Assembly: GCF_007859755.1 (NCBI RefSeq)
Contig: NZ_SJPF01000003.1
Span: 1-64,000 of the forward strand
DNA: 64,000 nucleotides
Reading direction: 5' to 3'
Source: Blastopirellula retiformator
Lineage (GTDB): Bacteria; Planctomycetota; Planctomycetia; Pirellulales; Pirellulaceae
Under the pieces are notes generated by a model, which worked only from the letters and a program-made list of their open reading frames with translations, did not search any database and was not told the DNA's origin. How positions within the stretch are numbered: position 1 is the first letter of the stretch; each line of letters opens with the position of its first letter. The translations under genes were made by a program, and so were the position numbers. Shown here in pieces: positions 1 through 64,000 of this stretch.

Positions 1-128
1 GGTTGATGCTGCGCGGATGGAAAATGGAACGGCAGCTTGCACGGTCCAGCAGCGGGGCGAAAATGCGTGAAGAGTTCGCGGCGGGATCAAATCTGTTTAT
101 GCCGACTGGGCGTGCCGAACAGTATTGG

Positions 129-141
129 GTCAGGACTCTTT
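129..141 (+). repeat. REP-like motif, distal flank of RAYT gene
   Basis: The 13-mer gtcaggactcttt lies just beyond the 3' end of the RAYT pseudogene. Its exact reverse complement occurs at 857-869, beyond the 5' end of the same gene. RAYT transposases are known to sit between inverted copies of their cognate REP sequences, so this pair probably marks the ends of the unit. Confidence 0.6.
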
Positions 142-144
142 GTG

Positions 145-824
145 TCAACCAGGCGCTACCTTCTTCGGCCTGCCGCGGGGGTGGAGGGTGGAATCTAGGT
201 TCAGGCGGCGGGCAATGGACTGGGTCCAATCGGGATCGCCGAAGGGGGAGCCTCGGCGGATCGCGTGGCGGACGGCGTCGACTTCTGTCTTGGACATCGC
301 CTGATTGACTCGGTCTTTCCAATGACTAGGTCGGGCGATCGGCCACGGCGTCAGGAGATCGGGCTTTCGCCGCGGCTTGGCCAACCAACGGGCGAGCGAT
401 CCCCATTTCCAGTCTTCGGCCAAAGTTACCAGGCCAGCCTGCCGGGCATTGCGTTCGACATAACGACATACGACCAGAAAATGCCCGTCGTCTTGCACCG
501 GAAAAATCTTGAACCGCCCTTGATAGATGTGCCCTTTGCCGGAAGTGTGGCGGTGCGCGTGTCGGCGCATCGTGTGCGTCAGGGTGACCCACCGCAGCAA
601 ATCGCTCATGCCACAGTCAGCGTGGGACGGACGACCAAATGCCAATGGTTGGGCATCAGTTGGTAGGCTAAAATTTGACACGGGTACCGCGACAGCCCCT
701 CGGCCAAAATACGCTCGAACGCATCGAAATCGTCCGGCGTATCGAAGATCGCCGCCCGAGAGTTGCCTCGATTCAAGGCATGATAAATGCCGCCCGCTTC
801 GTCGGCTCGCTTTGGTCTACCCAT
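145..824 (-). pseudogene. REP-associated tyrosine transposase (RAYT, Y1/IS200-like), frameshifted
   Basis: Two minus-strand frames together give one RAYT protein. The first (824 down to about 640) starts MGRPKRADEAGGIYHALNRG and includes the metal-binding HxH motif in MPNHWHLVVRP. The second (from about 650 down to 145) continues with MSDLLRWVTLTHTMRRHA, YQGRFKIFPVQDD and YVERNARQAGL, which contains the region of the Y1 nucleophile. The frames join by a -1 shift near 640-655, so a single base is probably missing just after the HxH motif. RAYTs cut REP single-strand DNA and are single-copy genes, not true IS elements. No slippery site is visible at the junction, so decay is more likely than programmed frameshifting. 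Inverted REP motifs lie on both sides. Confidence 0.8.
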
Positions 825-851
825 GACAGCAGGGTATCATGTGCTGGCGGA

Positions 852-880
852 GGAAAAAAGAGTCCTGACACCTTTTTTCC
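852..880. repeat. REP palindrome upstream of RAYT
   Basis: A 29-bp near-palindrome with ggaaaaaa and ttttttcc arms around agtcctgacacc. It lies 28 bp upstream of the RAYT start. It contains aaagagtcctgac (857-869), the exact reverse complement of the motif at 129-141. It is probably the cognate REP substrate of the adjacent RAYT. Confidence 0.6.
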
Positions 881-1202
881 ACGAGATTTTGAACCGCAGA
901 TGGGCGCAGATGACCGCAGATAAGAAAGTAACGTGAAGGGTTGAGGGAGTTTGGTTCGCGGCAGGGTGGGCCGGTTGGTGATTGCTGGCCGCATTCCCTC
1001 GGCTTGCGCACTCGCACTTAGTGTGGGTGGTTCCTTCCGCTTTCCGCTTTGGTTCGGGCTCGCTTTGCGAAGCTTTCTTCACGTTGGGGGCTCTTTTCTT
1101 GTGCCCTCGGTCTCGGGTGCTATAGTTCAGCCGAGCGGGTTCTGTTGCAGCGATTGAGCCTGATTTGCGGTGTGGGACTTGGGGCGGCGAGGGAACTGGG
1201 TG
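881..1202. other. Intergenic region with short repeats
   Basis: No gene is recognised here. Positions 893-922 hold three tandem 10-bp units of the form (a/g)(c/g)cgcagat(g/a). Positions 991-1014 carry a 24-bp sequence whose exact reverse complement occurs at 46097-46120. The rest is the presumed promoter and leader of the MFS gene. Confidence 0.5.
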
Positions 1203-2690
1203 ATGACGACTTCGGCGGAGGTTGCCGACAGCGGCAAGACGGTTCAGCAGTATATCGACGAGGCGCCGATCTGGTCGGACGGGACCGCGACGGCGACCAC
1301 GCCGCTGACGCCGATGCAGTGGCGGATCTGGTGGTTGGCGGCCGCCGGCAAGTTCTTTGAAGGGCTGGTCGTCTTTATGACCGGCGTCGCGCTGCCGCTG
1401 CTGGCGGCGCAGTTTGAATTGGGGCCGGCCGCGCATGGCGTGGTCGGCGCGGCGTCTCTATTGGGGATCTTGATCGGGGCGACCGCTTTGGGCGGGCTGG
1501 CCGATCGATTCGGCCGCAAGCCGATCTTCATTTTAGAGATGGCGATCTTCACCGCGTTTCTGGTGGGTGTGGCGCTGAGCCCGAACTTTTGGGTGCTGGT
1601 CGTTTGCCTGTTTGGGCTGGGCGTGGCGCTGGGGTGCGACTATCCGACGGCTCACCTGGTGATTTCGGAATGCATGCCGAGCAATAGCCGCGGCAAGTTT
1701 GTGCTGGGCGCCTTTGGCTTTCAAGCGATCGGGGCGCTGGCCGGCGCCGGCATCGGCTTTTTGATTTTGTATGAGAACCCGCACTTGGACGCGTGGCGAT
1801 GGATGTACGCGACGGCGATCGTGCCGGCGGTGATTGTGACCGTGGCTCGGCTGACGATCACCGAAAGCGCCCATTGGCTGTTTGCCCGGGGGAAGGTGGA
1901 AGCGGCCGAGCGGGAGACGCTGCGGCTATTGGCCCGGACGCCAGCGTATCCGAAAGAGGTGGCGCTCGACTTGGCGAAAGAACAGGCCGAGTTCGCCGAG
2001 TTGGAACAGGCGGAACGGGGCGGCGGCTACGCCGAGCTGTTTGCGGCGAAGAACCGCCGGGCAACGATTTTGACGTCGGTTCCTTGGTTCTTGCAGGACC
2101 TCAGCACCTACGGCATCGGGATCTTTACGCCGACGATTTTGGCGGCGGCGGTTGGCTCGCAGAAGGAACATGCGACCAAGGTGGCCGATATCGTGCTGAA
2201 CGACATGACGGCCGCCAAGGGGGCCGCGGTGATCGACTTGCTGTTGATCGTGGGAATTGTGGCGGCGGCGCTGTTGGCCGATCGGGTCGGGCGAATCAAG
2301 CTGCAGATCTTCGGCTTTGTCGGCTGTGCGGGCGGGCTGTTTCTGGCGTCGCTGTCGGTCGACATGGGTGATCCGACGCGGCTCTACCTGATCTTCGCAG
2401 GCTTCATGACGTTCAGCTTTATGACCAACCTGGGGCCGAACGCGCAGACTTACCTGATCGCCGGCGAAGTCTTTCCGACCCACATCCGCGGCAAAGGCGC
2501 TGGGCTGTCGGCGTCGTTCGCCAAGATCGGCGCGGTGCTGACGGCGTTTCTGTTTCCGATCCTATTGGCCGACATCGGCGTGCGATGGTTGCTGTATATC
2601 TTGATCGCGGCGTCGCTGCTGGGCGCGATCGTCACCTGGCTGACCCGCATCGAAACGGCCGGGGTGAATTTGGAAGAGATTGGGAAGTGA
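1203..2690 (+). CDS. Major facilitator superfamily transporter
   Basis: A 495-residue integral membrane protein of the major facilitator superfamily, probably a proton-coupled carrier of small organic solutes. The family signature GGLADRFGRK follows the second predicted helix (about residues 97-106), and a degenerate copy, LLADRVGRIK, occurs in the second half, as expected for a 6+6 helix duplication. A long soluble loop (about residues 230-285) separates the halves. The ATG at 1203 is preferred because the upstream in-frame residues look non-coding. The pattern recalls the sugar porter / aromatic acid:H+ symporter branch, but the substrate cannot be read from sequence. The gene stands alone and converges with a decayed gene and the M28 peptidase. 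Confidence 0.88.
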   Translation: MTTSAEVADSGKTVQQYIDEAPIWSDGTATATTPLTPMQWRIWWLAAAGKFFEGLVVFMTGVALPLLAAQFELGPAAHGVVGAASLLGILIGATALGGLADRFGRKPIFILEMAIFTAFLVGVALSPNFWVLVVCLFGLGVALGCDYPTAHLVISECMPSNSRGKFVLGAFGFQAIGALAGAGIGFLILYENPHLDAWRWMYATAIVPAVIVTVARLTITESAHWLFARGKVEAAERETLRLLARTPAYPKEVALDLAKEQAEFAELEQAERGGGYAELFAAKNRRATILTSVPWFLQDLSTYGIGIFTPTILAAAVGSQKEHATKVADIVLNDMTAAKGAAVIDLLLIVGIVAAALLADRVGRIKLQIFGFVGCAGGLFLASLSVDMGDPTRLYLIFAGFMTFSFMTNLGPNAQTYLIAGEVFPTHIRGKGAGLSASFAKIGAVLTAFLFPILLADIGVRWLLYILIAASLLGAIVTWLTRIETAGVNLEEIGK

Positions 2691-2783
2691 GCGAGCGCCA
2701 CGCTTGAATGTAGGGTGGTGATCGGCAACGAGAACGAGAGAGGCTTACTTGCCGACAGTGCGGGCGACTTTGAAGCGAAAGCG

Positions 2784-3340
2784 TTAGTCGTCGCCCGTGC
2801 CGAGCTTTTCGTCGGGGCCGAGCAGTCCCATCACGACGATCAGTACCGGGCCGAACGGGCTAGCTGCCTGTTGAAAAATGCCATCGTGGCATTTTCCAAC
2901 CTCGCCAGGCTCAGAGCGTAGCTCTTCGCGGCTCGCAAAATAACGACTTACGTCGCTATTTTGGGATCGCATCCCTGCGATCCAGCAGCCCGTTGAGAAA
3001 ATCAACGGACTGCTAGAGCTAGTTTGCCGCCGGGGCGGCAGGTCGGCCGGTGGGCGGCGCCGGAGCCGCGGCATCCGGGCGGGCGAGAGTGGCTGTGCCG
3101 CCGTGTCGGAGGTGGCCTGGGTCGAGGTATCGCGATTGCTCAGCGGGGGAGAAGCGGCGGTTTGACTGGCGTCAACCGTCTCCATCTGCCATCGGCCGAG
3201 ACCTTGGTCTCCGGCGGCACTTCCTGGTCGGGTCCCAGCGACATGGTCGCTCGCATTTTGGACATGAAAAATAGTTCTTTGTGGTCGAGGTCGAATACCC
3301 CGAGAGAACCGCATGAATGTAGGTACTGTTCAGGGGTCAT
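2784..3340 (-). pseudogene. Possible decayed secreted-protein gene split by a 149-bp repeat
   Basis: On the minus strand a frame from 3340 reads MTPEQYLHSCGSLGVFDLDH and on to KVSADGRW. Coding character then seems to shift to a second frame (METVDASQTAASPP). The family-1 repeat at 2864-3012 follows; beyond it the same second frame continues as PFGPVLIVVMGLLGPDEK and stops at 2784. A third frame ends in an Ala/Pro-rich tail with a stop three bases from the repeat duplication. This suggests a small gene with frameshifts and an element insertion. No family is recognised and the region could also be non-coding. Confidence 0.3.
2864..3012 (-). mobile_element. Family-1 149-bp palindromic element, copy A
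   Basis: A full-length copy in reverse orientation (starts ctgcctgttga, ends tcaacggactg). It is exactly 149 bp and flanked by the direct repeat CTAG (2860-2863 and 3013-3016). It lies between the convergent MFS gene and M28 peptidase, possibly inside a decayed gene. Near-identical copies occur at 8210, 10086, 11316, 28193 and 34634. In forward orientation it forms serial hairpins: element positions 1-27, 31-48 and 51-76, and a last one near 120-140. It encodes no transposase, so it must be moved in trans. Confidence 0.9.
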
Positions 3341-3479
3341 TCAACGTGAAATCGGAGATTCATTACTTGGCGCAATTCGCTCCGTCAGCCGGCCGCCAAG
3401 TTGGTGGATGTCGCCGTAATCCGGGCTAGCAAGTGGTCATGCCAAGTCGGCTGGGCGCGACACTTCGTCTTATCGCCGC

Positions 3480-4385
3480 CTATCCGCCCAGTCTGCGGAC
3501 CGCGGCGGCGACGCCGAGGGCGACCTCGGTCATCCGCTCGTAGTCGAGCGTGTCGGGCGTGTCGGTCATTTGGTGATAGTTGGGATTGCGCAAAAAGCTG
3601 GTGTCGGTCAGCATCAGCGCCGGGTAGCCTTGGTCCCAGAACGAACTGTTATCGCTGCGGCGGATCTCGTGGATCTTCTCCGGCAGATTGAGCGACCAGA
3701 GTGGCAGCTGGGAGCCTTGTTTGAAGCCGCGGCGGAACTGCCAGTTCAGCTTCCAACTGCTCAGATTGCCGACCGCCGCCAGGAAGTTTCCGACTGTCGG
3801 AAAGAGCGGGTGAAAGATCTTGGGCATCGTGTCGGGGATTTTTTGCGAGTTGGGATCGTCCCGAAAGTAACCGACCATCTCTAGGCAAAGCATGCCGAGG
3901 ATCTGCTCGTTGGCCGCGCGGGCCGTTCGCGCATGGTGCTGACTGCCCATCGCGCCCAGGTTGAAATAGGGCGCCTCTTCGCAGGCGAACGCCACATACC
4001 GCAGCGTCCGCCGCGGCGCGTGAGCTTTCAACAGTCGCGCCACTTCCAGCATCACCGCCACCGCCGAGGCGTTGTCGTCCGCGCCTGGCGTATAGGGCGT
4101 TGAGTCATAGTGGGCGCCAAGCAGGATGATCTGCTCCGGACGCTGGCTGCCGCTGGTTTCGACGATCAAGTTGGTCGCTTCCCCCTCGCCGGCGTCGTAG
4201 GTCTGCTGCCGCACCTGATAGCCCATCTCGATCCATTGCTGCGTGATGTAACCAATCGTCGACGTCAGGGCCGCCGGATGACGCAGGGTGCGAATGCCGA
4301 TCAGATTGGCCAGGCAATCGACATGCTTGGTCAGACGCGCGGCGATAGCGGCATTGTCGATTGTCGATTCGTTGGCTTGTCGCAT
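3480..4385 (-). CDS. M28-family zinc aminopeptidase
   Basis: A 301-residue metallopeptidase of clan MH, family M28, which removes amino acids from peptide N-termini using two zinc ions. The ligand pattern is clear: H92 in GAHYDS, bridging D103 in GADDNAS, the catalytic/ligand Glu pair E136-E137 in CEEAPY, a further acidic residue in LCLEMVGY (about 169), and H271 in NPNYHQMTDTPDT. No signal peptide or membrane segment is visible, so a cytoplasmic location is inferred, although many relatives are exported. It is divergent from the secreted protein at 4561; the roughly 175 bp between them presumably hold both promoters. Peptide specificity cannot be told. Confidence 0.88.
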   Translation of the reverse strand: MRQANESTIDNAAIAARLTKHVDCLANLIGIRTLRHPAALTSTIGYITQQWIEMGYQVRQQTYDAGEGEATNLIVETSGSQRPEQIILLGAHYDSTPYTPGADDNASAVAVMLEVARLLKAHAPRRTLRYVAFACEEAPYFNLGAMGSQHHARTARAANEQILGMLCLEMVGYFRDDPNSQKIPDTMPKIFHPLFPTVGNFLAAVGNLSSWKLNWQFRRGFKQGSQLPLWSLNLPEKIHEIRRSDNSSFWDQGYPALMLTDTSFLRNPNYHQMTDTPDTLDYERMTEVALGVAAAVRRLGG

Positions 4386-4560
4386 TGCGCATGAACCAGT
4401 TGATGGCGAATTGTCGATTTCTTGCCCGCATAAATCGGCTACGGCAGGCGAGTTGATTTCTTTTTACCCGTTATCGCGTTCGTTTTCGCGTAGTAGAAAC
4501 AAGAACGTCCCTTCGCGGGTAAGCTTTTCGCCCCCCTGCTCTTCAATTTGGGAGACTCTC

Positions 4561-5805
4561 ATGCCCCGTTTGCAAACTGCGCTTTGGATTGGCGCTTGTT
4601 TTTCCGTTCTGTTTTTCACGCGATCGAGCGTCGCTGAGCCGCCGACGGCTGAAGAGTCGCTGGTCAGCTATGACCTGGCGAGCGGCAAAGCGGCGCTGGA
4701 AGATTACCTGGCCGAAAACGAAGGGGACGCTTCGCAGCGGTTCGGCCTGGGGGTGGTGCAGTTCGCCAGCGCCGTCGAGACGATGTCGCAGTCGTTCTAC
4801 GAATGCGGCGTGCGCGACCATCGCCAGCAGATTCCCTTTCTGCGGATCGTCGCTGCAGAAAATCCAAATCCCAAAGCGACTAGCTATCAGGACGTCCGCA
4901 ACATCTTGCAGCGTTTTGTCGACGACCTGGCGGTGGCGGAACAAACGCTGGCCAAAGTCGATGACAAAGAGGTGAAGCTGCCGCTGCCGCTGTTTCAGAT
5001 TCGCTTGGATCTCAACGGCGATGGAACGACCACCGAAGCCGAGACGCTCGCGGGCGTCGCGATGCACTTGCGGATGATCGAAAATGTGCCTGGCAACGCC
5101 GGCGTCGATCGCCCCTACGAAACGGTCGTTGCGTTCGACTACGCCGATTGTCTCTGGCTGCGGGGCTACTGTCATCTATTGAGCGGCTTGGCCGAAACGT
5201 GGCTGGCCTATGACATGCAACAACTGCATGATCGGGCTGGCTACGTCCTATTCGAGAAGATCGATTCGCCGCACGCGTATCTGGGAGAGGCGAAGAAAAC
5301 GTTTCCGATCAGCGGTGTCGACATTATCGATGTGGTGGCGTTGATTCATTTGATCAACTTTCCGGTGAAAGAGCCGGCCAAGCTGAAAGACGCCCACGCT
5401 CACTTCCTGCAGGTGATTTCGCTCAGCCGACGCACCTGGGATACGATCGAAGCGGAGACCGATGACGATCGGGAGTGGATCCCGAGCCCTAAGCAATCGT
5501 CTCCAGTTTCTCGGGTACGGACGACGCCAGAGATGGTGACCACTTGGCGCGAGTTTTTAGACGAACTGGAAGCGATCTTGCAGGGAGAAAAACTGGCGCC
5601 CCATCCGCGGATTGTCGACGGCCGCGGCATCAATGTGAAGAAGGTTTTCTTCGAACCGCAACCGTTTGACTTGGTGATGTGGGTGCAAGGGAGCGGCGCG
5701 ACGCCGTTTCTGGAAAAAGGGCCGATCACCGATCAGGCGTTCTGGAGTCGCATCAACCGCGCCTTCAACGGGCAGTTCATGAGCTTCGCCGTCTGGTACA
5801 ACTAG
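4561..5805 (+). CDS. Secreted protein of unknown function with EF-hand-like loop
   Basis: A 414-residue protein starting MPRLQTALWIGACFSVLFF, a good Sec signal peptide with likely cleavage near SSVAEPP. The ATG at 4561 places the signal at the N-terminus and has a gggaga stretch just upstream. The mature part is mostly alpha-helical in appearance. DLNGDGTTTEAE (about residues 155-166) resembles a calcium-binding EF-hand loop. I do not recognise the family; similar large secreted proteins of unknown function are common in planctomycetes. It converges with the sulfatase, their stops being only a few bases apart. Confidence 0.75.
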   Translation: MPRLQTALWIGACFSVLFFTRSSVAEPPTAEESLVSYDLASGKAALEDYLAENEGDASQRFGLGVVQFASAVETMSQSFYECGVRDHRQQIPFLRIVAAENPNPKATSYQDVRNILQRFVDDLAVAEQTLAKVDDKEVKLPLPLFQIRLDLNGDGTTTEAETLAGVAMHLRMIENVPGNAGVDRPYETVVAFDYADCLWLRGYCHLLSGLAETWLAYDMQQLHDRAGYVLFEKIDSPHAYLGEAKKTFPISGVDIIDVVALIHLINFPVKEPAKLKDAHAHFLQVISLSRRTWDTIEAETDDDREWIPSPKQSSPVSRVRTTPEMVTTWREFLDELEAILQGEKLAPHPRIVDGRGINVKKVFFEPQPFDLVMWVQGSGATPFLEKGPITDQAFWSRINRAFNGQFMSFAVWYN

Positions 5806-5809
5806 TCGG

Positions 5810-7435
5810 CTACTTCGCCGGCGGCTCGGCCAGCTTAGGATAGACCGCCACCCGCTTCGCCCAGGCGTTCCACTGCTGCGCCAGCTCCTTCACCTTATCG
5901 GGGTTGTCGGCGGCCAGGTTGTTGGTTTCGGTCCGATCGGCGGCGATGTTGTACAGTTCCCAGTTTTCGGGACGCACGCCGCGCGGCCGGGCGACGTTCC
6001 GACCAACCAGCTTCCAGTCGCCGGAGCGAATCGATGCATTGTTCTCATGCTCGATGCAGAGTGGTTGCTGGCGGTAGAGCGACTTGCCGGTCATCGCCGA
6101 TCGCAGCGACACGCCATCGAGCGGATGAATCTTCCGCCCGTCGTATTCGGCTGGATAGGTGGCGCCGGCGACATCCAGGATCGTCGGCATTACGTCGATC
6201 AGATGGGCCGGTTCGGCGTACCAATCTTGTTGCGCCGCGATCTTGGCAGGCCACCGCATGAAGAACGGCGTGGCGGTTCCTCCTTCATGATTGAAGTGCT
6301 TGTAGAGTCGGAACGGCGTATTGCTGGCGTTGGCCCACGCTTCGCCATAGCCATGGAAGTATTGGCGGTTGCGTTGTTCGATATTGCGGAACTGACCGCC
6401 GCCGAGGACGCCCCCTTCCTGGCAGCCGCCGTTGTCCGACAGGAACAGGATCAGCGTGTCATCTTCGATCCCAGATTCCTTCAGGTAGCTCATTAGCTTG
6501 CCGACGTTTTGATCGACGCGATCAATCATCGCCGCGTAGACCGCCATCTTTAGATCCATCTCGTCTTGCTTGTCGGCGTCCAGTTCGTCCCAGGCCGGGA
6601 TCTTCGGCGTGCGGGGCGAAAGCTCAAGATTGGCCGAGATTAGTCCCAGTTCCTTTTGCTTGGCGAGCCGTTGCTCGCGCAGTTTGTCCCAGCCGATCTT
6701 GTACTTGCCGCGGTACTTGGCGATATCTTCCTCAAACGCTTGGATCGGCCAGTGGGGCGCGGTGTAGGCGAGGTAGAGGAACATCGGCCGCTTGGCGCCC
6801 GCTTGCTCTTCTTTGAGGAATTGAATCGCATAGTCGGTGAACGCGTCGGTGGTGTAGAACTGCTGATCGGTCGTGCTTTCCAGTTTTTCGATCGGCTCGT
6901 TCCCCAGCGACATGCCGCGATCACCGCCGGGATAGAAGTGGAGCGTCGCGCCAGAGACGCAGCCGAAGTATTTCTCAAACCCGCGCTGCAGCGGCCAACG
7001 GCTCTCGTCGTTTTCGCCCAGGTGCCACTTGCCCGACATCAGCGTGGCGTACCCCTGGTCTTTCAGCGCTTCGGCGATCGTGACGCAGTTGTCGTTCAAG
7101 AAGCCTTGATAGGCGGGCGACTTGCCGGCGCCATAATTCATTTCGCCGGGCGACTCGGTCATGTGACCGACGCCGGTTTGATGCGGCTGCAGCCCGGTCA
7201 TCAAGGTCGCACGAGTCGGGCAGCAGCGACCATTGTTATAGAACTGCGAAAAGCGAACGCCGCTGCGGGCGAGCGCGTCAATGTTCGGCGTCGCGATCTC
7301 GCCGCCGTGATAGCCAAGATCAGAGAAGCCCATATCATCGACCATGATCAGGATGATATTGGGGCGCTCGGCGGCGGCGGTTGTCGATGCGCAGGAAGCG
7401 AGCAGCAGCAGAGTCAGGGTGGCGGCGTATTTCAT
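5810..7435 (-). CDS. Arylsulfatase, exported
   Basis: A 541-residue sulfatase that hydrolyses sulfate esters, in planctomycetes usually on algal polysaccharides. Visible signatures: the metal-binding start RPNIILIMVDDMG (D33-D34); the formylglycine motif C-C-P-T-R with C71 as the residue converted by the sulfatase-modifying enzyme; GKWHLG; and the DNGG metal site. The ATG at 7435 gives the signal MKYAATLTLLLLASCA; the Cys at 15 could make it a lipoprotein, or cleavage may follow AAA at 20-22. Length is normal. A decayed relative lies immediately upstream on the same strand, suggesting an old tandem duplication. The natural substrate is unknown. Confidence 0.93.
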   Translation of the reverse strand: MKYAATLTLLLLASCASTTAAAERPNIILIMVDDMGFSDLGYHGGEIATPNIDALARSGVRFSQFYNNGRCCPTRATLMTGLQPHQTGVGHMTESPGEMNYGAGKSPAYQGFLNDNCVTIAEALKDQGYATLMSGKWHLGENDESRWPLQRGFEKYFGCVSGATLHFYPGGDRGMSLGNEPIEKLESTTDQQFYTTDAFTDYAIQFLKEEQAGAKRPMFLYLAYTAPHWPIQAFEEDIAKYRGKYKIGWDKLREQRLAKQKELGLISANLELSPRTPKIPAWDELDADKQDEMDLKMAVYAAMIDRVDQNVGKLMSYLKESGIEDDTLILFLSDNGGCQEGGVLGGGQFRNIEQRNRQYFHGYGEAWANASNTPFRLYKHFNHEGGTATPFFMRWPAKIAAQQDWYAEPAHLIDVMPTILDVAGATYPAEYDGRKIHPLDGVSLRSAMTGKSLYRQQPLCIEHENNASIRSGDWKLVGRNVARPRGVRPENWELYNIAADRTETNNLAADNPDKVKELAQQWNAWAKRVAVYPKLAEPPAK

Positions 7436-7636
7436 GTGTCGCTGGCAGGTGTGCTGGAGAGAGGGGGCGGCGCAACCGCCGCGGAGGAGGAACTCTCTCA
7501 CGATACACGAATGGAGCGCGAAAACGAACCGGTTTTCGCCCATTGGCAATATCTCTCAGCCGAGTTGAGCTTGGGAGTCGCAGTGCAGCTCGATTTTGTG
7601 GTTGGTGAACTGTGATTTCCGATTCGGACGAGCCAA

Positions 7637-8700
7637 CTAGCGAATCGAGAACTGGCGGATGACTCCCTGGAACGTATTCGGGGCGTCGTAGTCGCCGGCG
7701 GCCGATTTTGCATCGTGCCCCAGCGACAACTGGTCAAGCGGCTGAGCGGGAATGAGACCGGGCGAATCGATCGTCAACGGCGCGTCGTCATTGATCTGCA
7801 GCGTCATCGTCTTTTCGTCCAGCGTGGCCCGCAGGTGGAGTTTGCCGGCCTGTTTTCGTTGGGCGATCAGCCGCGTCACTTTGCCGTGGATGCGAACATC
7901 AAATGCGGCTCGGCCATCGCCGCAAAGACCGCCATCCGCCGCGCGAGATCGTCGCGGCGATCTTGCGGCAGATCATCCCAGGCCGGGTTTTGTTTGCCCG
8001 AGTAGCCGTTGAAAACGTCGGTCGCGTAAAAATCGTCTTGCGGCGGATCGATTTCTTTGTTGTGACCGGCCGGGAGACGCTCATAATAGTTGGCGTCGTA
8101 CTGATCGTGCGAGTGATCAAAGGTGTAGCCGTAGAACTCGTCAAAGCCGCGGAGGATCGGACCGGTTTCGTTGTGCAGGCGCCACTTGCCGACGTAGTAG
8201 CAACCATAGCAGTCCGTTGATTTTCTCGACGGACTGCGTGATCGCATGGATGCGATCCCAAAATAGCGACGTAAGTCGATATTTTGCGAGCCGCGAAGAG
8301 CTACGCTCTGAGCCTGGCGAGGTTGGAAAATGCCACGATGGCATTTTTCAACAGGCAGATAGCCGGCCGGCTTTAAGACTTCGGCCATCGTGACGCAGTT
8401 TTCGCGCAGTCGGCCGAGATAGCCGGGACCGCGGGTGGGGTTCGGCTGGGCGGTGGTGAAGTCGCCAATGCCGGCTTGGGTGGGGTAGAGCCCCGTCATC
8501 AGCGCCGCCCGGCTGGGGCAGCAGCGGGCCGAGTTGTAGACTTGCGTAAAGCGAACGCCCCGCTTGGCGAGAGCGTCGATGTTGGGGGTGGGGATCTCGC
8601 CGCCGTAACAGCCCAGGTCGGAATAGCCGAGATCATCGGCCAGGATCACCAGGATGTTCGGCTTTTGCGCTTCGGCGGCAGGATCAGGCGGGACACGGCG
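7637..8700 (-). pseudogene. Sulfatase pseudogene with internal deletions and an in-frame repeat
   Basis: The minus strand reads KPNILVILADDLGYSDLG, the formylglycine motif C-C-P-S-R and CVTMAEVLKPAGY. The 149-bp element follows in frame, and the sulfatase resumes at GCYYVGKWRLHNETG. After YATDVFN the text jumps to GYSGKQNPAWDDLP, so about 70 residues normally between these motifs are missing. After MAVFAAM it jumps, with a frame change, to a C-terminal jelly-roll-like tail (7879-7637) containing LIPAQPLDQLSLG. No convincing start codon or signal peptide precedes KPNIL. The catalytic core is therefore broken by deletion as well as by the element. It is in tandem with the intact sulfatase. Confidence 0.85.
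8210..8358 (+). mobile_element. Family-1 149-bp palindromic element, copy B (inside sulfatase pseudogene)
   Basis: A 149-bp copy in forward orientation (cagtccgttga to tcaacaggcag), flanked by ATAG at 8206-8209 and 8359-8362. It interrupts the sulfatase between PAGY and GCYYVGKW. Element plus duplication adds 153 bp, exactly 51 codons. The minus-strand frame through it (LPVEKCHRGIF and so on) has no stop, so the host reading frame is preserved. Confidence 0.93.
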
Positions 8701-8989
8701 ATTCCTGGGGTTGGACGAGGTTTTTCTCTATCGTAACCCGTGGTATGCCGCGGTTCGACTTTGGGGCTCGATCTTTGGCACAGGAAAACGACTTCGCCGC
8801 GCAAAGAATCACAGGCAAATTGCCCGTCTGCGGCGACCGCGAAGATAGCCCCTTCGTACTAGTTTTCGCGGCAACTGATTCAGGAAGTTTCGCAAAGAGT
8901 CATTGTGCACTCCCCTGCTTCAGCCAAAATAGAGAGATTCGCTCTCGGCGAAGACCAAAATCAGGGCGAAGTTGGGAGCTGATTCTGTG

Positions 8990-10048
8990 ATGCGGGGTTT
9001 CTTCAGTATTGAATTCTTCGGGAGCATTTTGTTGATGGTGGGAATGTTGACGGCGACCGCAAGCGCCGAAGAGTCGCGGTGGGCGATCGCCCTGCATGGC
9101 GGCGCAGGCTTTGCGTCGCCTGACATGGCGCCGGAGAAGGTCGAGCAATTTCGCGTAGCGCTGGAGAAAGCGCTGGCCGCTGGCGAAAAGGTTTTGCAAT
9201 CGGGCGGAACCGCCGTCGACGCCGTCCAGCAGACGGTGATGGTCTTGGAAGACGCACCCTACTTTAACGCCGGACGAGGCGCCGTATTTAACGCCGAGGC
9301 GTTTCATCAGCTCGATGCGTCGATCATGGATGGCGGCAATCTGGACGGCGGCGGGGTCTCAGCCGTCAAGCATGTCCGCAATCCGATCCGCGCCGCACGG
9401 CTGGTCATGGAGAAGACGCCGCATGTATTGTTGACGGCCGACGACGCCGACCAGTTCGCCAAGACCAACGGGCTGGAGATGGTCGAGCAAGGCTACTTCT
9501 ACGATGCGTCGAGCTGGGCCGAGTTCCAGCAGTGGAGCGAAAAGAAGAACGGCGTCGCCCCCAAAGCGCCCAGCTATCCGCTGAACGAATCAGCCGCGGT
9601 TGCGGAACCGACCGACACTAATTTCACCTGCGGAACGGTCGGCTGCGTGGCGCTGGACAAACACGGCAATCTCGCCGCGGCGACGAGCACCGGTGGGATG
9701 ACCGGCAAGTTGCCCGGACGGGTCGGCGACTCGCCGATCTTGAGCGCCGGCACCTACGCCGACAACGCCGGCTGCGCGGTCAGCGGAACCGGCGTCGGCG
9801 AGCAGTACATTCGCCATGCGATCGCGTTTCAAACTAATTGGCGCGTCAAAGAGAACCAGCAGCCGGTCGCCGACGCGGTGCAAGATTGTCTCGACAAAGT
9901 CTTGAACCCCGGGGACGGCGGGATTATCGCTATCGATCACGACGGCAACATGGCCCTGCAGTACAACTCCGGTTCGATGAGCCGCGGCTGGTCCGACTGG
10001 CGCGGCAATCGGGGCGTCGCGATCTGGAAAGAGCCGCTCGAAAAATAA
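8990..10048 (+). CDS. Isoaspartyl peptidase / L-asparaginase (Ntn-hydrolase)
   Basis: A 352-residue member of the plant-type asparaginase family, which self-cleaves into alpha and beta subunits and hydrolyses isoaspartyl dipeptides or L-asparagine. The new N-terminal nucleophile is T216 in CGTVGCVALD. Other family motifs are LHGGAG near the mature N-terminus, YFNAGRGAVFN and a Gly-rich GGMTGKLPGRVGDSP. The N-terminus (FGSILLMVGMLTATASAEE) is a signal peptide, so the enzyme is probably exported. The ATG at 8990 is preferred; a TTG at 8972 is possible. It converges with the alcohol dehydrogenase, with a family-1 repeat between them. Confidence 0.9.
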   Translation: MRGFFSIEFFGSILLMVGMLTATASAEESRWAIALHGGAGFASPDMAPEKVEQFRVALEKALAAGEKVLQSGGTAVDAVQQTVMVLEDAPYFNAGRGAVFNAEAFHQLDASIMDGGNLDGGGVSAVKHVRNPIRAARLVMEKTPHVLLTADDADQFAKTNGLEMVEQGYFYDASSWAEFQQWSEKKNGVAPKAPSYPLNESAAVAEPTDTNFTCGTVGCVALDKHGNLAAATSTGGMTGKLPGRVGDSPILSAGTYADNAGCAVSGTGVGEQYIRHAIAFQTNWRVKENQQPVADAVQDCLDKVLNPGDGGIIAIDHDGNMALQYNSGSMSRGWSDWRGNRGVAIWKEPLEK

Positions 10049-10085
10049 GCGGCTCTTGTCGGCTCTCGTTCTTGGGGGCGGTAAG

Positions 10086-10234
10086 CAGTCCGTTGATTTT
10101 CTCAACGGGCTGCTGGATCGCAGGGATGCGATCCCAAAATAGCGACGTAAGTCGTTATTTTGCGAGCCGCGAAGAGTTATGCTCTGAGCCTAGCGAGGTT
10201 GGAAAATGCGACGAGGGCATTTTTCAACAGGCAG
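10086..10234 (+). mobile_element. Family-1 149-bp palindromic element, copy C
   Basis: Full-length, forward orientation, flanked by TAAG at 10082-10085 and 10235-10238. It sits between convergent genes, 37 bp after the asparaginase stop and 7 bp from the alcohol dehydrogenase stop. Its hairpins could serve as a bidirectional terminator. Confidence 0.92.
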
Positions 10235-10241
10235 TAAGGGT

Positions 10242-11279
10242 TTACTTCGTCGGATCGACGATCACCTTCATCGCCCCCGGTTCGCCAGCGTACAGCCGCT
10301 GGAACCATTCCGGCCCTTCGTCCAGCGAGATCTGGGCGGTGATCAGCGGATCAACTTTCAGCAGCCCGCGCTCTAGCAGATCGATGCAGGCCGGGTACTC
10401 GCCGTTAGAAGCGCAGCTGCCGTAGACCGACAGCTCGCGGCTGACGATCGCTTGCAGCGGCATCTCAACCTTGGGCGACAAGTTGCCGACCAGCGTGATC
10501 GAGCCTCCTTTACGGGTCGCTTCGATCGCGGTGGCGATCGTGCGGGTGGCGCCGACCACTTCCACCGCGACATCCGCACCGCGGCCGCCGGTCAGCTTCT
10601 TCACTTCGGCGACCACGTCGACTTCGTCCGCCTTCAAACCAACGTCGGCGCCCAGCTTTTTCGCCAGGTCCAAGCGTCCTTGATCCAGGTCGATCGCAAT
10701 CACTTGCGACGCGCCCGCCAGGCGAATCGCCTGCACGACCAGCAGTCCGATCATACCGCTGCCGACGACGATCGCCGTGTCGCCCAAGATCAGCGGCGCC
10801 CGATTGGCGGCGTGGACCGCGACCGAGACCGCTTCGATCATCGCCGCATGTTCAAACGGAAGGCCGGCCGGCAGCTTGTAGCAGATATGCTGCGGCACCG
10901 AGACATACTCGGCGAAGGCGCCATAGCGGCGGTATTCGTCGCAGGATACGCCCAGCACCATCCGGTTATCGCACAGGTTGATGTGACCCTTGCGGCAGTT
11001 GAAACAGACGCCGCACGAGACGGTCGAGTCAAATGTGATCGGATCGCCGACCGCAAAGCCGGTCACCTCGGCGCCAACCTGGGTGACGACGCCGGCCGCT
11101 TCGTGACCCATCACCAGCGGCGGGATCCGGCGACCGGTGCTGCCGTCGTAGCCATGGATGTCGCTGCCGCAGATGCCGCAGGCCTTCACTTGCACCAACA
11201 AGTCGTGCGGGCCGATCTCTGGCTGTTCGATCTCGACAACATCCAGCTGCTTGTATTCCGACAGCAACATCGCTTTCAT
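10242..11279 (-). CDS. Zinc-dependent medium-chain alcohol (polyol) dehydrogenase
   Basis: A 345-residue NAD(P)-dependent dehydrogenase of the MDR superfamily, closest in pattern to sorbitol, galactitol-phosphate and threonine dehydrogenases. Catalytic zinc ligands: C34/C37 region in ACGICGSD and H59-E60 in GHEAAG. Structural zinc: C89, C92, C95 and C103. The Rossmann motif is VVGSGMIGLL (about residue 170) and an acidic residue follows in AIDLD, which favours NAD over NADP. It probably oxidises a sugar alcohol or sugar acid. It is flanked on both sides by family-1 repeats; the one at 11316-11464 occupies its promoter region. Confidence 0.9.
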   Translation of the reverse strand: MKAMLLSEYKQLDVVEIEQPEIGPHDLLVQVKACGICGSDIHGYDGSTGRRIPPLVMGHEAAGVVTQVGAEVTGFAVGDPITFDSTVSCGVCFNCRKGHINLCDNRMVLGVSCDEYRRYGAFAEYVSVPQHICYKLPAGLPFEHAAMIEAVSVAVHAANRAPLILGDTAIVVGSGMIGLLVVQAIRLAGASQVIAIDLDQGRLDLAKKLGADVGLKADEVDVVAEVKKLTGGRGADVAVEVVGATRTIATAIEATRKGGSITLVGNLSPKVEMPLQAIVSRELSVYGSCASNGEYPACIDLLERGLLKVDPLITAQISLDEGPEWFQRLYAGEPGAMKVIVDPTK

Positions 11280-11315
11280 GGTTTTCTTGCCTAAAAATGG
11301 AATGGGGTCCCTTAA

Positions 11316-11464
11316 CAGTCCGTTGATTTTCTCAACGGGCTGCTGGATCGCATGGATGCGATCCCAAAATAGCGACGTAAGTCGTTATTTTGCGAGCCGC
11401 GAAGAGCTACGCTCTGAGCCTGGCGAGGTTGGAAAATGCCACGATGGCATTTTTCAACAGGCAG
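11316..11464 (+). mobile_element. Family-1 149-bp palindromic element, copy D
   Basis: Full-length forward copy flanked by TTAA (11312-11315 and 11465-11468). Unlike most copies it lies between divergent genes, 36 bp upstream of the alcohol dehydrogenase start, and fills much of the 359-bp gap before the amidase. It may change expression of the dehydrogenase. Confidence 0.92.
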
Positions 11465-11638
11465 TTAAATCATCGTATGCGCCCGGCTCTCCGCCGCAAT
11501 GAGAGGTAGCCCGATTGCCGGCAGATTTTCGCTTTCCCCCGCGAATGCCGGGGTTTGCTCGCCAGGCCGCAGAAAGTACGTACCATGGAGAGGAGATCTG
11601 CTCCCTATCCCACTTCCTCGCTCTCGGCGGCTCTTCCT

Positions 11639-12349
11639 ATGCATCGAACGTTTCTCGCCGGTGCGCTGCTGCTGCTGGCGGCGTTTCCTTACCTGGCCGG
11701 CGCGCAAGAATCGACTTCTCCCCAAGCGAAAGCGCAGCCTGACTGGGCGACGTTCAATCCGAGTCCCCATCAAAGCGAACGCCGGGGGGCCAAGATCAGT
11801 GCGATCATCATGCACTACACCGCCGGCGGATCGCAGGCGAGCACCGTCGGTTGGTTCCGTAACCCCGACGCCAAGGTGTCGTCGCACTACGTCGTCGGTC
11901 GCGACGGCACGGTGGTGCAAATGGTCCCGCTCGACAAGTCGGCCTGGCATGCCGGCCGCAGCACCTTGGCGGGCAAGAGCGGCGTCAACGCGTTCAGCGT
12001 TGGCATCGAGATCTGCAATTGGGGGCCGCTGCGGAAAGTGGACGGCAAGTTCGTCACCTACGACGGCCGGAAGTACAACGGCGGCGAGCCGATCCAGTCG
12101 GCCGATGGTCGCTACAGGGAACCTTACACCGACGCCCAGTACGCGACGCTGGTCAAACTCTCCAGCTACTTGATCGACCAATACGCCATCACCCACATCA
12201 CCGGCCACAGCGACATCGCGACCCCCAAAGGCCGCAAGCACGATCCGGGCGAAGGCTTTGATTGGAAGAAGATTAGCGAGGGGCTGAAAGAGAAAAACGT
12301 CAAGCACATCGGCCCGGTGACGGAAGCGGAGCCGGCGACGGCGTCGTAA
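11639..12349 (+). CDS. N-acetylmuramoyl-L-alanine amidase (Amidase_2), exported
   Basis: A 236-residue zinc amidase that cleaves the bond between muramic acid and the stem peptide; relatives act in cell-wall recycling or remodelling. MHRTFLAGALLLLAAFPYLA is a signal peptide, which fixes the start at 11639. Zinc ligands fit the family: H59 in IIMHYTAGGS, a second His in ITGHSDIA, and the last ligand region in KHDPGEGFDW. SHYVVGRDGTVVQMV and WHAG are also typical. Length matches a single catalytic domain without wall-binding repeats. Confidence 0.92.
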   Translation: MHRTFLAGALLLLAAFPYLAGAQESTSPQAKAQPDWATFNPSPHQSERRGAKISAIIMHYTAGGSQASTVGWFRNPDAKVSSHYVVGRDGTVVQMVPLDKSAWHAGRSTLAGKSGVNAFSVGIEICNWGPLRKVDGKFVTYDGRKYNGGEPIQSADGRYREPYTDAQYATLVKLSSYLIDQYAITHITGHSDIATPKGRKHDPGEGFDWKKISEGLKEKNVKHIGPVTEAEPATAS

Positions 12350-12365
12350 GGCTTAATCGGACGCG

Positions 12366-12549
12366 GGTTAGCCCCGAAAGCTCTTGCTTTCGGGGCCGAC
12401 GAAGTCGGCAGGAAGCATCAGCCCGTTGATTGCCGCACATCGGGGATACCCACGCTATCACGCGTGGTGGCGTTCGAAGGACGACCAGCCGCGAATTGAT
12501 GCTTCCTGCGGCTGCGCCCCCCCGACAGCAAGATCTGTCGCGGCTAACC
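12366..12549. repeat. Family-2 inverted repeat element, copy 1
   Basis: About 184 bp bounded by GGTTAGCC (12366-12373) and its complement GGCTAACC (12542-12549). The left end holds the hairpin cccgaaagc..gctttcggg. Further in, gcaggaagcatca pairs perfectly with tgatgcttcctgc, so the whole unit can fold into a long stem. A second copy at 42409-42594 shares the ends but not the centre. Both copies lie between convergent genes, here the amidase and the DUF1643-like gene. Confidence 0.75.
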
Positions 12550-12560
12550 AGGAAAGTTCC

Positions 12561-13286
12561 CTACGCTGGTTCGCACAGCTGGATCATGTTCCGAAACCAG
12601 GTCTCCTTGTCTCGCTGTAACGTCGGCAGTGGATGTCGATACTTGTCTGCGGTTCCTTCGGCCAACAGCCCGGTGTAGTTCTGCTGTGGTGGGATCGCGT
12701 TTAGGCAGCGGGCGATTAGCGGGCTCAGTTTGTCGCTGAGTCCCCAGGCGAATACCAGCGGCGTTTCGCGGTTCTTCGGCAGCTTCTTGGTCAGCTCGTT
12801 CTGGCGCGCTGGCGCGAAGATTGAGTGGGCGTCGTAGCCGCAGGTCGCCTCTAAACGCTCAAACGTCTTGATAAAGACCGGGCTCTTCGGGCTGCGCAGG
12901 TCCGACAGGTTCAGCACCCGGACATGCCGCCAGCCGCAGTAGCGCATCACGCGCATGACCTGGTACTGGGTCGTGTCAGGCTTGGTCGGTACCAGCGAGA
13001 TCGGCAGCTTGCTGATCTCGTCGGCGACGATGTGGTTGTCGACTTCGACCAGCGGCTGTGATGAGCCAGGGTTCATCATGATGAAGACCGCGTCTGGCTG
13101 GCGATCGCAGATGATGTTGACGTCGCCCGGCGTTTGCCGCTTGTCGATGATCTCTAGCACGCTGCGGCACGAAGCGACTTCGTCGGGCGAAACGGCGACC
13201 GTGTAGAAATGCCCAAAGATGTCGTACGATTTTTTCAGTTCGGCGGCCGGCAAGAATGGCGTCATGCTGCAGTTCTTTTCTTCCAT
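12561..13286 (-). CDS. DUF1643-like protein
   Basis: A 241-residue cytoplasmic protein. The pattern FIMMNPGSSQP, a Cys/Trp segment RYCGWRHVRVLNLSDLRSP and the later VFAWGLSDKL follows the order typical of DUF1643 proteins (MLNPSTAD, then WGY..NLFALR, then AWG). The function of that family is not established. The start at 13286 (MEEKNCSMTPFLP) is preferred because it begins 9 bp after the upstream gene ends at 13295; a second ATG is six codons in. The two genes are probably co-transcribed. Confidence 0.7.
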   Translation of the reverse strand: MEEKNCSMTPFLPAAELKKSYDIFGHFYTVAVSPDEVASCRSVLEIIDKRQTPGDVNIICDRQPDAVFIMMNPGSSQPLVEVDNHIVADEISKLPISLVPTKPDTTQYQVMRVMRYCGWRHVRVLNLSDLRSPKSPVFIKTFERLEATCGYDAHSIFAPARQNELTKKLPKNRETPLVFAWGLSDKLSPLIARCLNAIPPQQNYTGLLAEGTADKYRHPLPTLQRDKETWFRNMIQLCEPA

Positions 13287-13294
13287 GTTGACGA

Positions 13295-13828
13295 CTAGCG
13301 ATAAAAGTCGACCCACGACAGTTTGAGTTCGGCGGGGTTGTCTTTCAGCAACTTGACCGGCAGCCAAACTTCAAAATAGCCTCCTTCAGCGAGCGGTATC
13401 TTGTACGGGCTGTCGACGATCAGCAGCTTCCCTTTGTTGTGTGGTCCTTCGGCAAGATCAAACAGCGGCAGGTCGACCGTTCCGCCGTCGGCGACGTTGA
13501 TTGGAGTGCTCCTTCTCGTGGCATCGCTACTGGAAAACGCCCAGTTGATCTTTTCCTTTCCAGCACTGGCGCGAAACGACTCGAGCCCCTTCAAGTGCAG
13601 CCGCACCAGCAGCGGCTCTGGCCATTTGTCGCCGGTCCGCTTGATGGTCGCGCGGTCGATCCCTTTCGGGCAGACGATGTCGAGCACCGTTTGCTTCTCG
13701 TCGGTCAGGACGCGGATTTGCGTATCGTTACGGTTGGCCGTCGCGGTCAGCGGCGGTTTCGCTGCGGGATCGGCCGCCACGGTGGTGATAACGGTGGCGG
13801 CGGTGATGACTAACAGGGCAGAGATCAT
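13295..13828 (-). CDS. Secreted protein of unknown function
   Basis: A 177-residue protein with a signal peptide (MISALLVITAATVITTVAAD). The rest looks like a single beta-rich domain with evenly spaced short strands (LLVRLHLKGLESF, GGYFEVWLPVKLL). I do not recognise the family. It lies 9 bp upstream of the DUF1643-like gene and probably shares its transcript. Confidence 0.7.
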   Translation of the reverse strand: MISALLVITAATVITTVAADPAAKPPLTATANRNDTQIRVLTDEKQTVLDIVCPKGIDRATIKRTGDKWPEPLLVRLHLKGLESFRASAGKEKINWAFSSSDATRRSTPINVADGGTVDLPLFDLAEGPHNKGKLLIVDSPYKIPLAEGGYFEVWLPVKLLKDNPAELKLSWVDFYR

Positions 13829-13902
13829 GACAAGACTCCAGTAGACAAGGATTCCGCCAGTTTAACGTTTGCGGCGGAAACCTCCTACCGGAGTCGGTTG
13901 CG

Positions 13903-14990
<1,088 letters not shown>

Positions 14991-14994
<4 letters not shown>

Positions 14995-15248
14995 GAGAGT
15001 GACTCGGAAGAGAGAGCGGGACGCGGCGTAGTCGCGCTGCGACCAGCGGCGAAACCAACAGCAGCAAACAACGACTGGCCCACTGCCGGTGCGCATCTAG
15101 CTGACGACGCACGGCGTAGGCCACCGCGACAATTGCCGTAGCGGCGGTACTCCCAAACGATCGAGACCAGGACCTTCGACATCAGCAGCGCCGTCGCCCA
15201 GGCGGCGATTCCTTGCAGCGTTTGCAGAGAAGTTCGGGGCGATTGCAT
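14991..15248 (-). CDS. Small membrane protein, possible DUF2306 N-terminal remnant
   Basis: An 85-residue frame starting MQSPRTSLQTLQGI with one clear hydrophobic segment (WATALLMSKVLVSIVWEYRRY). That segment resembles the first helix of planctomycete DUF2306 membrane proteins, but the rest of that family is absent and the tail is Arg/Ala/Ser-rich. The stop overlaps the DUF1559 ATG by four bases (ATGA), which argues for translation. It is either a real small coupled gene or a truncated remnant. Confidence 0.35.
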
Positions 15249-15399
15249 CGTGTTTTGTGCCAGAGGAGAGGTCCGCCCGCAGCCTAGCCGATCGCTGCGA
15301 AGCGTACCACCAATGCGTCCCCTTTTTCGGAACTTGACGCACCCCTCGAAGGGATGTTCAATGGAGGAGTAGATTTGTCCGTTTGCCAGGGAGAGTTGG

Positions 15400-16425
15400 A
15401 TGCGACGCCAAGCGATTACCATTTTGTACGGTCTGTTGCTGCTGGCGATCAGCGTGCCAAGCTTCGCGCAGGGGATTGTCGTACCGAACACGGCGATGGC
15501 GCCGAAGATCTCGCTCGACGCCGCCTTGGCGCCGGTGCGTTGGCACGGCCGCGTGCCGTCGCCGGCCAGCATTGGCGACAAGACGCCGGTCGTGCTGGTC
15601 TATGCGACTTGGTGCCCCAAGTGCAACGTCTGGTCTCCCGACCTGTTCGCCCAGATCCGGGAAGCGATTCAAGACAAGCCGGTCGTGCTGTTCGCGATCA
15701 ACGCCGACGAAAACACCCGCGGTCCGAACTACGCGCTGCAACGAAACCTGGTCGGCCCCAACATCTTCCATGGCGACGACCCGACGATCGTACAGCGGAT
15801 GGGATTCGAGAGCGAGCTGTTCTACTACTCGCTGTTTGAAGACGGGATGCAAACGGCCCGCGACCAGGCCGGCGGCCACTACAAACAGCCCGATGGCAGC
15901 AAAGAATACGCCATCGCCCGGCAGATCGGCACCGGCCTCGACGGCAGCTTCTCGCTGATTCAGCCCGAGCAATCGGCCGACCTGAAGCAAGTCTTGTGGC
16001 CCGCCGAACTGGGCGCCAGGCTTGACGAACGTTCGCTGCTCTCGATGCGGAAGAACCTGGGCGAGTCGCTCGCCGCCGAGTTCAACACCGCGATCCTCGA
16101 CTACCTCAACGGCCAGATCGAAAAGATCAAACTCTCCCGCAACGGTACGATCCCCGAGCAGATCGAAGGCTACGAACTGGCCAGCCAACTGGCCGACGAT
16201 TTCAAATCGACATCACAAGGCAAAGCGTGCGCTACGCTGGTCGAACAACTGGACGAAGACAAAGCGTTCCAAGAAGAGCTGCTGGCCAAAAAACTGTACG
16301 ACCAAGGCCGAGCCCGGGCGAAATCGGCCGTTGATCTCCGCCGCCAGATGGGGCGAATCGTGAGCCGATATCCGGAGTCCTATTATGGGCAGGAAGCGCA
16401 GAAGGCGATCGCGGGGGGGCAGTAG
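15400..16425 (+). CDS. Exported thioredoxin-fold protein
   Basis: A 341-residue protein with signal peptide MRRQAITILYGLLLLAISVP. A thioredoxin-like domain follows with the redox motif WCPKC (C72, C75) in VVLVYATWCPKCNVWSP, then VVLFAINADE. The C-terminal half (about 190-341) is helical and charged, with no recognised domain. It may act as a thiol oxidoreductase at the envelope or as a chaperone-like protein; no partner gene is adjacent. ATG at 15400 follows gagagttgg. Confidence 0.75.
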   Translation: MRRQAITILYGLLLLAISVPSFAQGIVVPNTAMAPKISLDAALAPVRWHGRVPSPASIGDKTPVVLVYATWCPKCNVWSPDLFAQIREAIQDKPVVLFAINADENTRGPNYALQRNLVGPNIFHGDDPTIVQRMGFESELFYYSLFEDGMQTARDQAGGHYKQPDGSKEYAIARQIGTGLDGSFSLIQPEQSADLKQVLWPAELGARLDERSLLSMRKNLGESLAAEFNTAILDYLNGQIEKIKLSRNGTIPEQIEGYELASQLADDFKSTSQGKACATLVEQLDEDKAFQEELLAKKLYDQGRARAKSAVDLRRQMGRIVSRYPESYYGQEAQKAIAGGQ

Positions 16426-16450
16426 GGTTTTCGCGGAAGACCCATGAGAA

Positions 16451-16490
16451 AAGCCCATGGATGACGATGTGTATCCGTGGGCTTCCTTGT
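16451..16490. terminator. Probable bidirectional terminator
   Basis: Stem aagcccatgga (16451-16461) and tccgtgggctt (16474-16484) with one G-T pair. It is followed by ccttgtttt on the plus strand and by tttt on the minus strand. It lies between the convergent thioredoxin-fold gene and tRNA-Arg. Confidence 0.65.
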
Positions 16491-16498
16491 TTTAAGAG

Positions 16499-16572
16499 TA
16501 TCCCCGAGTGGATTCGAACCACTAACCTTCGGCTTCGGAGGCCGACACTCTATCCAATTGAGCTACGGGGAC
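16499..16572 (-). tRNA. tRNA-Arg (anticodon CCG)
   Basis: On the minus strand a complete cloverleaf is visible: acceptor stem gtccccg/cggggat, D arm agctcaattggatagagt, anticodon stem tcggc/gccga around the loop ctccgaa (anticodon CCG, reading codon CGG), and T arm with ggttcgaatcc. Total 74 nt with discriminator A. CCA is not encoded. Confidence 0.95.
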
Positions 16573-16661
16573 ATACAAGTTGTGATTATAGCCCGCGGTT
16601 TGGGGTGGCGGGAAGCGGCTGGCGGAAAAATGGGGGCTCTGGCCCTGCGAGCTAGGCCGTT

Positions 16662-18233
16662 TTACTCGATCGAGACGTAGATCTCGACCGTTTCAGGCAC
16701 CTGGTCGTCGTACCGCTCGAAGTCGGTCCTGTAGGCTCGGCGGTGCGGGCTGTCGGAAAAATAGGCCGCGATTTGACGCCAGGCTTGGATGACCGCTTCC
16801 GGCTGTTTGCCGGCGGCCTGGAACTTCAGGTATTTGCCGGGGGCGATTTGGGCCGTTTCCAGCTGGTCGCTGGGGGCCGCTTCGACGGCGCCGCCGACCA
16901 GCAATGCGTAGCCCCCGTCGCTTCCCTGCTGGTAATTGTGATAGACGGCGTAGCGGGGAGATGGGTTCGGGAGTTGGTCCCCGATTTTTTCGGCGAAGTA
17001 GCGTTTGTAAAGCTGGCGGATCTTGCCGGTCAGCGAGTTCGACTCGATCAGGTTGTTGGTGTTGATCTTGAGGCCGGCGATCGTTTGGGCGTCGAGCTCG
17101 ACCAGTTCTGGGTCGAGCGCCGCCGCTTCGTTTGCCGGCGTCGTGGTGGTGGGAGTCGCCTCCGACGATGAGTCGGGCCCGGTCGCCTTCGGCGGTTTCG
17201 ACTCGGGCGGAAAGTCGTCCGGCAGCACGACGGCGTCGAGCAGCGTATCTTGCAAGCCGAGTACGCCGATCGCGGACGAGATCCAAAGCGGAATCGTCAC
17301 CAGGCCAACAATCGTGGTAGCGATGGTGACGCGAAGAGCGATCCGCGGCTCGCCGCCGTACAGTCGGGTCAGCACGATCGGAAAGACGGCGGCCGGCATC
17401 GCCGCTTCGATCGCAGCGACTTGTTTCAGTTCGCGGGAGATCGGCAGCATCGCCGCGGCCAATAGGTACAGCACGGGGAAGACGCCGCATCGCAGCAATA
17501 CCGCCAAGCCGGCGGTGCCCCACAGGTTTTCGTTCTTGCCGTCGGTCGCGTCGGCTCCGGCGCCGGTGATTTGATCAAAGAAGTTGGCGCCGATCAGCAG
17601 CATCATCATCGGGATGGCGGCCGCACTGAGGGTCCGCATCACCTGGTCGATCATCTCGGGAATGTATGGAGCCAGCCCGAGGAAGTTGACCGTCAGCGAC
17701 ACCACGATGGTAATGCTGGGCGGATTGGCGACATGTTTCCACCAGTCCTTCGACAGCCCGCCGGCGACCAGCCCGACGCAAATCGTCCAAATGGCGAGTT
17801 CGACGCCGACGTTGTGCAAGAACAAGACGCCGAGCGCCTCGGGGCCGAACAAGTTCTCGACCAACGGCAACGGCACAAAGCCATAGTTAAAGATGCCGAC
17901 GCAGACGCCGAACGAGCAGTAGGTCTTGGCGCTGAGCATGCCGGTAAATCGGCCCGTAACGCGGGCAATCCAGGCGGCGATTAACGTACCGAGAGCGACG
18001 CTGACAAAACCGAACAGCGGCGGCATGTAGATGTTCGTGGCGTCGTCGAAGGCCGGGTTGCCGACGACCGAGCGAAAGATAAGACAGGGAACCAACACGC
18101 GGATGCAGAGCTTCAGCATCCCCTCATCCGCTTTGCGGGTGAGCCAGCCCAGATGTCGCGCAGAGCCGCCGATCGCCATCACCAGAAAAACGGCGACGGT
18201 CAGGCCCAGGATGGTTGGTATTTGGTCGATCAT
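16662..18233 (-). CDS. AEC-family carrier fused to a GyrI-like effector-binding domain
   Basis: A 523-residue protein. Residues 1 to about 330 hold roughly ten hydrophobic helices of the auxin efflux carrier (AEC) family, with features such as [32 protein letters not shown] and [14 protein letters not shown]. After an acidic, Pro/Thr-rich linker (about 335-375), residues about 385-523 match the GyrI/Cass2-like effector-binding domain: [55 protein letters not shown] and a final VEIYVSIE. Such domains bind small molecules or drugs and are normally free-standing or in AraC/MerR regulators. The fusion suggests a carrier gated by, or delivering ligand to, a cytoplasmic sensor. Divergent from the CbiX-like gene. 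Confidence 0.85.
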
Positions 18234-18365
18234 AACTAAGGTCAGAATAGTTCTCTTTTCCCACCTTCACAACGGCGCCTTGGCGGTTGTCAGCGTGTGG
18301 GAATCCGCCGAAGATAAAGATCGGACATCGGACTGTGTTTCTTACTGAAGCAAAAGGAAATTCGT

Positions 18366-18824
18366 TTGCAGAGTACATCGGCAAATAGCGAAACGATCGG
18401 CATCGTTGTCGTCGATCATGGGAGCCGACGCGCGGCTAGCAACGAATTGCTGCTGGACGTGGTACAGCTTTTCCGCCAGACGACGGGGCGAGAAATCGTC
18501 GAAGCGGCCCACATGGAATTGGCCGAGCCGTCGATCGCTGCGGCATTCGCCAGATGCGTCGATCAGGGAGCGACCCTGGTCGTGGTGCATCCCTATTTCC
18601 TGTCGCCGGGGCGGCACTGGAGCGAAGATATCCCGCGGTTGGCCGCCGAAGCGGCCGCCAATCATCCTGGCGTGCGGCATTTGGTGACTGCACCGCTCGG
18701 TTTGCATACCAAGATGGCCGAAATCATGGCCGAGCGGGTCGAGGTCTGTTTGGCCCGATGCCGGGGCGAAGCGGCGACGTGCGGCATTTGCGACGAGCAG
18801 ACGCGGTGTCAGCTGCTCGACTAG
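18366..18824 (+). CDS. CbiX/SirB-like chelatase family protein
   Basis: A 152-residue protein of the small chelatase superfamily (sirohydrochlorin cobalto/ferrochelatases). The N-terminal GIVVVDHGSRR carries the metal-binding His (H18), and the family's second motif is in VVVHPYFLSPGRHWSEDI. One-domain length fits CbiX-S/SirB. A Cys-rich tail (CGICDEQTRC) could bind iron-sulfur or metal. TTG at 18366 is the only plausible start and has aaagga 5-10 bp upstream. No siroheme or cobalamin genes adjoin, so the substrate is uncertain. Confidence 0.8.
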   Translation: MQSTSANSETIGIVVVDHGSRRAASNELLLDVVQLFRQTTGREIVEAAHMELAEPSIAAAFARCVDQGATLVVVHPYFLSPGRHWSEDIPRLAAEAAANHPGVRHLVTAPLGLHTKMAEIMAERVEVCLARCRGEAATCGICDEQTRCQLLD

Positions 18825-18913
18825 CGCCGCTGCTGTACTTTCGGCCGGCGATCCTTTAGGCTTGCGCCCCACGCGACCCCTTTCCCACCCTTCCCTGCAA
18901 AAGAGACCAAGCT

Positions 18914-19831
18914 ATGTCCGCGGTGACGATCACTCCTGGCAAGACGAACATCGGTTGGATCGGTACCGGCGTGATGGGCGCCAGCATGTGCGGTCATTTG
19001 ATCGACGCCGGTTTTGCGGCGACCGTCCATAACCGGACGAAAGCGAAGGCCCAAGGGCTGCTCGATAAAGGCGCCAAGTGGGCCGATACGCCCAAAGAGG
19101 TCGCTGCCGCGAGTGACGTTGTGTTTACGATCGTCGGCTTTCCGAGCGACGTGCGGCATGTGATTCTCGGCGACGATGGCGTCTTGGCGGGCGCCAAATC
19201 GGGCGATGTGATCGTCGACATGACCACCAGCGAGCCGTCATTGGCGGTCGAAATCGCCAAGATCGCGTCGGAAAAGGGAGTCGCCAGCGTCGATGCGCCG
19301 GTCTCGGGCGGAGACGTCGGGGCGAAGGAAGCCCGGCTTTCGATCATGATCGGCGGCGATGAAGAGTTGGTCACGGCGCTGACGCCCTGCTGGGAAGCGA
19401 TGGGTAAGACGATCGTCCGCCAAGGAGGACCTGGCGCCGGTCAGCACACCAAGATGGTCAACCAGACGCTGATCGCCTCGGGGATGATCGCGATCTGCGA
19501 AGGCCTGTTGTATGGTCACAAGGCGGGGCTCGACCTCGAAACCGTGCTGAAGTCGGTCGGATCGGGCGCCGCGGGCAGTTGGGGGTTGAGCAATCTGGCC
19601 CCGCGGATCATCGGCAACAACTTTGACCCAGGCTTTTTCGTCGAGCACTTCATCAAAGACATGGGGATCGCCCTGGCCGAAGCGCGGCGAATGGGGATCC
19701 CGCTACCAGGTCTGGCGCTGGCTGAGCAGCTCTATCAGGGGGTGAAAGCCCAGGGGCATGGCCGAGACGGGACCCAGGCCCTGTTTTTGACGCTCGCCCA
19801 GCTGAGCGGGGTCGACTGGAAGAACCGATAG
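18914..19831 (+). CDS. 3-Hydroxyisobutyrate dehydrogenase-like NAD(P) oxidoreductase
   Basis: A 305-residue beta-hydroxyacid dehydrogenase (3-hydroxyisobutyrate / tartronate semialdehyde reductase family). The dinucleotide fold starts [12 protein letters not shown]; the substrate-binding motif is [14 protein letters not shown]; the catalytic Lys (about K180) lies in [13 protein letters not shown]; and [17 protein letters not shown] is in the all-alpha C-terminal domain. It reduces or oxidises a small 3-hydroxy acid; the exact substrate cannot be told. A rearranged family-1 fragment begins about 10 bp after its TAG stop. Confidence 0.9.
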
Positions 19832-20208
19832 GCGCCGGCTGAGCTGTAGCTGGCGAGGTTGGAAAATAACGACTTACGTCGCTATTTTGGGATCGCATCC
19901 CTGCGATCCAGCAGCCCGTTGAGAAAATCAACGGAATGGTAACGCGGTAACGGCCAGGAGTCAGGGGTTAATTTCCCGCAAAAACGGTCTACCCCTGCCG
20001 GCTGCCGTATCAGCGAAGAATCGGCTGTAGAGCCGTCGATATAAGGGCTTTAGCCTCTGCTGGCCCCTGATTTTAGGGGTTAGAGAAGTTTTTCAATTGG
20101 TTGAACCAAAGGGGCGACTCGCCTATCCTTGTACGTTGCAACCAATACGGCTGGGGTCGCCAGAGGCGATCCCATTTTTTTCTGTTACTGCTACCGGAGT
20201 TTATCTAG
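19832..20208. other. Intergenic region: rearranged family-1 fragment and ilvB leader
   Basis: Positions 19841-19935 hold a degenerate family-1 repeat; the remaining roughly 270 bp precede ilvB. They contain several short complementary stretches (ggagtcaggggtta / cccctgattttaggggtta), but no leader peptide rich in branched-chain codons and no clear attenuator that I can identify. Confidence 0.4.
19841..19935 (-). repeat. Family-1 element fragment with internal inversion
   Basis: The right part (19861-19935) matches the reverse-oriented element from aaaataacgac to aacgga. The left part (gtagctggcgaggttgg) is the middle segment of the element in the opposite orientation. The junctions fall in the aaaat/atttt arms. 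The end with the second terminal inverted repeat is missing and no target duplication remains. Confidence 0.75.
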
Positions 20209-21972
20209 GTGAACGCTACTACCGCGACCGACACGGGACTGATGCTTGGCGCCGACATCATGATCGAATCGTTGGTACGGCACAGCGTAGACGTAATTTT
20301 CGCCTATCCGGGCGGCTGTAGCATGCCGCTGCACCAATCGCTGACGCGCTACAAGGACAAGATCCGCACGATCTTGCCGCGACACGAACAAGGTGGCGGT
20401 TTCGCCGCGCAAGGCGTCGCCCGCACGACTGGCCAGGTTGGCGTCTGCATGGCGACCAGCGGTCCGGGCGCCACGAACCTGGTGACGGCGATCGCCGACG
20501 CTAAGCTCGATAGCATTCCGATGATTGCAATCACCGCCCAGGTGCCGCGAGCCGTCATCGGCTCCGACGCGTTCCAGGAAACGCCGATCGTCGAAGTTTG
20601 TCGCGGCATCACCAAGCATCACTACCTGGTGACCGACATCGCCGACCTGACCCGGATCATGAAGGAAGCGTTCCATATCGCTTCGACCGGTCGTCCGGGT
20701 CCGGTGTTGATCGACATTCCGAAAGACGTCCAGCTGGAGCAGATCGTCCCCGATTGGGACTGCGCGATGAATCTGCCGGGCTACATCCTGGAAGAGCGCG
20801 TCGCTAAGCCGGAACAGATCAAGCAGATCGCCGCGGCGATCAAGCGGGCCAAGCGTCCGATGATCTACGCCGGCGGCGGGATCATCACCTCGGGCGCCTC
20901 GGATGAGCTGCGCGAGTTGGTCTCCAAGACCGGCATTCCGATCACCACCACGGTGATGGGCCTGGGCACGTATCCGGGTGACGACGAGCTGAGCATGGAC
21001 ATGCTCGGGATGCACGGCACGGTTTACGCCAACTACGCGGTGCAGCACTGCGACCTGCTGATCTCGCTCGGCGTTCGCTTTGACGATCGCGTGACCGGCA
21101 AACTGGCCGAGTTCGCCAAGGGCGCCAAGATCATCCACATCGATATCGATCCGTCGGAGATCAACAAGAACAAGCTGGCTCACTTGCCGGTCGTCAGCGA
21201 CCTGAAGCCTGCCTTGCGGATGTTGTGCGACGTCGTCGAGAAGCCGGAAGACATTTCGGATTGGGTCGAGCAATGTCAGAAGTGGAAGCAGGACGATCCG
21301 CTGAAGTACGACGAGTCGTTTGACGGCATTCTGCAGCAGCACGCGATCTCGGAGCTGAACAAGCTCTGCAAAGAGCGGGACACGATCATCTCGGTCGGCG
21401 TCGGTCAGCACCAGATGTGGGCGGCCCAGTTCTACAAGTTCACCAAGCCGCGAACCTGGCTCTGCAGCAGCGGACTAGGAACGATGGGCTTTGGCCTGCC
21501 GGCGGCGATGGGTGCCCAAGCGGCTTTCCCTGACGCCCTGTGTATCGACATCGAAGGGGACGGCAGCTTCACGATGAACATCCAAGAGCTGGCGACCTGC
21601 TTCTGCGAAAAGCTGCCGGTCAAGGTGATGCTGCTTAACAATCAGCACCTGGGCATGGTGGTGCAGTGGGAAGATCGGTTCATGGCTGGCAATCGCGCTC
21701 ACACCTACCTGGGCCCGGTGGATCATCCGGAAGCGACCGGTGACGGGGCGGAACGATATGCCGCCGAGCGTTACCCCGACTTTGTGATGATCGCCAAGGG
21801 CTTCGGTTGCGGCGCGGCTACGGTTAGCAAGAAAGCGGACCTGCGTGCCGCCCTGGAAGAGATGATCGACTACGACGGTCCGTACGTGCTAGACGTCCAG
21901 GTCCCGTACCAGGAACAGGTGCTGCCGATGATTCCGTCGGGCATGACGGTCAACGATATCATCAAAGAGTAA
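20209..21972 (+). CDS. ilvB: Acetolactate synthase, large (catalytic) subunit
   Basis: A 587-residue ThDP enzyme that makes acetolactate or acetohydroxybutyrate, the first common step of valine, leucine and isoleucine synthesis. The catalytic Glu is in [21 protein letters not shown] is the FAD/biosynthetic-type signature; the ThDP/Mg motif runs [15 protein letters not shown]; and [15 protein letters not shown] is typical of the C-terminal domain. The start is GTG at 20209. No ilvN regulatory subunit or ilvC is adjacent. A strong terminator follows. Confidence 0.95.
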
Positions 21973-22006
21973 GCGTCCTTCGCGCCGCTCTCCGCGAGAA
22001 ATTCGA

Positions 22007-22036
22007 AAGCTGGTCGCTTGCGACCAGCTTTTTTTT
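22007..22036 (+). terminator. Rho-independent terminator of ilvB
   Basis: A perfect 10-bp stem, aagctggtcg (22007-22016) and cgaccagctt (22021-22030), with loop cttg and a run of T from 22029. It begins 34 bp after the ilvB stop. Confidence 0.92.
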
Positions 22037-22641
22037 GCGCTTTCATGGAAGCTCGCGTGAAATTTTTTGAGAACCGATCCGCCTCCTTTAGCGCAACCTT
22101 GCGATTTCCCGCAGTCCGTTACTATCTGATGCGCTAGCGGCTGATTATTCCTCTGGAGGGCTGCTGATTCAGAAAAGGAGGGGGGCAAATTGAATCAGCT
22201 GCGCAAGTTCCCCCTAGATTCCTTAGGAATTTCAAAATTTGTAGATTTTCCGCAGCAGCAGTTTACTGGTTGGCGTTGGAAGAGAGGGAGACGATGCACC
22301 CCTGAATTACCACATTTGCGCAATAAGGGATCGTATTTGTACCGGAGTTCAGGTTTATGGCCAATGTGCTCGTATGCTATAGTTGTCGTGGATTCACAAA
22401 CTTTGTCTCATTCCAACTTCAACTTGTCGCAACTAAGAATTCGTTTCTAGAAACAGCACCTCATCGCTCCGGTTTCTGGCTTAGCAGGATGTCAGAAACC
22501 GCACCGCAAGGAATCTTTGCAAAAGCGGAGCGAGAGCCGGTTGGCTAGAGTTGGCGAAGCTATGGGCAGCACACTATTGGCATAGAAGGCAGCGCAGGCG
22601 TCCTGCGCGGCGTGAGACATTTTGCCCATAGCCGAAAGTCC
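22037..22641. other. Long intergenic region, nothing recognised
   Basis: About 600 bp between the ilvB terminator and the regulator gene. An 86-codon open frame from 22190 has no recognisable protein features. The second half is relatively AT-rich and may hold the promoter of the response-regulator gene. No RNA structure is evident. Confidence 0.3.
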
Positions 22642-23319
22642 ATGACCAACGTTCTCTCTCTCTACCTCGTTGAAGACGACGCTCCGGTGATTGAATCGGT
22701 CCAAAGGTTGGTCGAATCGATCTCGCTACCGCTCGTCGCGATACCAAGAAACGATCAACTGCTCGACCTACTTCACCAAGGGGCCTGCGGTTGCCTACTG
22801 CTCAAATTGAACGTCGAACATATCGAGCTGCTCAAACGCGTCCGCGACATGTCGGCGACCATTGAGACGGTTTTCTTAACCGACGTCGCTGACGTTTCGC
22901 TGCTCGTTCAGGCCATGCGCTTGGGCGCGTCGACCGTCTTGAAAAAGCCGTGCCGCAGCGACGAGTTGCTCGCCGCCATTCGCTCGGCGGTCGGAGCCGC
23001 ATACTCTCGCCAGCAAAAGAGCGAACAAGCCGAAGCGGGCCGACGCAAGCTGAAGAGCCTGACCAAGGAAGAGTCGCATGTCATGCGGCTGATGATCGCC
23101 GGCCGGACGAATCAAGAGATCGCCGATCAGATCCAGCTCAGTCTGCGGACGGTGCAGTTTCGTCGCTCGAGCATCTTTCGCAAGCTAAAGATCTCGACGA
23201 AGTCGCGCCTTTTCGACCTGGCGGTAACCACGGGGCTACTCGACGAATTGGTGGCCGAAGTGCCGCTGATGGCGGTGCATGCGGTCGAGGAAGCCGCGTC
23301 GTCGCACGCCAACGATTAA
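22642..23319 (+). CDS. Receiver-LuxR HTH regulator lacking the phosphoacceptor Asp
   Basis: A 225-residue FixJ/NarL-type response regulator. The receiver keeps the acidic pair (E11-D13 in LVEDDAP), the Thr-position residue (T80 in VFLTDVAD) and the KKP lysine (K101-K102), but the phosphorylated Asp is replaced: the strand-3 motif reads GCLLLKLNV, with K55 where FixJ proteins have Asp. The LuxR-type HTH (about 140-200) includes LTKEESHVMRLMIAGRTN and LRTVQFRRSSIFRKL. It probably controls transcription without classical phosphorelay. A GTG at 22612 could add ten residues; ATG 22642 fits the receiver start better. No histidine kinase adjoins. Confidence 0.85.
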   Translation: MTNVLSLYLVEDDAPVIESVQRLVESISLPLVAIPRNDQLLDLLHQGACGCLLLKLNVEHIELLKRVRDMSATIETVFLTDVADVSLLVQAMRLGASTVLKKPCRSDELLAAIRSAVGAAYSRQQKSEQAEAGRRKLKSLTKEESHVMRLMIAGRTNQEIADQIQLSLRTVQFRRSSIFRKLKISTKSRLFDLAVTTGLLDELVAEVPLMAVHAVEEAASSHAND

Positions 23320-23447
23320 CGCCGGCCGGCAAACGGGGCGTCGGCTCGGTTGCTGCCGGCGAAAATCGCCGCCAATTGCTTGTCGATATCGACGATCGGC
23401 CTAAGATCAGGGAAGAACGCCAATCATCGCCAGGAAGGTTTCCTCGC

Positions 23448-23879
23448 ATGTCAGAGCCAAATCCCTACGCATCGCCGCAGTCGCAGGAGACAGGAGAGTT
23501 GGTGCGGGCGGAATGCCCTGCGGGGTTCGTTTGGAGCGGCTTCGTCGACCGTTATCAGTTTCAAGTGGCGCCGGCGGGCAACCTCGCGCCGCGGATCGTC
23601 GAATTCTACCGAAGCGTCGGTTTTCGCCCGACGGACGACGGCCCCGATTTGCATTTTCGTCGCGGGCACTTGTGGGGCAGTTTGATCGGCGCCGAATCGC
23701 GAGCCCGGCAATCGGTTTGCGTCGAACTGACGCCGGGCGGCGCGGACTGCACGGTGGTAACGCTGGAGTACGACGTCGATTTCTATTTTGCGTTTCGCTA
23801 CAAGCCGCGGTGGACTTTGTCCCCTTTCCGCGAAGCGGTGCGATTGGCGCGGACGCTGGACGCGATCAACTGGCAATAG
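23448..23879 (+). CDS. Conserved protein of unknown function
   Basis: A 143-residue protein beginning MSEPNPYASPQSQETGE, a start style common in planctomycete proteins. The remainder looks like a compact alpha/beta domain (IVEFYRSVGFRPTDDGPDLHF, CTVVTLEYDVDFYFAF). ATG at 23448 has aggaagg about 10 bp upstream. I see no signal peptide, membrane segment or recognised domain. It converges with the large secreted gene, 13 bp apart. Confidence 0.65.
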   Translation: MSEPNPYASPQSQETGELVRAECPAGFVWSGFVDRYQFQVAPAGNLAPRIVEFYRSVGFRPTDDGPDLHFRRGHLWGSLIGAESRARQSVCVELTPGGADCTVVTLEYDVDFYFAFRYKPRWTLSPFREAVRLARTLDAINWQ

Positions 23880-23892
23880 CGCCGCGTGGCGG

Positions 23893-26559
23893 TTACTTCT
23901 CGGCGACGATGCGGTGATTAAAGATGCGGACGCCGCCGATCTCGCGGATTTGCAACAGCATATTCGCCCCCATGATGTCGCTGCCGTTGGGGATGCGATA
24001 GGTAATCGTCTTACGACCCCGGGCCATGTTGGTCACGCGCAACTGCATTCGCTTCCGCCCTGGGGCGAACAGCATGCAGTCGAAGGTGGAGAAGTTGTCG
24101 TCTTGCTTCAATAGCTCCGCTTCGACAACCAGATCGCCGGTCGCTTCGTCGAGGTGGCACGAAGATTCTACGCTAAGCATGCCGCTGCCGATTAGGATGC
24201 GACGATAATCGCTGAACTTGTAGGTCTTGTCGGCTTCAATCTCGAAGTCGAGTTGCACCCGCTGGTATCCGCTTGAAGCGTCGTTTCGCAACAAGATGCT
24301 CAGCATGTTGGCGTATTCGCCCCCACGCGAAAGTTTGAACGGCGTGACGTCGGGCGTGATTTCCCAAACGTCGGGACCGACGATCCGCACCACGCCGCTT
24401 AAGCTTTGCGGAAACTCGTTCTTCACCGACAGTTTCAAACGCTGAGGGATGCCGAAGTTGCTGCTGAGGACCGCTGGGGCGAACTGGCAGCTCATGCGCA
24501 TCTTGGCGACCGACTCGTTCATGCCGACGATAAACATCGGAATCGGCCCGACTTCGATCACCTGGCGATAGTCGTCTTGTTCCGGTTTGATGCGGCGACC
24601 CCACAGGTCGACCACCTCCACGTTATCCCCCAGGTAGATCGTTTCGGTCACCGGGCGATCGTTCCAGATCACCATCGTCGTCGAGCCGTCGCGGCTGAAG
24701 ACGTGGTTGTTGCTGTCATTGGGAAGTTCCAGCTGCCCCAGGTAATTGGCGCCGGAGATCATCTGCGCCGTCGTGCGCCATGGCAGCAGCAATTCGCTGG
24801 GCGAGCCGTCCTCGTTCATCAGGCCATATTCGCGATCGAACGGTCGCGGAATGAAGACCGCCTCGGCGTGATGGATTTTGGCCGACAGCATCTTCTCGAG
24901 CAGATCGCGGGCCCGCTCGTTCGTTGTGTACTTGGAGCGCGCCAAGGGATAGATCGTGACGAAACGCTTCGTCTTGCCGGCCGAGTGGTCCAGGTAAGCG
25001 CCCAGTTCGTCTTTGGTCAGCGGGATGACGTCTTTGACATTGCCGTTTTGCGGAATGATCGAGTACGCCAAGAACTCCCACGGCAATTCGCGAGCCTGAG
25101 GCGTTTCGGCCATCCACCGCCACGGTACGCCGAGACGGATGTCTTGGCCCGACTTGCGAAGTTCGGTATGGATCTGCTCCAGCTTCTCTAGCAGGTTGCG
25201 ATAGCCGACGAAGCTGACGTCTTCGTCCGACCCCAACTGCCAGTAGCGAACTTTCAGCGACAGCCGAGTCATGACCGGTTCAAGATAGGGGCGCCACAAG
25301 ATCGGCTCGGCGAAGATGCTGGCGACCAGCAGATCGTCGTTCTCGCCAAACAAGTAGCGGATGTCCTCCGGCGGCTTGTCGACCAGCGCGATCATCTCGA
25401 TATGGTTTTTCTTCAGGCGTTCGGCGAAGCGGGCGACTTCGTTGGCCCGATCTTTCTGGTTCTCGCCGTACCAAACCGGGAACTTGACCCAGTTCACGCC
25501 CACTTTGGTCAGCAGGTTGCCCATGTTGGTCATGTCGAGCGGCGTTTCGCCGTCGCGCAGCGACCAACCGAATTCGCCTGACGATGGCGGTAGTTCGTTC
25601 GGGACGACCGCGACCGAAATCACGCGGTGATGCATCAAGCCGGTGCTGCCGATCATCGTGGCGTGCACTTCGTAGAATCCGTACTGCGAAATCGGCGGTT
25701 TCCACTGCATCCTGCCGGCGTAACCGATGTCCCAGTTCTCGGTAGTCTGCGCCTGCTTGCCGAAAAGTTCGGAGGCCAGGTTCGATTTACGAGCCACCAC
25801 TTTGCCGTTGAGTCGGCTTTCCATCCTGGCCAGCGATTGGCGGCCTACGTCGACCAGCTCGAATACGATGCGCGGATCGCGTTCGACGATGCCTGATACG
25901 TCGCAAGAGATTTCGATGCCCACCGGATTCGAGAAGACGTGGTTGCCGTCGGGCGTCGCCAAGGTCATTTTCGGTAGCCGGGCGAACCAGACGTCGTCAA
26001 AGAAGACGGCGCCGGTCAGGTCTTCGTCGATCTTGCCGTCCGGTTCGATATGCAGACCAATCACCGCCATCGCCACTTCGGTCGAACTTGGAGCGACTGG
26101 TCCGACTCGCAATTTTATCCAACCGCCGGTTTCCCGAAATCGTTCGGAATAGAACGTTTCGATCGGCTGCTCTTTGGCGTTGAAGAAGGTGATCGAGAGA
26201 AAGGCTTTGTCGTACTTCAGGCCTTCGGTTCGCATCCGAGCTTCCAGCACATAGCTGAAGATCTCCCGAGCTTCGATCGGCGGGCTGTAGATGGCGGCCG
26301 ATCCGCCGTCGAGCGTCATCTTGAGCGAGCGATCGCCGACGACCGAGTCTTCCTCGGTTACCTTGATGTCGAGATAGCGGGGAAATCCGACCCCGCCGCG
26401 ACGGGTCCATTGGTCAGGCCATTCGTCGTAGTTCAGGTCAAAGTCTTGCGAAAAGTCGCAGTGATAGAGCTCGATCGCTTCGGGATGGCGCGCGTCGATC
26501 GGGGCGTCGGCCTGGGGCATGGCGACGATCAACAGCGGCAGTAGCAGAAGCGGATTCAT
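23893..26559 (-). CDS. Large secreted protein, probable beta-sandwich plus TIM-barrel-like core
   Basis: An 888-residue exported protein. MNPLLLLPLLIVAMPQADA is the signal peptide, which fixes the start at 26559. An N-terminal segment (about 30-210) resembles a carbohydrate-binding beta-sandwich, with DRSLKMTLDGGSAAIYS and TGAVFFDDVWF. A middle segment (about 320-620) with VGVNWVKFPVWYGENQKD, YWQLGSDEDVSFVGYRN and VRLGVPWRW-like text suggests a glycoside-hydrolase-like TIM barrel. The C-terminal 250 residues look like Ig-like repeats. I cannot assign a GH family or prove catalytic residues. Confidence 0.7.
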   Translation of the reverse strand: MNPLLLLPLLIVAMPQADAPIDARHPEAIELYHCDFSQDFDLNYDEWPDQWTRRGGVGFPRYLDIKVTEEDSVVGDRSLKMTLDGGSAAIYSPPIEAREIFSYVLEARMRTEGLKYDKAFLSITFFNAKEQPIETFYSERFRETGGWIKLRVGPVAPSSTEVAMAVIGLHIEPDGKIDEDLTGAVFFDDVWFARLPKMTLATPDGNHVFSNPVGIEISCDVSGIVERDPRIVFELVDVGRQSLARMESRLNGKVVARKSNLASELFGKQAQTTENWDIGYAGRMQWKPPISQYGFYEVHATMIGSTGLMHHRVISVAVVPNELPPSSGEFGWSLRDGETPLDMTNMGNLLTKVGVNWVKFPVWYGENQKDRANEVARFAERLKKNHIEMIALVDKPPEDIRYLFGENDDLLVASIFAEPILWRPYLEPVMTRLSLKVRYWQLGSDEDVSFVGYRNLLEKLEQIHTELRKSGQDIRLGVPWRWMAETPQARELPWEFLAYSIIPQNGNVKDVIPLTKDELGAYLDHSAGKTKRFVTIYPLARSKYTTNERARDLLEKMLSAKIHHAEAVFIPRPFDREYGLMNEDGSPSELLLPWRTTAQMISGANYLGQLELPNDSNNHVFSRDGSTTMVIWNDRPVTETIYLGDNVEVVDLWGRRIKPEQDDYRQVIEVGPIPMFIVGMNESVAKMRMSCQFAPAVLSSNFGIPQRLKLSVKNEFPQSLSGVVRIVGPDVWEITPDVTPFKLSRGGEYANMLSILLRNDASSGYQRVQLDFEIEADKTYKFSDYRRILIGSGMLSVESSCHLDEATGDLVVEAELLKQDDNFSTFDCMLFAPGRKRMQLRVTNMARGRKTITYRIPNGSDIMGANMLLQIREIGGVRIFNHRIVAEK

Positions 26560-26731
26560 ATCGGAAAGAGGACGCAAAAGGAGCGAAAAATCAGCGCTGC
26601 GCGCAAATGCCGGGCGCACAGGTACTTGAAAACTTGGCTTATTCCACGGATAAAGCCAGACGGACCTCCCGCCGACTGGCGCTGGCGGCCCTGTTTTCCA
26701 ATCGACAATCCTGATAATCGCGACAATCGCT

Positions 26732-27523
26732 ATGTTTCGTTTCGGCGTTCAACTCCGCTCCCTCCGTCTGCCGGTTCGTAAAGCGCTGCAGGTCGCTTCG
26801 GAATTGGGATTTCGCGGCGTCGAAATCGACCTCCGCAGCGAAATCATCCCGCGGGAACTGTCGCAGACCGGGGTGCGCCAACTGCGGAAGCTGCTCGACG
26901 ACTTGAATCTGAAAGTCGTGGCGACCGCCTACCCGACGCGCCGCCCCTACAACGACTCGGATGATCTCGAGCGACGGATCGCCGCCACCAAAGAGGCGAT
27001 CGACTGCGCCTACAAACTTGGCGCCCCGCTGCTGACCAATCACATCGGACGGGTCCCTGAGGAAGAGACCGACGAACGATTTACGCTGTTGCGAGACGTG
27101 ATGGCGGAACTCGGTCGCTACGGCCATCAGAACGGCGTCTTCATGACCGCCAAGACCGGGCCGCAATCGGCCGAAGATTTGAACCGTTTGCTGAATGTTT
27201 TGCCCGATGGACTGTTGGGCGTCGAGTTCGATCCAGGGGCGTTGATCGTCAACGGCTTTTCGGCTCGCGAGTCGCTGGAAGCGCTGCTGCCGCATGTCCG
27301 CCACGTGTGTGCTCGCGATGGCGTCCGTGATTTGGCGATCGGCCGCGGCATTGAAGTCGAGCTGGGACGAGGCTCGGCCGACTTTCCCTTGCTGTTGTCC
27401 CTATTGGATGACGCCAGCTACAACGGCTCGCTAACGGTCGTGCGCGAGAACCCCCAATATCCCTTGGCCGAGGTAGAGCAGTCGCTGGAGTATCTGCGAC
27501 AGTTGGTTCCGCATGCTGGTTAG
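26732..27523 (+). CDS. Xylose isomerase-like TIM-barrel (sugar phosphate isomerase/epimerase) protein
   Basis: A 263-residue protein of the AP_endonuc_2 / xylose isomerase-like fold. The first strand MFRFGVQLRSLRLPVRKALQ leads into LGFRGVEIDLR; later LGVEFDPGALIV and HVCARDGVRD fit strands that carry metal ligands in this superfamily, although the usual His and Glu set is only partly visible. Relatives isomerise or epimerise sugars or inositols. There is no signal peptide. It stands alone, divergent from the large secreted gene. Confidence 0.8.
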   Translation: MFRFGVQLRSLRLPVRKALQVASELGFRGVEIDLRSEIIPRELSQTGVRQLRKLLDDLNLKVVATAYPTRRPYNDSDDLERRIAATKEAIDCAYKLGAPLLTNHIGRVPEEETDERFTLLRDVMAELGRYGHQNGVFMTAKTGPQSAEDLNRLLNVLPDGLLGVEFDPGALIVNGFSARESLEALLPHVRHVCARDGVRDLAIGRGIEVELGRGSADFPLLLSLLDDASYNGSLTVVRENPQYPLAEVEQSLEYLRQLVPHAG

Positions 27524-27607
27524 TGCGATTTCTCACCAGACATAAGTTGCAAGTTTAACGATCGTGTCGATCGGATTGGCTGGCGCCGATGACATGCCAC
27601 TGCTTTC

Positions 27608-27768
27608 TAGAGCGTTTTTCTGATAGCTGTAGCGTTTCTGGCGTTAGTGAGGCAAGCTGGTCAAGGCGACCGAAGCAGGCGAATCCTCAAGATTCGTCGA
27701 TACAGGTCAACGCCGACCAGCGCGGCCGCAACCAGCCAGAACGATACAGATGGAGGAAAACCGCTCTA
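27608..27768 (+). mobile_element. Family-3 MITE-like element, copy 1
   Basis: A 161-bp unit bounded by TA on both sides. The terminal inverted repeats are about 32 bp: it begins gagcgtttttctgatagc and ends with a sequence whose complement begins gagcggttttcctccatc. TA flanks and GAGCG ends suggest mobilisation by an IS630/Tc1-like transposase (inference). Relative to the copy at 55451 it has about 56 extra bp in the middle. Confidence 0.8.
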
Positions 27769-27867
27769 AATTTGCGGTCAGTTTAACCGTCAGCCTGCGG
27801 AAAACCACATCCGCAGGACGTGGACTTCTTTGCCTAGCAGGCGAACAATTAGGGCGTTGAGAGGATC

Positions 27868-27906
27868 AGTCGCTTTCCGCCTGCCCAAAGGAAAGCGACT
27901 CTTCTT
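27868..27906 (+). terminator. Possible terminator hairpin
   Basis: A perfect 11-bp stem, agtcgctttcc (27868-27878) and ggaaagcgact (27890-27900), followed by cttctt. It lies 345 bp after the nearest upstream gene, so its role is unclear. Confidence 0.4.
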
Positions 27907-28001
27907 ATTGACGTTTCCCGCACTAGGCGATCCCGGCCGGCCATTCCCCCAAGTTTGCCCCCGCTGGCCGGATCGCCTTTTTTCGTTCTTGCCCAGCAAG
28001 A

Positions 28002-28170
28002 GGAACACGGAAGCCACGGCAAAGAGCACGGAGGAACGCGGTAAGAAAAAGGAAGTGAAAGAGGACGCCGCAGCAATGATCATCGGGGTGCGTGATAGAA
28101 CTCGCTTTCCCGAATAATTTCCTCTTGCTTACCGCGACTTTCCGTGATTCATCCGTGGCTTCCGTGTTCC
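28002..28170. repeat. Long imperfect inverted repeat
   Basis: The left arm (28002-28048) with ggaacacggaagccacgg is mirrored by the right arm (28122-28170) with ccgtggcttccgtgttcc. The outer 18 bp are a perfect match; the inner arms, built on cgcggtaag and cttaccgcg, match less well. This may be the remnant of another small mobile repeat. Confidence 0.6.
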
Positions 28171-28192
28171 ATTCTTCTGTCGGCGAAGCTAA

Positions 28193-28341
28193 CAGTCCGT
28201 TGATTTTCTCGACGGACTGCGTGATCGCACGGATGCGATCCCAAAATAGCGACGTAAGTCGTTATTTTGCGAGCCGCGAAGAGCTATGCTCTGAGCCTGG
28301 CGAGGTTGGAAAATGCCACGATGGCATTTTTCAACAGGCAG
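28193..28341 (+). mobile_element. Family-1 149-bp palindromic element, copy E
   Basis: Full-length forward copy flanked by CTAA (28189-28192 and 28342-28345). The right duplication contains the TAG stop of dps (complement of 28342-28344), so the element sits exactly at the end of that gene. Confidence 0.93.
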
Positions 28342-28785
28342 CTAAGTCTGCAGGTAAGAGCTGAGCATCCAGCGTTCCTTCTCAAGGCTGACGATAAAGT
28401 CTTCCAGGATGATCACCGTGCCGGTGTCGCCGATCTCTTCGGCATGGGTATGCACCTTTTTCACGTGATCGTTTAGTTTGCCCATGTCGGCGTGCAGGTT
28501 GGCGACCATCGCTTCGGCCGAAGCTTGCGAGTTGTCTTCGACCAAGGTCGTCAGCTTCAGGAACTCGGCCAACGTGCAGGGAGGATTACCGCCAAGCCCG
28601 CGAATGCGTTCAGCGATTTCGTCGATCGACTCAGCCGCCGCCACATACAGCTCTTCAAACTTGGCGTGCAGCGGAAAAAAGTCTTTGCCGACGACGTTCC
28701 AGTGATAGCCGCGTAGCTTTTGATAGAAGACGGCGAAGTCAGCCAACAACTTGCCCAGTTCTTTGACGGCGCCATGATCGGTCAT
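28342..28785 (-). CDS. dps: Dps-family ferritin-like DNA-protection protein
   Basis: A 147-residue Dps protein: a dodecameric mini-ferritin that oxidises iron with peroxide and protects DNA. The intersubunit ferroxidase site is visible as H28 in RGYHWNVVG, H40 in PLHAKFEELY and the acidic set in AESIDEIAERI. A Lys-rich DNA-binding tail is absent. The stop codon coincides with the target duplication of the family-1 element, so the gene's natural 3' flank has been replaced by hairpins. No peroxide-response operator is recognisable upstream. Confidence 0.93.
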   Translation of the reverse strand: MTDHGAVKELGKLLADFAVFYQKLRGYHWNVVGKDFFPLHAKFEELYVAAAESIDEIAERIRGLGGNPPCTLAEFLKLTTLVEDNSQASAEAMVANLHADMGKLNDHVKKVHTHAEEIGDTGTVIILEDFIVSLEKERWMLSSYLQT

Positions 28786-28969
28786 GGGGGGAGATCTCCA
28801 GAGGTGCGTTTGAGGTCAGATCGGGGTTACTCGTCATTATACGAGCGTGCTGACTGGCCGCCAATTGCCGACCGGCGAACCTTGCGTGACTTCCTGTTTG
28901 CGAGCAGCTATCCTGAGACCGATCGGCGCCCGGGCCGAAACAAAGATCCAGCTGCCCAATCCCGAACCG

Positions 28970-29659
28970 ATGGAATGCCCCACCATACACGTTCGTCGGC
29001 AAGCAAGGGCAGAAGCTGGGCTTTTCCGACAAGGCGTGGGAAGCGGCCTTGTACTATACCGCACATCGTTCGGTCGAGAGCGTTTGGTTCGCGTGTTGCC
29101 TTCGCAAGCCGCCAATCCGTATGTCGCTCAGCAGAAGATCCTCGGCTTTCACGATGCCGCCAGTCAGGCCGACGCCCTGGCGATTGCGCCCTATCTGAGC
29201 ATGAACCTGAGTCCCCAAGGCAAACCTTCGTCGGATGAAGTGGCCGGCTGGACGGTCGACCAAGTCTTGGATCATGCCGAGCAGCATTCGCTGCCGCAGT
29301 GCACGGAGTGGATGGAAAAGAATCGCGAATAGGCCGCCAAGCATCGGTTGCAACTGTTGGCGTATGAAGGAGGTCAGCACTTTGTCGGCGTCGGCGGTGG
29401 CGAACGTAGCGAGCAGCTGACCCGTGTGCTGCATGCGGCCAACGCCGATCCGCGGTTGGCGGAGATCCATGCCCGTTACTTCGCCGCCTGGGAAGCCAAC
29501 GGCGGCGGCCTCTTCCGCTACTTCTCTTCGGTCGGCGGGTGGTCGAAATGGGGCAGCTGGGGCGCTCTGCAGTCGCTGGAGGAAGACCCTACCCAATCTC
29601 CCAAGTACCAGGCGATGCAGACCTTGGCGGAAAAGCTGGGGCAGCCAATCGGACGCTAA
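28970..29659 (+). pseudogene. Remnant of a large secreted protein gene, frameshift plus nonsense
   Basis: One frame reads GQKLGFSDKAWEAALYYTAH. A different frame continues with GRERLVRVLPSQAANPYVAQ and ALAIAPYLSMN, up to WMEKNRE. A TAG at 29330-29332 then interrupts, but the same frame resumes with AAKHRLQLLAYEGGQHFVGVGG and runs to 29659. So there is a frameshift near 29080 and an in-frame nonsense codon. The text resembles the C-terminal part of a planctomycete secreted protein sometimes annotated as cellulose-binding; the N-terminal part is missing. It looks like neutral decay of a truncated copy. Confidence 0.75.
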
Positions 29660-29971
29660 TCGGGCCAGGATATGCCACTTTTGGTGGGAATGAGCTTCTC
29701 CTTTGTTGCCACTCTTAGGCGTTTTTTTAGAAATTTTCCCGAAGACTTAGGCGCAGATCCGACCCGTTCTGATCGCCAAATCGGTCGTAAAAGCTCTTGT
29801 TTTTTCATTGATATTTTGCTGGCCGGTGGGGTGTGTCTCTGGAGCGCGCAAATGTCTAGACCTTAGTTAGGAAATAAGTTTATTCTAAACCGTATGTTGA
29901 TGCGTTTATATTTTCCTTTGTCGACATGCTTCCATTCCCCGTTTTCCTGCAAATACGGAGATGCCCTTCAC
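29660..29971. other. Intergenic region, AT-rich
   Basis: About 310 bp before the DUF1559 gene. The last 150 bp are clearly AT-richer than the surroundings and presumably hold its promoter. No repeat or RNA is recognised. Confidence 0.35.
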
Positions 29972-30943
29972 ATGCAAAACAAAAATCGTGGTTTTACCTT
30001 GGTCGAATTGCTCGTGGTGATCGCCATTATTGGCGTCTTGATCGCCCTGTTGTTGCCGGCGGTGCAGCAAGCCCGCGAAGCGGCTCGCCGCATGAGCTGC
30101 AGCAACAACATGAAGCAAGTCGGATTGGCGCTGCACAATTACCATGACACGTTCCTGGTACTGCCCCCGCAAGTCGCCAAGGGAGGCCACAGCGCCGACT
30201 GGTGGATTCACATCCTGCCCTTCTGCGAACAGGGGAACGTCTACGCTCAGCTTCGCGTTGACGCCGGCGGATTTTGGATGGGCAGCACCAGCCCCCAGGC
30301 GGTTAACAACAAAGACGTGCTCGACGAGTTTGCACCTGTCTACATGGTTTGCCCCTCGTCGCCGATGCCGACCTTTCTGACCAAGGCGAACTCCAGCGGC
30401 GACACCGATCAGATCGAACCGTCGTACGTTGCGCTTGCCGGATCGAACAACCACTCGACGACCGATACGTCGGTCAACGGCGGCAACTCGCCGATCTCCG
30501 CCGGCGGGATGATCCTGCGTGGACAGTCCCTTAATTTCTCGGCTTGCACCGACGGTACGTCAAACACGATCGTCGTCGCCGAGCAAAGCAACTGGGTCAA
30601 GAACTCGTCGGGGCAAAACCAAGACATTCGCGCGTCGCACAATGACGGCGGCTGGCAAGGAACGAATCCGGTGACGAAGGTCAACGGACCTGGCAGCGTC
30701 ACCGGCGACGCCAATCGTTGCTGGAACGAAACGACCGTCATCGGCGGTCTGGGCGTGCGGGTCTATGACGCGACCACGATGGGGCCGAACAAGTGCAACA
30801 CGCCGCTCGTCTCGGCGCATCCTGGCGGCATTATGTCGCTTGGAATGGATGGCCATGTCAACTTCATCGCGGAGACGATTGACGTGACGACCTGGAAGAA
30901 CGCCGTGGATCGCAACGACGGCAACGTCGTTACGCTCCCGTAA
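29972..30943 (+). CDS. DUF1559 pseudopilin-like protein
   Basis: A 323-residue DUF1559 protein. The prepilin signal [19 protein letters not shown] is followed by [20 protein letters not shown] and LHNYHDTF. The C-terminal [19 protein letters not shown] is the family signature. The start at 29972 (MQNKNRG) puts a six-residue basic leader before the cleavage site, and ggag lies about 12 bp upstream. A terminator-like hairpin and a small lipoprotein gene follow, a pairing seen again at 31802/34205. Its role is presumed to be at the cell surface. Confidence 0.93.
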
Positions 30944-30973
30944 CGCGAATCCTGCCCTGAAATCTGTGATGCC

Positions 30974-31008
30974 AGGCCGCCGCTTCAGCTATGACGCGGC
31001 GGCCTTTG
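30974..31008 (+). terminator. Terminator-like hairpin after DUF1559 gene
   Basis: A perfect 10-bp GC-rich stem, aggccgccgc (30974-30983) and gcggcggcct (30996-31005), followed by ttgt. It lies between the DUF1559 gene and the lipoprotein gene and may attenuate rather than end transcription. Confidence 0.65.
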
Positions 31009-31057
31009 TCATGATTCACGATCCAACCTGCCCCAAACTGCACGGAGAAGAGCGCCG

Positions 31058-31468
31058 ATGAAATTCTATTTGCCCCTGCTGCTGACCGCCGCCTTCACGA
31101 TTTCGGTCGGCTGCAATTCGCAAGCCACGCTCGGGACAATTCACGGTACGGTGACCAGCGATGGCGCACCCCTGACCGAGGCGACCATCTCGTTTCGCAA
31201 CATCGATACCGGAGAAAGCATCAGCGACGAGCTGGACGATCAGGGCCTGTTCGATATTACCGCCGCTGGTGGGATCAAGCCTGGTAAGTACAAGGTGGCG
31301 ATCATTCCGCCGGAAGTGGAAGTCTCGCGGGGGCCCAACAGCTCGCCGGTGCTGCAGCCCAAAGAGATGCCCAATCTGCCGAAGCAGTACCGCAGCATGA
31401 ACACGACGCCGCTCATCAAAGAGGTGGTGGCCGGAGAGAACGATTTCAGCATCGAGCTTAAGCAGTAG
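31058..31468 (+). CDS. Small lipoprotein with carboxypeptidase-regulatory-like domain
   Basis: A 136-residue protein. The lipobox is in MKFYLPLLLTAAFTISVGCN (Cys 19 would be lipidated). The body is one beta-sandwich of the kind seen in carboxypeptidase-regulatory-like or transthyretin-like domains: GTIHGTVTSDGAPLTEATISF, GLFDITAAGGIKPGKYKVAII and a final NDFSIELKQ. Planctomycetes often encode such lipoproteins beside DUF1559 proteins. ATG at 31058 has ggaga about 10 bp upstream. Confidence 0.8.
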   Translation: MKFYLPLLLTAAFTISVGCNSQATLGTIHGTVTSDGAPLTEATISFRNIDTGESISDELDDQGLFDITAAGGIKPGKYKVAIIPPEVEVSRGPNSSPVLQPKEMPNLPKQYRSMNTTPLIKEVVAGENDFSIELKQ

Positions 31469-31801
31469 ATCGCGCTGCTGAAGGTCACCACTGCGGCGAA
31501 AAACAGCGCGTTTGACGGGATTTTGGTAGTCGGACCGGGTGTCGCAGCGACTAACGGAAGAAAACACAGACTTTTTATTGAAATTAACGGGCCTTTCCGG
31601 TGGTTGAATGACCGCGCAAAGGCCGGTAATTTTTGTTTATGCAAAAAAATAGAGAATTACCCTGCTCTTGCCCGTAACGGATCTCAGGAGTGTCGATACA
31701 ATAGAAGCAAACTCCGCGCAATGGATCGCCTAGCCCTTGTTCCTGTTTGCGACTCCGGCGCGCCTCTTTTCATCTCATCTATTTCTCAGGAGCACTCACT
31801 T
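31469..31801. other. Intergenic region, nothing recognised
   Basis: About 330 bp between the lipoprotein gene and the next DUF1559 gene. The ATG at 31802 is preceded by caggag. No hairpin or repeat is evident. An in-frame extension upstream of the DUF1559 start shows no protein features. Confidence 0.3.
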
Positions 31802-32761
31802 ATGCGTATTCGACGCGCTGGGTTCACACTCGTTGAACTGCTTGTCGTCATTGCGATCATCGGCGTTTTGATCGCGTTGTTGTTGCCCGCGGTCCAGCAA
31901 GCTCGCGAAGCGGCCCGCCGCATGACCTGCACCAATCAACAAAAGCAGATTGGTCTGGCGATGCACAACTATCACGACACCTTCGGTTCGTTCCCGCCGG
32001 CCGCGGTCTGGTTGGGCGGCACTGGAAACGCACCCGAAAGCGGACGCGATGGAAACTGGGGAGCGACTTGGGCCTTGATGATTTTGCCATTCCTGGAGCA
32101 AAACAACCTGCACGCCCAATACAACTTCGGCAACGTTGCCCGCGATACGACCAACAACCTGGTGACGCGACAAAAGCCAGACGCCTACCTCTGCCCGAGT
32201 CACCCGACGGTAACTGCGCGACTGACCCAAGACTACGACGGTTTCGCCAAGACCAACTACGCGGTCAGCCTGGGCGCCGGTCGATTGTTGAATCGCAGCG
32301 ACTTCACCAATGGCGCTCGCAAAGGAGCGTTTAACGTGGTCGGACAATACGGAGCGCAGTTCCGTGACATGACCGACGGAACATCGAACTCGATCATGCT
32401 GAGCGAAATCATGAACAACACCGCGACTTCGGATGACCGTGGCGCGTGGGGTTGGAATAGCGGAGCGACCTTCTGTGGCCGCAATTCGACGGGCTCCGAA
32501 GTGGTGATGACGCCGAATACGAAAACGCGGATGGACGCGAGCCACTACTCGTCGAACCAGACCAATCTGACGGTCTACGGCCAGAACTCGAATCCTGATG
32601 CGGCGACCGCTGCCGGCGTCGCCGCACGAAGTTTTCACCCCGGCGGCGTGATTATGTGCCTGGGCGACGCGAGCTGCCGCTTTGTCGGCGAAACGATCGA
32701 CGCGACCGTTTATGCCAATGCGATGGCCATCTCCGACGGCAATGCGACCACGCTGCCGTAA
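31802..32761 (+). CDS. DUF1559 pseudopilin-like protein
   Basis: A 319-residue DUF1559 protein with the prepilin signal [19 protein letters not shown], then [35 protein letters not shown] and the C-terminal FHPGGVIMCLGDASCRFVGE. Its N-terminal 60 residues are nearly identical to those of the copy at 29972, suggesting family expansion. Its terminator has been split by the IS3 element 50 bp downstream. The next gene of the original order is the small lipoprotein at 34205. Confidence 0.93.
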   Translation: MRIRRAGFTLVELLVVIAIIGVLIALLLPAVQQAREAARRMTCTNQQKQIGLAMHNYHDTFGSFPPAAVWLGGTGNAPESGRDGNWGATWALMILPFLEQNNLHAQYNFGNVARDTTNNLVTRQKPDAYLCPSHPTVTARLTQDYDGFAKTNYAVSLGAGRLLNRSDFTNGARKGAFNVVGQYGAQFRDMTDGTSNSIMLSEIMNNTATSDDRGAWGWNSGATFCGRNSTGSEVVMTPNTKTRMDASHYSSNQTNLTVYGQNSNPDAATAAGVAARSFHPGGVIMCLGDASCRFVGETIDATVYANAMAISDGNATTLP

Positions 32762-32798
32762 GGCGGCCGGCTTCATTTTCGCGGAAGTATCAATCAAC

Positions 32799-32810
32799 AA
32801 ACCCATCTGC
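32799..32810 (+). terminator. Left half of a terminator split by the IS
   Basis: aaacccatctgc (32799-32810) is perfectly complementary to gcagatgggttt (34127-34138), which is followed by tcctttggg. With the IS and one CCGT copy removed, the two halves form a 12-bp stem with a loop of about 13 bases and a T-rich tail: the rho-independent terminator of the DUF1559 gene. Confidence 0.8.
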
Positions 32811-32885
32811 CGTTGGAGTGCTCCCCAAATCCTGATCCATTCGTTATGAAAGATCCAGAGCCAAAATTCTGGCGAAGGATTTTTT

Positions 32886-33167
32886 ATGAGTAAGAAGCGA
32901 CGTCGGCATTCGGCCGAACAGATCATCAAGAAGTTGCGGGACGCGGACGCCATGTTGGCGGCTGGCAAGAGCGTTGGCGAAGTGCTTCAGGCGTTGGAAG
33001 TGAGCGAGGCGACGCTCAGCCGTTGGCGAACGCAGTACGGCGGCATGAAGAGCGAAGAGGCGAAGCGGCTGAAATCGCTCGAAGAAGAGAACAACCGGCT
33101 GAAACGGATCATCGCCGATCAAGCGCTCGACATCTCGATGCTGAAGGAGATCGCCAAGGGAAACTGA
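32886..33167 (+). CDS. IS3-family transposase OrfA
   Basis: A 93-residue DNA-binding OrfA. The helix-turn-helix covers about residues 10-55 (SAEQIIKKLRDAD, VLQALEVSEATLSRWRTQYG). A leucine-zipper-like segment follows (EEAKRLKSLEEENNRLKRII), which pairs subunits in IS3 transposases. The last codons are aag gga aac tga, so the heptamer G_GGA_AAC (33158-33164) precedes the stop. This is a classical -1 slippery site for making the OrfAB fusion transposase. Confidence 0.95.
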   Translation: MSKKRRRHSAEQIIKKLRDADAMLAAGKSVGEVLQALEVSEATLSRWRTQYGGMKSEEAKRLKSLEEENNRLKRIIADQALDISMLKEIAKGN

Positions 33168-34084
33168 CCACCCCTCAGTCGCGCCGCGAGGCGGTCAAGC
33201 AGCTTCAGGAGAACTATTCGGTCTCCGAGCGGCGGGCCTGTCGCGTGCTCGATCTGCCTCGATCGAGCCAGCGATTTGAGGGGAAGCCGAGGGACGAAGA
33301 CGCCCGCCTGACCAAGCGAATTTTGGAGCTGGTGCGCGAGCGTCCGCGTTGGGGCTATCGCCAGATCTGTCAGCTGTTGCGACGCGAGGGGGAAACCTTG
33401 AACATGAAAAAGATGCACCGACTCTGGAAAGCGGCCGGGCTGAAAGTTCCGCAAAAACGCCGGAAAAAGCGGGCGACCGGCGTTTCAACGAACGCTTGCC
33501 ACGTGCAGCCGGCCAGCTTCATGCATGACGTTTGGACGTGGGATTTCATTCAGTCGTCGACGATCGACGGGCGAACGATCCGCTTTTTGAACATCGTCGA
33601 CGAGTACACGCGGCAGTGCCTGACGATCAAAGTGGGCCGCAGCATCACAAGCGAAGATGCGATCGATACGCTGGCCGAACTCTTCTCGATGCATGGCGTG
33701 CCGAAGCGAATTCGCTGCGACAACGGCCCAGAGTTCATCTCGTGCGCGATCAAGACGTGGCTGGTGCTGATCGGCGTCGAGGTGCTGTACATCGAGCCAG
33801 GCTCGCCGTGGCAAAACGGCTTTTGCGAAAGCTTCAATAGTCGCCTACGTGATGAGTACCTGCACCAGACCGACCTGCGGAACGAGGAGGACGCGAGGAT
33901 CAAAGCTCGGGCCTGGCGAGAAGACTTCAACGAGCGACGCCCGCACAGCAGCTTGGGCTACCTGACCCCGTCCGAGTTCGCGCGTCGCTGTGCCGCTTCC
34001 ACTCCAGTCGCTGCGCTCCTTCCGCTGCAGCGGCACAGCGACCCCACCCAATCGTTACCTGTTTCCCAAACCGATCTTTCATAA
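33158..34084 (+). CDS. IS3-family transposase OrfB (DDE integrase core)
   Basis: The -1 frame relative to orfA; translation is expected as an OrfAB fusion after slippage at 33158-33164, continuing as LTTPQSRREAVKQLQENYSV. HTH_21-like text (RPRWGYRQICQLLRREG) precedes the rve integrase core. The DDE residues are visible as D in WTWDFIQS, D in IRCDNGPEF and E in NGFCESFNSRLRDEYL, 35 residues apart as usual. The C-terminal HSSLGYLTPSEF is typical. No in-frame stop is seen, so the transposase appears active. Confidence 0.93.
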   Translation, partial: GKLTTPQSRREAVKQLQENYSVSERRACRVLDLPRSSQRFEGKPRDEDARLTKRILELVRERPRWGYRQICQLLRREGETLNMKKMHRLWKAAGLKVPQKRRKKRATGVSTNACHVQPASFMHDVWTWDFIQSSTIDGRTIRFLNIVDEYTRQCLTIKVGRSITSEDAIDTLAELFSMHGVPKRIRCDNGPEFISCAIKTWLVLIGVEVLYIEPGSPWQNGFCESFNSRLRDEYLHQTDLRNEEDARIKARAWREDFNERRPHSSLGYLTPSEFARRCAASTPVAALLPLQRHSDPTQSLPVSQTDLS

Positions 34085-34204
34085 GGCTTGGTACAGAAAA
34101 AGGGGGCAGGCCACCGTCTGAAGCGTGCAGATGGGTTTTCCTTTGGGATTCAGACCAGCTCACATCCTTTCCTCGCTCACGTCCTATTTTCAGGTGCTCC
34201 TGCC

Positions 34205-34567
34205 ATGCATACTCAACGTCTCTTGTTGGTTCTCGTAGGTTTTCTTTTCTGCACCGGCTGCTTTTCCGGTCCGGGAAGCGAAGGGGTCGGCGTGACCGAT
34301 CCGGAAGTTGGTAAGACCGTTCAAAGTCAGGTCGAGAATTTCGTAACCGTGGCGCAGAAATCGCCCCGAGCCGCGAAGGGGAACCTGGACCTGATGCTCG
34401 AGTCGCTGGACGGCGCTGCCGATCGCGGCGAGGGGTTCGCCAAGGTGCGGGACGAAGCCAAGAAGCTGCAGTCGATGTACCAAGCGAAGGCGAAAGACGC
34501 CAAGTTGAAAGCGCAAATGCAGACGCTGAAAACGACCGCTGACGCGCTGGTTCCGGGCTCGAACTAA
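34205..34567 (+). CDS. Small lipoprotein of unknown function
   Basis: A 120-residue protein with a lipobox in LLVLVGFLFCTGCFSG (the second Cys is the likely lipidation site). The mature part is helical and Lys/Ala-rich (EAKKLQSMYQAKAKDAKLKAQMQ) and may form a coiled coil. ATG at 34205 follows an aggtg-containing leader. It was originally the neighbour of the DUF1559 gene at 31802 and is now separated by the IS, matching the 29972/31058 pair. Confidence 0.75.
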   Translation: MHTQRLLLVLVGFLFCTGCFSGPGSEGVGVTDPEVGKTVQSQVENFVTVAQKSPRAAKGNLDLMLESLDGAADRGEGFAKVRDEAKKLQSMYQAKAKDAKLKAQMQTLKTTADALVPGSN

Positions 34568-34633
34568 CGATCTCCACCGAGGTTGGCCCCCAATCGACTC
34601 GTTATCGGGGCCGGCCGCTGGAGCGCGGCTTAG

Positions 34634-34782
34634 CTGCCTGTTGAAAAATGCCCTCGTGGCATTTTCCAACCTCGCCAGGCTCAGAGCATAGCTCTTCGCG
34701 GCTCGCAAAATAACGACTTACGTCGCTATTTTGGGATCGCATCCCTGCGATCCAGCAGCCCGTTGAGAAAATCAACGGACTG
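34634..34782 (-). mobile_element. Family-1 149-bp palindromic element, copy F
   Basis: Full-length reverse-oriented copy flanked by TTAG (34630-34633 and 34783-34786). The right duplication contains the TAA stop of the cupin gene (complement of 34783-34785). It lies between convergent genes, 66 bp after the lipoprotein stop. Confidence 0.93.
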
Positions 34783-35148
34783 TTAGTCTTCTAGCAGCAC
34801 CGTATCGTGATCTTCATACGGCGGTGCGCAGCAGCAGAGCAAACGAAGTTCGACCGCCCCAGTGTTGGTGATCTGGTGCGTGGCGCCCGGCGGAATCGCA
34901 ATCGCATCGCCAACCGTCACGCTTTGCACCTCGCCGTCGATTTTCATCTCGGCGGTTCCCTGCGTGATGTAATAGATCTCTTCCGTCTTCTTGTGATAGT
35001 GGGCGATCGTCTGGCGACCGATCGGAATGCGGGCCTCGGCCAAACTCTGTTGACGAATCGCCGAATTGCGATGCGATAACAGCTCCCGAATCTCGGAGCT
35101 GTCTTTGGTCGTAAACGCGGGGACTTCGTCTAGATTGAATATGTCCAT
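34783..35148 (-). CDS. Cupin-domain protein
   Basis: A 121-residue single-domain cupin. Motif 1 is HYHKKTEEIYYITQGTAEMKI and motif 2 is GDAIAIPPGATHQITNTG, giving the His/His/Glu/His metal set. The ATG at 35148 shares a base with the TGA stop of the SSS symporter gene (TGATG), so translation is coupled. This suggests the cupin senses, isomerises or modifies the transported compound (inference). The stop coincides with a repeat target duplication. Confidence 0.88.
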   Translation of the reverse strand: MDIFNLDEVPAFTTKDSSEIRELLSHRNSAIRQQSLAEARIPIGRQTIAHYHKKTEEIYYITQGTAEMKIDGEVQSVTVGDAIAIPPGATHQITNTGAVELRLLCCCAPPYEDHDTVLLED

Positions 35149-36908
35149 CAGGTACCTGCTGCATTCCACAAGACGGTGAAGTCGGCGAAGTAGCCGTAAA
35201 TCGCCAACACGACCAGGACCAAAACGATCCCGACCGGCCACGCGAGCGGCCAACTGGTCATGTCGACCGCACCGCTGTCCTGCTGTTCATACGGCGTAGC
35301 CAACGGCGCGATCCGTCCAATGACTATCATCATCCCGATCAGCGACGCGAAGACTACCCCCAGGAAGTGAAATTCGCGAAATGGTCCGGCCAATAGGCTG
35401 GAGAAGTTCAGCACCGAGTGTTCGATCGTTAGTGGGTAGATGAACTGCAGCGACTTGGGAAGCGGGACTCCGTTTTGCAACGCTCGTTCCGCCAGGTGCT
35501 CTAGAATGCCGGGGCCGAAGTAGCCAAATGCGATCGTGAGAAAGCCAACAATCAAGGCGAAGTTCGCGGCGAATGCCGGCACGCGCTTCGTCAGAAGACC
35601 GATCAACAGCACAGCGAAAATCGGAATGAAATAGAGCCCGTTCATCTTTTGCAGATAGCCGAAGATGCTGTCCTGCCCGGCCAACAGCGGCGCGACGGTC
35701 ATCGACGTCAGCGCGATGATCGTACCAAACCATTTACCAGAGCTGATCACTTCCTGCTCGGACGCGGTCGGACGGATCAAATGTTGATAAACCCCTAGGC
35801 TAAACAGCGTCGCCGTGCTATTGAGGGCGGAGTTAAACGAACTGAGAATTGCGCCCATAATCGCCGCGGCGAAGAATCCTGCGAATTGCGGAGGGAGCAC
35901 CTTTTGGACCAGCTTGCCGTAGGCCTGATCTTTATCGCCCATCGGCAACGTTTCGTGGAACATGTGATAGGCGATGATGCCCGGCAGCACGAGAATCAGC
36001 GGCGCCAGGATCTTAAGAAAACCTGCGAGCAACACCCCCTTCTGCCCTTCCTTCAGACTCGACGCGCCGAAGGTCCGCTGAATAATTTGCTGGTTGGTCG
36101 TCCAGTAAAACAGGTTGAGCAGCAGCACGCCTGTAAAGAGTGTGGAGAATGGTACGGAACTGTTGGGCCCGCCAATCGAGTTGAACTTTTGCGGCTCCGC
36201 TTCCTTCAAGGTTTCCAGGGCCGCCAGCGGATTGTCGTTGATCGCGGTCAAGCCGTACCAGACGATTAGCGCCCCGCCGACGAGCAAGCCGCAACCGTTG
36301 AGCGTGTCCGAAACGGCGACCGTTCGCAGACCGCCAAAGATCGCGTAGATCGAACCGATGACGCCGATCAGCCAGACGACTGCCCACAACAGAAAGGTAT
36401 CGGTGTTGATCCCCATCACCGTGGCCACGTCGCCCAGCCCCAGCATATTGCGAAGATCAAGAATCCCGATCATCCCGGTCGCGCCGGTATACAGAATGAT
36501 CGGCAGCAAAATGCCGGCGTAAGCGATGATAAAGATGAATGAAGTGATCGAGCGGGTTCGCTCGTCAAATCGCTTTTCTAAAAACTCCGGAATCGTCGCA
36601 ATGCCGCTCTTCAAATAGCGGGGCAAGAAGAAGAGGGCCATGATTACCAGCGACATACCGGCGACCACTTCCCAGGCCATCACACAGATACCGTCTTGGT
36701 AAGCGGCGCCATTGAGCCCAACCAATTGCTCAGTCGACAGATTGGTCAGCATCAAAGAGCCGGCGATATAGCCGCCGGTCAGCGTTCGACCCGCCAGGAA
36801 GTAACCGGCCGAAGTGCTATGTTGGTCGCCGCGGGTCAAAAGGACCGTAATGATGCCGACCAGTCCGGTGAAAAAGACAAAAGAGAAGGTGGTGATCAGC
36901 GTTTCCAT
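35148..36908 (-). CDS. Sodium:solute symporter (SSS family)
   Basis: A 586-residue integral membrane protein with about 13-14 hydrophobic helices. Family text includes [35 protein letters not shown] near the N-terminus, in which residues of TM1 bind sodium. It also includes [15 protein letters not shown] and [26 protein letters not shown], the SSS signature. Relatives carry sugars, inositol or pantothenate. It forms a two-gene operon with the overlapping cupin gene. The substrate is not determined by the sequence. Confidence 0.93.
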
Positions 36909-37182
36909 GGGGGCGGATGCTCTGTCGCAAAAGATGGGGGGGCGGGGGCAAACGTATCAGCCTAATGAATCCACGCAGTACGGCAAGGAGATTTTCCTTG
37001 GCGTTATTGAGAAATTTTGCTTCACTTCCCCTGCCGCAGTCGGTCGCCATGAGTAGGCGACTTTGTTTTTTTGCGGGCTTTGGGCCGCCCCATTTGGCTG
37101 TCGGGGGCCGCTCAGAGTACAATGACTGTTGCTTAACGATCACGCCGCGGGCCACTCGCGGACCTCTTCCTTTCGCTCCTTG

Positions 37183-37467
37183 ATGGCGCCGCACCCAATG
37201 CCGATGTTCTCACAAGTTCGACGTGTCTGGGCTTCTTTGACCGCATTCTGTCTGACGACGTTGTTCGTCCTGGGCCCAGCGACGACGCTGCTCGCGCAGG
37301 CTGATGGAGAAGAAGAAGCGGGGATCAGTTGGGTGGGCCCCTACATCTTGGTCGGGCTGTTCATCACGCTGGGGGTGATTGCGGTTTGCTACCAGTCGAA
37401 CCGTCAGAACGAAGAGTTGCGTCGCAAAGAACTGCGCGAGATGCAAGAAAAGAACAAAGCGGGCTAA
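37183..37467 (+). CDS. Small single-pass membrane protein
   Basis: A 94-residue protein with a signal-like hydrophobic start (VWASLTAFCLTTLFVLGPATTLLAQAD), then WVGPYILVGLFITLGVIAVCYQSN as a membrane helix and a charged tail (EELRRKELREMQEKNKAG). ATG at 37183 is chosen; ATGs at 37198 and 37204 are alternatives. The function is unknown. A hairpin overlaps its stop codon. Confidence 0.65.
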   Translation: MAPHPMPMFSQVRRVWASLTAFCLTTLFVLGPATTLLAQADGEEEAGISWVGPYILVGLFITLGVIAVCYQSNRQNEELRRKELREMQEKNKAG

Positions 37468-37481
37468 GCTCGCCCGCTTTC
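37457..37481 (+). terminator. Terminator overlapping the 3' end of the small membrane protein gene
   Basis: Stem aagcgggc (37457-37464) and gcccgctt (37472-37479) around taagctc, followed by tcggttctttc. The stop codon TAA is in the loop. Confidence 0.7.
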
Positions 37482-37524
37482 GGTTCTTTCGAGTTCTAGA
37501 CGGCGCTAGGTTCTGCCCTGGCGC

Positions 37525-38628
37525 TTACATGTCGTTCCGTTTCATCGTGGTCGGCGCCGTCATGCGGCGCGGTTCCGGGTAAGGCGACATGTAGTCGCGA
37601 TACTCTTCGGGGTACTCGTACGAGTTGCGGTACTTCACTTCGGCTTGAGCCCTTCCCCGATCGGCCGTGTAGGAAAAGAGGTAGCGCTCCGCCGCTTTGC
37701 GGACGTCGTGTTTGACCTGCTCCCACGGAATGTCGCCCGGCTTCTCTTCAGTGACGCAGATCAGGTGAATGCCAAACGGCGTCTGAATCGGACCGGCGAC
37801 TTCGCCCAGCGGGGCGTTGAATGCGGCGTTGTGAATCTCTTCGGAGATCTGATCGTGGCGGCCAATCCAACCGACGACGCCTCCCTGTTCGCTGGACGGG
37901 GCGTTGGAGTAGCGTCGCGCCGCTTCGGCGAATTCGATCTCGCCTCGTTTGATTTGAACTCGTAGTCGTGCGCCGATGTCCCTCTGACGTTCGACCACTT
38001 GGCTGGGGGCGGCGTCATCAGCCGCCAAGAGAATTTGCGACAGTTTCCGCTGCGTGCCGTCGAAGTCGTGGCGATGCTGGTCGAAGTAGCGCTTCAGGTT
38101 GTCGTCGGTCAGACAGGCGTCGGCATATCGCGGCCAGGCGAGATTCCAGGCGATCTTACGCCGCAGCATCCGCATGTCGGTATGGTTGTCGGCAAGGAAC
38201 AATTCGAGCGACTTGCCGCGAGCTTCCAGCTCTTTCTTTACCCGAGCGACTTCACGACTGATCTCGGACGAAGCGGGACGAAAGTCGGTCGACTCGATAT
38301 ACTGCAGCGCCAGCTCTCGGTCGATCAGGCGATTCAGGACCGACGACTTCAGGCCGAACGGCAGATCGCGGTCGCCGCTGCCGGAACCAAACGCTTTCGC
38401 GGCCGAGCGTTCGACGTCCACGTCGTAGATCGGCGCATTGTTGACGAAGGCCTCGATCTCGACGCCGGGCGGACGATCCATCGACTCGAACCGCGGGTCC
38501 ATGTACCCGGTCTCCTCGTCGACGCCCCCTTCGGAATGTCCGGAACGTCCGAGCGTATCGGCGCAGAACAACAGCCCGAATACGACGGCAATTTGCACCA
38601 GATGACCCGGCCAAATCTGAAATGTCAT
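37525..38628 (-). CDS. Peptidyl-prolyl cis-trans isomerase, parvulin type (SurA/PpiC-like)
   Basis: A 367-residue exported protein. The N-terminal hydrophobic stretch (LVQIAVVFGLLFCADTLG) is a signal or anchor. A SurA-N-like helical region (about 50-190) precedes a parvulin domain (about 190-305), recognised by SQILLAADDAA, FAEAARRYSNAPSSEQGGVVGWIGR, AFNAPLGEVAGPIQTPFGIHLICV. It probably helps fold outer-envelope proteins. The tail is rich in Tyr/Pro/Arg. It lies 110 bp downstream of the gene starting at 40077 on the same strand. Confidence 0.9.
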   Translation of the reverse strand: MTFQIWPGHLVQIAVVFGLLFCADTLGRSGHSEGGVDEETGYMDPRFESMDRPPGVEIEAFVNNAPIYDVDVERSAAKAFGSGSGDRDLPFGLKSSVLNRLIDRELALQYIESTDFRPASSEISREVARVKKELEARGKSLELFLADNHTDMRMLRRKIAWNLAWPRYADACLTDDNLKRYFDQHRHDFDGTQRKLSQILLAADDAAPSQVVERQRDIGARLRVQIKRGEIEFAEAARRYSNAPSSEQGGVVGWIGRHDQISEEIHNAAFNAPLGEVAGPIQTPFGIHLICVTEEKPGDIPWEQVKHDVRKAAERYLFSYTADRGRAQAEVKYRNSYEYPEEYRDYMSPYPEPRRMTAPTTMKRNDM

Positions 38629-38739
38629 ATAGCAAACTCGCCCATCAGTGCGAGGAATGAAGTGTCCAACGAAGCGCGTTGCCTGTTTGTCAGGAGCGGT
38701 CGTTTTAGCAACGCGACTCCTGCCGGGGAAAGCGGCCCC

Positions 38740-40077
38740 TTACGGAAGTGGAATGTCGTCGAGTTGGAACTCGACCGGCAAGGAGACGATCGAACCTGGC
38801 GTCTTGTAAACCAACGTAAAGTCGTCAGGTTGGCGGTCATCCAGAATGAACTTGTAGGCGATGCCGATCGCGTCGGAATCTTCCAGGAATCGCTCGTAAC
38901 CGGCATGTTTCAGACGCTCGCCGTCGGCCGCTTCCAGGTAGACCTCATTGGCGTCGACCCAGCCCAAGTGGGACTGCAGCGCTTCGGAACCGCCGGGGAA
39001 CCGAACGATGATCCGGGCATCAAACAAGTCGCGGTTCTTGCGGAACTGCTCGAGCGCCACTTGGACGCCCCCTTTTTCCTGACGGAGACCACGGGCATTG
39101 GCCAGGCGTTCAAACCGGAAGGTTTCGACCCGTCCCGGAACAAGCGAGACCAGCTCCCCCTTCAGCTCTTGAATCATCTGCGAGCCGCGGGGCGCCACGT
39201 TGAGCGGGATCACAAAGTCGACCGACGTCTGACCGCTGTCGACGGCGACGTCGTAGGTGACGGGACCATCCGCAAGCTTCAGATCGGTACCTTGATCATC
39301 GGTGGCCACCAACTCGCTAAAGGGGAACTTGACCAGGATCGGCGCCAGGTGCGGTTCCCAGGTCACTTGCAGATTGACTCGCATGCCATCGGAAGCCGGC
39401 GGCACAAAGTTGCGATGCATCTCGATACGGGTCGGCTCGACCCGAAAGACGCCGCTGTAGGCGGCCAGGTTCAGCGGCAAGCCTGGGGCGTCACGATTGA
39501 TGAACGCGAGTGCGTTCTTTTCGCCTGCGTAAGGATAGGCGGCGAGATTGGCGTCGGCGAAGACGCGATCGATCGCTTCCCAAAAAAGCGTCTTCTCGCA
39601 CTGAATCGTGATTAGGGGATTGGTCGTTTGCTGACCAAAGTTCGGGCGGAAGTCGACGATGCGATTGCCCGATTGCTTTTCGATTTCGGCCAAGACTTCT
39701 TTGAGCGGCGCCTGGTTGAAGTCGAGCGTTACCAGCTGCGGCTGCGTCACGCTGTCGGCCTGTTGTTTCTGCAAGACCGTCGTAATCCGTTCGAGCCGAG
39801 CTTTGACTTCGGCCGGCGTGCGGTCGGTTACCTCTGGCAGCCAGTCAAGTACGACCGGGCCCAGGTCCATCAGGTCGGCTTCGGCTTCGTCCCGCTCGGC
39901 CAAGCTACCAGCGTCGAGCTGACGTACGAGATACGCAACTTGTTTCGAAAGCTTTGCCTGCGACTCATTGGCTTCCGAGCTATCTGGATCGGCGGCGCCA
40001 TTCAACGGCGTCTCATCCGCTGCCGCAAACGCGGCGCAGCTACAGACAATGGAGAGCGCTAACAGAAAACTGCGCAC
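38740..40077 (-). CDS. Exported protein of unknown function
   Basis: A 445-residue protein with signal peptide MRSFLLALSIVCSCAAFAAA. Residues about 40-110 are helical and acidic. A following segment, VTLDFNQAPLKEVLAEIEKQSGNRIVDF, looks like a secretin-type short N-domain (STN-like). The C-terminal half is beta-rich without a recognised family. The domain hints at a role in envelope assembly, supported only weakly by the parvulin gene downstream. Confidence 0.7.
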   Translation of the reverse strand: MRSFLLALSIVCSCAAFAAADETPLNGAADPDSSEANESQAKLSKQVAYLVRQLDAGSLAERDEAEADLMDLGPVVLDWLPEVTDRTPAEVKARLERITTVLQKQQADSVTQPQLVTLDFNQAPLKEVLAEIEKQSGNRIVDFRPNFGQQTTNPLITIQCEKTLFWEAIDRVFADANLAAYPYAGEKNALAFINRDAPGLPLNLAAYSGVFRVEPTRIEMHRNFVPPASDGMRVNLQVTWEPHLAPILVKFPFSELVATDDQGTDLKLADGPVTYDVAVDSGQTSVDFVIPLNVAPRGSQMIQELKGELVSLVPGRVETFRFERLANARGLRQEKGGVQVALEQFRKNRDLFDARIIVRFPGGSEALQSHLGWVDANEVYLEAADGERLKHAGYERFLEDSDAIGIAYKFILDDRQPDDFTLVYKTPGSIVSLPVEFQLDDIPLP

Positions 40078-40248
40078 AGATTTAGGCCTGATTAGGTAGG
40101 TGAGGAGATGAGATTAAGAGGAGTCGACGATTACGCATTATACCGGCGCAGTGGCGATTCTCCAGCAGTTTCCCAGGACTCCGTTCGAGGGGGTTTTTTG
40201 CATTCTACATTTGTGAAGTGATTCTTCGAGTCCAATGAGCTAGAAATC

Positions 40249-41346
40249 ATGAAAAAACTACTCCCCCAGAAGTGGGTGTCGCTTATTCTCCCCCTAATCG
40301 CCGGATTAGGGATGAATGGGCTGGTTCACGCCCAGGCCTGGACGCTGAAGTTCGAGTTGGACGGTCAGGAAGTAGTGGGAACCTCCCTGTTTAACTCACC
40401 CGAAAAGGTGTTGGTGTTAGGGGTCGATGGCCAAATCTGGGAATTCGCTCCCAGCGAGGCTCAGAACTACGCCAAGGTTTCGGACGGGTTTACCCCGTTC
40501 AGCCAATCGCAGGTCCGTGGAGAGCTGCTCCGCGAGTTTGGCGGCCAGTTTGAAGTAACCGGCACCGGGCACTACTTGGTGGTGCACCCGCCAGGACAAC
40601 GAGATCGCTGGGCCAACCGTTTCGAAGAATTGTATCGTTCGTTTCAAGGCTATTTCACCAGTCGCGGCTTCCGGGTCGAGCCCCCCCAGTTTCCGCTGGT
40701 CGCCGTCGTCTTTCCGACGTTCAACGATTATGCCCGGCACTCGGCCAGGCTGGGCGTGCGGGTGACGCCGGGGATGGTCGGCTATTATTCTTCGCGGACC
40801 AATCGCGTGTTGATGTACGACATCGTCGCAGGTCGCGAGGATGACGAGTTCTCGCAAGAGAACGCCGCCACCATGGTTCACGAGGCGACTCACCAGACCG
40901 CCTTCAACGCCGGCATTCATAGCCGCACCGCCATTCAACCGAAATGGATCGTCGAAGGATTAGCGACGATGTTTGAAGCTCCTGGCGTCTGGAACTCGGC
41001 CGTCTATCGCCGGGCCAGCGATCGCATCAACCGCGGGCGACTCGATTGGTTTCAAGACTACGCCGCCAAGTCGCGCTCTGCTGGTTCGCTGAAGTCGCTG
41101 ATCGAATCGGACAGGATCTTCGCGCGACGTCCTGACGTCGCCTATAGCGAGTCTTGGGCTCTCTGCTTTTATCTGGTCGAGACCGATCCCCGCAGTTTTG
41201 CCCGCTATCTATCGACCGTCGCCGCTCGGCCGCCGGGCTCCGACTATCCCGCCGCCCAGCGGATCGCCGATTTTGAAGCCGCTTTCGGCAGCAACTGGGA
41301 CATGCTCGAGGCTCGGTTTCTCCGCTACATCCAAGGACTGAAGTAG
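40249..41346 (+). CDS. DUF1570 putative zinc metallopeptidase, exported
   Basis: A 365-residue protein with an N-terminal signal (MKKLLPQKWVSLILPLIAGLG). The zincin motif HEATH (H211 and H215) lies in MVHEATHQTAFNAG, and a downstream Glu in WIVEGLATMFE (about 241) is the likely third ligand, the arrangement typical of DUF1570 and gluzincins. YSESWALCFYLVE is also characteristic. The substrate is unknown. The gene is monocistronic. Confidence 0.85.
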   Translation: MKKLLPQKWVSLILPLIAGLGMNGLVHAQAWTLKFELDGQEVVGTSLFNSPEKVLVLGVDGQIWEFAPSEAQNYAKVSDGFTPFSQSQVRGELLREFGGQFEVTGTGHYLVVHPPGQRDRWANRFEELYRSFQGYFTSRGFRVEPPQFPLVAVVFPTFNDYARHSARLGVRVTPGMVGYYSSRTNRVLMYDIVAGREDDEFSQENAATMVHEATHQTAFNAGIHSRTAIQPKWIVEGLATMFEAPGVWNSAVYRRASDRINRGRLDWFQDYAAKSRSAGSLKSLIESDRIFARRPDVAYSESWALCFYLVETDPRSFARYLSTVAARPPGSDYPAAQRIADFEAAFGSNWDMLEARFLRYIQGLK

Positions 41347-41429
41347 GCTGCTGGCCGCGTAGGAGCGATCGCCTCGATTCGTTAGAATGGAGGACTAACC
41401 CCGTTCCTACCTTCGCTGCTGAGCGAGCC

Positions 41430-42395
41430 ATGCCGAAATTCAAAGCGCTGCTGACCGACTTTGCCTGGAAAGATCTCGAGATCGAGCAGGAAACGCTCGA
41501 TAAGGCGGATGTCGAACTGATCGTCGCCACCCATACCAATGAAAACGCGCTCGCGACGCTCGCCGCCGAACACCAGGTCGACGCGATTCTGACCAACTGG
41601 GCCAAGGTCACCCAAAAGGTGATCGCCGCTTCGCCCAACTTGAAGATCGTCGCGCGTCTGGGCATCGGGCTCGACAATATCGACGTCGCCTACTGCACCG
41701 AGCACAAGATCCCGGTCACCAACGTGCCCGACTATTGCGTGATTGAAGTGGCCGAGCATACGCTCGCCCTGCTGTTGGCGTGTGCCCGGAAGATTGCGAT
41801 GTACCACCACGAAACGCAGAACGGCACGTACGACCTGCAGGCCGGTCCGCTGATGCGGCGCGTGAGCGGACAAACGCTGGGGATTGTCGGGCTGGGACAG
41901 ATCGGCACGTTGCTGGCCGAACGAGCGCTGGCGCTTGGTTTGCGCGTGCTCGCCACCAGTCGCAGCGGTAAGACGATGCCGGGCGTCGAGACGGTCGATC
42001 TGGAACGGGTGTTGAGCGAATCGGACTACATCGCCCTGCTGGTGCCGGCGACGCCCGACACGCGGCACATGTTTGGCGCCGAACAGTTCCAAAAGATGAA
42101 GCCAACCGCCTATCTGATCAACACGGCCCGCGGCGCGCTAATCGACGAAGCGGCGCTTGCCGCGGCGATCGAAAACGGAGAGCTGGCCGGCGCCGCGCTC
42201 GACGTGCAAGATCCGGAGCCGCCCGATCTGTCGAAAGCCCCGATGAACGACCCCCGCGTGATCGTCACCCCGCACGCCGCGTTCGTCTCGGTCGAATCGC
42301 TAGAAAACCTCCGCAGCCGCGCGACCAAACAAGTGGTCGACCTGTTGGAAGGCCGCACGCCCGAGAACGTCCGGAACCCGGAAGTGCTCGGTTAG
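41430..42395 (+). CDS. D-2-hydroxyacid dehydrogenase (CtBP/SerA-like)
   Basis: A 321-residue NAD-dependent dehydrogenase. The nucleotide-binding motif is LGIVGLGQIGTLLAERA (about 150-166). Catalytic Arg is in NTARGALIDEAAL, Glu in the VQDPEPPD region and His in VTPHAAFVS. ARLGIGLDNIDVAYCTEHKIPVTNVPDYC is typical of the C-terminal-binding-protein-like subfamily. Without ACT or other C-terminal domains it is probably not the regulated serine-pathway enzyme. A family-2 repeat lies 13 bp downstream. Confidence 0.9.
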   Translation: MPKFKALLTDFAWKDLEIEQETLDKADVELIVATHTNENALATLAAEHQVDAILTNWAKVTQKVIAASPNLKIVARLGIGLDNIDVAYCTEHKIPVTNVPDYCVIEVAEHTLALLLACARKIAMYHHETQNGTYDLQAGPLMRRVSGQTLGIVGLGQIGTLLAERALALGLRVLATSRSGKTMPGVETVDLERVLSESDYIALLVPATPDTRHMFGAEQFQKMKPTAYLINTARGALIDEAALAAAIENGELAGAALDVQDPEPPDLSKAPMNDPRVIVTPHAAFVSVESLENLRSRATKQVVDLLEGRTPENVRNPEVLG

Positions 42396-42408
42396 AGTTC
42401 CCATTGGA

Positions 42409-42594
42409 GGTTAGCCCCGAAAGCTCCGCTTTCGGGGCGGCGCAGCCGCAGGAGGCATCAGGCCGAGACGAGCCATTCACCGGAGGCGCCCATTCTCTAA
42501 CAGCGAAATGATCGCCGCCGTTTTCTTCTGGCCGCGGATTGATGCCTCTTGTCGACGATGTCGACCCCGATAGCGAGAGCTATCGCGGCTAACC
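42409..42594. repeat. Family-2 inverted repeat element, copy 2
   Basis: About 186 bp from GGTTAGCC (42409-42416) to GGCTAACC (42587-42594). The left hairpin is cccgaaagc..gctttcggg and the inner pair is caggaggcatca with tgatgcctctt. Ends match copy 1 (12366-12549) while the centre differs. Again it lies between convergent genes. Confidence 0.75.
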
Positions 42595-42627
42595 GATTGG
42601 CTTGGGCAGTCGCGTTACAACTTCCTA

Positions 42628-43389
42628 CTACGCGTCGATTCTTTGGGCTGCAAACGCCGTCTGCAGCGACTGCTCGAGCGAACCGAAATTGCCCGGCAGC
42701 AGTTCGCAGTCGCCGAGCAGCTCGCAATACTTTTCGGCGTACCGCACGTTCATGATGCGGGGAGCGACGTACTCCCCTTCAACCCGGATTGCGGCGATCT
42801 GTTTCGACAGGGGGAAGCGAGTGACGACGAAGCGAGAGCTGGGGAACGACCGTGGCATTCGAAGTCCATTGAAGAACTCGGGATCCATGTCGACGAGATC
42901 ACGCTCGGGATCGTCGCCATAGATCGACGGATCAAACAGCCAGCCTCCTTGCATCAGCAGCAATTGGTCGCCATCCAGACGAAACACGATCGCCGGCTCT
43001 TCCAAGGCGTCGACCCCAATCTCGACGACGTCGGCGCCAGTCACCACGATCTCTTCGACCTGGTTCGACTGCAGGTCGAGCGTCGCCGCTTCGATCCGTT
43101 TTCGCTCGTTGGTGAAATAGGCCCGCGCCGCGAACGCGCCCAGAATAACGGCGATCGCCCAGCCGATCCAATAGCCGAACTGCCCCGACACCGGTCCCAG
43201 ATGCTGTCCGATCCCGCGCAAGAGCATCGAGAGGAACCCGCCGCCTAGCAGCGCCAGCAAGGTTAAGACAATGGCGAAGCCCATTCCCAGGGCCCGCCCT
43301 TTCTGCTGCAGGATGTCCCGTTCGGACTGGTTCATCGAGCGGGTCGTAATTTCAACCATCGCGTCACAGCCACGAAGTTGCGAAGTCAT
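42628..43389 (-). CDS. Membrane protein of unknown function
   Basis: About 253 residues starting MTSQLRGCDAMVEI; later ATGs are possible. Two hydrophobic helices (about 30-90: GMGFAIVLTLLALLGGGFLSML and YWIGWAIAVILGAFAARAYF) precede a soluble domain with regular beta-strand text (IEEIVVTGADVVEIG-like, AIVFRLDGDQLLLMQGGWLFD). I do not recognise the family. The accD terminator lies about 95 bp upstream, so it is a separate transcript. Confidence 0.7.
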   Translation of the reverse strand: MTSQLRGCDAMVEITTRSMNQSERDILQQKGRALGMGFAIVLTLLALLGGGFLSMLLRGIGQHLGPVSGQFGYWIGWAIAVILGAFAARAYFTNERKRIEAATLDLQSNQVEEIVVTGADVVEIGVDALEEPAIVFRLDGDQLLLMQGGWLFDPSIYGDDPERDLVDMDPEFFNGLRMPRSFPSSRFVVTRFPLSKQIAAIRVEGEYVAPRIMNVRYAEKYCELLGDCELLPGNFGSLEQSLQTAFAAQRIDA

Positions 43390-43485
43390 TGCGATGGTCT
43401 CTATTGTACGCTCTTCCCCCAACCTGCAAGACATCGGTTGGGGCTTGCGGTTTCTTGGTGGAATCAACGAGTTCGCGCATAGAAA

Positions 43486-43509
43486 AAGGCTGGGTTCTCA
43501 CCCAGCCTT
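43486..43509 (-). terminator. Rho-independent terminator of the rpe-accD operon
   Basis: A perfect 10-bp stem, aaggctgggt (43486-43495) and acccagcctt (43500-43509), loop of four. On the minus strand it is followed by tttttct. It lies 43 bp after the accD stop. Confidence 0.9.
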
Positions 43510-43551
43510 ATGTTTCGCTTGTGCATTTGGCAGGCATCACCTGCCCTGCTC

Positions 43552-44412
43552 TTACTTGCCGCAGTAGTCGATCGCGCGGGCGATTTCGCTCTTCAGGCGA
43601 GCACGCGGGACGATGCGGTCGACGAAGCCATGTTCCAGCAGAAATTCGCTGGTCTGGAAACCGTCCGGCAGTTCGATGCGGATGGTCGCTTTGATCGTAC
43701 GCGGGCCGGCGAAGCCGATCAGCGCTTTCGGTTCGGCGAAGATCAAGTCGCCCAGCGACGCAAAGCTGGCGGCGACGCCGCCCATGGTCGGGTTGGTGAG
43801 GACCGAGATGAACAGGCCCCCCATCTCGTTGTAGCGAGCCAGCGCGGCGGTGACCTTGGCCATCTGCATCAGGGAGAGAATCCCTTCGTGCATCCGGGCG
43901 CCGCCGCCCGATCCGCTGATGATGATCAGCGGCAGGTTTTGATCGGCGGCTCGTTCGACCAGGCGGGCCAGACGTTCGCCAACGACCGAACCCATACTGC
44001 CCATGATGAAGGCCGAGTCGGTCACGCCGATTGCGACGCGGCGAGCGCGAATCATGCCGCAGCCGGTCAGGGCCGCGTCACGCAGACCGGTCCGCTTTTG
44101 CTCGGCGACCAGACGTTCGGCATACGCTTTCTTATCGGCGAACTTCAGCGGGTCGGTCGGCATCAGCTCGGCGTCCCACTCTTCGAAGGTGCCGCTGTCG
44201 AGGACTTGCTCGATGCGGTCCGACGCCGAGACGTACCAGTGATGTTCGCACTCGGGGCAGACGCTCAGCAACTCTTCGGCTTGCTTGCGGAAGATCACCG
44301 CCTGGCAACCGGGACAGCGTTGCCACAGTCCTTCCGGTACCCCGCGTTTGGCTCGTTTGACCCCTTCCGCGGCGGCGGGTGCAGCAGCGAACTCAGGCGT
44401 AGTCGACGACAT
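43552..44412 (-). CDS. accD: Acetyl-CoA carboxylase, carboxyltransferase beta subunit
   Basis: A 286-residue AccD. The zinc ribbon is C33, C36, C52 and C55 (CPGC and CPEC). The crotonase-fold core includes [21 protein letters not shown] and [18 protein letters not shown], which bind biotin and acetyl-CoA. It transfers CO2 from carboxybiotin to acetyl-CoA to start fatty acid synthesis, as a partner of AccA, which is not in the window. It is the last gene of a probable operon with the degenerate phosphatase and rpe. Confidence 0.96.
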
Positions 44413-44464
44413 TCGTTTTCCTTCTAGCTGTTGCCGCCGAAGTTGGCGGTACTCTCTATTCTAA

Positions 44465-45049
44465 TTAACGAAGGGCGGGCTGGGGCGCGATTTCGATCAG
44501 TTCCCAACTGCCGCAGTTACCTTCTTCGGCTTTCCAAAGGTCGCCGATGCAGTGATGCAGCAAGGCGCAGCGAATCACCGACGCAATCGGCTCGGGCGTC
44601 ACGATCGCCGCGACGCTTTTTGAGTTTTGGTATTTCTTGCAGATCTTGTCCAGAGCGGTCCGCACGCGAGTCCGGGCGTCCGCTAGCATCTCTCCCTCGG
44701 GCGGGCAGATGCCATCCGGGTTTTCTTGCCATTGCCGATAGACTTTCGGCTGGTTCTGCTTGACTTCGGTGATCAGCTTTCCTTGCCAGAGACCGACGTC
44801 CAGATTGCGGAACTTGTCGATTTTCTTCACCTTGGCCGAGTGGACCTTGGCGACGATTTCGGCCGCTTGCATCGCCGGCTGGCAGGGGCCGCAATAGACG
44901 ACGTCGACCGACAGGTCCGCCATCTCATGGGCGGCATGTTGAACCTGGGCGATTCCTTGGTCGTTTAACGGAATGTTTAACGTCCCACGAATCCTGCCTT
45001 GCAGGTCGTAGTCGGTACAGCCGGGACGAATGAGCGCAACGCGCAACAT
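44465..45049 (-). CDS. Degenerate histidine-phosphatase (phosphoglycerate mutase) fold protein
   Basis: A 194-residue protein whose layout follows the histidine phosphatase superfamily: N-terminal ALIRPGCTDYDLQGRIRG, GLWQGKLITEV, PPEGEMLADARTRV and VTPEPIASVIR. The catalytic residues are altered. The RHG motif reads RPG (P9 replaces the phosphorylated His); the second catalytic His (HGGVIR) is replaced by P152; the Arg of the PLxRAxQTA motif is lost in CGPCQPAMQAA. It is therefore probably not a phosphatase but a binding or regulatory protein. It lies 20 bp after rpe and 52 bp before accD, so it is likely co-expressed. Confidence 0.82.
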   Translation of the reverse strand: MLRVALIRPGCTDYDLQGRIRGTLNIPLNDQGIAQVQHAAHEMADLSVDVVYCGPCQPAMQAAEIVAKVHSAKVKKIDKFRNLDVGLWQGKLITEVKQNQPKVYRQWQENPDGICPPEGEMLADARTRVRTALDKICKKYQNSKSVAAIVTPEPIASVIRCALLHHCIGDLWKAEEGNCGSWELIEIAPQPALR

Positions 45050-45069
45050 AAAAAAGCTACACCTATGCT

Positions 45070-45756
45070 TTAGGAGGCGGCGACCGCGGCCGAGTTCAGG
45101 TCGCGGACTGCCGTGATGTAGTCAGGTTTGCCGAAAATGGCCGATCCGACTACCAACAAGTCTGCGCCCGCTTCCGTGCAGCGCCCAATAGTATCCAAAT
45201 TCACGCCGCCGTCGATCTCAATCAGCACGTCGGAATTAAGCCGCCGCACCTCACGAATTTTGTCGAGAGCGATCGGATTGAACGCCTGACCGCCGAAACC
45301 GGCGTTGACGCTCATCATTAACGCGAGATCCGCCTCGGGCAGGGCGTCGACGATCGCATCGACCGGCGTGTCGGGATTAATCGCCACGCCGGCGCCACAC
45401 CCTAGCGAGTGGATGTCTCGCAGCGTGCTAGCGACGTCATCGACAGCTTCGGCGTGAATGGTGATCACGTCGGCGCCTGCCTGTTGGAATTGTCGGATGT
45501 ATTGCTCCGGCTTCTCGATCATCAAATGGACGTCGAGCGGCAGATCGGTCAATTTTCGGAAAGCGGCGACGATCGGCATCCCGTAGGTCATGTTTGGGAC
45601 AAATATGCCGTCCATCACATCCAGATGCAGCGCCTGCACGCCAGCAGCTAGCAGACGTTCCACCTCACGCTCCAAGTTGCCGAAGTCGCACAACAAGAGC
45701 GAAGGAAGAATAACAGGCGCAGCTTCACGAAGCTGGGCTAGGTGGTCACGTGACAT
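45070..45756 (-). CDS. rpe: Ribulose-phosphate 3-epimerase
   Basis: A 228-residue TIM barrel that interconverts ribulose-5-P and xylulose-5-P in the pentose phosphate pathway. Metal ligands and the two catalytic Asp lie in LHLDVMDGIFVPNMTYG, VHLMIEKP and IEIDGGVNLDTI. The phosphate loop includes MSVNAGFGGQAF, with Ala where Pro is usual. Length is normal. It is the first gene of the rpe / phosphatase-like / accD run. Confidence 0.95.
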   Translation of the reverse strand: MSRDHLAQLREAAPVILPSLLLCDFGNLEREVERLLAAGVQALHLDVMDGIFVPNMTYGMPIVAAFRKLTDLPLDVHLMIEKPEQYIRQFQQAGADVITIHAEAVDDVASTLRDIHSLGCGAGVAINPDTPVDAIVDALPEADLALMMSVNAGFGGQAFNPIALDKIREVRRLNSDVLIEIDGGVNLDTIGRCTEAGADLLVVGSAIFGKPDYITAVRDLNSAAVAAS

Positions 45757-46215
45757 ATCTTGGTAGAAGCTAGTGCGTCAGGATGATGGTAGTGTGCTCA
45801 ATTCGCCGCAAGTGACGAATCCGGTCTGTAGGCTGTGGGACGCTGTAGTTAGAAGTCGTGGCGACAGGGCAAACCGCCGCAAAGGAATTGAAAGCCTACG
45901 TTACTCCGGGACAAAACTGGTTCGGGCAATTGTAACAACGGCCACCAGCAGAGTCAGCGCCCTGAATCGGTCATTGGCGTAACCCGCAATAGCACAATGG
46001 GTTAAATCGCGCAAATAATTGAGAAGACCACCCCGTTCGGGGTCCGAGGCGAGAAAATGCGCCGTTAAATTCTCTGAGAAGCCGCCCATCGTAGCCCGAG
46101 TGCGCAAGCCGAGGGAATGCGTTTCGATGAATGACGAATGCCGAAACCAGAATTGACGAAACGATCAAGACTTCGTCATTCGTGCTTCGACATTCGTCAT
46201 CTTGTATCTGTGGCG
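45757..46215. other. Intergenic region with short repeats
   Basis: About 460 bp upstream of rpe and beyond the end of the five-repeat gene. It contains the 24-bp sequence shared, inverted, with 991-1014 (46097-46120) and an inverted repeat at 46126-46203. Otherwise nothing is recognised. Confidence 0.4.
46126..46203. repeat. Imperfect inverted repeat
   Basis: gatgaatgacgaatgccgaa (46126-46145) is mirrored by ttcgacattcgtcatcttg (46186-46204). Between them are further tgacga/tcgtca stretches. It lies immediately after the stop of the 1062-residue gene and may end its transcript. Confidence 0.5.
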
Positions 46216-49200
46216 CTACTGGGGAAACTCCAAGCCTTCCGCCTGCTTCTCCAGCAACTTCAGTTGCAGCTCGATGATCTCGTCTTTGGCGTCTTCGCGG
46301 GCGTCGTACTGCTGGCGCAGTTTCTTGACCCGGGCTTCAATGTCTCGCGCTTGATTATCGCGCTGCTTCATGTCGGCGGTGAAGACTTCGGTTAACGCCT
46401 GACGAAGCTCTTCGCGAGCCTGGGCCTTTTCCGCATCCGTTTTCGCCTTCTCTAGCCTGGCGAGCGCTTGTCGCTTCTTTTGCTCCAGCGGGCGATTGAT
46501 TTTTGCGTTCGAAGGTTGGGACGACGCTGGAGCGTATTTGGGAGATGCGATCACGTTTGGCGCATAGGCGGGAACCGCATAGTTCGACGCCGCAGAATAG
46601 TTGTGCGATGCACCGGATGGCGCCGTCAGCCGGGGAGCAGGGATCGAAAAGTGCGGGCTCGCTGCGCTGGAGTAACCGGTTGCCGGAACATAGGCGTTGG
46701 TCGCGCCAGGCGGAGAATCGGGAACCGCGGCAGGGGCAGCCGCCTGCGGGTTCGAGGAGTTTGCGTAACCGGGCGCCCACGCATTGCTGCCGGGAACGCC
46801 TGGGGGTTTGAACTGCGAGTTGCCCGCTTGTGTGTAGGGAGACGGAGCTGATCCGGTCGGCGCAAGTGACGCACCGCCGTACGGAGTCGCCGTTGCCTTC
46901 CCATAATAGGGCGATGTTGACGCGGAGTTGGAAGGGGGGGCTGCGGGAGATGCAAATTGGTTAGCTGGACCGACGCCAAAGCGTTGTGTCGGCCCATTGG
47001 CGTTGGGGGCATTTGGCAGCGAAAATCGGGAACCGAAAGGGGCCGGCGCGGTTGGATTGAACGCGCTCGAATTTCTCGGCATCGCCGCGTTGCCGCCAGG
47101 GGCGCCGTAGGGATTGCGGGAGTATCCGGAGCCCGGGACAAACCGAGCAATACCGGAACTATTTGGGCGCGTGTCGGCATGGGGAGTTGCGGTCGCGTAT
47201 TTGGGAACTGGTTCGCCCAGCGGGACCAACCCCTGCAGCACGAATCGAAATTTCTTCGCACGCAACTCGTCGACTTTCTCCTGCATCGCTTGTTCCGTGA
47301 CCGGAGGGGCGGCAGGTGAGGTCGGATCGACCAGACTGACAACTTCCAAGTCGACTAGATTGATTCTGCCGGTCAGCGAATCTGGCAAGAATTTGCGTAT
47401 CGCAAAGTTGCAACCAAAGCTATGAAAGCCCTCCGACGCTTTGGTGATGCCGGTCCCTCCAGCGAAAAGTTGGATGAGTTGGTTGGGCTTGTTGTGGTTG
47501 AGCCATTCCATCGAGTAGGTGTTGGCGTCGAGCGGGACGCGGATGGTGACTGATGGCGCATCGGCGCTTTTTTCCACACGCGGCGGATCGAACGCCAGCG
47601 CATTGGACGTCGGCGGACTCTTGGAATCGACTAAGCCGACTAACCGAAATCGCGCACCCGCTTCTAGCGCGTCATCGACCTCTTTCTGCGTTAGCTGCTT
47701 GCCAGTTTGCGGCGATGGCTCGCTGACCAGCAAGACCGCGACCGGGTGTCCCACAAACAGCTTCGGCGTCGTCGGATGGGGGAGTCCGACGTGCTTCACT
47801 TCAATCAGCTGGCATCCGGTCGCCATTTGATAAGCGACGTCGACGGGGCCCGCTGTGCCTGGATCGGCGCCTCTGCGAATCGCGAGAACCTGGATCATCC
47901 CGTTGCCGATATTCGCTTCTAACAATTCCTCGTCGACGAGTTTGGGATCGAGACGGACTTCGATGCGACGGGGCTGCGACAGAACATTGGCGTCGCTTGG
48001 TTCGCTATTCCCAGCAGGCGCTGTTGGAGCGACAAGTGAGTTCGTCGCTTTCGCGGGCGCCGCCGCAACCTTGGATTCTTCTTGATGCGGCGTCAGCTGA
48101 AACTTCTTCCCCAGTTGCTCCAGCGTTTCGATTAGCTTGGGGCTGACTTTTCGATTCTCGCGGTAGTCGAAGCCGATCGGCAGGGCGATCAGCATCTGTT
48201 TGTCTTGCAGTTCCCGCGGCTCGTGGCCGATATGGATCAGGCATTGCGTTGCGAACGGGACCGCTTCGCCGGAATCGCTGATCACTTGCACGTCGTACGG
48301 CCGATCAACGGTCGCCGGACCGCGAGGATAGTCGGCCCGATCGATCGGCAGCATCACCAGGCGATACGACTCGAGCGCCGGCTCGTCGGAACGCGTGTCG
48401 GCTCGCCGCATCATGAACGTCTTTTCGGGGTTGGGATTGTTGGGATCGAACAACCCGTGCAGCGCGTACTTGATTCCATCGGCGAGGTCACTGTCGACGT
48501 CGGCCTGCTTCAAGTACTTGGGGCTGGGACGCGGGGCGCCTTTGTCGAACGAAACGATCACTTCGGCCTGGGCTTCGCCGTCATCCTCGTCACGGACTTC
48601 TTCAATGCGACAGCCCGTTTCGTAGATCGCGTCAATCGAAGGTTCTCCGTTACGCTTCGTGATCGAGACGTTTTCGTTGCCGACGTTCGCTTGCAACAGT
48701 TCCAGCGGAAACTCGTCGGTCTTCAGCGTCAGGCGGAGCTTGATGCGGACTTCCTCCGGCTTGGCCGCCTCGAGACGTAGACCGTCCAGCTGAAATTCAT
48801 AGCCTTCCTTCGCAAGCTGATCGATCTTGGCCTGGGTTCGCAGGGGAGCATCGGCGTTGGGGAGCGGCGCGGAAACAATCAGACGAGTGCGATCGGGACC
48901 AGGGCGGACCTCCATCTCGGCTCGCTCAAGCCGGCAGTTGGCGGCGATCAACGACTCAGTCGTCTCGCCACTGTCGTTGGTCTTCCGGGCGACCACGGCA
49001 AACGCCTGGGCCGGCACGACTTCATAGATTTCCCCCAGTGGATAACGATCGGTTTCCAGCGGGATCTCTAGGCGTACGGAAGAGTAGGCGTGGTTGGTTG
49101 GTCGCTTTTGTAGCGCGGAAGGGCGGCGAACTGGAGTGGCGCCTGGCGACAGCCCCTGCGGTTCAAGCTGAAGGTCTTGGGCTCGCAATGTTTGTTTCGT

Positions 49201-49404
49201 TTCCCCTTCCTCCATTCGCGTTTCCGCCGTGACGGCGCCATCAGCGCGAATTATGACTCTCGGCGACTCCCCAGTCTTGGCCGGTTTCGCTTCCGCCGGC
49301 TTCGCCTCTTTTTCGTCCTGGGCAAACAACGCCGCACACGCGACCCCTACCACCAACAACGTCGAGGCAGCCGCCAGCCGGCGCATCCACTTACTTTTGA
49401 GCAT
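46216..49404 (-). CDS. Secreted protein with five ~110-residue repeats and a coiled-coil tail
   Basis: A 1062-residue exported protein (signal MLKSKWMRRLAAASTLLVVG). Five related modules follow, at about 108-213, 217-325, 345-440, 480-600 and 625-740. Each starts with a strand such as VRLEIPLETDRYPL, VRIKLRLTLKTDEFPL or VTIRVPLDANTYSM. Each has a middle Cys (ANCRLE, ETGCRIEEV, ATGCQLIEV, SFGCNF) and ends in a (F/Y)xLxGL motif (FQLDGL, YALHGL, FRLVGL, FVLQGL; the third is degenerate). About 750-960 is Pro/Ser/Ala/Asn-rich and the end is a charged coiled coil. No known family is recognised. It overlaps the kinase gene by 14 bp, so it is the last gene of a sigma-kinase operon. Confidence 0.8.
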   Translation of the reverse strand: MLKSKWMRRLAAASTLLVVGVACAALFAQDEKEAKPAEAKPAKTGESPRVIIRADGAVTAETRMEEGETKQTLRAQDLQLEPQGLSPGATPVRRPSALQKRPTNHAYSSVRLEIPLETDRYPLGEIYEVVPAQAFAVVARKTNDSGETTESLIAANCRLERAEMEVRPGPDRTRLIVSAPLPNADAPLRTQAKIDQLAKEGYEFQLDGLRLEAAKPEEVRIKLRLTLKTDEFPLELLQANVGNENVSITKRNGEPSIDAIYETGCRIEEVRDEDDGEAQAEVIVSFDKGAPRPSPKYLKQADVDSDLADGIKYALHGLFDPNNPNPEKTFMMRRADTRSDEPALESYRLVMLPIDRADYPRGPATVDRPYDVQVISDSGEAVPFATQCLIHIGHEPRELQDKQMLIALPIGFDYRENRKVSPKLIETLEQLGKKFQLTPHQEESKVAAAPAKATNSLVAPTAPAGNSEPSDANVLSQPRRIEVRLDPKLVDEELLEANIGNGMIQVLAIRRGADPGTAGPVDVAYQMATGCQLIEVKHVGLPHPTTPKLFVGHPVAVLLVSEPSPQTGKQLTQKEVDDALEAGARFRLVGLVDSKSPPTSNALAFDPPRVEKSADAPSVTIRVPLDANTYSMEWLNHNKPNQLIQLFAGGTGITKASEGFHSFGCNFAIRKFLPDSLTGRINLVDLEVVSLVDPTSPAAPPVTEQAMQEKVDELRAKKFRFVLQGLVPLGEPVPKYATATPHADTRPNSSGIARFVPGSGYSRNPYGAPGGNAAMPRNSSAFNPTAPAPFGSRFSLPNAPNANGPTQRFGVGPANQFASPAAPPSNSASTSPYYGKATATPYGGASLAPTGSAPSPYTQAGNSQFKPPGVPGSNAWAPGYANSSNPQAAAPAAVPDSPPGATNAYVPATGYSSAASPHFSIPAPRLTAPSGASHNYSAASNYAVPAYAPNVIASPKYAPASSQPSNAKINRPLEQKKRQALARLEKAKTDAEKAQAREELRQALTEVFTADMKQRDNQARDIEARVKKLRQQYDAREDAKDEIIELQLKLLEKQAEGLEFPQ

Positions 49405-50836
49405 CGCTAGTTTCCTTCCAATCCATTTCGGGGAGGGGCAGCTGTTCGAGCGACTTTAGTTCATCGTCCAAACGATCCAGATCGCCTTGCGTTGGGCCTT
49501 CGAGTTGTTGCAAACGGGTCTGAATCGATTCCACGCTTTCTTGTGTGATGGGCGCCCGGCGGCGGGGATCGGCCGGTCGGCGCGTTTGTTGGGCTGTAAC
49601 GACGAACGTTACTCCGACCAGCACGAACAGCGCCAACGCCGCCGCGCCCGCGAGTAGCCACGGACGCAGCAGCGGCGCCCGGCGCAGACGCAGTTTCCCT
49701 TGCTGCAGGTCCGCCAGCAAACGTTCCAGTTTGTTCTGTAGCTCCGCCGCATTGGCGAAGCGGCGATCGGGCTGTTTCTCGAGCAAGCGATCGATCGTCT
49801 TCGAAAGCTCTTCCGGGATTTCGGCGTTCGCCTGCATCGCCGGCCGGTGCGGATCGTGGCAGGTTCGTTTGAGGACCGCCATCGGGCGTTCGGCCCGAAA
49901 CGGTGGGCGCCCGGTCGCCATGAAGTAGAGAACCGAGCCGAGGCTGAACAGGTCTGAACGGTGATCCATCGGGCGGCCGTCCGCTTGCTCGGGCGACATA
50001 TAGTGCGGGGTGCCGGCGACGACGCCGGTGTAGGTTAAGCTGGCGTCGTCCGAAGCGCGGGCCAGGCCGAAGTCGGTCAGGTAGGCCCGGTCGACGTCAT
50101 TCTCGAGCAAGATGTTGGCGGGCTTCACGTCGCGGTGGACCAGGCCTTGGGCATGGGCGGCCGCCAAGCCGGAGGCGGCTTGCTGACCGATACGCAGGAT
50201 CTCCGAAACGCTTAACGGGCCGGATAGGTCGACCCGGGCCTGCAGCGATTGCCCGGCGATGTACTGCATGACCAGGTAAGGATGGTCGACGTTTGACTCG
50301 ACGTTGTGAATCGGGACGACATGCTCGTGCACGACCGCGGCGGCGGCGCGGGCTTCGCGGGCAAAGCGTTGCCGGGCGGCGCCGATCCGCGACAGGTGAG
50401 GCGCAAGCAGCTTGATCGCGACCGGGCGGTGCAGCTCGGTATCAAACCCCTTTAGCACAATCCCCATGCCGCCGACGCCGATGATCCGCTCAACCTCGTA
50501 ACGGCCAAGGCGCCCGAGCGTCTCGGGATGAGAAGGAGCTTCGAGCATGTCGCGGACGAGGGTCTCGACGGCCCCGCGGCGGTCGGCCGTTTGCGTTTCG
50601 ACCGAGTGATAGCGATAGATCTCGCCGCTGTTGGTTTGATCGCCATCGACCGGGGTCAGCAACTGCCGCTGCGTATCCCAGAAGGCGTTATCGCCGGAGA
50701 GTTCGGTCAGCCGCTGTTGGCACGCGGGGCAATGTTCGACATGCTCAGCCGCCGCGCGAAACGGCGCCGAGGTTTCGTCGCCGTCGAGCAGCAGCAGGAA
50801 GTGTTGGTCGGTGCAATGTGAAGAGCCGATCGTCAT
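49391..50836 (-). CDS. Membrane Ser/Thr protein kinase with N-terminal zinc-finger (anti-sigma-like) domain
   Basis: A 481-residue protein. The N-terminus has a zinc-binding anti-sigma-like motif, HVEHCPAC (about 32-39). The Hanks-type kinase domain (about 108-365) shows the Gly loop IGVGGMGIVLKG, Lys in PVAIKLLAP, HRDVKPANILLEN, DFGLA and GTPHYMSPEQADG. One transmembrane helix (LLAGAAALALFVLVGVTFVV, about 398-420) leaves a short extracytoplasmic tail. The start overlaps the ECF sigma stop in ATGA. Planctomycete sigma-kinase pairs are thought to work by phosphorylation of the sigma factor or its inhibitor; here sensor, sequestering domain and kinase appear in one protein. Confidence 0.92.
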   Translation of the reverse strand: MTIGSSHCTDQHFLLLLDGDETSAPFRAAAEHVEHCPACQQRLTELSGDNAFWDTQRQLLTPVDGDQTNSGEIYRYHSVETQTADRRGAVETLVRDMLEAPSHPETLGRLGRYEVERIIGVGGMGIVLKGFDTELHRPVAIKLLAPHLSRIGAARQRFAREARAAAAVVHEHVVPIHNVESNVDHPYLVMQYIAGQSLQARVDLSGPLSVSEILRIGQQAASGLAAAHAQGLVHRDVKPANILLENDVDRAYLTDFGLARASDDASLTYTGVVAGTPHYMSPEQADGRPMDHRSDLFSLGSVLYFMATGRPPFRAERPMAVLKRTCHDPHRPAMQANAEIPEELSKTIDRLLEKQPDRRFANAAELQNKLERLLADLQQGKLRLRRAPLLRPWLLAGAAALALFVLVGVTFVVTAQQTRRPADPRRRAPITQESVESIQTRLQQLEGPTQGDLDRLDDELKSLEQLPLPEMDWKETSDAQK

Positions 50837-51435
50837 TGTGATTGCTCCTCCAGGCTAGAAATCTTTTCCCGGATCCGCTTGGTGATCCGGCTACGGGCAA
50901 TGTAGACGCTGCCGACAGTCATCTGCAGCTCTGCGGCGACCTGCGGAATGGGCGTCGCCTCGACGCTGGTTTTCCAAAAGGCTTGCCATTGCCGCTCGTT
51001 GACTTGGCCGCGAACTTGCTCGGCCGCACAGCGAAACTGCTCGCGGCGATATTCCAGGGCGAATAACTGCGTCGACTCGCTGTTGGGATCGGGCAGTTGA
51101 GCCAACAGGCCGGCGATCTGGCTGTCGCCCGAGCCAATTCGCTGATGCTTGGGGCGGGTCATAAAGTTGATCGCCATGTTTTGCGCAATCCGAAAGAGCC
51201 ACGCCTTGAAGGCGCCCCGGTCGTCTTTGTCGACCCACCGACCGACCGCTTTGGCGACCGCGGCTAGCACCTCCTGCACGAAGTCCTCAGCATCGGCCTG
51301 CTGCATCCCCTTGCTGCGAGCCAACCGGAATAGCAGCGGCTCATAAAGCTCGATAAATGCGTCCCACGCCTCGACATCGGCGGCGTCAGGCAGCCGGCGG
51401 ATCAGCGTTTCGCGCGTATCTGGAAGTGGCGGCAA
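50833..51435 (-). CDS. ECF-type RNA polymerase sigma factor
   Basis: A 200-residue extracytoplasmic-function sigma factor. Region 2 is about 25-100, with ADAEDFVQEVLAAVAKAV and FKAWLFRIAQNMAINFM for -10 recognition. Region 4 is about 135-195, with NERQWQAFWKTSVE and VAAELQMTVGSVYIARSRITKRI for -35 recognition. It resembles sigma factors genomically linked to Ser/Thr kinases in planctomycetes. It is the first gene of the operon with the kinase and the five-repeat protein; its promoter may be autoregulated, but no motif is assigned. Confidence 0.93.
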   Translation of the reverse strand: MPPLPDTRETLIRRLPDAADVEAWDAFIELYEPLLFRLARSKGMQQADAEDFVQEVLAAVAKAVGRWVDKDDRGAFKAWLFRIAQNMAINFMTRPKHQRIGSGDSQIAGLLAQLPDPNSESTQLFALEYRREQFRCAAEQVRGQVNERQWQAFWKTSVEATPIPQVAAELQMTVGSVYIARSRITKRIREKISSLEEQSQ

Positions 51436-51587
51436 GGTTTAAGTCGCTTCATGCGTGTCGAGAAGAGCGGGCGGAGGCGATTGCCCTCCTATGGTAAGAC
51501 ACGCGGCGGCGGAAAACCTTTCTGGTAGGGAAAAGTTTTTTTGAAAGCGGGGAAACGTGGAATACCTGGCGCCAAAATGCGATGACT

Positions 51588-52307
51588 CTAGCGCATCTCG
51601 TTCCACTCGTCCGTCGCATACCGCTCGGCGACCAGCTTGGCGGTACGCTCTTGCGGCCAATCGACCAGCTGCTGATCGGCGTCCCAGGTTTCGGTCAGGG
51701 TGCGCTTCAGCTGTTCGCGCGAAATGGGCAGGTTGGTCACGAACTGCGTGTGGTCGCGCTGCTCTCGATAGTCAGGCGTCCGTGGCGGGTGGCGGAGGCA
51801 GTCGGCGATCAGCTCTAAAGGAAAGTCGTACAGCAGCGTGCCATGGTAGAGAGCATGGTCGCGCTTTACCCGCAGGCTGTTGCCGCTGAACTTGCGGTTG
51901 TTCCAGGTCAGGTCGCAGGTTCCTTGGAAGGTGATCCCGTCGACATGCGGCGAAAGGGCGGCCAGCATCTTCTCCATCACGTAGCGGTGGCAGAGGTCGA
52001 TGGCTCGCAGGTCTTCGCGATCGGTCAGGCTCAGCGTGATTGCGTACATTAAGCAGCCGGGCCCAGCGACGATGGCGGCGCCTCCGCTGGAGCGGCGGAG
52101 GACCGGCACGCCCAGCTCCGCGCAAACTGGCAGGTTCGCTTCTTCGGCGATCTTCGACGCTCGGCCGATGACGGCCATCGTGGCCGGAGGCTCCCACAGG
52201 CGAAGGACGTCGCCGACCAGCTCGCCTGACTCGTTGGCGTCGAGCAGCGCTTCGTCGAGGGCCAAATTTTCTTCCGGCGTCGGTAGCGTGAGATCGAACA
52301 AATACAT
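51588..52307 (-). CDS. Lipoate-protein ligase A family protein (BPL/LplA/LipB fold)
   Basis: A 239-residue protein. The family motif RRSSGGAAIVAGPGCLMYAI binds the lipoyl group, and the lysine motif sits in TWNNRKFSGNSLRVKRDHALYHGTLLYDF. It attaches lipoate or octanoate to carrier domains of 2-oxoacid dehydrogenases or GcvH; whether it is ligase or transferase cannot be told. MYLFDLTLPTPEENLALDEAL fixes the start at 52307. It is divergent from argS. Confidence 0.88.
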   Translation of the reverse strand: MYLFDLTLPTPEENLALDEALLDANESGELVGDVLRLWEPPATMAVIGRASKIAEEANLPVCAELGVPVLRRSSGGAAIVAGPGCLMYAITLSLTDREDLRAIDLCHRYVMEKMLAALSPHVDGITFQGTCDLTWNNRKFSGNSLRVKRDHALYHGTLLYDFPLELIADCLRHPPRTPDYREQRDHTQFVTNLPISREQLKRTLTETWDADQQLVDWPQERTAKLVAERYATDEWNEMR

Positions 52308-52341
52308 CGGCGGCGTGTCAGGTTGTTGGGAGCCTGGTGCG

Positions 52342-52430
52342 CGAAAAAGGGGCCAGGTCGCTTTTTCGCGGGGGAGATGTTTCGGGTTGCAAAGCCAAGC
52401 GGCGAAAAAGAGACCAGCCCCCTTTCTCAC
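52342..52430. repeat. Paired REP-like palindromes
   Basis: gcgaaaaagg..ctttttcgc (52341-52369) is a short palindrome centred on ggccaggtc. A related partner in opposite sense, gcgaaaaagagaccagcccc, follows at 52402-52421. The pattern of aaaaa/ttttt arms around a cc(a/t)g core recalls the REP at 852-880, but the core sequence differs. It lies in the divergent lplA-argS promoter region. Confidence 0.45.
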
Positions 52431-52571
52431 TACCTGAGTGTGGTGGTTGTTCGCTTCAGCGCCCAGGGGCGGGGCTTTCGCGTTCCCTTCTTCAGCCCTT
52501 GTAAAATGGAGTCAAACGTCTGAAAATGGCCGTTTGCGCTCTGTCCGATTGAACCCAACTCCTTATGCCGT

Positions 52572-54536
52572 ATGAACATTCTGCAAGTCCTGCGAAGTCG
52601 GTTTGACGCTGTCTTGGCCCCCTTGGTTGACGAAACGGCGCCGCTGCTCGACATGATTCGGCCGACCAACGACCCGAAGTTCGGCGACTATCAGGCCAAC
52701 TGCGCAATGCCGCTGGGCAAAAAGTTGGGGAAAAACCCGCGTGAAATCGCTGGCGAGATCGTCGAGAAAATCGATCTGTCGGACATGGCCGAGCCCCTGG
52801 AAATCGCCGGGCCGGGCTTCATCAACATCAAGTTGAAGGATGCCTGGATCGAAGAGCAACTGGCCGCCGCCGTGACCGACGAGCGGATCGGCGTGCCGCT
52901 GGTCGAGAACCCCAAAAAGTACGTGCTCGACTTCTCTTCCCCCAATGTGGCCAAGCCGATGCACGTGGGGCACATTCGCTCGACCGTGATCGGCGACTCG
53001 CTCGCCAACACGTTGCGGTTCTTGGGGCATGAGGTGATCACCGACAATCACCTCGGCGACTGGGGCACGCAGTTCGGGATGATCATCTACGGCTTCAAGC
53101 ATTTCCGCGACAACGACGCCTATCACCAGAAGCCGGTCGCCGAGCTATCGCGGCTCTATCGCGAAGTGCGAAAGATCATTGATTTTGTCGATGGTCAAAA
53201 GGGGCTGCCTGCCCGCAAGGCGAAGCTGATGGAGATGGCGGCCGAGATTGAAGAGCGCAAAGCGATGCCGCCGACCGGCGACAAAGCGGCCGACAAGAAA
53301 GCGAAGAAAGAGCTTGACAAGCTGCAGCGTCAGGCCGAAGAGGTGAGCAAAGAGCTGACGACCGACGAAGCGAAGCTGAATGCATTGGCCGGCGACGCCG
53401 AGTTCGCCAAAGTCGCTTCCGAGCATGCCGATATCGCCAGCGCCGTGCTCAACGAAACGGCCAAACTGCATGCCGGCGACGAAGAGAACCTCGCCCTATG
53501 GCACGAGTTTCTGCCGAAGTGCCGCGAGGATATCCAGCGGATCTATCAGCGGCTCGATGTGACGTTCGACTACGAGCTGGGAGAGAGCTTCTATCACAAC
53601 CAGCTGGGGGAAGTGGTCAACAACTTCATCGAGCAAGGGTTCGCCGAAGAGTCGGAAGGCGCCCTCTGCGTCTTCCTGGAAGGCTTCAAGGCGCCGATGA
53701 TCATCCGCAAAAAGGATGGCGCCTATCTCTACGCGACCACCGACCTGGCGACGATCGAGTATCGAATGCGCGAATGGTCGCCCGATGCGATCTTGTATGT
53801 CGTCGACTTCCGCCAGGGAGATCACTTCGACAAGCTGTTCGCCGCGGCGAAGAAGTGGGGCTATACCGATGTGGAGCTGAAGCATGTCAGCTTTGGCACC
53901 GTGATGGGAACCGACGGCAAGCCGTACAAAACGCGGTCGGGCGATACGGTTGGGCTCGAAGGTTTGCTCGATGAAGCGGTTGCCCGCGCCGACAAGATCG
54001 TCCGCGAGAACGATACAGATGGCCAGCTGACCGCAGAGCAATACGCGGACGTCGCGCAGCGAGTCGGCATCGGCGGCCTGAAATATGGCGACTTGTCGCA
54101 AAACCGCGAGACCGATTACGTCTTCAGTTACGACAAAATGTTGGCGCTGCAAGGCAACACGGCGACCTACATGCAGTACGCCTACGCCCGCGTGCAAAGC
54201 ATCTTCCGCCGGGGCGAAGTCGACATTGCGGCGCTTCGAGAAAGTGGCGCCAGGATCCGCGTTTCGTCGCCAGCCGAGCGGGCGCTGGTGATGAAGGTGT
54301 TGCGGTTCCCCGAAGCGCTGAATGACACGGTCGTCGACTATCGTCCAAACCAGCTGACGATGTTCCTGTTTGAAGAGCTGGCCAAGTCGTATTCGACCTT
54401 CTTCGAGCAATGCCCGGTGCTGAAGGCGGAGACCGAAGAGCAGAAGCAAAGTCGGCTGTTGCTTTGCGATCTGAACGCTCGGGTGATAAAACAGGGGCTC
54501 GCGTTACTCGGGATTTCAACCGTCGACAAAATGTGA
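52572..54536 (+). CDS. argS: Arginyl-tRNA synthetase
   Basis: A 654-residue class I synthetase that charges tRNA-Arg. The N-terminal additional domain (about 1-110) recognises the tRNA D loop. The HIGH-type motif is KPMHVGHIRST, preceded by LDFSSPNVA. The C-terminal anticodon-binding DALR domain holds NTATYMQYAYARVQSI. A Lys/Ala-rich charged insert (about 230-270, DKAADKKAKKELDKLQRQAEE) enlarges the protein beyond the usual 550-590 residues. The DNA methyltransferase starts 5 bp after its stop. Confidence 0.95.
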   Translation: MNILQVLRSRFDAVLAPLVDETAPLLDMIRPTNDPKFGDYQANCAMPLGKKLGKNPREIAGEIVEKIDLSDMAEPLEIAGPGFINIKLKDAWIEEQLAAAVTDERIGVPLVENPKKYVLDFSSPNVAKPMHVGHIRSTVIGDSLANTLRFLGHEVITDNHLGDWGTQFGMIIYGFKHFRDNDAYHQKPVAELSRLYREVRKIIDFVDGQKGLPARKAKLMEMAAEIEERKAMPPTGDKAADKKAKKELDKLQRQAEEVSKELTTDEAKLNALAGDAEFAKVASEHADIASAVLNETAKLHAGDEENLALWHEFLPKCREDIQRIYQRLDVTFDYELGESFYHNQLGEVVNNFIEQGFAEESEGALCVFLEGFKAPMIIRKKDGAYLYATTDLATIEYRMREWSPDAILYVVDFRQGDHFDKLFAAAKKWGYTDVELKHVSFGTVMGTDGKPYKTRSGDTVGLEGLLDEAVARADKIVRENDTDGQLTAEQYADVAQRVGIGGLKYGDLSQNRETDYVFSYDKMLALQGNTATYMQYAYARVQSIFRRGEVDIAALRESGARIRVSSPAERALVMKVLRFPEALNDTVVDYRPNQLTMFLFEELAKSYSTFFEQCPVLKAETEEQKQSRLLLCDLNARVIKQGLALLGISTVDKM

Positions 54537-54541
54537 GCCGT

Positions 54542-55453
54542 ATGTCGCGAAGGGACTCGCCTGCCAAATCGAAGAAGTCGCCCTCCCCTCCCCCGCTCGA
54601 CTCGATCGCGTGTGGGGATGCGACGCAGGTCATCGCCGCGTGGCCCGATGAGTTCATCGATACGGTGATCACCAGCCCTCCCTACTTCCAGCAACGCGAC
54701 TACGCCGGCGACGATCAGATTGGGCTCGAGAAAACGCCGGGTGAATATATCGAGCGTCTTATCGCCTTGTTCGCCCAGGTGCAGCGCACGCTGAAGGCCA
54801 GCGGTTCGCTTTGGGTGGTGCTGGGCGACAAGTATGTGAATGGCGAGCTACTGGGGATGCCGTGGCGATTTGCCCTGGCGATGAAGGACGCCGGCTGGAT
54901 CTTGCGGAGCGACGTCATCTGGCAAAAGCCGAATGCGATGCCGTCGAGCGTGAAGACCCGCCCCACCACCGATCACGAGTACGTCTTTTTCTTCAGCAAG
55001 AGTAAAGAGTACTACTACGACGCCGACGCGATTCGCGAGCCGCACGTCACGTTCAGCGACAAGAGCCAAATGAAGGGAGGCCGCCGCCACTTCAACCAGC
55101 GCGGCGGCACGCCCGAGGCAGGCAAGAACGGGGGGGCGTCGAACTTGCACGATGGCCGCTGGGATCAGGCCTTTCATCCCCAGGGACGCAACAAACGAAC
55201 CGTCTGGTCGATTCCGCTTTCTAAATTCCGCGAAGCTCACTTCGCCGTCTTCCCCGAGCGGCTGGTCGAAACCTGCCTGCTGGCGACTTGCCCGCTGGAG
55301 GGAATCGCGCTCGATCCCTTCATGGGAAGCGGCACGGTCGGCGTGGTCGCCCGCAAGCTGGGGCGACACTATCTGGGTGTTGATCAGTCGGCCGAGTACT
55401 GCGAGATGGCGAGGCGCCGCCTGGCGAAGGAAACCGAGCGGGTGCTGTTCTAG
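54542..55453 (+). CDS. Solitary DNA methyltransferase (beta class, probably N4-cytosine)
   Basis: A 303-residue amino-methyltransferase. Catalytic motif IV TSPPYFQQRDY comes first (about residue 42) and the SAM-binding motif DPFMGSGTVGVVARKLGRHYLGVD last (about 258), the beta-class order. SPPY rather than DPPY favours N4-cytosine methylation, though N6-adenine remains possible. VIWQKPNAMPSSVKTRPTTDHEYVFFF is typical of the family. It lies 5 bp after argS with no restriction endonuclease nearby, so it is likely an orphan regulatory or defence remnant. Its TAG stop contains the TA flank of a family-3 element. Confidence 0.9.
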   Translation: MSRRDSPAKSKKSPSPPPLDSIACGDATQVIAAWPDEFIDTVITSPPYFQQRDYAGDDQIGLEKTPGEYIERLIALFAQVQRTLKASGSLWVVLGDKYVNGELLGMPWRFALAMKDAGWILRSDVIWQKPNAMPSSVKTRPTTDHEYVFFFSKSKEYYYDADAIREPHVTFSDKSQMKGGRRHFNQRGGTPEAGKNGGASNLHDGRWDQAFHPQGRNKRTVWSIPLSKFREAHFAVFPERLVETCLLATCPLEGIALDPFMGSGTVGVVARKLGRHYLGVDQSAEYCEMARRRLAKETERVLF

Positions 55454-55555
55454 AGCGATTTTCTGATAGCAGTAGCGTTTCTGGCGTTAGTGAGGCAAGC
55501 TGGTCAAGGCGACCACAACCAGCCAGAACGATACAGATGGAGGAAAACCGCTCTA
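55451..55555 (+). mobile_element. Family-3 MITE-like element, copy 2
   Basis: A 105-bp copy from tagagcgattttctgatagc to cgctcta, with TA on both sides and about 32-bp inverted ends. Its left TA lies in the TAG stop of the methyltransferase, and the regenerated flank is again TAG. It is shorter in the centre than copy 1. It lies between convergent genes. Confidence 0.85.
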
Positions 55556-55561
55556 GCGCCG

Positions 55562-56647
55562 CTATTCCGCCGTCTGCTGTTGCAGCAGCGAGTTCTGATC
55601 GATCACCCAAGTCTCGCCGCCTGCTTCTTTGGGCGTTTGGATCGAAGCGTGAAACGACAGAGGCGTCGCCGTCAGCTTGATCTGCTGGAGGAAGTCGCTC
55701 TCCAGATCGAGATCCGACAGCTCGGCCGCGTACGTTCCGTGCTGCTCGAAATAGGCTTTCTGGGCGTAGTAGACTGAGTGGAGCAGCGTCTTGTAGTCCC
55801 GCGCTGGATCTGGCTTGAACTTGACCGAGCCGATTGGCTGCGTCGAGAAGAACGCCTCGCCCCAGGTCTCGGGACGATGCATGTTGATCACGCCCTGTGG
55901 CGACCAGACCCAGTTGTGTTCAGGGCGGTTGGGGACCTTCACCGTCTTGCCGTTTTCGACCACGACGTCCCACTCAACTCGCGAGAAGTCAATCCGCAGT
56001 CGATCGCCGTCGGTCGGCGGAAATTTGGCGGTCGACAGTTCCTGTAGGCCCTTCCAAGGCCAGGCGATCTCGACGGTCCACCCTTGGTCGACGTCGCTGG
56101 GGTCGTTGAGGGTGCCGTTGACCGAAACGGCCGTCTTTAGGCGTATGATCTCCCACCCGTTAACCGCCTTGCCGCCATCTTTGTACGGCATGGTCAGCAG
56201 CAGATCCCAAGTGGTGTTCAGGGCGTTCAGTTCTAGCTCGGCGTACATGTGGTTGTCGCCGTCGGGATCGATGAAGACTTCAAAGTCGGGGTCGTAAAAG
56301 ATGACGGAGTCGTGTTCGGTCAAGGTCGCCCAGACATTTGGCTCGTCGAGCTGCGCGGCGATGTAGAGCGCTTGATCGTCCCACATCATCTTCATCCGCG
56401 TTTGGTGGCGCGGCGGCGTTGGGTGGTCCGTTCCTTCGATATCAACGAACGGCTCGCTCCAGGGGATCTTGTCCCATTCCCCATCGCTGAGCTTGCCGTC
56501 GATCTTGGGCGCCTTGGCGGTCTGGTAAACGACATAGCCGCGCGGCTGAATTTTCGCTGGCGATTCGGCCCACGTCGGCGAAGCCAGGAATAGACCGGCA
56601 AAGGCGGCGAGCGCCGCCGGAACGAAAAGCGAATTCAAGCGGCACAT
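55562..56647 (-). CDS. CBM9-like carbohydrate-binding protein, exported
   Basis: About 361 residues from MCRLNSLFVPAALAAFAGLF (signal peptide); a longer start at 56686 is possible. The fold is a family-9 carbohydrate-binding-like beta-sandwich: APKIDGKLSDGEWDKIPWSEPFVDI, TRMKMMWDDQALYIAAQLDEP, VFIDPDGDNHMYAELELNALNTTWD and GWTVEIAWPWKGL. In planctomycetes this domain often stands alone in proteins of polysaccharide use or extracytoplasmic redox systems. The ligand is unknown. It converges with the methyltransferase. Confidence 0.87.
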   Translation of the reverse strand: MCRLNSLFVPAALAAFAGLFLASPTWAESPAKIQPRGYVVYQTAKAPKIDGKLSDGEWDKIPWSEPFVDIEGTDHPTPPRHQTRMKMMWDDQALYIAAQLDEPNVWATLTEHDSVIFYDPDFEVFIDPDGDNHMYAELELNALNTTWDLLLTMPYKDGGKAVNGWEIIRLKTAVSVNGTLNDPSDVDQGWTVEIAWPWKGLQELSTAKFPPTDGDRLRIDFSRVEWDVVVENGKTVKVPNRPEHNWVWSPQGVINMHRPETWGEAFFSTQPIGSVKFKPDPARDYKTLLHSVYYAQKAYFEQHGTYAAELSDLDLESDFLQQIKLTATPLSFHASIQTPKEAGGETWVIDQNSLLQQQTAE

Positions 56648-56701
56648 CAGGTCGGTCGTATTGCGAAGGGAATGGCGGACAATCACGAGAGCGTTGCAGA
56701 G

Positions 56702-57946
56702 TTAGTCGGCCAGCTTGACCTGAACTTCGGCGTTGAACATCAGCAGCGGATCGCCATAGCTGAGCAACGTTCGCAGCATCACGCCGATCGTGCGTTCCGC
56801 TTCTCCCTGGAAGAGCGTTTGCGAGCCTTGTTTGACTTCGATTGGCTTGTCGAGATTGACCATCCGGTCGTCCAGGCGAATCAGCAGGTTGGTCACGTTC
56901 TCCGCTTCGCTGACGTCAAACTTCTGACCTTCGCGCGTGGCGACGACCAGGCTGCCATTCTTGGCTTCGTCCGCGGGCACGGCAAGCCAGTACGATTGCT
57001 GGTGCGGCGTACCGGTCTGTTGCCAAACGATCCGTTGCGGCAACGGATCGCGGGTGAACTTGGCCATCCAGGGTAACGCCTGCGCGTCGAGCCGATCCAT
57101 CCAGTGCCCTTTTCCCGGGTAGATCTGCACATCGTGGACGTAGCCTGCGGGATCCGTCTTTTGCAACTCGTCGAGCTTCTTGCCATACTCGGCCGCCACC
57201 TTGTTCCGATCGAAGGTGCCGTCGTTGCCACCCATGTGAATCGAAAACGGCGTGTTGCGGAGCGAGAGGAGCGAGACGCCGTTGGGGTGCCCGGCCATCA
57301 TCGAAGCGGCCGCCCAACGATCGGCCATCCGCGGGGCCAGTTGGTAGACGCCGTCGCCGCCGGCCGAATAACCGAGCAGATAGACGCGGTTTGGGTTGAC
57401 CCCATGCGTCACGATCAGGTCGGCGATCAGCCGATTGAACATCGTGTCGATGTGTCCTTCGTGCCACAGGTTCCAGGTGTTGGTCGGCGCCCGGGGAGCG
57501 ACGTAGATCCCTTCTTCCAGCTGATAGAGCCGCTTCTGGTTTTCCCACTGCTGATCATTGATCGCGGCCGGGGCGCCGCCGCCGCCATGCATCGAGATCC
57601 ACAGGCTATACCCGTCTCGCGGCTTCTTGCCGAAGGTGATCAGCTCGAACTTCATTTCGAGCTCCCCGTCTTTGATGACTTTATCTTTCACCTCCTGCGC
57701 ACGTTCTTTCAGCATCGCCTCGCCGTGCGCTTTCAAGATCAACTTGCGAGCGGTCGCGGCATCGAGTTTGGTGAGCGGTACGTTAGCGAAGCCTTCTTTC
57801 TCGAGCGCTGCAAGCGATTCAAGCGACGGCGTGAGCTGCTTCTTCAGCATGTCCAGCGCGTCAGACGAGGTTTCTGCAGCAGACGACGTGAAGGGAACGG
57901 TCGCGAAAGCGAAACAAACGAGAGCGACTAGTCGACGTGGAAGCAT
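56702..57946 (-). CDS. Exported alpha/beta-hydrolase (esterase-like)
   Basis: About 414 residues with signal peptide MLPRRLVALVCFAFATVPF. A helical N-terminal part (to about 110) precedes an alpha/beta-hydrolase core with the oxyanion region LWISMHGGGGAP and the nucleophile elbow GYSAGGDGVYQLAP. YPGKGHWMDRLDAQ is a likely catalytic His. It resembles polyhydroxybutyrate-depolymerase-like or feruloyl-esterase-like enzymes. It lies about 20 bp after the transglutaminase-like gene, so they may form one operon. Confidence 0.82.
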   Translation of the reverse strand: MLPRRLVALVCFAFATVPFTSSAAETSSDALDMLKKQLTPSLESLAALEKEGFANVPLTKLDAATARKLILKAHGEAMLKERAQEVKDKVIKDGELEMKFELITFGKKPRDGYSLWISMHGGGGAPAAINDQQWENQKRLYQLEEGIYVAPRAPTNTWNLWHEGHIDTMFNRLIADLIVTHGVNPNRVYLLGYSAGGDGVYQLAPRMADRWAAASMMAGHPNGVSLLSLRNTPFSIHMGGNDGTFDRNKVAAEYGKKLDELQKTDPAGYVHDVQIYPGKGHWMDRLDAQALPWMAKFTRDPLPQRIVWQQTGTPHQQSYWLAVPADEAKNGSLVVATREGQKFDVSEAENVTNLLIRLDDRMVNLDKPIEVKQGSQTLFQGEAERTIGVMLRTLLSYGDPLLMFNAEVQVKLAD

Positions 57947-57995
57947 CAGCGGTGCATTTCTCAAATGGAGGAGCAAAGAGGCGAATCGGCGAAGA

Positions 57996-59168
57996 CTACG
58001 AGCCAGCGGGAAGTTGGATCTCGACGACAGTTTCTTCTCCGGCAGCGGGAGATTGTACGGTCCGTTCGATGCCTTCGATCACCAGCGTGAACTCAGTCTG
58101 TGGCGGAAGGTCGAACCCGAGAAAGTGGTTCAGGTCGACCGATTCACCTTTCGAGCGGCCTGAGTGGAGCGGTTTCTGTTTGCCCGGCGTTTTGACGGCG
58201 ACATCCGTGGCGACCCGTTTGCCTTGGGCGTCGACGACCTTGACCGACAGCTTGCTGGTCTTGGTGGCGATTGGGTCTTTCGGTTTGTAGCTGCGGGTGA
58301 CGTTGACGGCCGAGACGGTGCGGTCTCGCATCGACCAGACCATCGGGAACGGCGTCTTCGTCTTGCCGAAGCTGGCGGCGTAGATCGCATACTGCGGGCT
58401 ATCTTCCTTCGCTTTGGCCGCTTCGCCAACAAACCAGCCGACATCCAGGCTCTTTGCGTCGCCTGCTTCGCAAGCGCCGGTAAAGTGCCAGCCGTCGTCC
58501 CAGATCTCAACCCACGTATGGTTGCCTCGGTTGTTGGTCCACAGCGGCGTGCCGACGACGCGGGCCGGAATCCCGGTCGCCCGGCAGGCGTCGACCAACA
58601 AGATCGACAGCCCCGTGCAACTGGCGACGCCGCTTTCCATCGTTTCATCCGGTCCCTGGTTAGGGGCGCGGCGTTTGGTCGAGTATTTGACGTTGAGCAG
58701 TGGGAACAACTCTTTGTTCAATTTGAGCGCCGCTTCGGAAGCAGTCTTACAGTCCTTCACGATCGGCATGCTTAGCGCGAAGAGCCGTTGTCGCCAATCG
58801 TCGCGCTCTTCGTCGAGATTTGCGTACGGCAACACGTCGTTCAAGAAGATCTCTTCCGGAACCTGCTTGCCCCAGGCCGTTTCGTTTTTCGCCTGGTACG
58901 CCAACTTGCAGTTGCTCAGCAGAAAGTCGCTGGTCAGCGAGCGGAGATCCTGATCGGGCATGTTGGCGATCAGGAAGGCCATGCCGCCGCGCTGCGCTTC
59001 GGGCACGTCGGCAAGCGCCTTCCGCAACTCGGCCCGGTTGTCGCCTGCTTGGGAGAGCGCCTTGGCGACGTCCTGATCCCACCAGCGCTCAGCGGCCGAT
59101 AGCGAAGTCGCCATCGTGAGCGAAAGCAGGACGGAGGAGAATAGCGTCAGGAAATTGGATTTTATCAT
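57996..59168 (-). CDS. Exported transglutaminase-like protein
   Basis: A 390-residue protein with signal peptide MIKSNFLTLFSSVLLSLTMA. A helical domain is followed by a transglutaminase-like core (about 170-255): catalytic Cys in GVASCTGLSILLVDACRATGI and His in NRGNHTWVEIWDDGWHFT. The usual Asp of the triad (WxxxDP) is not clear after WHFTGACEAGD. The C-terminal 110 residues are beta-rich. It may be a peptidase or crosslinking enzyme at the envelope. Probably the first gene of an operon with the esterase-like gene. Confidence 0.85.
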   Translation of the reverse strand: MIKSNFLTLFSSVLLSLTMATSLSAAERWWDQDVAKALSQAGDNRAELRKALADVPEAQRGGMAFLIANMPDQDLRSLTSDFLLSNCKLAYQAKNETAWGKQVPEEIFLNDVLPYANLDEERDDWRQRLFALSMPIVKDCKTASEAALKLNKELFPLLNVKYSTKRRAPNQGPDETMESGVASCTGLSILLVDACRATGIPARVVGTPLWTNNRGNHTWVEIWDDGWHFTGACEAGDAKSLDVGWFVGEAAKAKEDSPQYAIYAASFGKTKTPFPMVWSMRDRTVSAVNVTRSYKPKDPIATKTSKLSVKVVDAQGKRVATDVAVKTPGKQKPLHSGRSKGESVDLNHFLGFDLPPQTEFTLVIEGIERTVQSPAAGEETVVEIQLPAGS

Positions 59169-59421
59169 GGTTTTCTACTGCGCGACGCCGCATAGAAAGG
59201 AAGGAGGGAACCTCTCGCCCCTTATAAACTGCTGTAGCACAAAAAACAAGCGCTCGGCGCGATATTCCCGGAAGGCCGTACTTGCGAGGGAGTCGCAGCG
59301 AGCAATGACAGGAAAAGCCTGTAGTTTTGCTGATAAACTTGCCGCCAGCGCAGGGCGAAGCGTTGTCGGCGATTGGTAATAGCGCAGGTGTGGGAAGAGG
59401 TGCGATGCGACGTCCGATCGG

Positions 59422-59964
59422 TTACGCGTCATCGTTGTTGAAATAGCAATCCACAATCCGCTTCGCCTCTTCACGCGAAAGCGCCTGGGGCTCCAGCACG
59501 TTCCAGACTGTATCGTGGCTGGCTGTCAGACAGGCGGCGATGCAGCGGTAGATATCTTGCCGTCGATCGGCCGATGGTTCGTCGGCGGCGAATTGGCGAT
59601 AGACCTCACCAGCATGCAACCAGACGGCGATCTCTTGGGCCGGATCGGCATCACGGCGAAAGCCTTCTTCCCACTGATCGAAGCTAAGCGCGTAATGCTC
59701 GGCGAAGGTCGCTTGAATCTGCTCGATCATCTCGCGGACTTCGTCGTCAAACGGTTCGTGTCGCAGTGGGCCCTGTTGAACATTATCGGGCAAGATCCAG
59801 ACGACCTCGTCGATCCCCTGCACCTGAACCTGGATGGCGCCGGGGCGTAGCTCTCGTTTGGGAATTCGGACCGGGTGCTCCGCTTCGACGTCATAGAACA
59901 GCACAGTGTCGTTGGAGGAATCGGTCCTCGGAAAGAGCCGCTTCCACCAATCCCCCAAGCCCAT
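59422..59964 (-). CDS. Conserved cytoplasmic protein of unknown function
   Basis: A 180-residue protein starting MGLGDWWKRLFPRTDSS, then two apparent strands (VLFYDVEAEHPVRIPKRELRPG, VQVQGIDEVVWILPDN) and a helical acidic C-terminal half (EMIEQIQATFAEHYALSFDQW, DPAQEIAVWLHAGEVYRQFA). No domain is recognised. It is divergent from the metallopeptidase-like gene at 60121. Confidence 0.7.
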   Translation of the reverse strand: MGLGDWWKRLFPRTDSSNDTVLFYDVEAEHPVRIPKRELRPGAIQVQVQGIDEVVWILPDNVQQGPLRHEPFDDEVREMIEQIQATFAEHYALSFDQWEEGFRRDADPAQEIAVWLHAGEVYRQFAADEPSADRRQDIYRCIAACLTASHDTVWNVLEPQALSREEAKRIVDCYFNNDDA

Positions 59965-60120
59965 GCCGTTTCCCGTTGAAAATCGCTTGTCGTTTCGTGA
60001 CTATTGTAAATTTGCTGGCCGCCGACCGGAACCTCTCGTCCGTTTTGACAGCAGGTCGGGTTCGATCTATGTTGCTATGCTATTGTAGACAATGTCTTCC
60101 GGCCCGCAGGAGCCTTCTCG

Positions 60121-61020
60121 ATGACGCGTCTGATTTGCGCCGCCTTGATTCTGTCCGTGTCGACGTTTGCGTCTTTTGCCTTGGCGGACCAGCCCTACGT
60201 CGTCACCGCGCCGCCCGCCGAACTGAAGGCCGATCCCTACTACGGAAAGTATGTTGACGCCGGCGGGTATCCGATTTTGGCGGCGGCCGCGGTTAATGAT
60301 TACGCCCTGAAGGAAGCGGCGTTCTTGATCGAGCAAATGCTGGCGAAACGACCTGATGTGAAACAGGCGATGATCAGCAGCGGTTCGCGGATGTTGATCA
60401 TCGGCTACGACCAATACACGACCGACCTGCCGGAGTTCGCCCACTTTCAGCCGAAAGAATACTGGGATGCCCGGGCTCGCGGAACCGGCGGTTCGCAGAC
60501 CGATCCGTATTGCACCTGTGGCGAAGAGAACTTGCTTGGTTATCCCGGCGATCCGTACGCGGCCGAGTGCATCCTGATCCATGAGTTCGCCCACAACATC
60601 CACTTGCGCGGACTGGTGCGGGTTGATCCAACTTTCGACGATCGGCTGAAAGCGACTTACGACCGAGCGATGGAAGCGAAGCTATGGGAAGGGAAATACG
60701 CGTCCGTGAATCACCACGAGTATTTCGCCGAAGGGGTGCAGTCGTGGTTCAACAACAATCGCCCACCCGACCATGATCACAACCATGTCGACACCCGGAC
60801 CGAGCTGAAAGAGTATGACCCGGGCCTGGCGAAGATGTGCGAAGAGGCGTTTGGCGAGACCGAGTTGGTCTACACCAAACCAACGACGCGGCTCACCGGG
60901 CATCTGGCTGGGTATGATCCGCAGGCATCGCCGAGCTTCGCCTGGCCCAAGCGTCTCGATAAGGCTCGGGCCGATATTCGCCGTAGTGCGGAGAAACGCT
61001 TGACGAAAGAGAGCGACTAG
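60121..61020 (+). CDS. Exported putative zinc metallopeptidase (gluzincin-like)
   Basis: A 299-residue protein with signal peptide MTRLICAALILSVSTFASFA. The zinc motif HEFAH (H154, E155, H158) lies in ILIHEFAHNIHLRG. Downstream, HHEYFAEGVQSWFNNN supplies a Glu (E200 or E204) as third ligand. DPYCTCGEENLLGYPGDPY may form a disulfide. The family is not certain; the arrangement recalls lethal-factor-like and other gluzincins. Its stop overlaps the end of the convergent cytochrome gene by 4 bp. Confidence 0.8.
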   Translation: MTRLICAALILSVSTFASFALADQPYVVTAPPAELKADPYYGKYVDAGGYPILAAAAVNDYALKEAAFLIEQMLAKRPDVKQAMISSGSRMLIIGYDQYTTDLPEFAHFQPKEYWDARARGTGGSQTDPYCTCGEENLLGYPGDPYAAECILIHEFAHNIHLRGLVRVDPTFDDRLKATYDRAMEAKLWEGKYASVNHHEYFAEGVQSWFNNNRPPDHDHNHVDTRTELKEYDPGLAKMCEEAFGETELVYTKPTTRLTGHLAGYDPQASPSFAWPKRLDKARADIRRSAEKRLTKESD

Positions 61021-62015
61021 TCCTCGGGAGTGACCGTCTCGGTTTCTTCTTCGACCACGACTTCCTCTTCAGCAGGCGCTTCTTCGGAAGTCGATTCTTC
61101 TACCGAGGTATCGGCGTCCGCGACAGGGGTGCTGGGGAAGAGCTTCTCGTACTCTTTCTCGTAGTGCCCTTCGCCGTAGACCAGTTCCCCCCCTTGGAAG
61201 CCGACGATCGACGTGCCGATCGCGACCAGGCAGCAGCCGACGAACCAGATGATTTTCTTGCGATAGTTCTCTTGCTTGTAGGCCGAATAGGCGATCGGAA
61301 CCATGATCAGCGAAAAGACGGTAACGGCAATCCCCAGCCAGCGATGCCGGTCGATCGGGCTGGAGACGAGATCGAGGGAAACGTTGCCGTGTCCTTCGTG
61401 CATGGCATAGGCCCAACCCATGATGCATGCGGGAACCGCCGCCAAGGCGCCAACCCACAAGCAATGGAACGCGGCCGACTCGAGCGGTTTTCCCAGGAAG
61501 AACGACATCCCGAGGAAGATCATCGACATCGACAACAGGGCGACCGGAAAGTGCGTCGACGCCGGGTGGAACAGGCCTTGGAAGATGAACAGCTTCGCCA
61601 GCGTGCTTTGCGGCGGCGCAGCTTCTTCGTGCTCTTCGACCGGACCATTCGCCTTCCAGTTATGATTGGCGCCTTCTTCGATCCACAGCTTGATGATCGC
61701 CAGTTCGCCCGGCGACATGCCGCCATCGGGATGGTCGGGCGACGGCGGCGGCATCAACATGTCGGCATCGTCGGTCACCAGGTAGTCGGTCCAAAATCCA
61801 CTCGACTCCAGATCGCCCGGCTCGATGTAGTAGCTCATCGTCTCGGCGTCATCAACGCGGAAATCGTTCTTCGCTTTGTTGGGACCATGGCAATCGATGC
61901 AGCGATTTTCAAGGATCGGCTGCACGTCGCGCGCAAAGTCGACGATCTCTTGGGCCTGAGCGGCGACCAACAGCGTGGGGCAAAGCAGGATGGCAATCAG
62001 AATGCGAAGAGGCAT
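61017..62015 (-). CDS. Cytochrome c-type domain plus DUF2231 membrane protein
   Basis: A 332-residue protein. The signal MPLRILIAILLCPTLLVAAQ sets the start at 62015. A planctomycete-type cytochrome c (PSCyt1-like) domain follows, with the haem motif CIDCH (C39, C42, H43) in VQPILENRCIDCHGPNKAK and MSPGELAIIKLWIEEGAN. About residues 140-290 hold four membrane helices of DUF2231 type (HPASTHFPVALLSMSMIF, GMGWAYAMHEG-like text). The C-terminus is extremely acidic (about 300-332). It probably belongs to an electron-transfer or oxidoreductase system; planctomycetes often place such proteins with DUF1501/DUF1553 genes, absent here. Confidence 0.85.
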   Translation of the reverse strand: MPLRILIAILLCPTLLVAAQAQEIVDFARDVQPILENRCIDCHGPNKAKNDFRVDDAETMSYYIEPGDLESSGFWTDYLVTDDADMLMPPPSPDHPDGGMSPGELAIIKLWIEEGANHNWKANGPVEEHEEAAPPQSTLAKLFIFQGLFHPASTHFPVALLSMSMIFLGMSFFLGKPLESAAFHCLWVGALAAVPACIMGWAYAMHEGHGNVSLDLVSSPIDRHRWLGIAVTVFSLIMVPIAYSAYKQENYRKKIIWFVGCCLVAIGTSIVGFQGGELVYGEGHYEKEYEKLFPSTPVADADTSVEESTSEEAPAEEEVVVEEETETVTPED

Positions 62016-62364
62016 AGCGCTTCCTGGAAATCCGTAGGTGACTGCAGTTGGGTAGGCGGGACGCGGCAAAACTGCGGGCATTTTGGGTGGGATCATGTTG
62101 CGGTGGGAAGTTCCAACTTAGTCTATTTTGGCGCTGATGGAAACAGAATTGGAACCAAGGCGCGGTCGAAAGCCGCCGGTATCGGAAAAAGTCGGCAACT
62201 CTTCAAGTCCAATTCTACTAAGGACTTCAGGTTCCTGAAAACGATCTCAATCGCGGGTCGCATCGTTTCCTAAAATGCGCGAAGTGCGGCCGAAGTGATT
62301 AGTTCGCTGCCTACAGGTTTGTTGGTCGCAAGTATGGCGATGTCCCGATATTTTAATCTGTCTG

Positions 62365-62807
62365 TTGTCGTACAGTGTGGGTAACGACGGCGGCCATGAT
62401 TGGCACCAAGATGATCAGGTCAATCGCGATGAAGGGTACGCAACCCATTTCATCGCCAACGAGGCGGTTCGCCTGATTCAAGCTCGCGACAAGAAGAAGC
62501 CGCTGGATGGCAAAGACGTCTGGCCGGCGATCACCCAGGGAGAGCCCTCGCCACACGAAGTGATCGATTGCAACATCACGCCGACCAGCGCGGCCGCAAC
62601 CAGCCAGAACGATACAGATGGAGGAAAACCGCTCTAAGCGTCGACCTCGGCGAGCAGACGAACCTGGCGACCAAAGACGCGAAAAAGCGAATCGAACTCC
62701 GCGCCCGTTTCGATCAGCTGGCCGCCGAAGCGGCCCCGGCTCAAAACGCCGGACCGCAGCCGAAGAACTACCGCGTTCCGGCTGTCTGGGGCGAGGCGAG
62801 GGAGTGA
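62365..62807 (+). pseudogene. Sulfatase pseudogene fragment interrupted by a family-3 element end
   Basis: The first frame reads VGNDGGHDWHQDDQVNRDEG, then FIANEAVRLIQARDKKKP (mid-sulfatase text) joined to DVWPAITQGEPSPHEVIDCN (late-sulfatase text). Next come 59 bp matching the right end of the family-3 element (62578-62636). In another frame the sulfatase C-terminus follows: DLGEQTNLAT, FDQLAAEAAP and a final VPAVWGE. The N-terminal catalytic half is absent, with further internal deletion. It is unrelated in position to the sulfatases at 6-8 kb. Confidence 0.8.
62578..62636 (+). repeat. Family-3 element, right-end fragment
   Basis: 59 bp identical in sequence and order to the right end of the family-3 copy at 27608, from acgccgaccagcg to cgctcta. 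The left half is missing. The leftmost 20 or so bases may be sulfatase coding sequence (ITPTSAAA) rather than element. Confidence 0.75.
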
Positions 62808-63000
62808 GACGACCGAAAAACGCCGCCAATAGCGTCTGTTCCCCTCCATTTTTGCGGTGACTGCGCCGCTTTTCCCGCTGCTCGGGCGATTGACGCATCG
62901 CGACTCCCCCCCGACAATGACGGATTCTTCGGTCGCACCGGAAGAGGCTTAGGGCCCAGTCGCGACCATTTCCTTTCGCCCCGCTTTACTGCAATACGCT

Positions 63001-64000
<1,000 letters not shown>

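What the first reader, a model, noticed from the sequence alone, without database searches (positions are those of the whole stretch)
2864..34782. A 149-bp multi-hairpin mobile element family with exact length and perfect 4-bp target duplications
Seen directly: six copies (2864, 8210, 10086, 11316, 28193, 34634), each exactly 149 bp. Each is flanked by a perfect 4-bp direct repeat (CTAG, ATAG, TAAG, TTAA, CTAA, TTAG), five of the six fitting NTAR. The terminal inverted repeats are short and imperfect (cagtccgttga / ctgcctgttga), and the interior is a chain of hairpins. No transposase is carried. Uniform length and intact duplications point to recent, accurate mobilisation in trans. I do not know a named family with these ends.
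Basis: partly seen in the sequence, partly recalled or inferred. Interest (0 to 1): 0.85.

Follow-up and report, generated by a model that had tools for sequence, protein, structure and literature searches.

The report
Hitchhiking transposon with conserved RNA-like fold
A 149-base jumping DNA element, present in hundreds of copies, appears to borrow the enzyme of a common transposon family and carries an interior whose five-hairpin fold has been kept by evolution across many planctomycete families, so it may be a mobile non-coding RNA and not mere transposon debris.

Summary
All six copies are 149 bp with perfect 4-bp duplications; a truncated seventh lies at 19847-19938. The genome holds 224 exact left ends. 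Of 74 distinct full copies examined, 55 have perfect 4-bp duplications, 47 of them YTAR. Two sites are empty in sister species.

The likely mover is an IS1182-like transposase (DUF772 + DDE_Tnp_1; best NCBIfam model IS1182, below cut-off). Intact relatives are 1.4-1.5 kb with ends CAGCCCGTTGA and mostly YTAR duplications. In the window's own genome only damaged remnants were seen.

The unexpected part is the interior. It matches none of 30 loci with related transposases and no Rfam family. Its fold is kept by compensatory change: 47 of 55 pairs change on both sides, 304 cells against 75 shuffled. Matches occur in 38 of 396 genomes of the order. The H2 loop is GGA in 29 of 29 genomes. In 5 of 9 genomes of another genus a single copy without transposon ends sits in one tRNA-array spacer with compensated stems.

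Best reading: a MITE whose cargo is a folded, probably RNA, module of unknown partner.

The parts
2864..3012 (-). full 149-bp copy; duplication CTAG at 2860-2863 and 3013-3016
8210..8358 (+). full copy inside a sulfatase (PF00884) reading frame (7876-8649, - strand); duplication ATAG at 8206-8209 and 8359-8362; 153 bp = 51 codons, frame stays open; site empty in G001, G002, G003
10086..10234 (+). full copy between convergent genes; duplication TAAG (the one not fitting NTAR)
11316..11464 (+). full copy, used as reference; duplication TTAA; site empty in G002
28193..28341 (+). full copy abutting the stop codon of the - strand gene called at 28342; duplication CTAA
34634..34782 (-). full copy abutting the stop codon of the - strand gene called at 34783; duplication TTAG
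19847..19938 (-). truncated, decayed seventh copy (good match over the left 76 bp)
11316..11342 (+). hairpin H1: left terminal repeat CAGTCCGTTGA plus its near-complement; also found alone as a 27-bp unit with NTAR on both sides elsewhere in the genome
11345..11364 (+). hairpin H2, loop NGGA (GGA in 29 of 29 genomes)
11365..11392 (+). hairpin H3, loop GTAA (GNRA type in 16 of 29 genomes; 3 lack the loop)
11393..11427 (+). hairpin H4 with two tandem G.A blocks (CGAG/CGAG and CGAA/TGAG)
11428..11458 (+). hairpin H5, loop with invariant GA (29 of 29); its outer arm overlaps the right terminal repeat

Best explanation
It is a non-autonomous insertion element (MITE) moved in trans by an IS1182-like DDE transposase. 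Shown: its ends (CAGYCYGTTGA) and 4-bp, mostly YTAR, duplications are those of 1.4-1.5 kb IS1182-like elements; two sites are empty in sister species; it carries no transposase gene. Inferred: the transposase binds the 11-bp ends, cuts the element out or copies it, and joins it to staggered cuts at YTAR. Many YTAR sites outside genes are stop codons, which the duplication rebuilds, so landing there is harmless. The interior is not the remains of a known IS: it is a folded module of about 115 nt (H2-H5) kept by compensatory change in the lineage of copies that keep moving, while each inserted copy then decays. Inferred: the module acts as RNA on the strand CAGTCC...CAGGCAG, transcribed by read-through from host genes, and helps the element persist, most likely by recruiting a host RNA-binding protein through the invariant GGA hairpin loop; in one genus an immobile copy has been kept in a tRNA array.
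For: Mobilisation: duplications; empty sites; remnant transposase gene in this genome with right end TTCAACGGGCTG|CTAG; G059 copies of 1,499 bp with CAGCCCGTTGA ends; same ends or CAGCCCGTGGT in other phyla; 27-bp solo H1 with TTAA/TTAA and TTAG/TTAG. Stop codons: 29 of 74 copies here and 22 of 49 elsewhere lie within one base of a called stop codon, against 145 of 875 non-coding YTAR sites in the sampled 460 kb (Fisher p = 0.0006 for the 47 copies of that sample outside genes). Fold: (92.4% of cells paired; 47 of 55 pairs with double changes; 0 of 500 shuffles reach it; slid controls 34-42% paired). Fixed locus. RNA-like details on the + strand: GGA 29/29, GA 29/29, GNRA 16/29, tandem G.A 21/29 and 14/29, with Watson-Crick replacements in 2 and 7 others (8 of the 29 genomes are represented by one copy). 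Neutral decay after insertion: end-branch G.U 67.5 against A.C 61.7; rare one-sided changes in this genome 8 against 14.
Against: No transposition assay and no transcript data. No intact mobiliser found in this assembly (97% complete). The transposases score 163-196 bits on the IS1182 model, below its cut-off of 270. Strand evidence is weak: inner branches give G.U 35 against A.C 16 (p = 0.011), but the difference from end branches is not significant (Fisher p = 0.066), and without H1, whose 5' arm is pinned by the terminal repeat, it is about 23 against 15 (my subtraction). No orientation bias relative to genes (stop-abutting copies: 18 opposite, 11 same here; 10 and 12 elsewhere), which a strand-specific cis role might have produced. 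Derivatives lacking H3 or H2+H3 carry YTAR repeats on both sides, so the fold may not be needed in cis to move. csrA is in 60 of 60 genomes searched whether or not they hold the element, so it discriminates nothing. In the tRNA-array copies H4 shows no compensated pair (0 of 10) and is partly lost in two of five.
Confidence: 0.7

Rival explanations
1. Ordinary IS1182-type MITE: hairpins serve as two-way transcription terminators or 3'-end caps that make insertions harmless; no RNA partner.
For: Enriched at stop codons and between convergent genes; 2 of 37 intergenic copies with two called neighbours lie between divergent genes, whose gaps make up 34% of intergenic bases; H3 and H5 have A-tract/T-tract stems; no orientation bias; SPRITE and BOX precedents (PMC3049150, passages).
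Against: Does not predict an invariant GGA loop, GNRA loop and tandem G.A blocks, nor a compensated single copy antisense to tRNAs.
Confidence: 0.3
2. The fold matters as single-stranded DNA (hairpins or cruciforms at replication forks) for transposase access or for resisting repair, not as RNA.
For: DNA folding z = -7.6; the fold seems kept mainly in the moving lineage.
Against: Loci with related transposases lack the module; derivatives without H2/H3 have YTAR repeats; the array copies have lost the ends yet keep the fold.
Confidence: 0.15
3. Elements are moved by the IS4-type IS found inside several of them.
For: Of 6 located copies of that IS, 4 have both ends and 1 has one end inside the element.
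Against: It has its own ends (CAATACCGTTCGGCACG) and about 9-bp duplications, and one copy sits outside any element: it is an intruder, not the mover.
Confidence: 0.02
4. An IS701-type transposase moves it (my first guess from the YTAR target, recalled).
For: YTAR duplications.
Against: Own genome has no IS701 match over cut-off; of the four weak matches three are the IS4-type IS and one lies by an ISAs1-type gene.
Confidence: 0.03

Closest known systems
IS1182-derived MITEs (ISMac2-related, Methanosarcina acetivorans; PMC3852290, one table passage seen)
   Same: IS1182-type partner, 160 and 169 bp, 4-bp duplication listed for the first (as I read the columns), no gene
   Different: archaeal, 14 and 7 copies; no fold conservation in the passage seen
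IS1182 family (ISPse1: 1653 bp, 4-bp duplication, PMC3281130 table passage; IS1272, PMC5678879 passages)
   Same: nearest NCBIfam model; 4-bp duplication in ISPse1
   Different: the transposases tested here score below the curated cut-off; IS1272 replaces inverted repeats and makes no duplication
Pneumococcal BOX, RUP and SPRITE repeats (PMC3049150, passages)
   Same: small high-copy repeats, folded, often at 3' ends of genes, presumed moved in trans
   Different: described in streptococci; here the same fold spans many families and a fixed ncRNA-like locus
Rickettsia palindromic elements (recalled)
   Same: small palindromic repeat able to sit in frame in a gene
   Different: here only 1 of 48 copies is inside a called gene
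CsrA/Rsm sponge RNAs CsrB/CsrC (PMC10729762, passages)
   Same: GGA in hairpin loops
   Different: one GGA hairpin (H2), a second in some genomes (H5); binding untested; the fuller CANGGANG consensus is recalled

Membership tests
MITE (non-autonomous IS derivative) | short, many copies, no transposase | tested here: met
MITE (non-autonomous IS derivative) | terminal inverted repeats and target duplication | tested here: met
   8/11 TIR identity; 55 of 74 perfect 4-bp duplications
MITE (non-autonomous IS derivative) | ends shared with an autonomous element | tested here: met
   intact partner not found in this assembly
MITE (non-autonomous IS derivative) | interior derived from the partner IS by deletion | tested here: not met
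   no match of the module (model R2) at E<0.01 in 30 loci with related transposases, one at 0.04; not a feature that every MITE must have
IS1182 family (for the mobiliser) | NF033551 score over curated cut-off 270 | tested here: not met
   163, 195, 196, 195 bits for four proteins (one truncated), still the best model
IS1182 family (for the mobiliser) | 4-bp duplication | tested here: met
   ISPse1 precedent in PMC3281130 (table passage)
IS701 family | transposase over NF033540 cut-off in the genome | tested here: not met
Rfam family | match to any of 4,227 models | tested here: not met
   window 1-36000 and six loci, E up to 1: no match on the element
CsrA-binding RNA | GGA in a hairpin loop | tested here: met
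   29 of 29 genome consensi
CsrA-binding RNA | binds CsrA | not testable with these tools
   needs a binding assay

The most novel reading that the evidence does not exclude
The element is a selfish non-coding RNA gene: a structured RNA, with a CsrA-type GGA hairpin, that spreads through genomes by wearing IS1182-like ends, and that has been domesticated as a fixed single-copy RNA in the tRNA array of a related genus (or was captured from such a cellular RNA).
Probability: 0.25. Interest if true: 0.88.

Novelty: new variant of a known kind. Interest (0 to 1): 0.62.

Why it matters
Bacterial MITEs are usually treated as decayed IS remnants whose hairpins follow from inverted ends. Here a transposase-dependent repeat carries an interior fold conserved by covariation across families of an order and still present, without its mobile ends, at a fixed chromosomal site. 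That makes testable whether small bacterial repeats can be mobile RNA genes, and it gives a natural set of well over two hundred insertions, many at stop codons, for studying how 3' ends tolerate new RNA structure.

Tried and rejected
IS701 as mobiliser: rejected. IS4-type IS found at the elements: rejected, it is nested in H5. ISAs1-type IS (10 copies; one protein scored as ISAs1): it shares a 1.26-kb stretch that does not start or end at the element's repeats. Orientation bias: 14 against 4 in the first set disappeared when more copies were counted; dropped. G.U against A.C as proof of an RNA strand: weak once H1 is removed. CsrA gene presence as a correlate: 60 of 60 genomes, own included; no contrast. 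Plasmids and phages: no match. Rfam MIR831 hit at 28004-28168 is far under its gathering score, taken as chance. Site 2864 against G002: flanks too diverged to call. Literature (a library of CC-licensed papers; ten searches) listed no paper whose title or abstract start describes this element; passages were seen in six papers, none read whole; ISfinder and subscription journals were not searched.

Rows dropped and limits: one search used the best 88 of 139 model matches (the rest weak, partial or on the opposite strand); one search left out rows with more than 25 gaps and identical G000 copies, 131 sequences kept; one locus (L013 = L196:11579) is counted twice among 73. The 460-kb sample is not random: 18 of its 21 pieces were picked for holding the 27-mer, two for IS remnants, one is the window. 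Genes come from a simple codon-score caller of mine, trained on this genome and also used on other genomes, not from an annotation. One search scored only 40 of 382 candidates, so copy number is a lower bound. Order and phylum searches were samples with strict filters, own genome included in each tally.

Full report
Observation. The exact 27-base left end occurs 224 times in the 6.2-Mb genome, evenly on both strands, with 0 in the backwards control. In 460 kb (the window, 18 stretches picked for holding that end, 2 picked for IS remnants) there are 48 full copies, 46 of exactly 149 bp; 38 have a perfect 4-bp duplication. With the best-scoring copies, overlaps removed, 55 of 74 copies have a perfect duplication, 47 of them YTAR; the other eight are ATAG 4, GTAG 2, TAAG 1, TTAT 1.

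Empty sites. At 11316 sister genome G002 reads straight through with a single TTAG; at 8210 G001, G002 and G003 all lack the element and carry one ATAC or GTAG. The 8210 copy lies in a sulfatase frame (PF00884); 149 + 4 = 153 bp keeps the frame open. Site 2864 could not be judged; the other three window sites were not tested.

The mobiliser. IS701 was tested and failed. A scan for DDE_Tnp_1 gave 23 matches in this genome; one, at C1:769747-770961 (L078), has a right end TTCAACGGGCTG|CTAG, and its left part runs into what looks by eye like an IS3-type orfA (not scanned). Its protein's best NCBIfam model is IS1182 (163 bits, cut-off 270) with DUF772 and DDE_Tnp_1 domains. Thirteen of 60 genomes, own included, have matches, some of them fragments. 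Five copies in G059 are 1,499 bp with CAGCCCGTTGA at both ends; four of the five gave a matching 4-bp duplication (CTAG or TTAG), the fifth (L111) reads CTAA on one side and TTAA on the other. Of 28 loci from the named genome collection tested (of 45 fetched), 15 show CAG-CCGT-type ends with an identical 4-bp repeat, 14 of them YTAR (L204 reads CTAC); seven more (L202, L203, L205, L209, L226, L228, L230) and L216 show such ends with unlike 4-mers; the other five gave no such pair. One of the 15 is the named isolate Botrimarina colliarenosi Pla108 (L207). Full-length relatives score 195-196 bits on the IS1182 model, again under its cut-off. In this genome only L078, a 96-residue fragment at C6 (L201) and a left end at C2 (L200) were seen, so the mover may be gone or missing from the assembly.

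The interior. Relatives of the element are in 10 of 60 near genomes by DNA (own included; one is a 28-base match) and in 38 of 396 sampled genomes of the order by covariance model (own included, some marginal); in 9 of 392 of the phylum, three of them outside the class (of these G583 and G628 look sound and G523 looks like a low-complexity match by eye). Aligned, five hairpins covary: 40 pairs predicted, 16 with double changes in 20 sequences; in 49 sequences 92.4% of cells pair, 47 of 55 pairs show double changes, 304 double-change cells against 74.8 in shuffles and 35-60 in slid controls. The shuffle control ignores relatedness and that alignment was fitted to the structure; the slid controls and the unfitted MAFFT alignment lean against that being the cause. 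Consensi of 29 genomes (8 from one copy) show GGA in the H2 loop in 29, GA in the H5 loop in 29, a GNRA loop on H3 in 16, tandem G.A in H4 in 21 and 14, with Watson-Crick replacements in 2 and 7 others. No Rfam family matches, and none of 30 loci with related transposases holds the module at E below 0.01 (one match at 0.04).

Which lineage is selected. On a tree of 131 copies, end branches break pairs towards G.U and A.C about equally (67.5 and 61.7), as neutral decay would, while inner branches show 35 against 15.4 and 63 double changes (repeat: p = 0.011 for inner branches alone, but p = 0.066 for inner against end). Taking away H1, whose 5' arm is the terminal repeat, leaves about 23 against 15, so the strand claim is weak. 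End branches too hold double changes (43). The contrast still suggests that selection acts mainly on copies that keep moving.

A fixed copy. In genus g58, 5 of 9 genomes have one match each, in each case between tRNA-Val (called Cys in two by ARAGORN, an odd anticodon-loop call) and tRNA-Asp in an array of 16-22 tRNAs. These copies lack the transposon ends, lie opposite to the tRNAs, and among five orthologues 4 of 8 H2 pairs, 4 of 12 H3 pairs, 0 of 10 H4 pairs and 7 of 14 H5 pairs are compensated. Two of the five have lost part of H4. This is the strongest sign that the fold does something at a fixed place.

Genome context. 29 of 74 copies here and 22 of 49 elsewhere lie within one base of a called stop codon, because YTAR holds TAA or TAG and the duplication rebuilds it; among non-coding YTAR sites in the sample 145 of 875 are stop codons. 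Two of 37 intergenic copies with two called neighbours lie between divergent genes although such gaps make up 34% of intergenic bases. No orientation bias remains when more copies are counted.

Minimal and short forms. Of 60 H1 matches in the sample four are solo 27-bp units with NTAR on both sides, two with perfect duplications, and derivatives lacking H3 or H2 and H3 with YTAR on both sides exist. Either short forms move, or they arose by deletion after insertion.

Mechanism and novelty. Movement by an IS1182-like transposase is well supported. An IS1182-partnered MITE with 4-bp duplications has been tabulated before (PMC3852290, passage), so that part is a new member of a known kind. The conserved fold of the interior and its fixed copy in a tRNA array are the new part. 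CsrA is a lead only: GGA in hairpin loops is the known key feature (PMC10729762, passages) and csrA genes are present in 60 of 60 genomes, with or without the element.

Noticed in passing
L031, L033, L072, L074, L075, L081, L082: A 1.55-kb IS4-type IS (ends CAATACCGTTCGGCACG) sits at the same point of the H5 loop of the element: of 6 located copies 4 have both ends and 1 has one end there, with about 9-bp duplications.
   Followed up: partly
L084:1294-2724, L207:2312-3649: The IS1182-like transposase frame runs through the right terminal repeat and its stop codon is supplied by the TAG/TAA of the target duplication (not so in L086).
   Followed up: no
window 27605-27769, 55448-55556, 62578-62637; L033: A second interspersed repeat family with ends like CTAGAGCG...CGCTCTAR.
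   Followed up: no
L137:1501-1742, L139:1501-1742: 119-nt variants lacking most of H3/H4, two of them 4 nt apart in tandem, in one family of the order.
   Followed up: partly
L188:10685, L193:19572, L194:4193, L195:19711: 27-bp solo H1 palindromes with NTAR on both sides, two with perfect duplications: possibly a very small mobile unit.
   Followed up: partly
L274-L278: Arrays of 16-22 tRNA genes on one strand within about 3.5-6.5 kb in genus g58.
   Followed up: no
G000 whole genome: 13 CsrA-family matches against 7 in each of its three genus mates.
   Followed up: no
L279, L280 at 5001-5150: An apparently orthologous copy with decayed ends shared by G001 and G003 with the same flanks.
   Followed up: no
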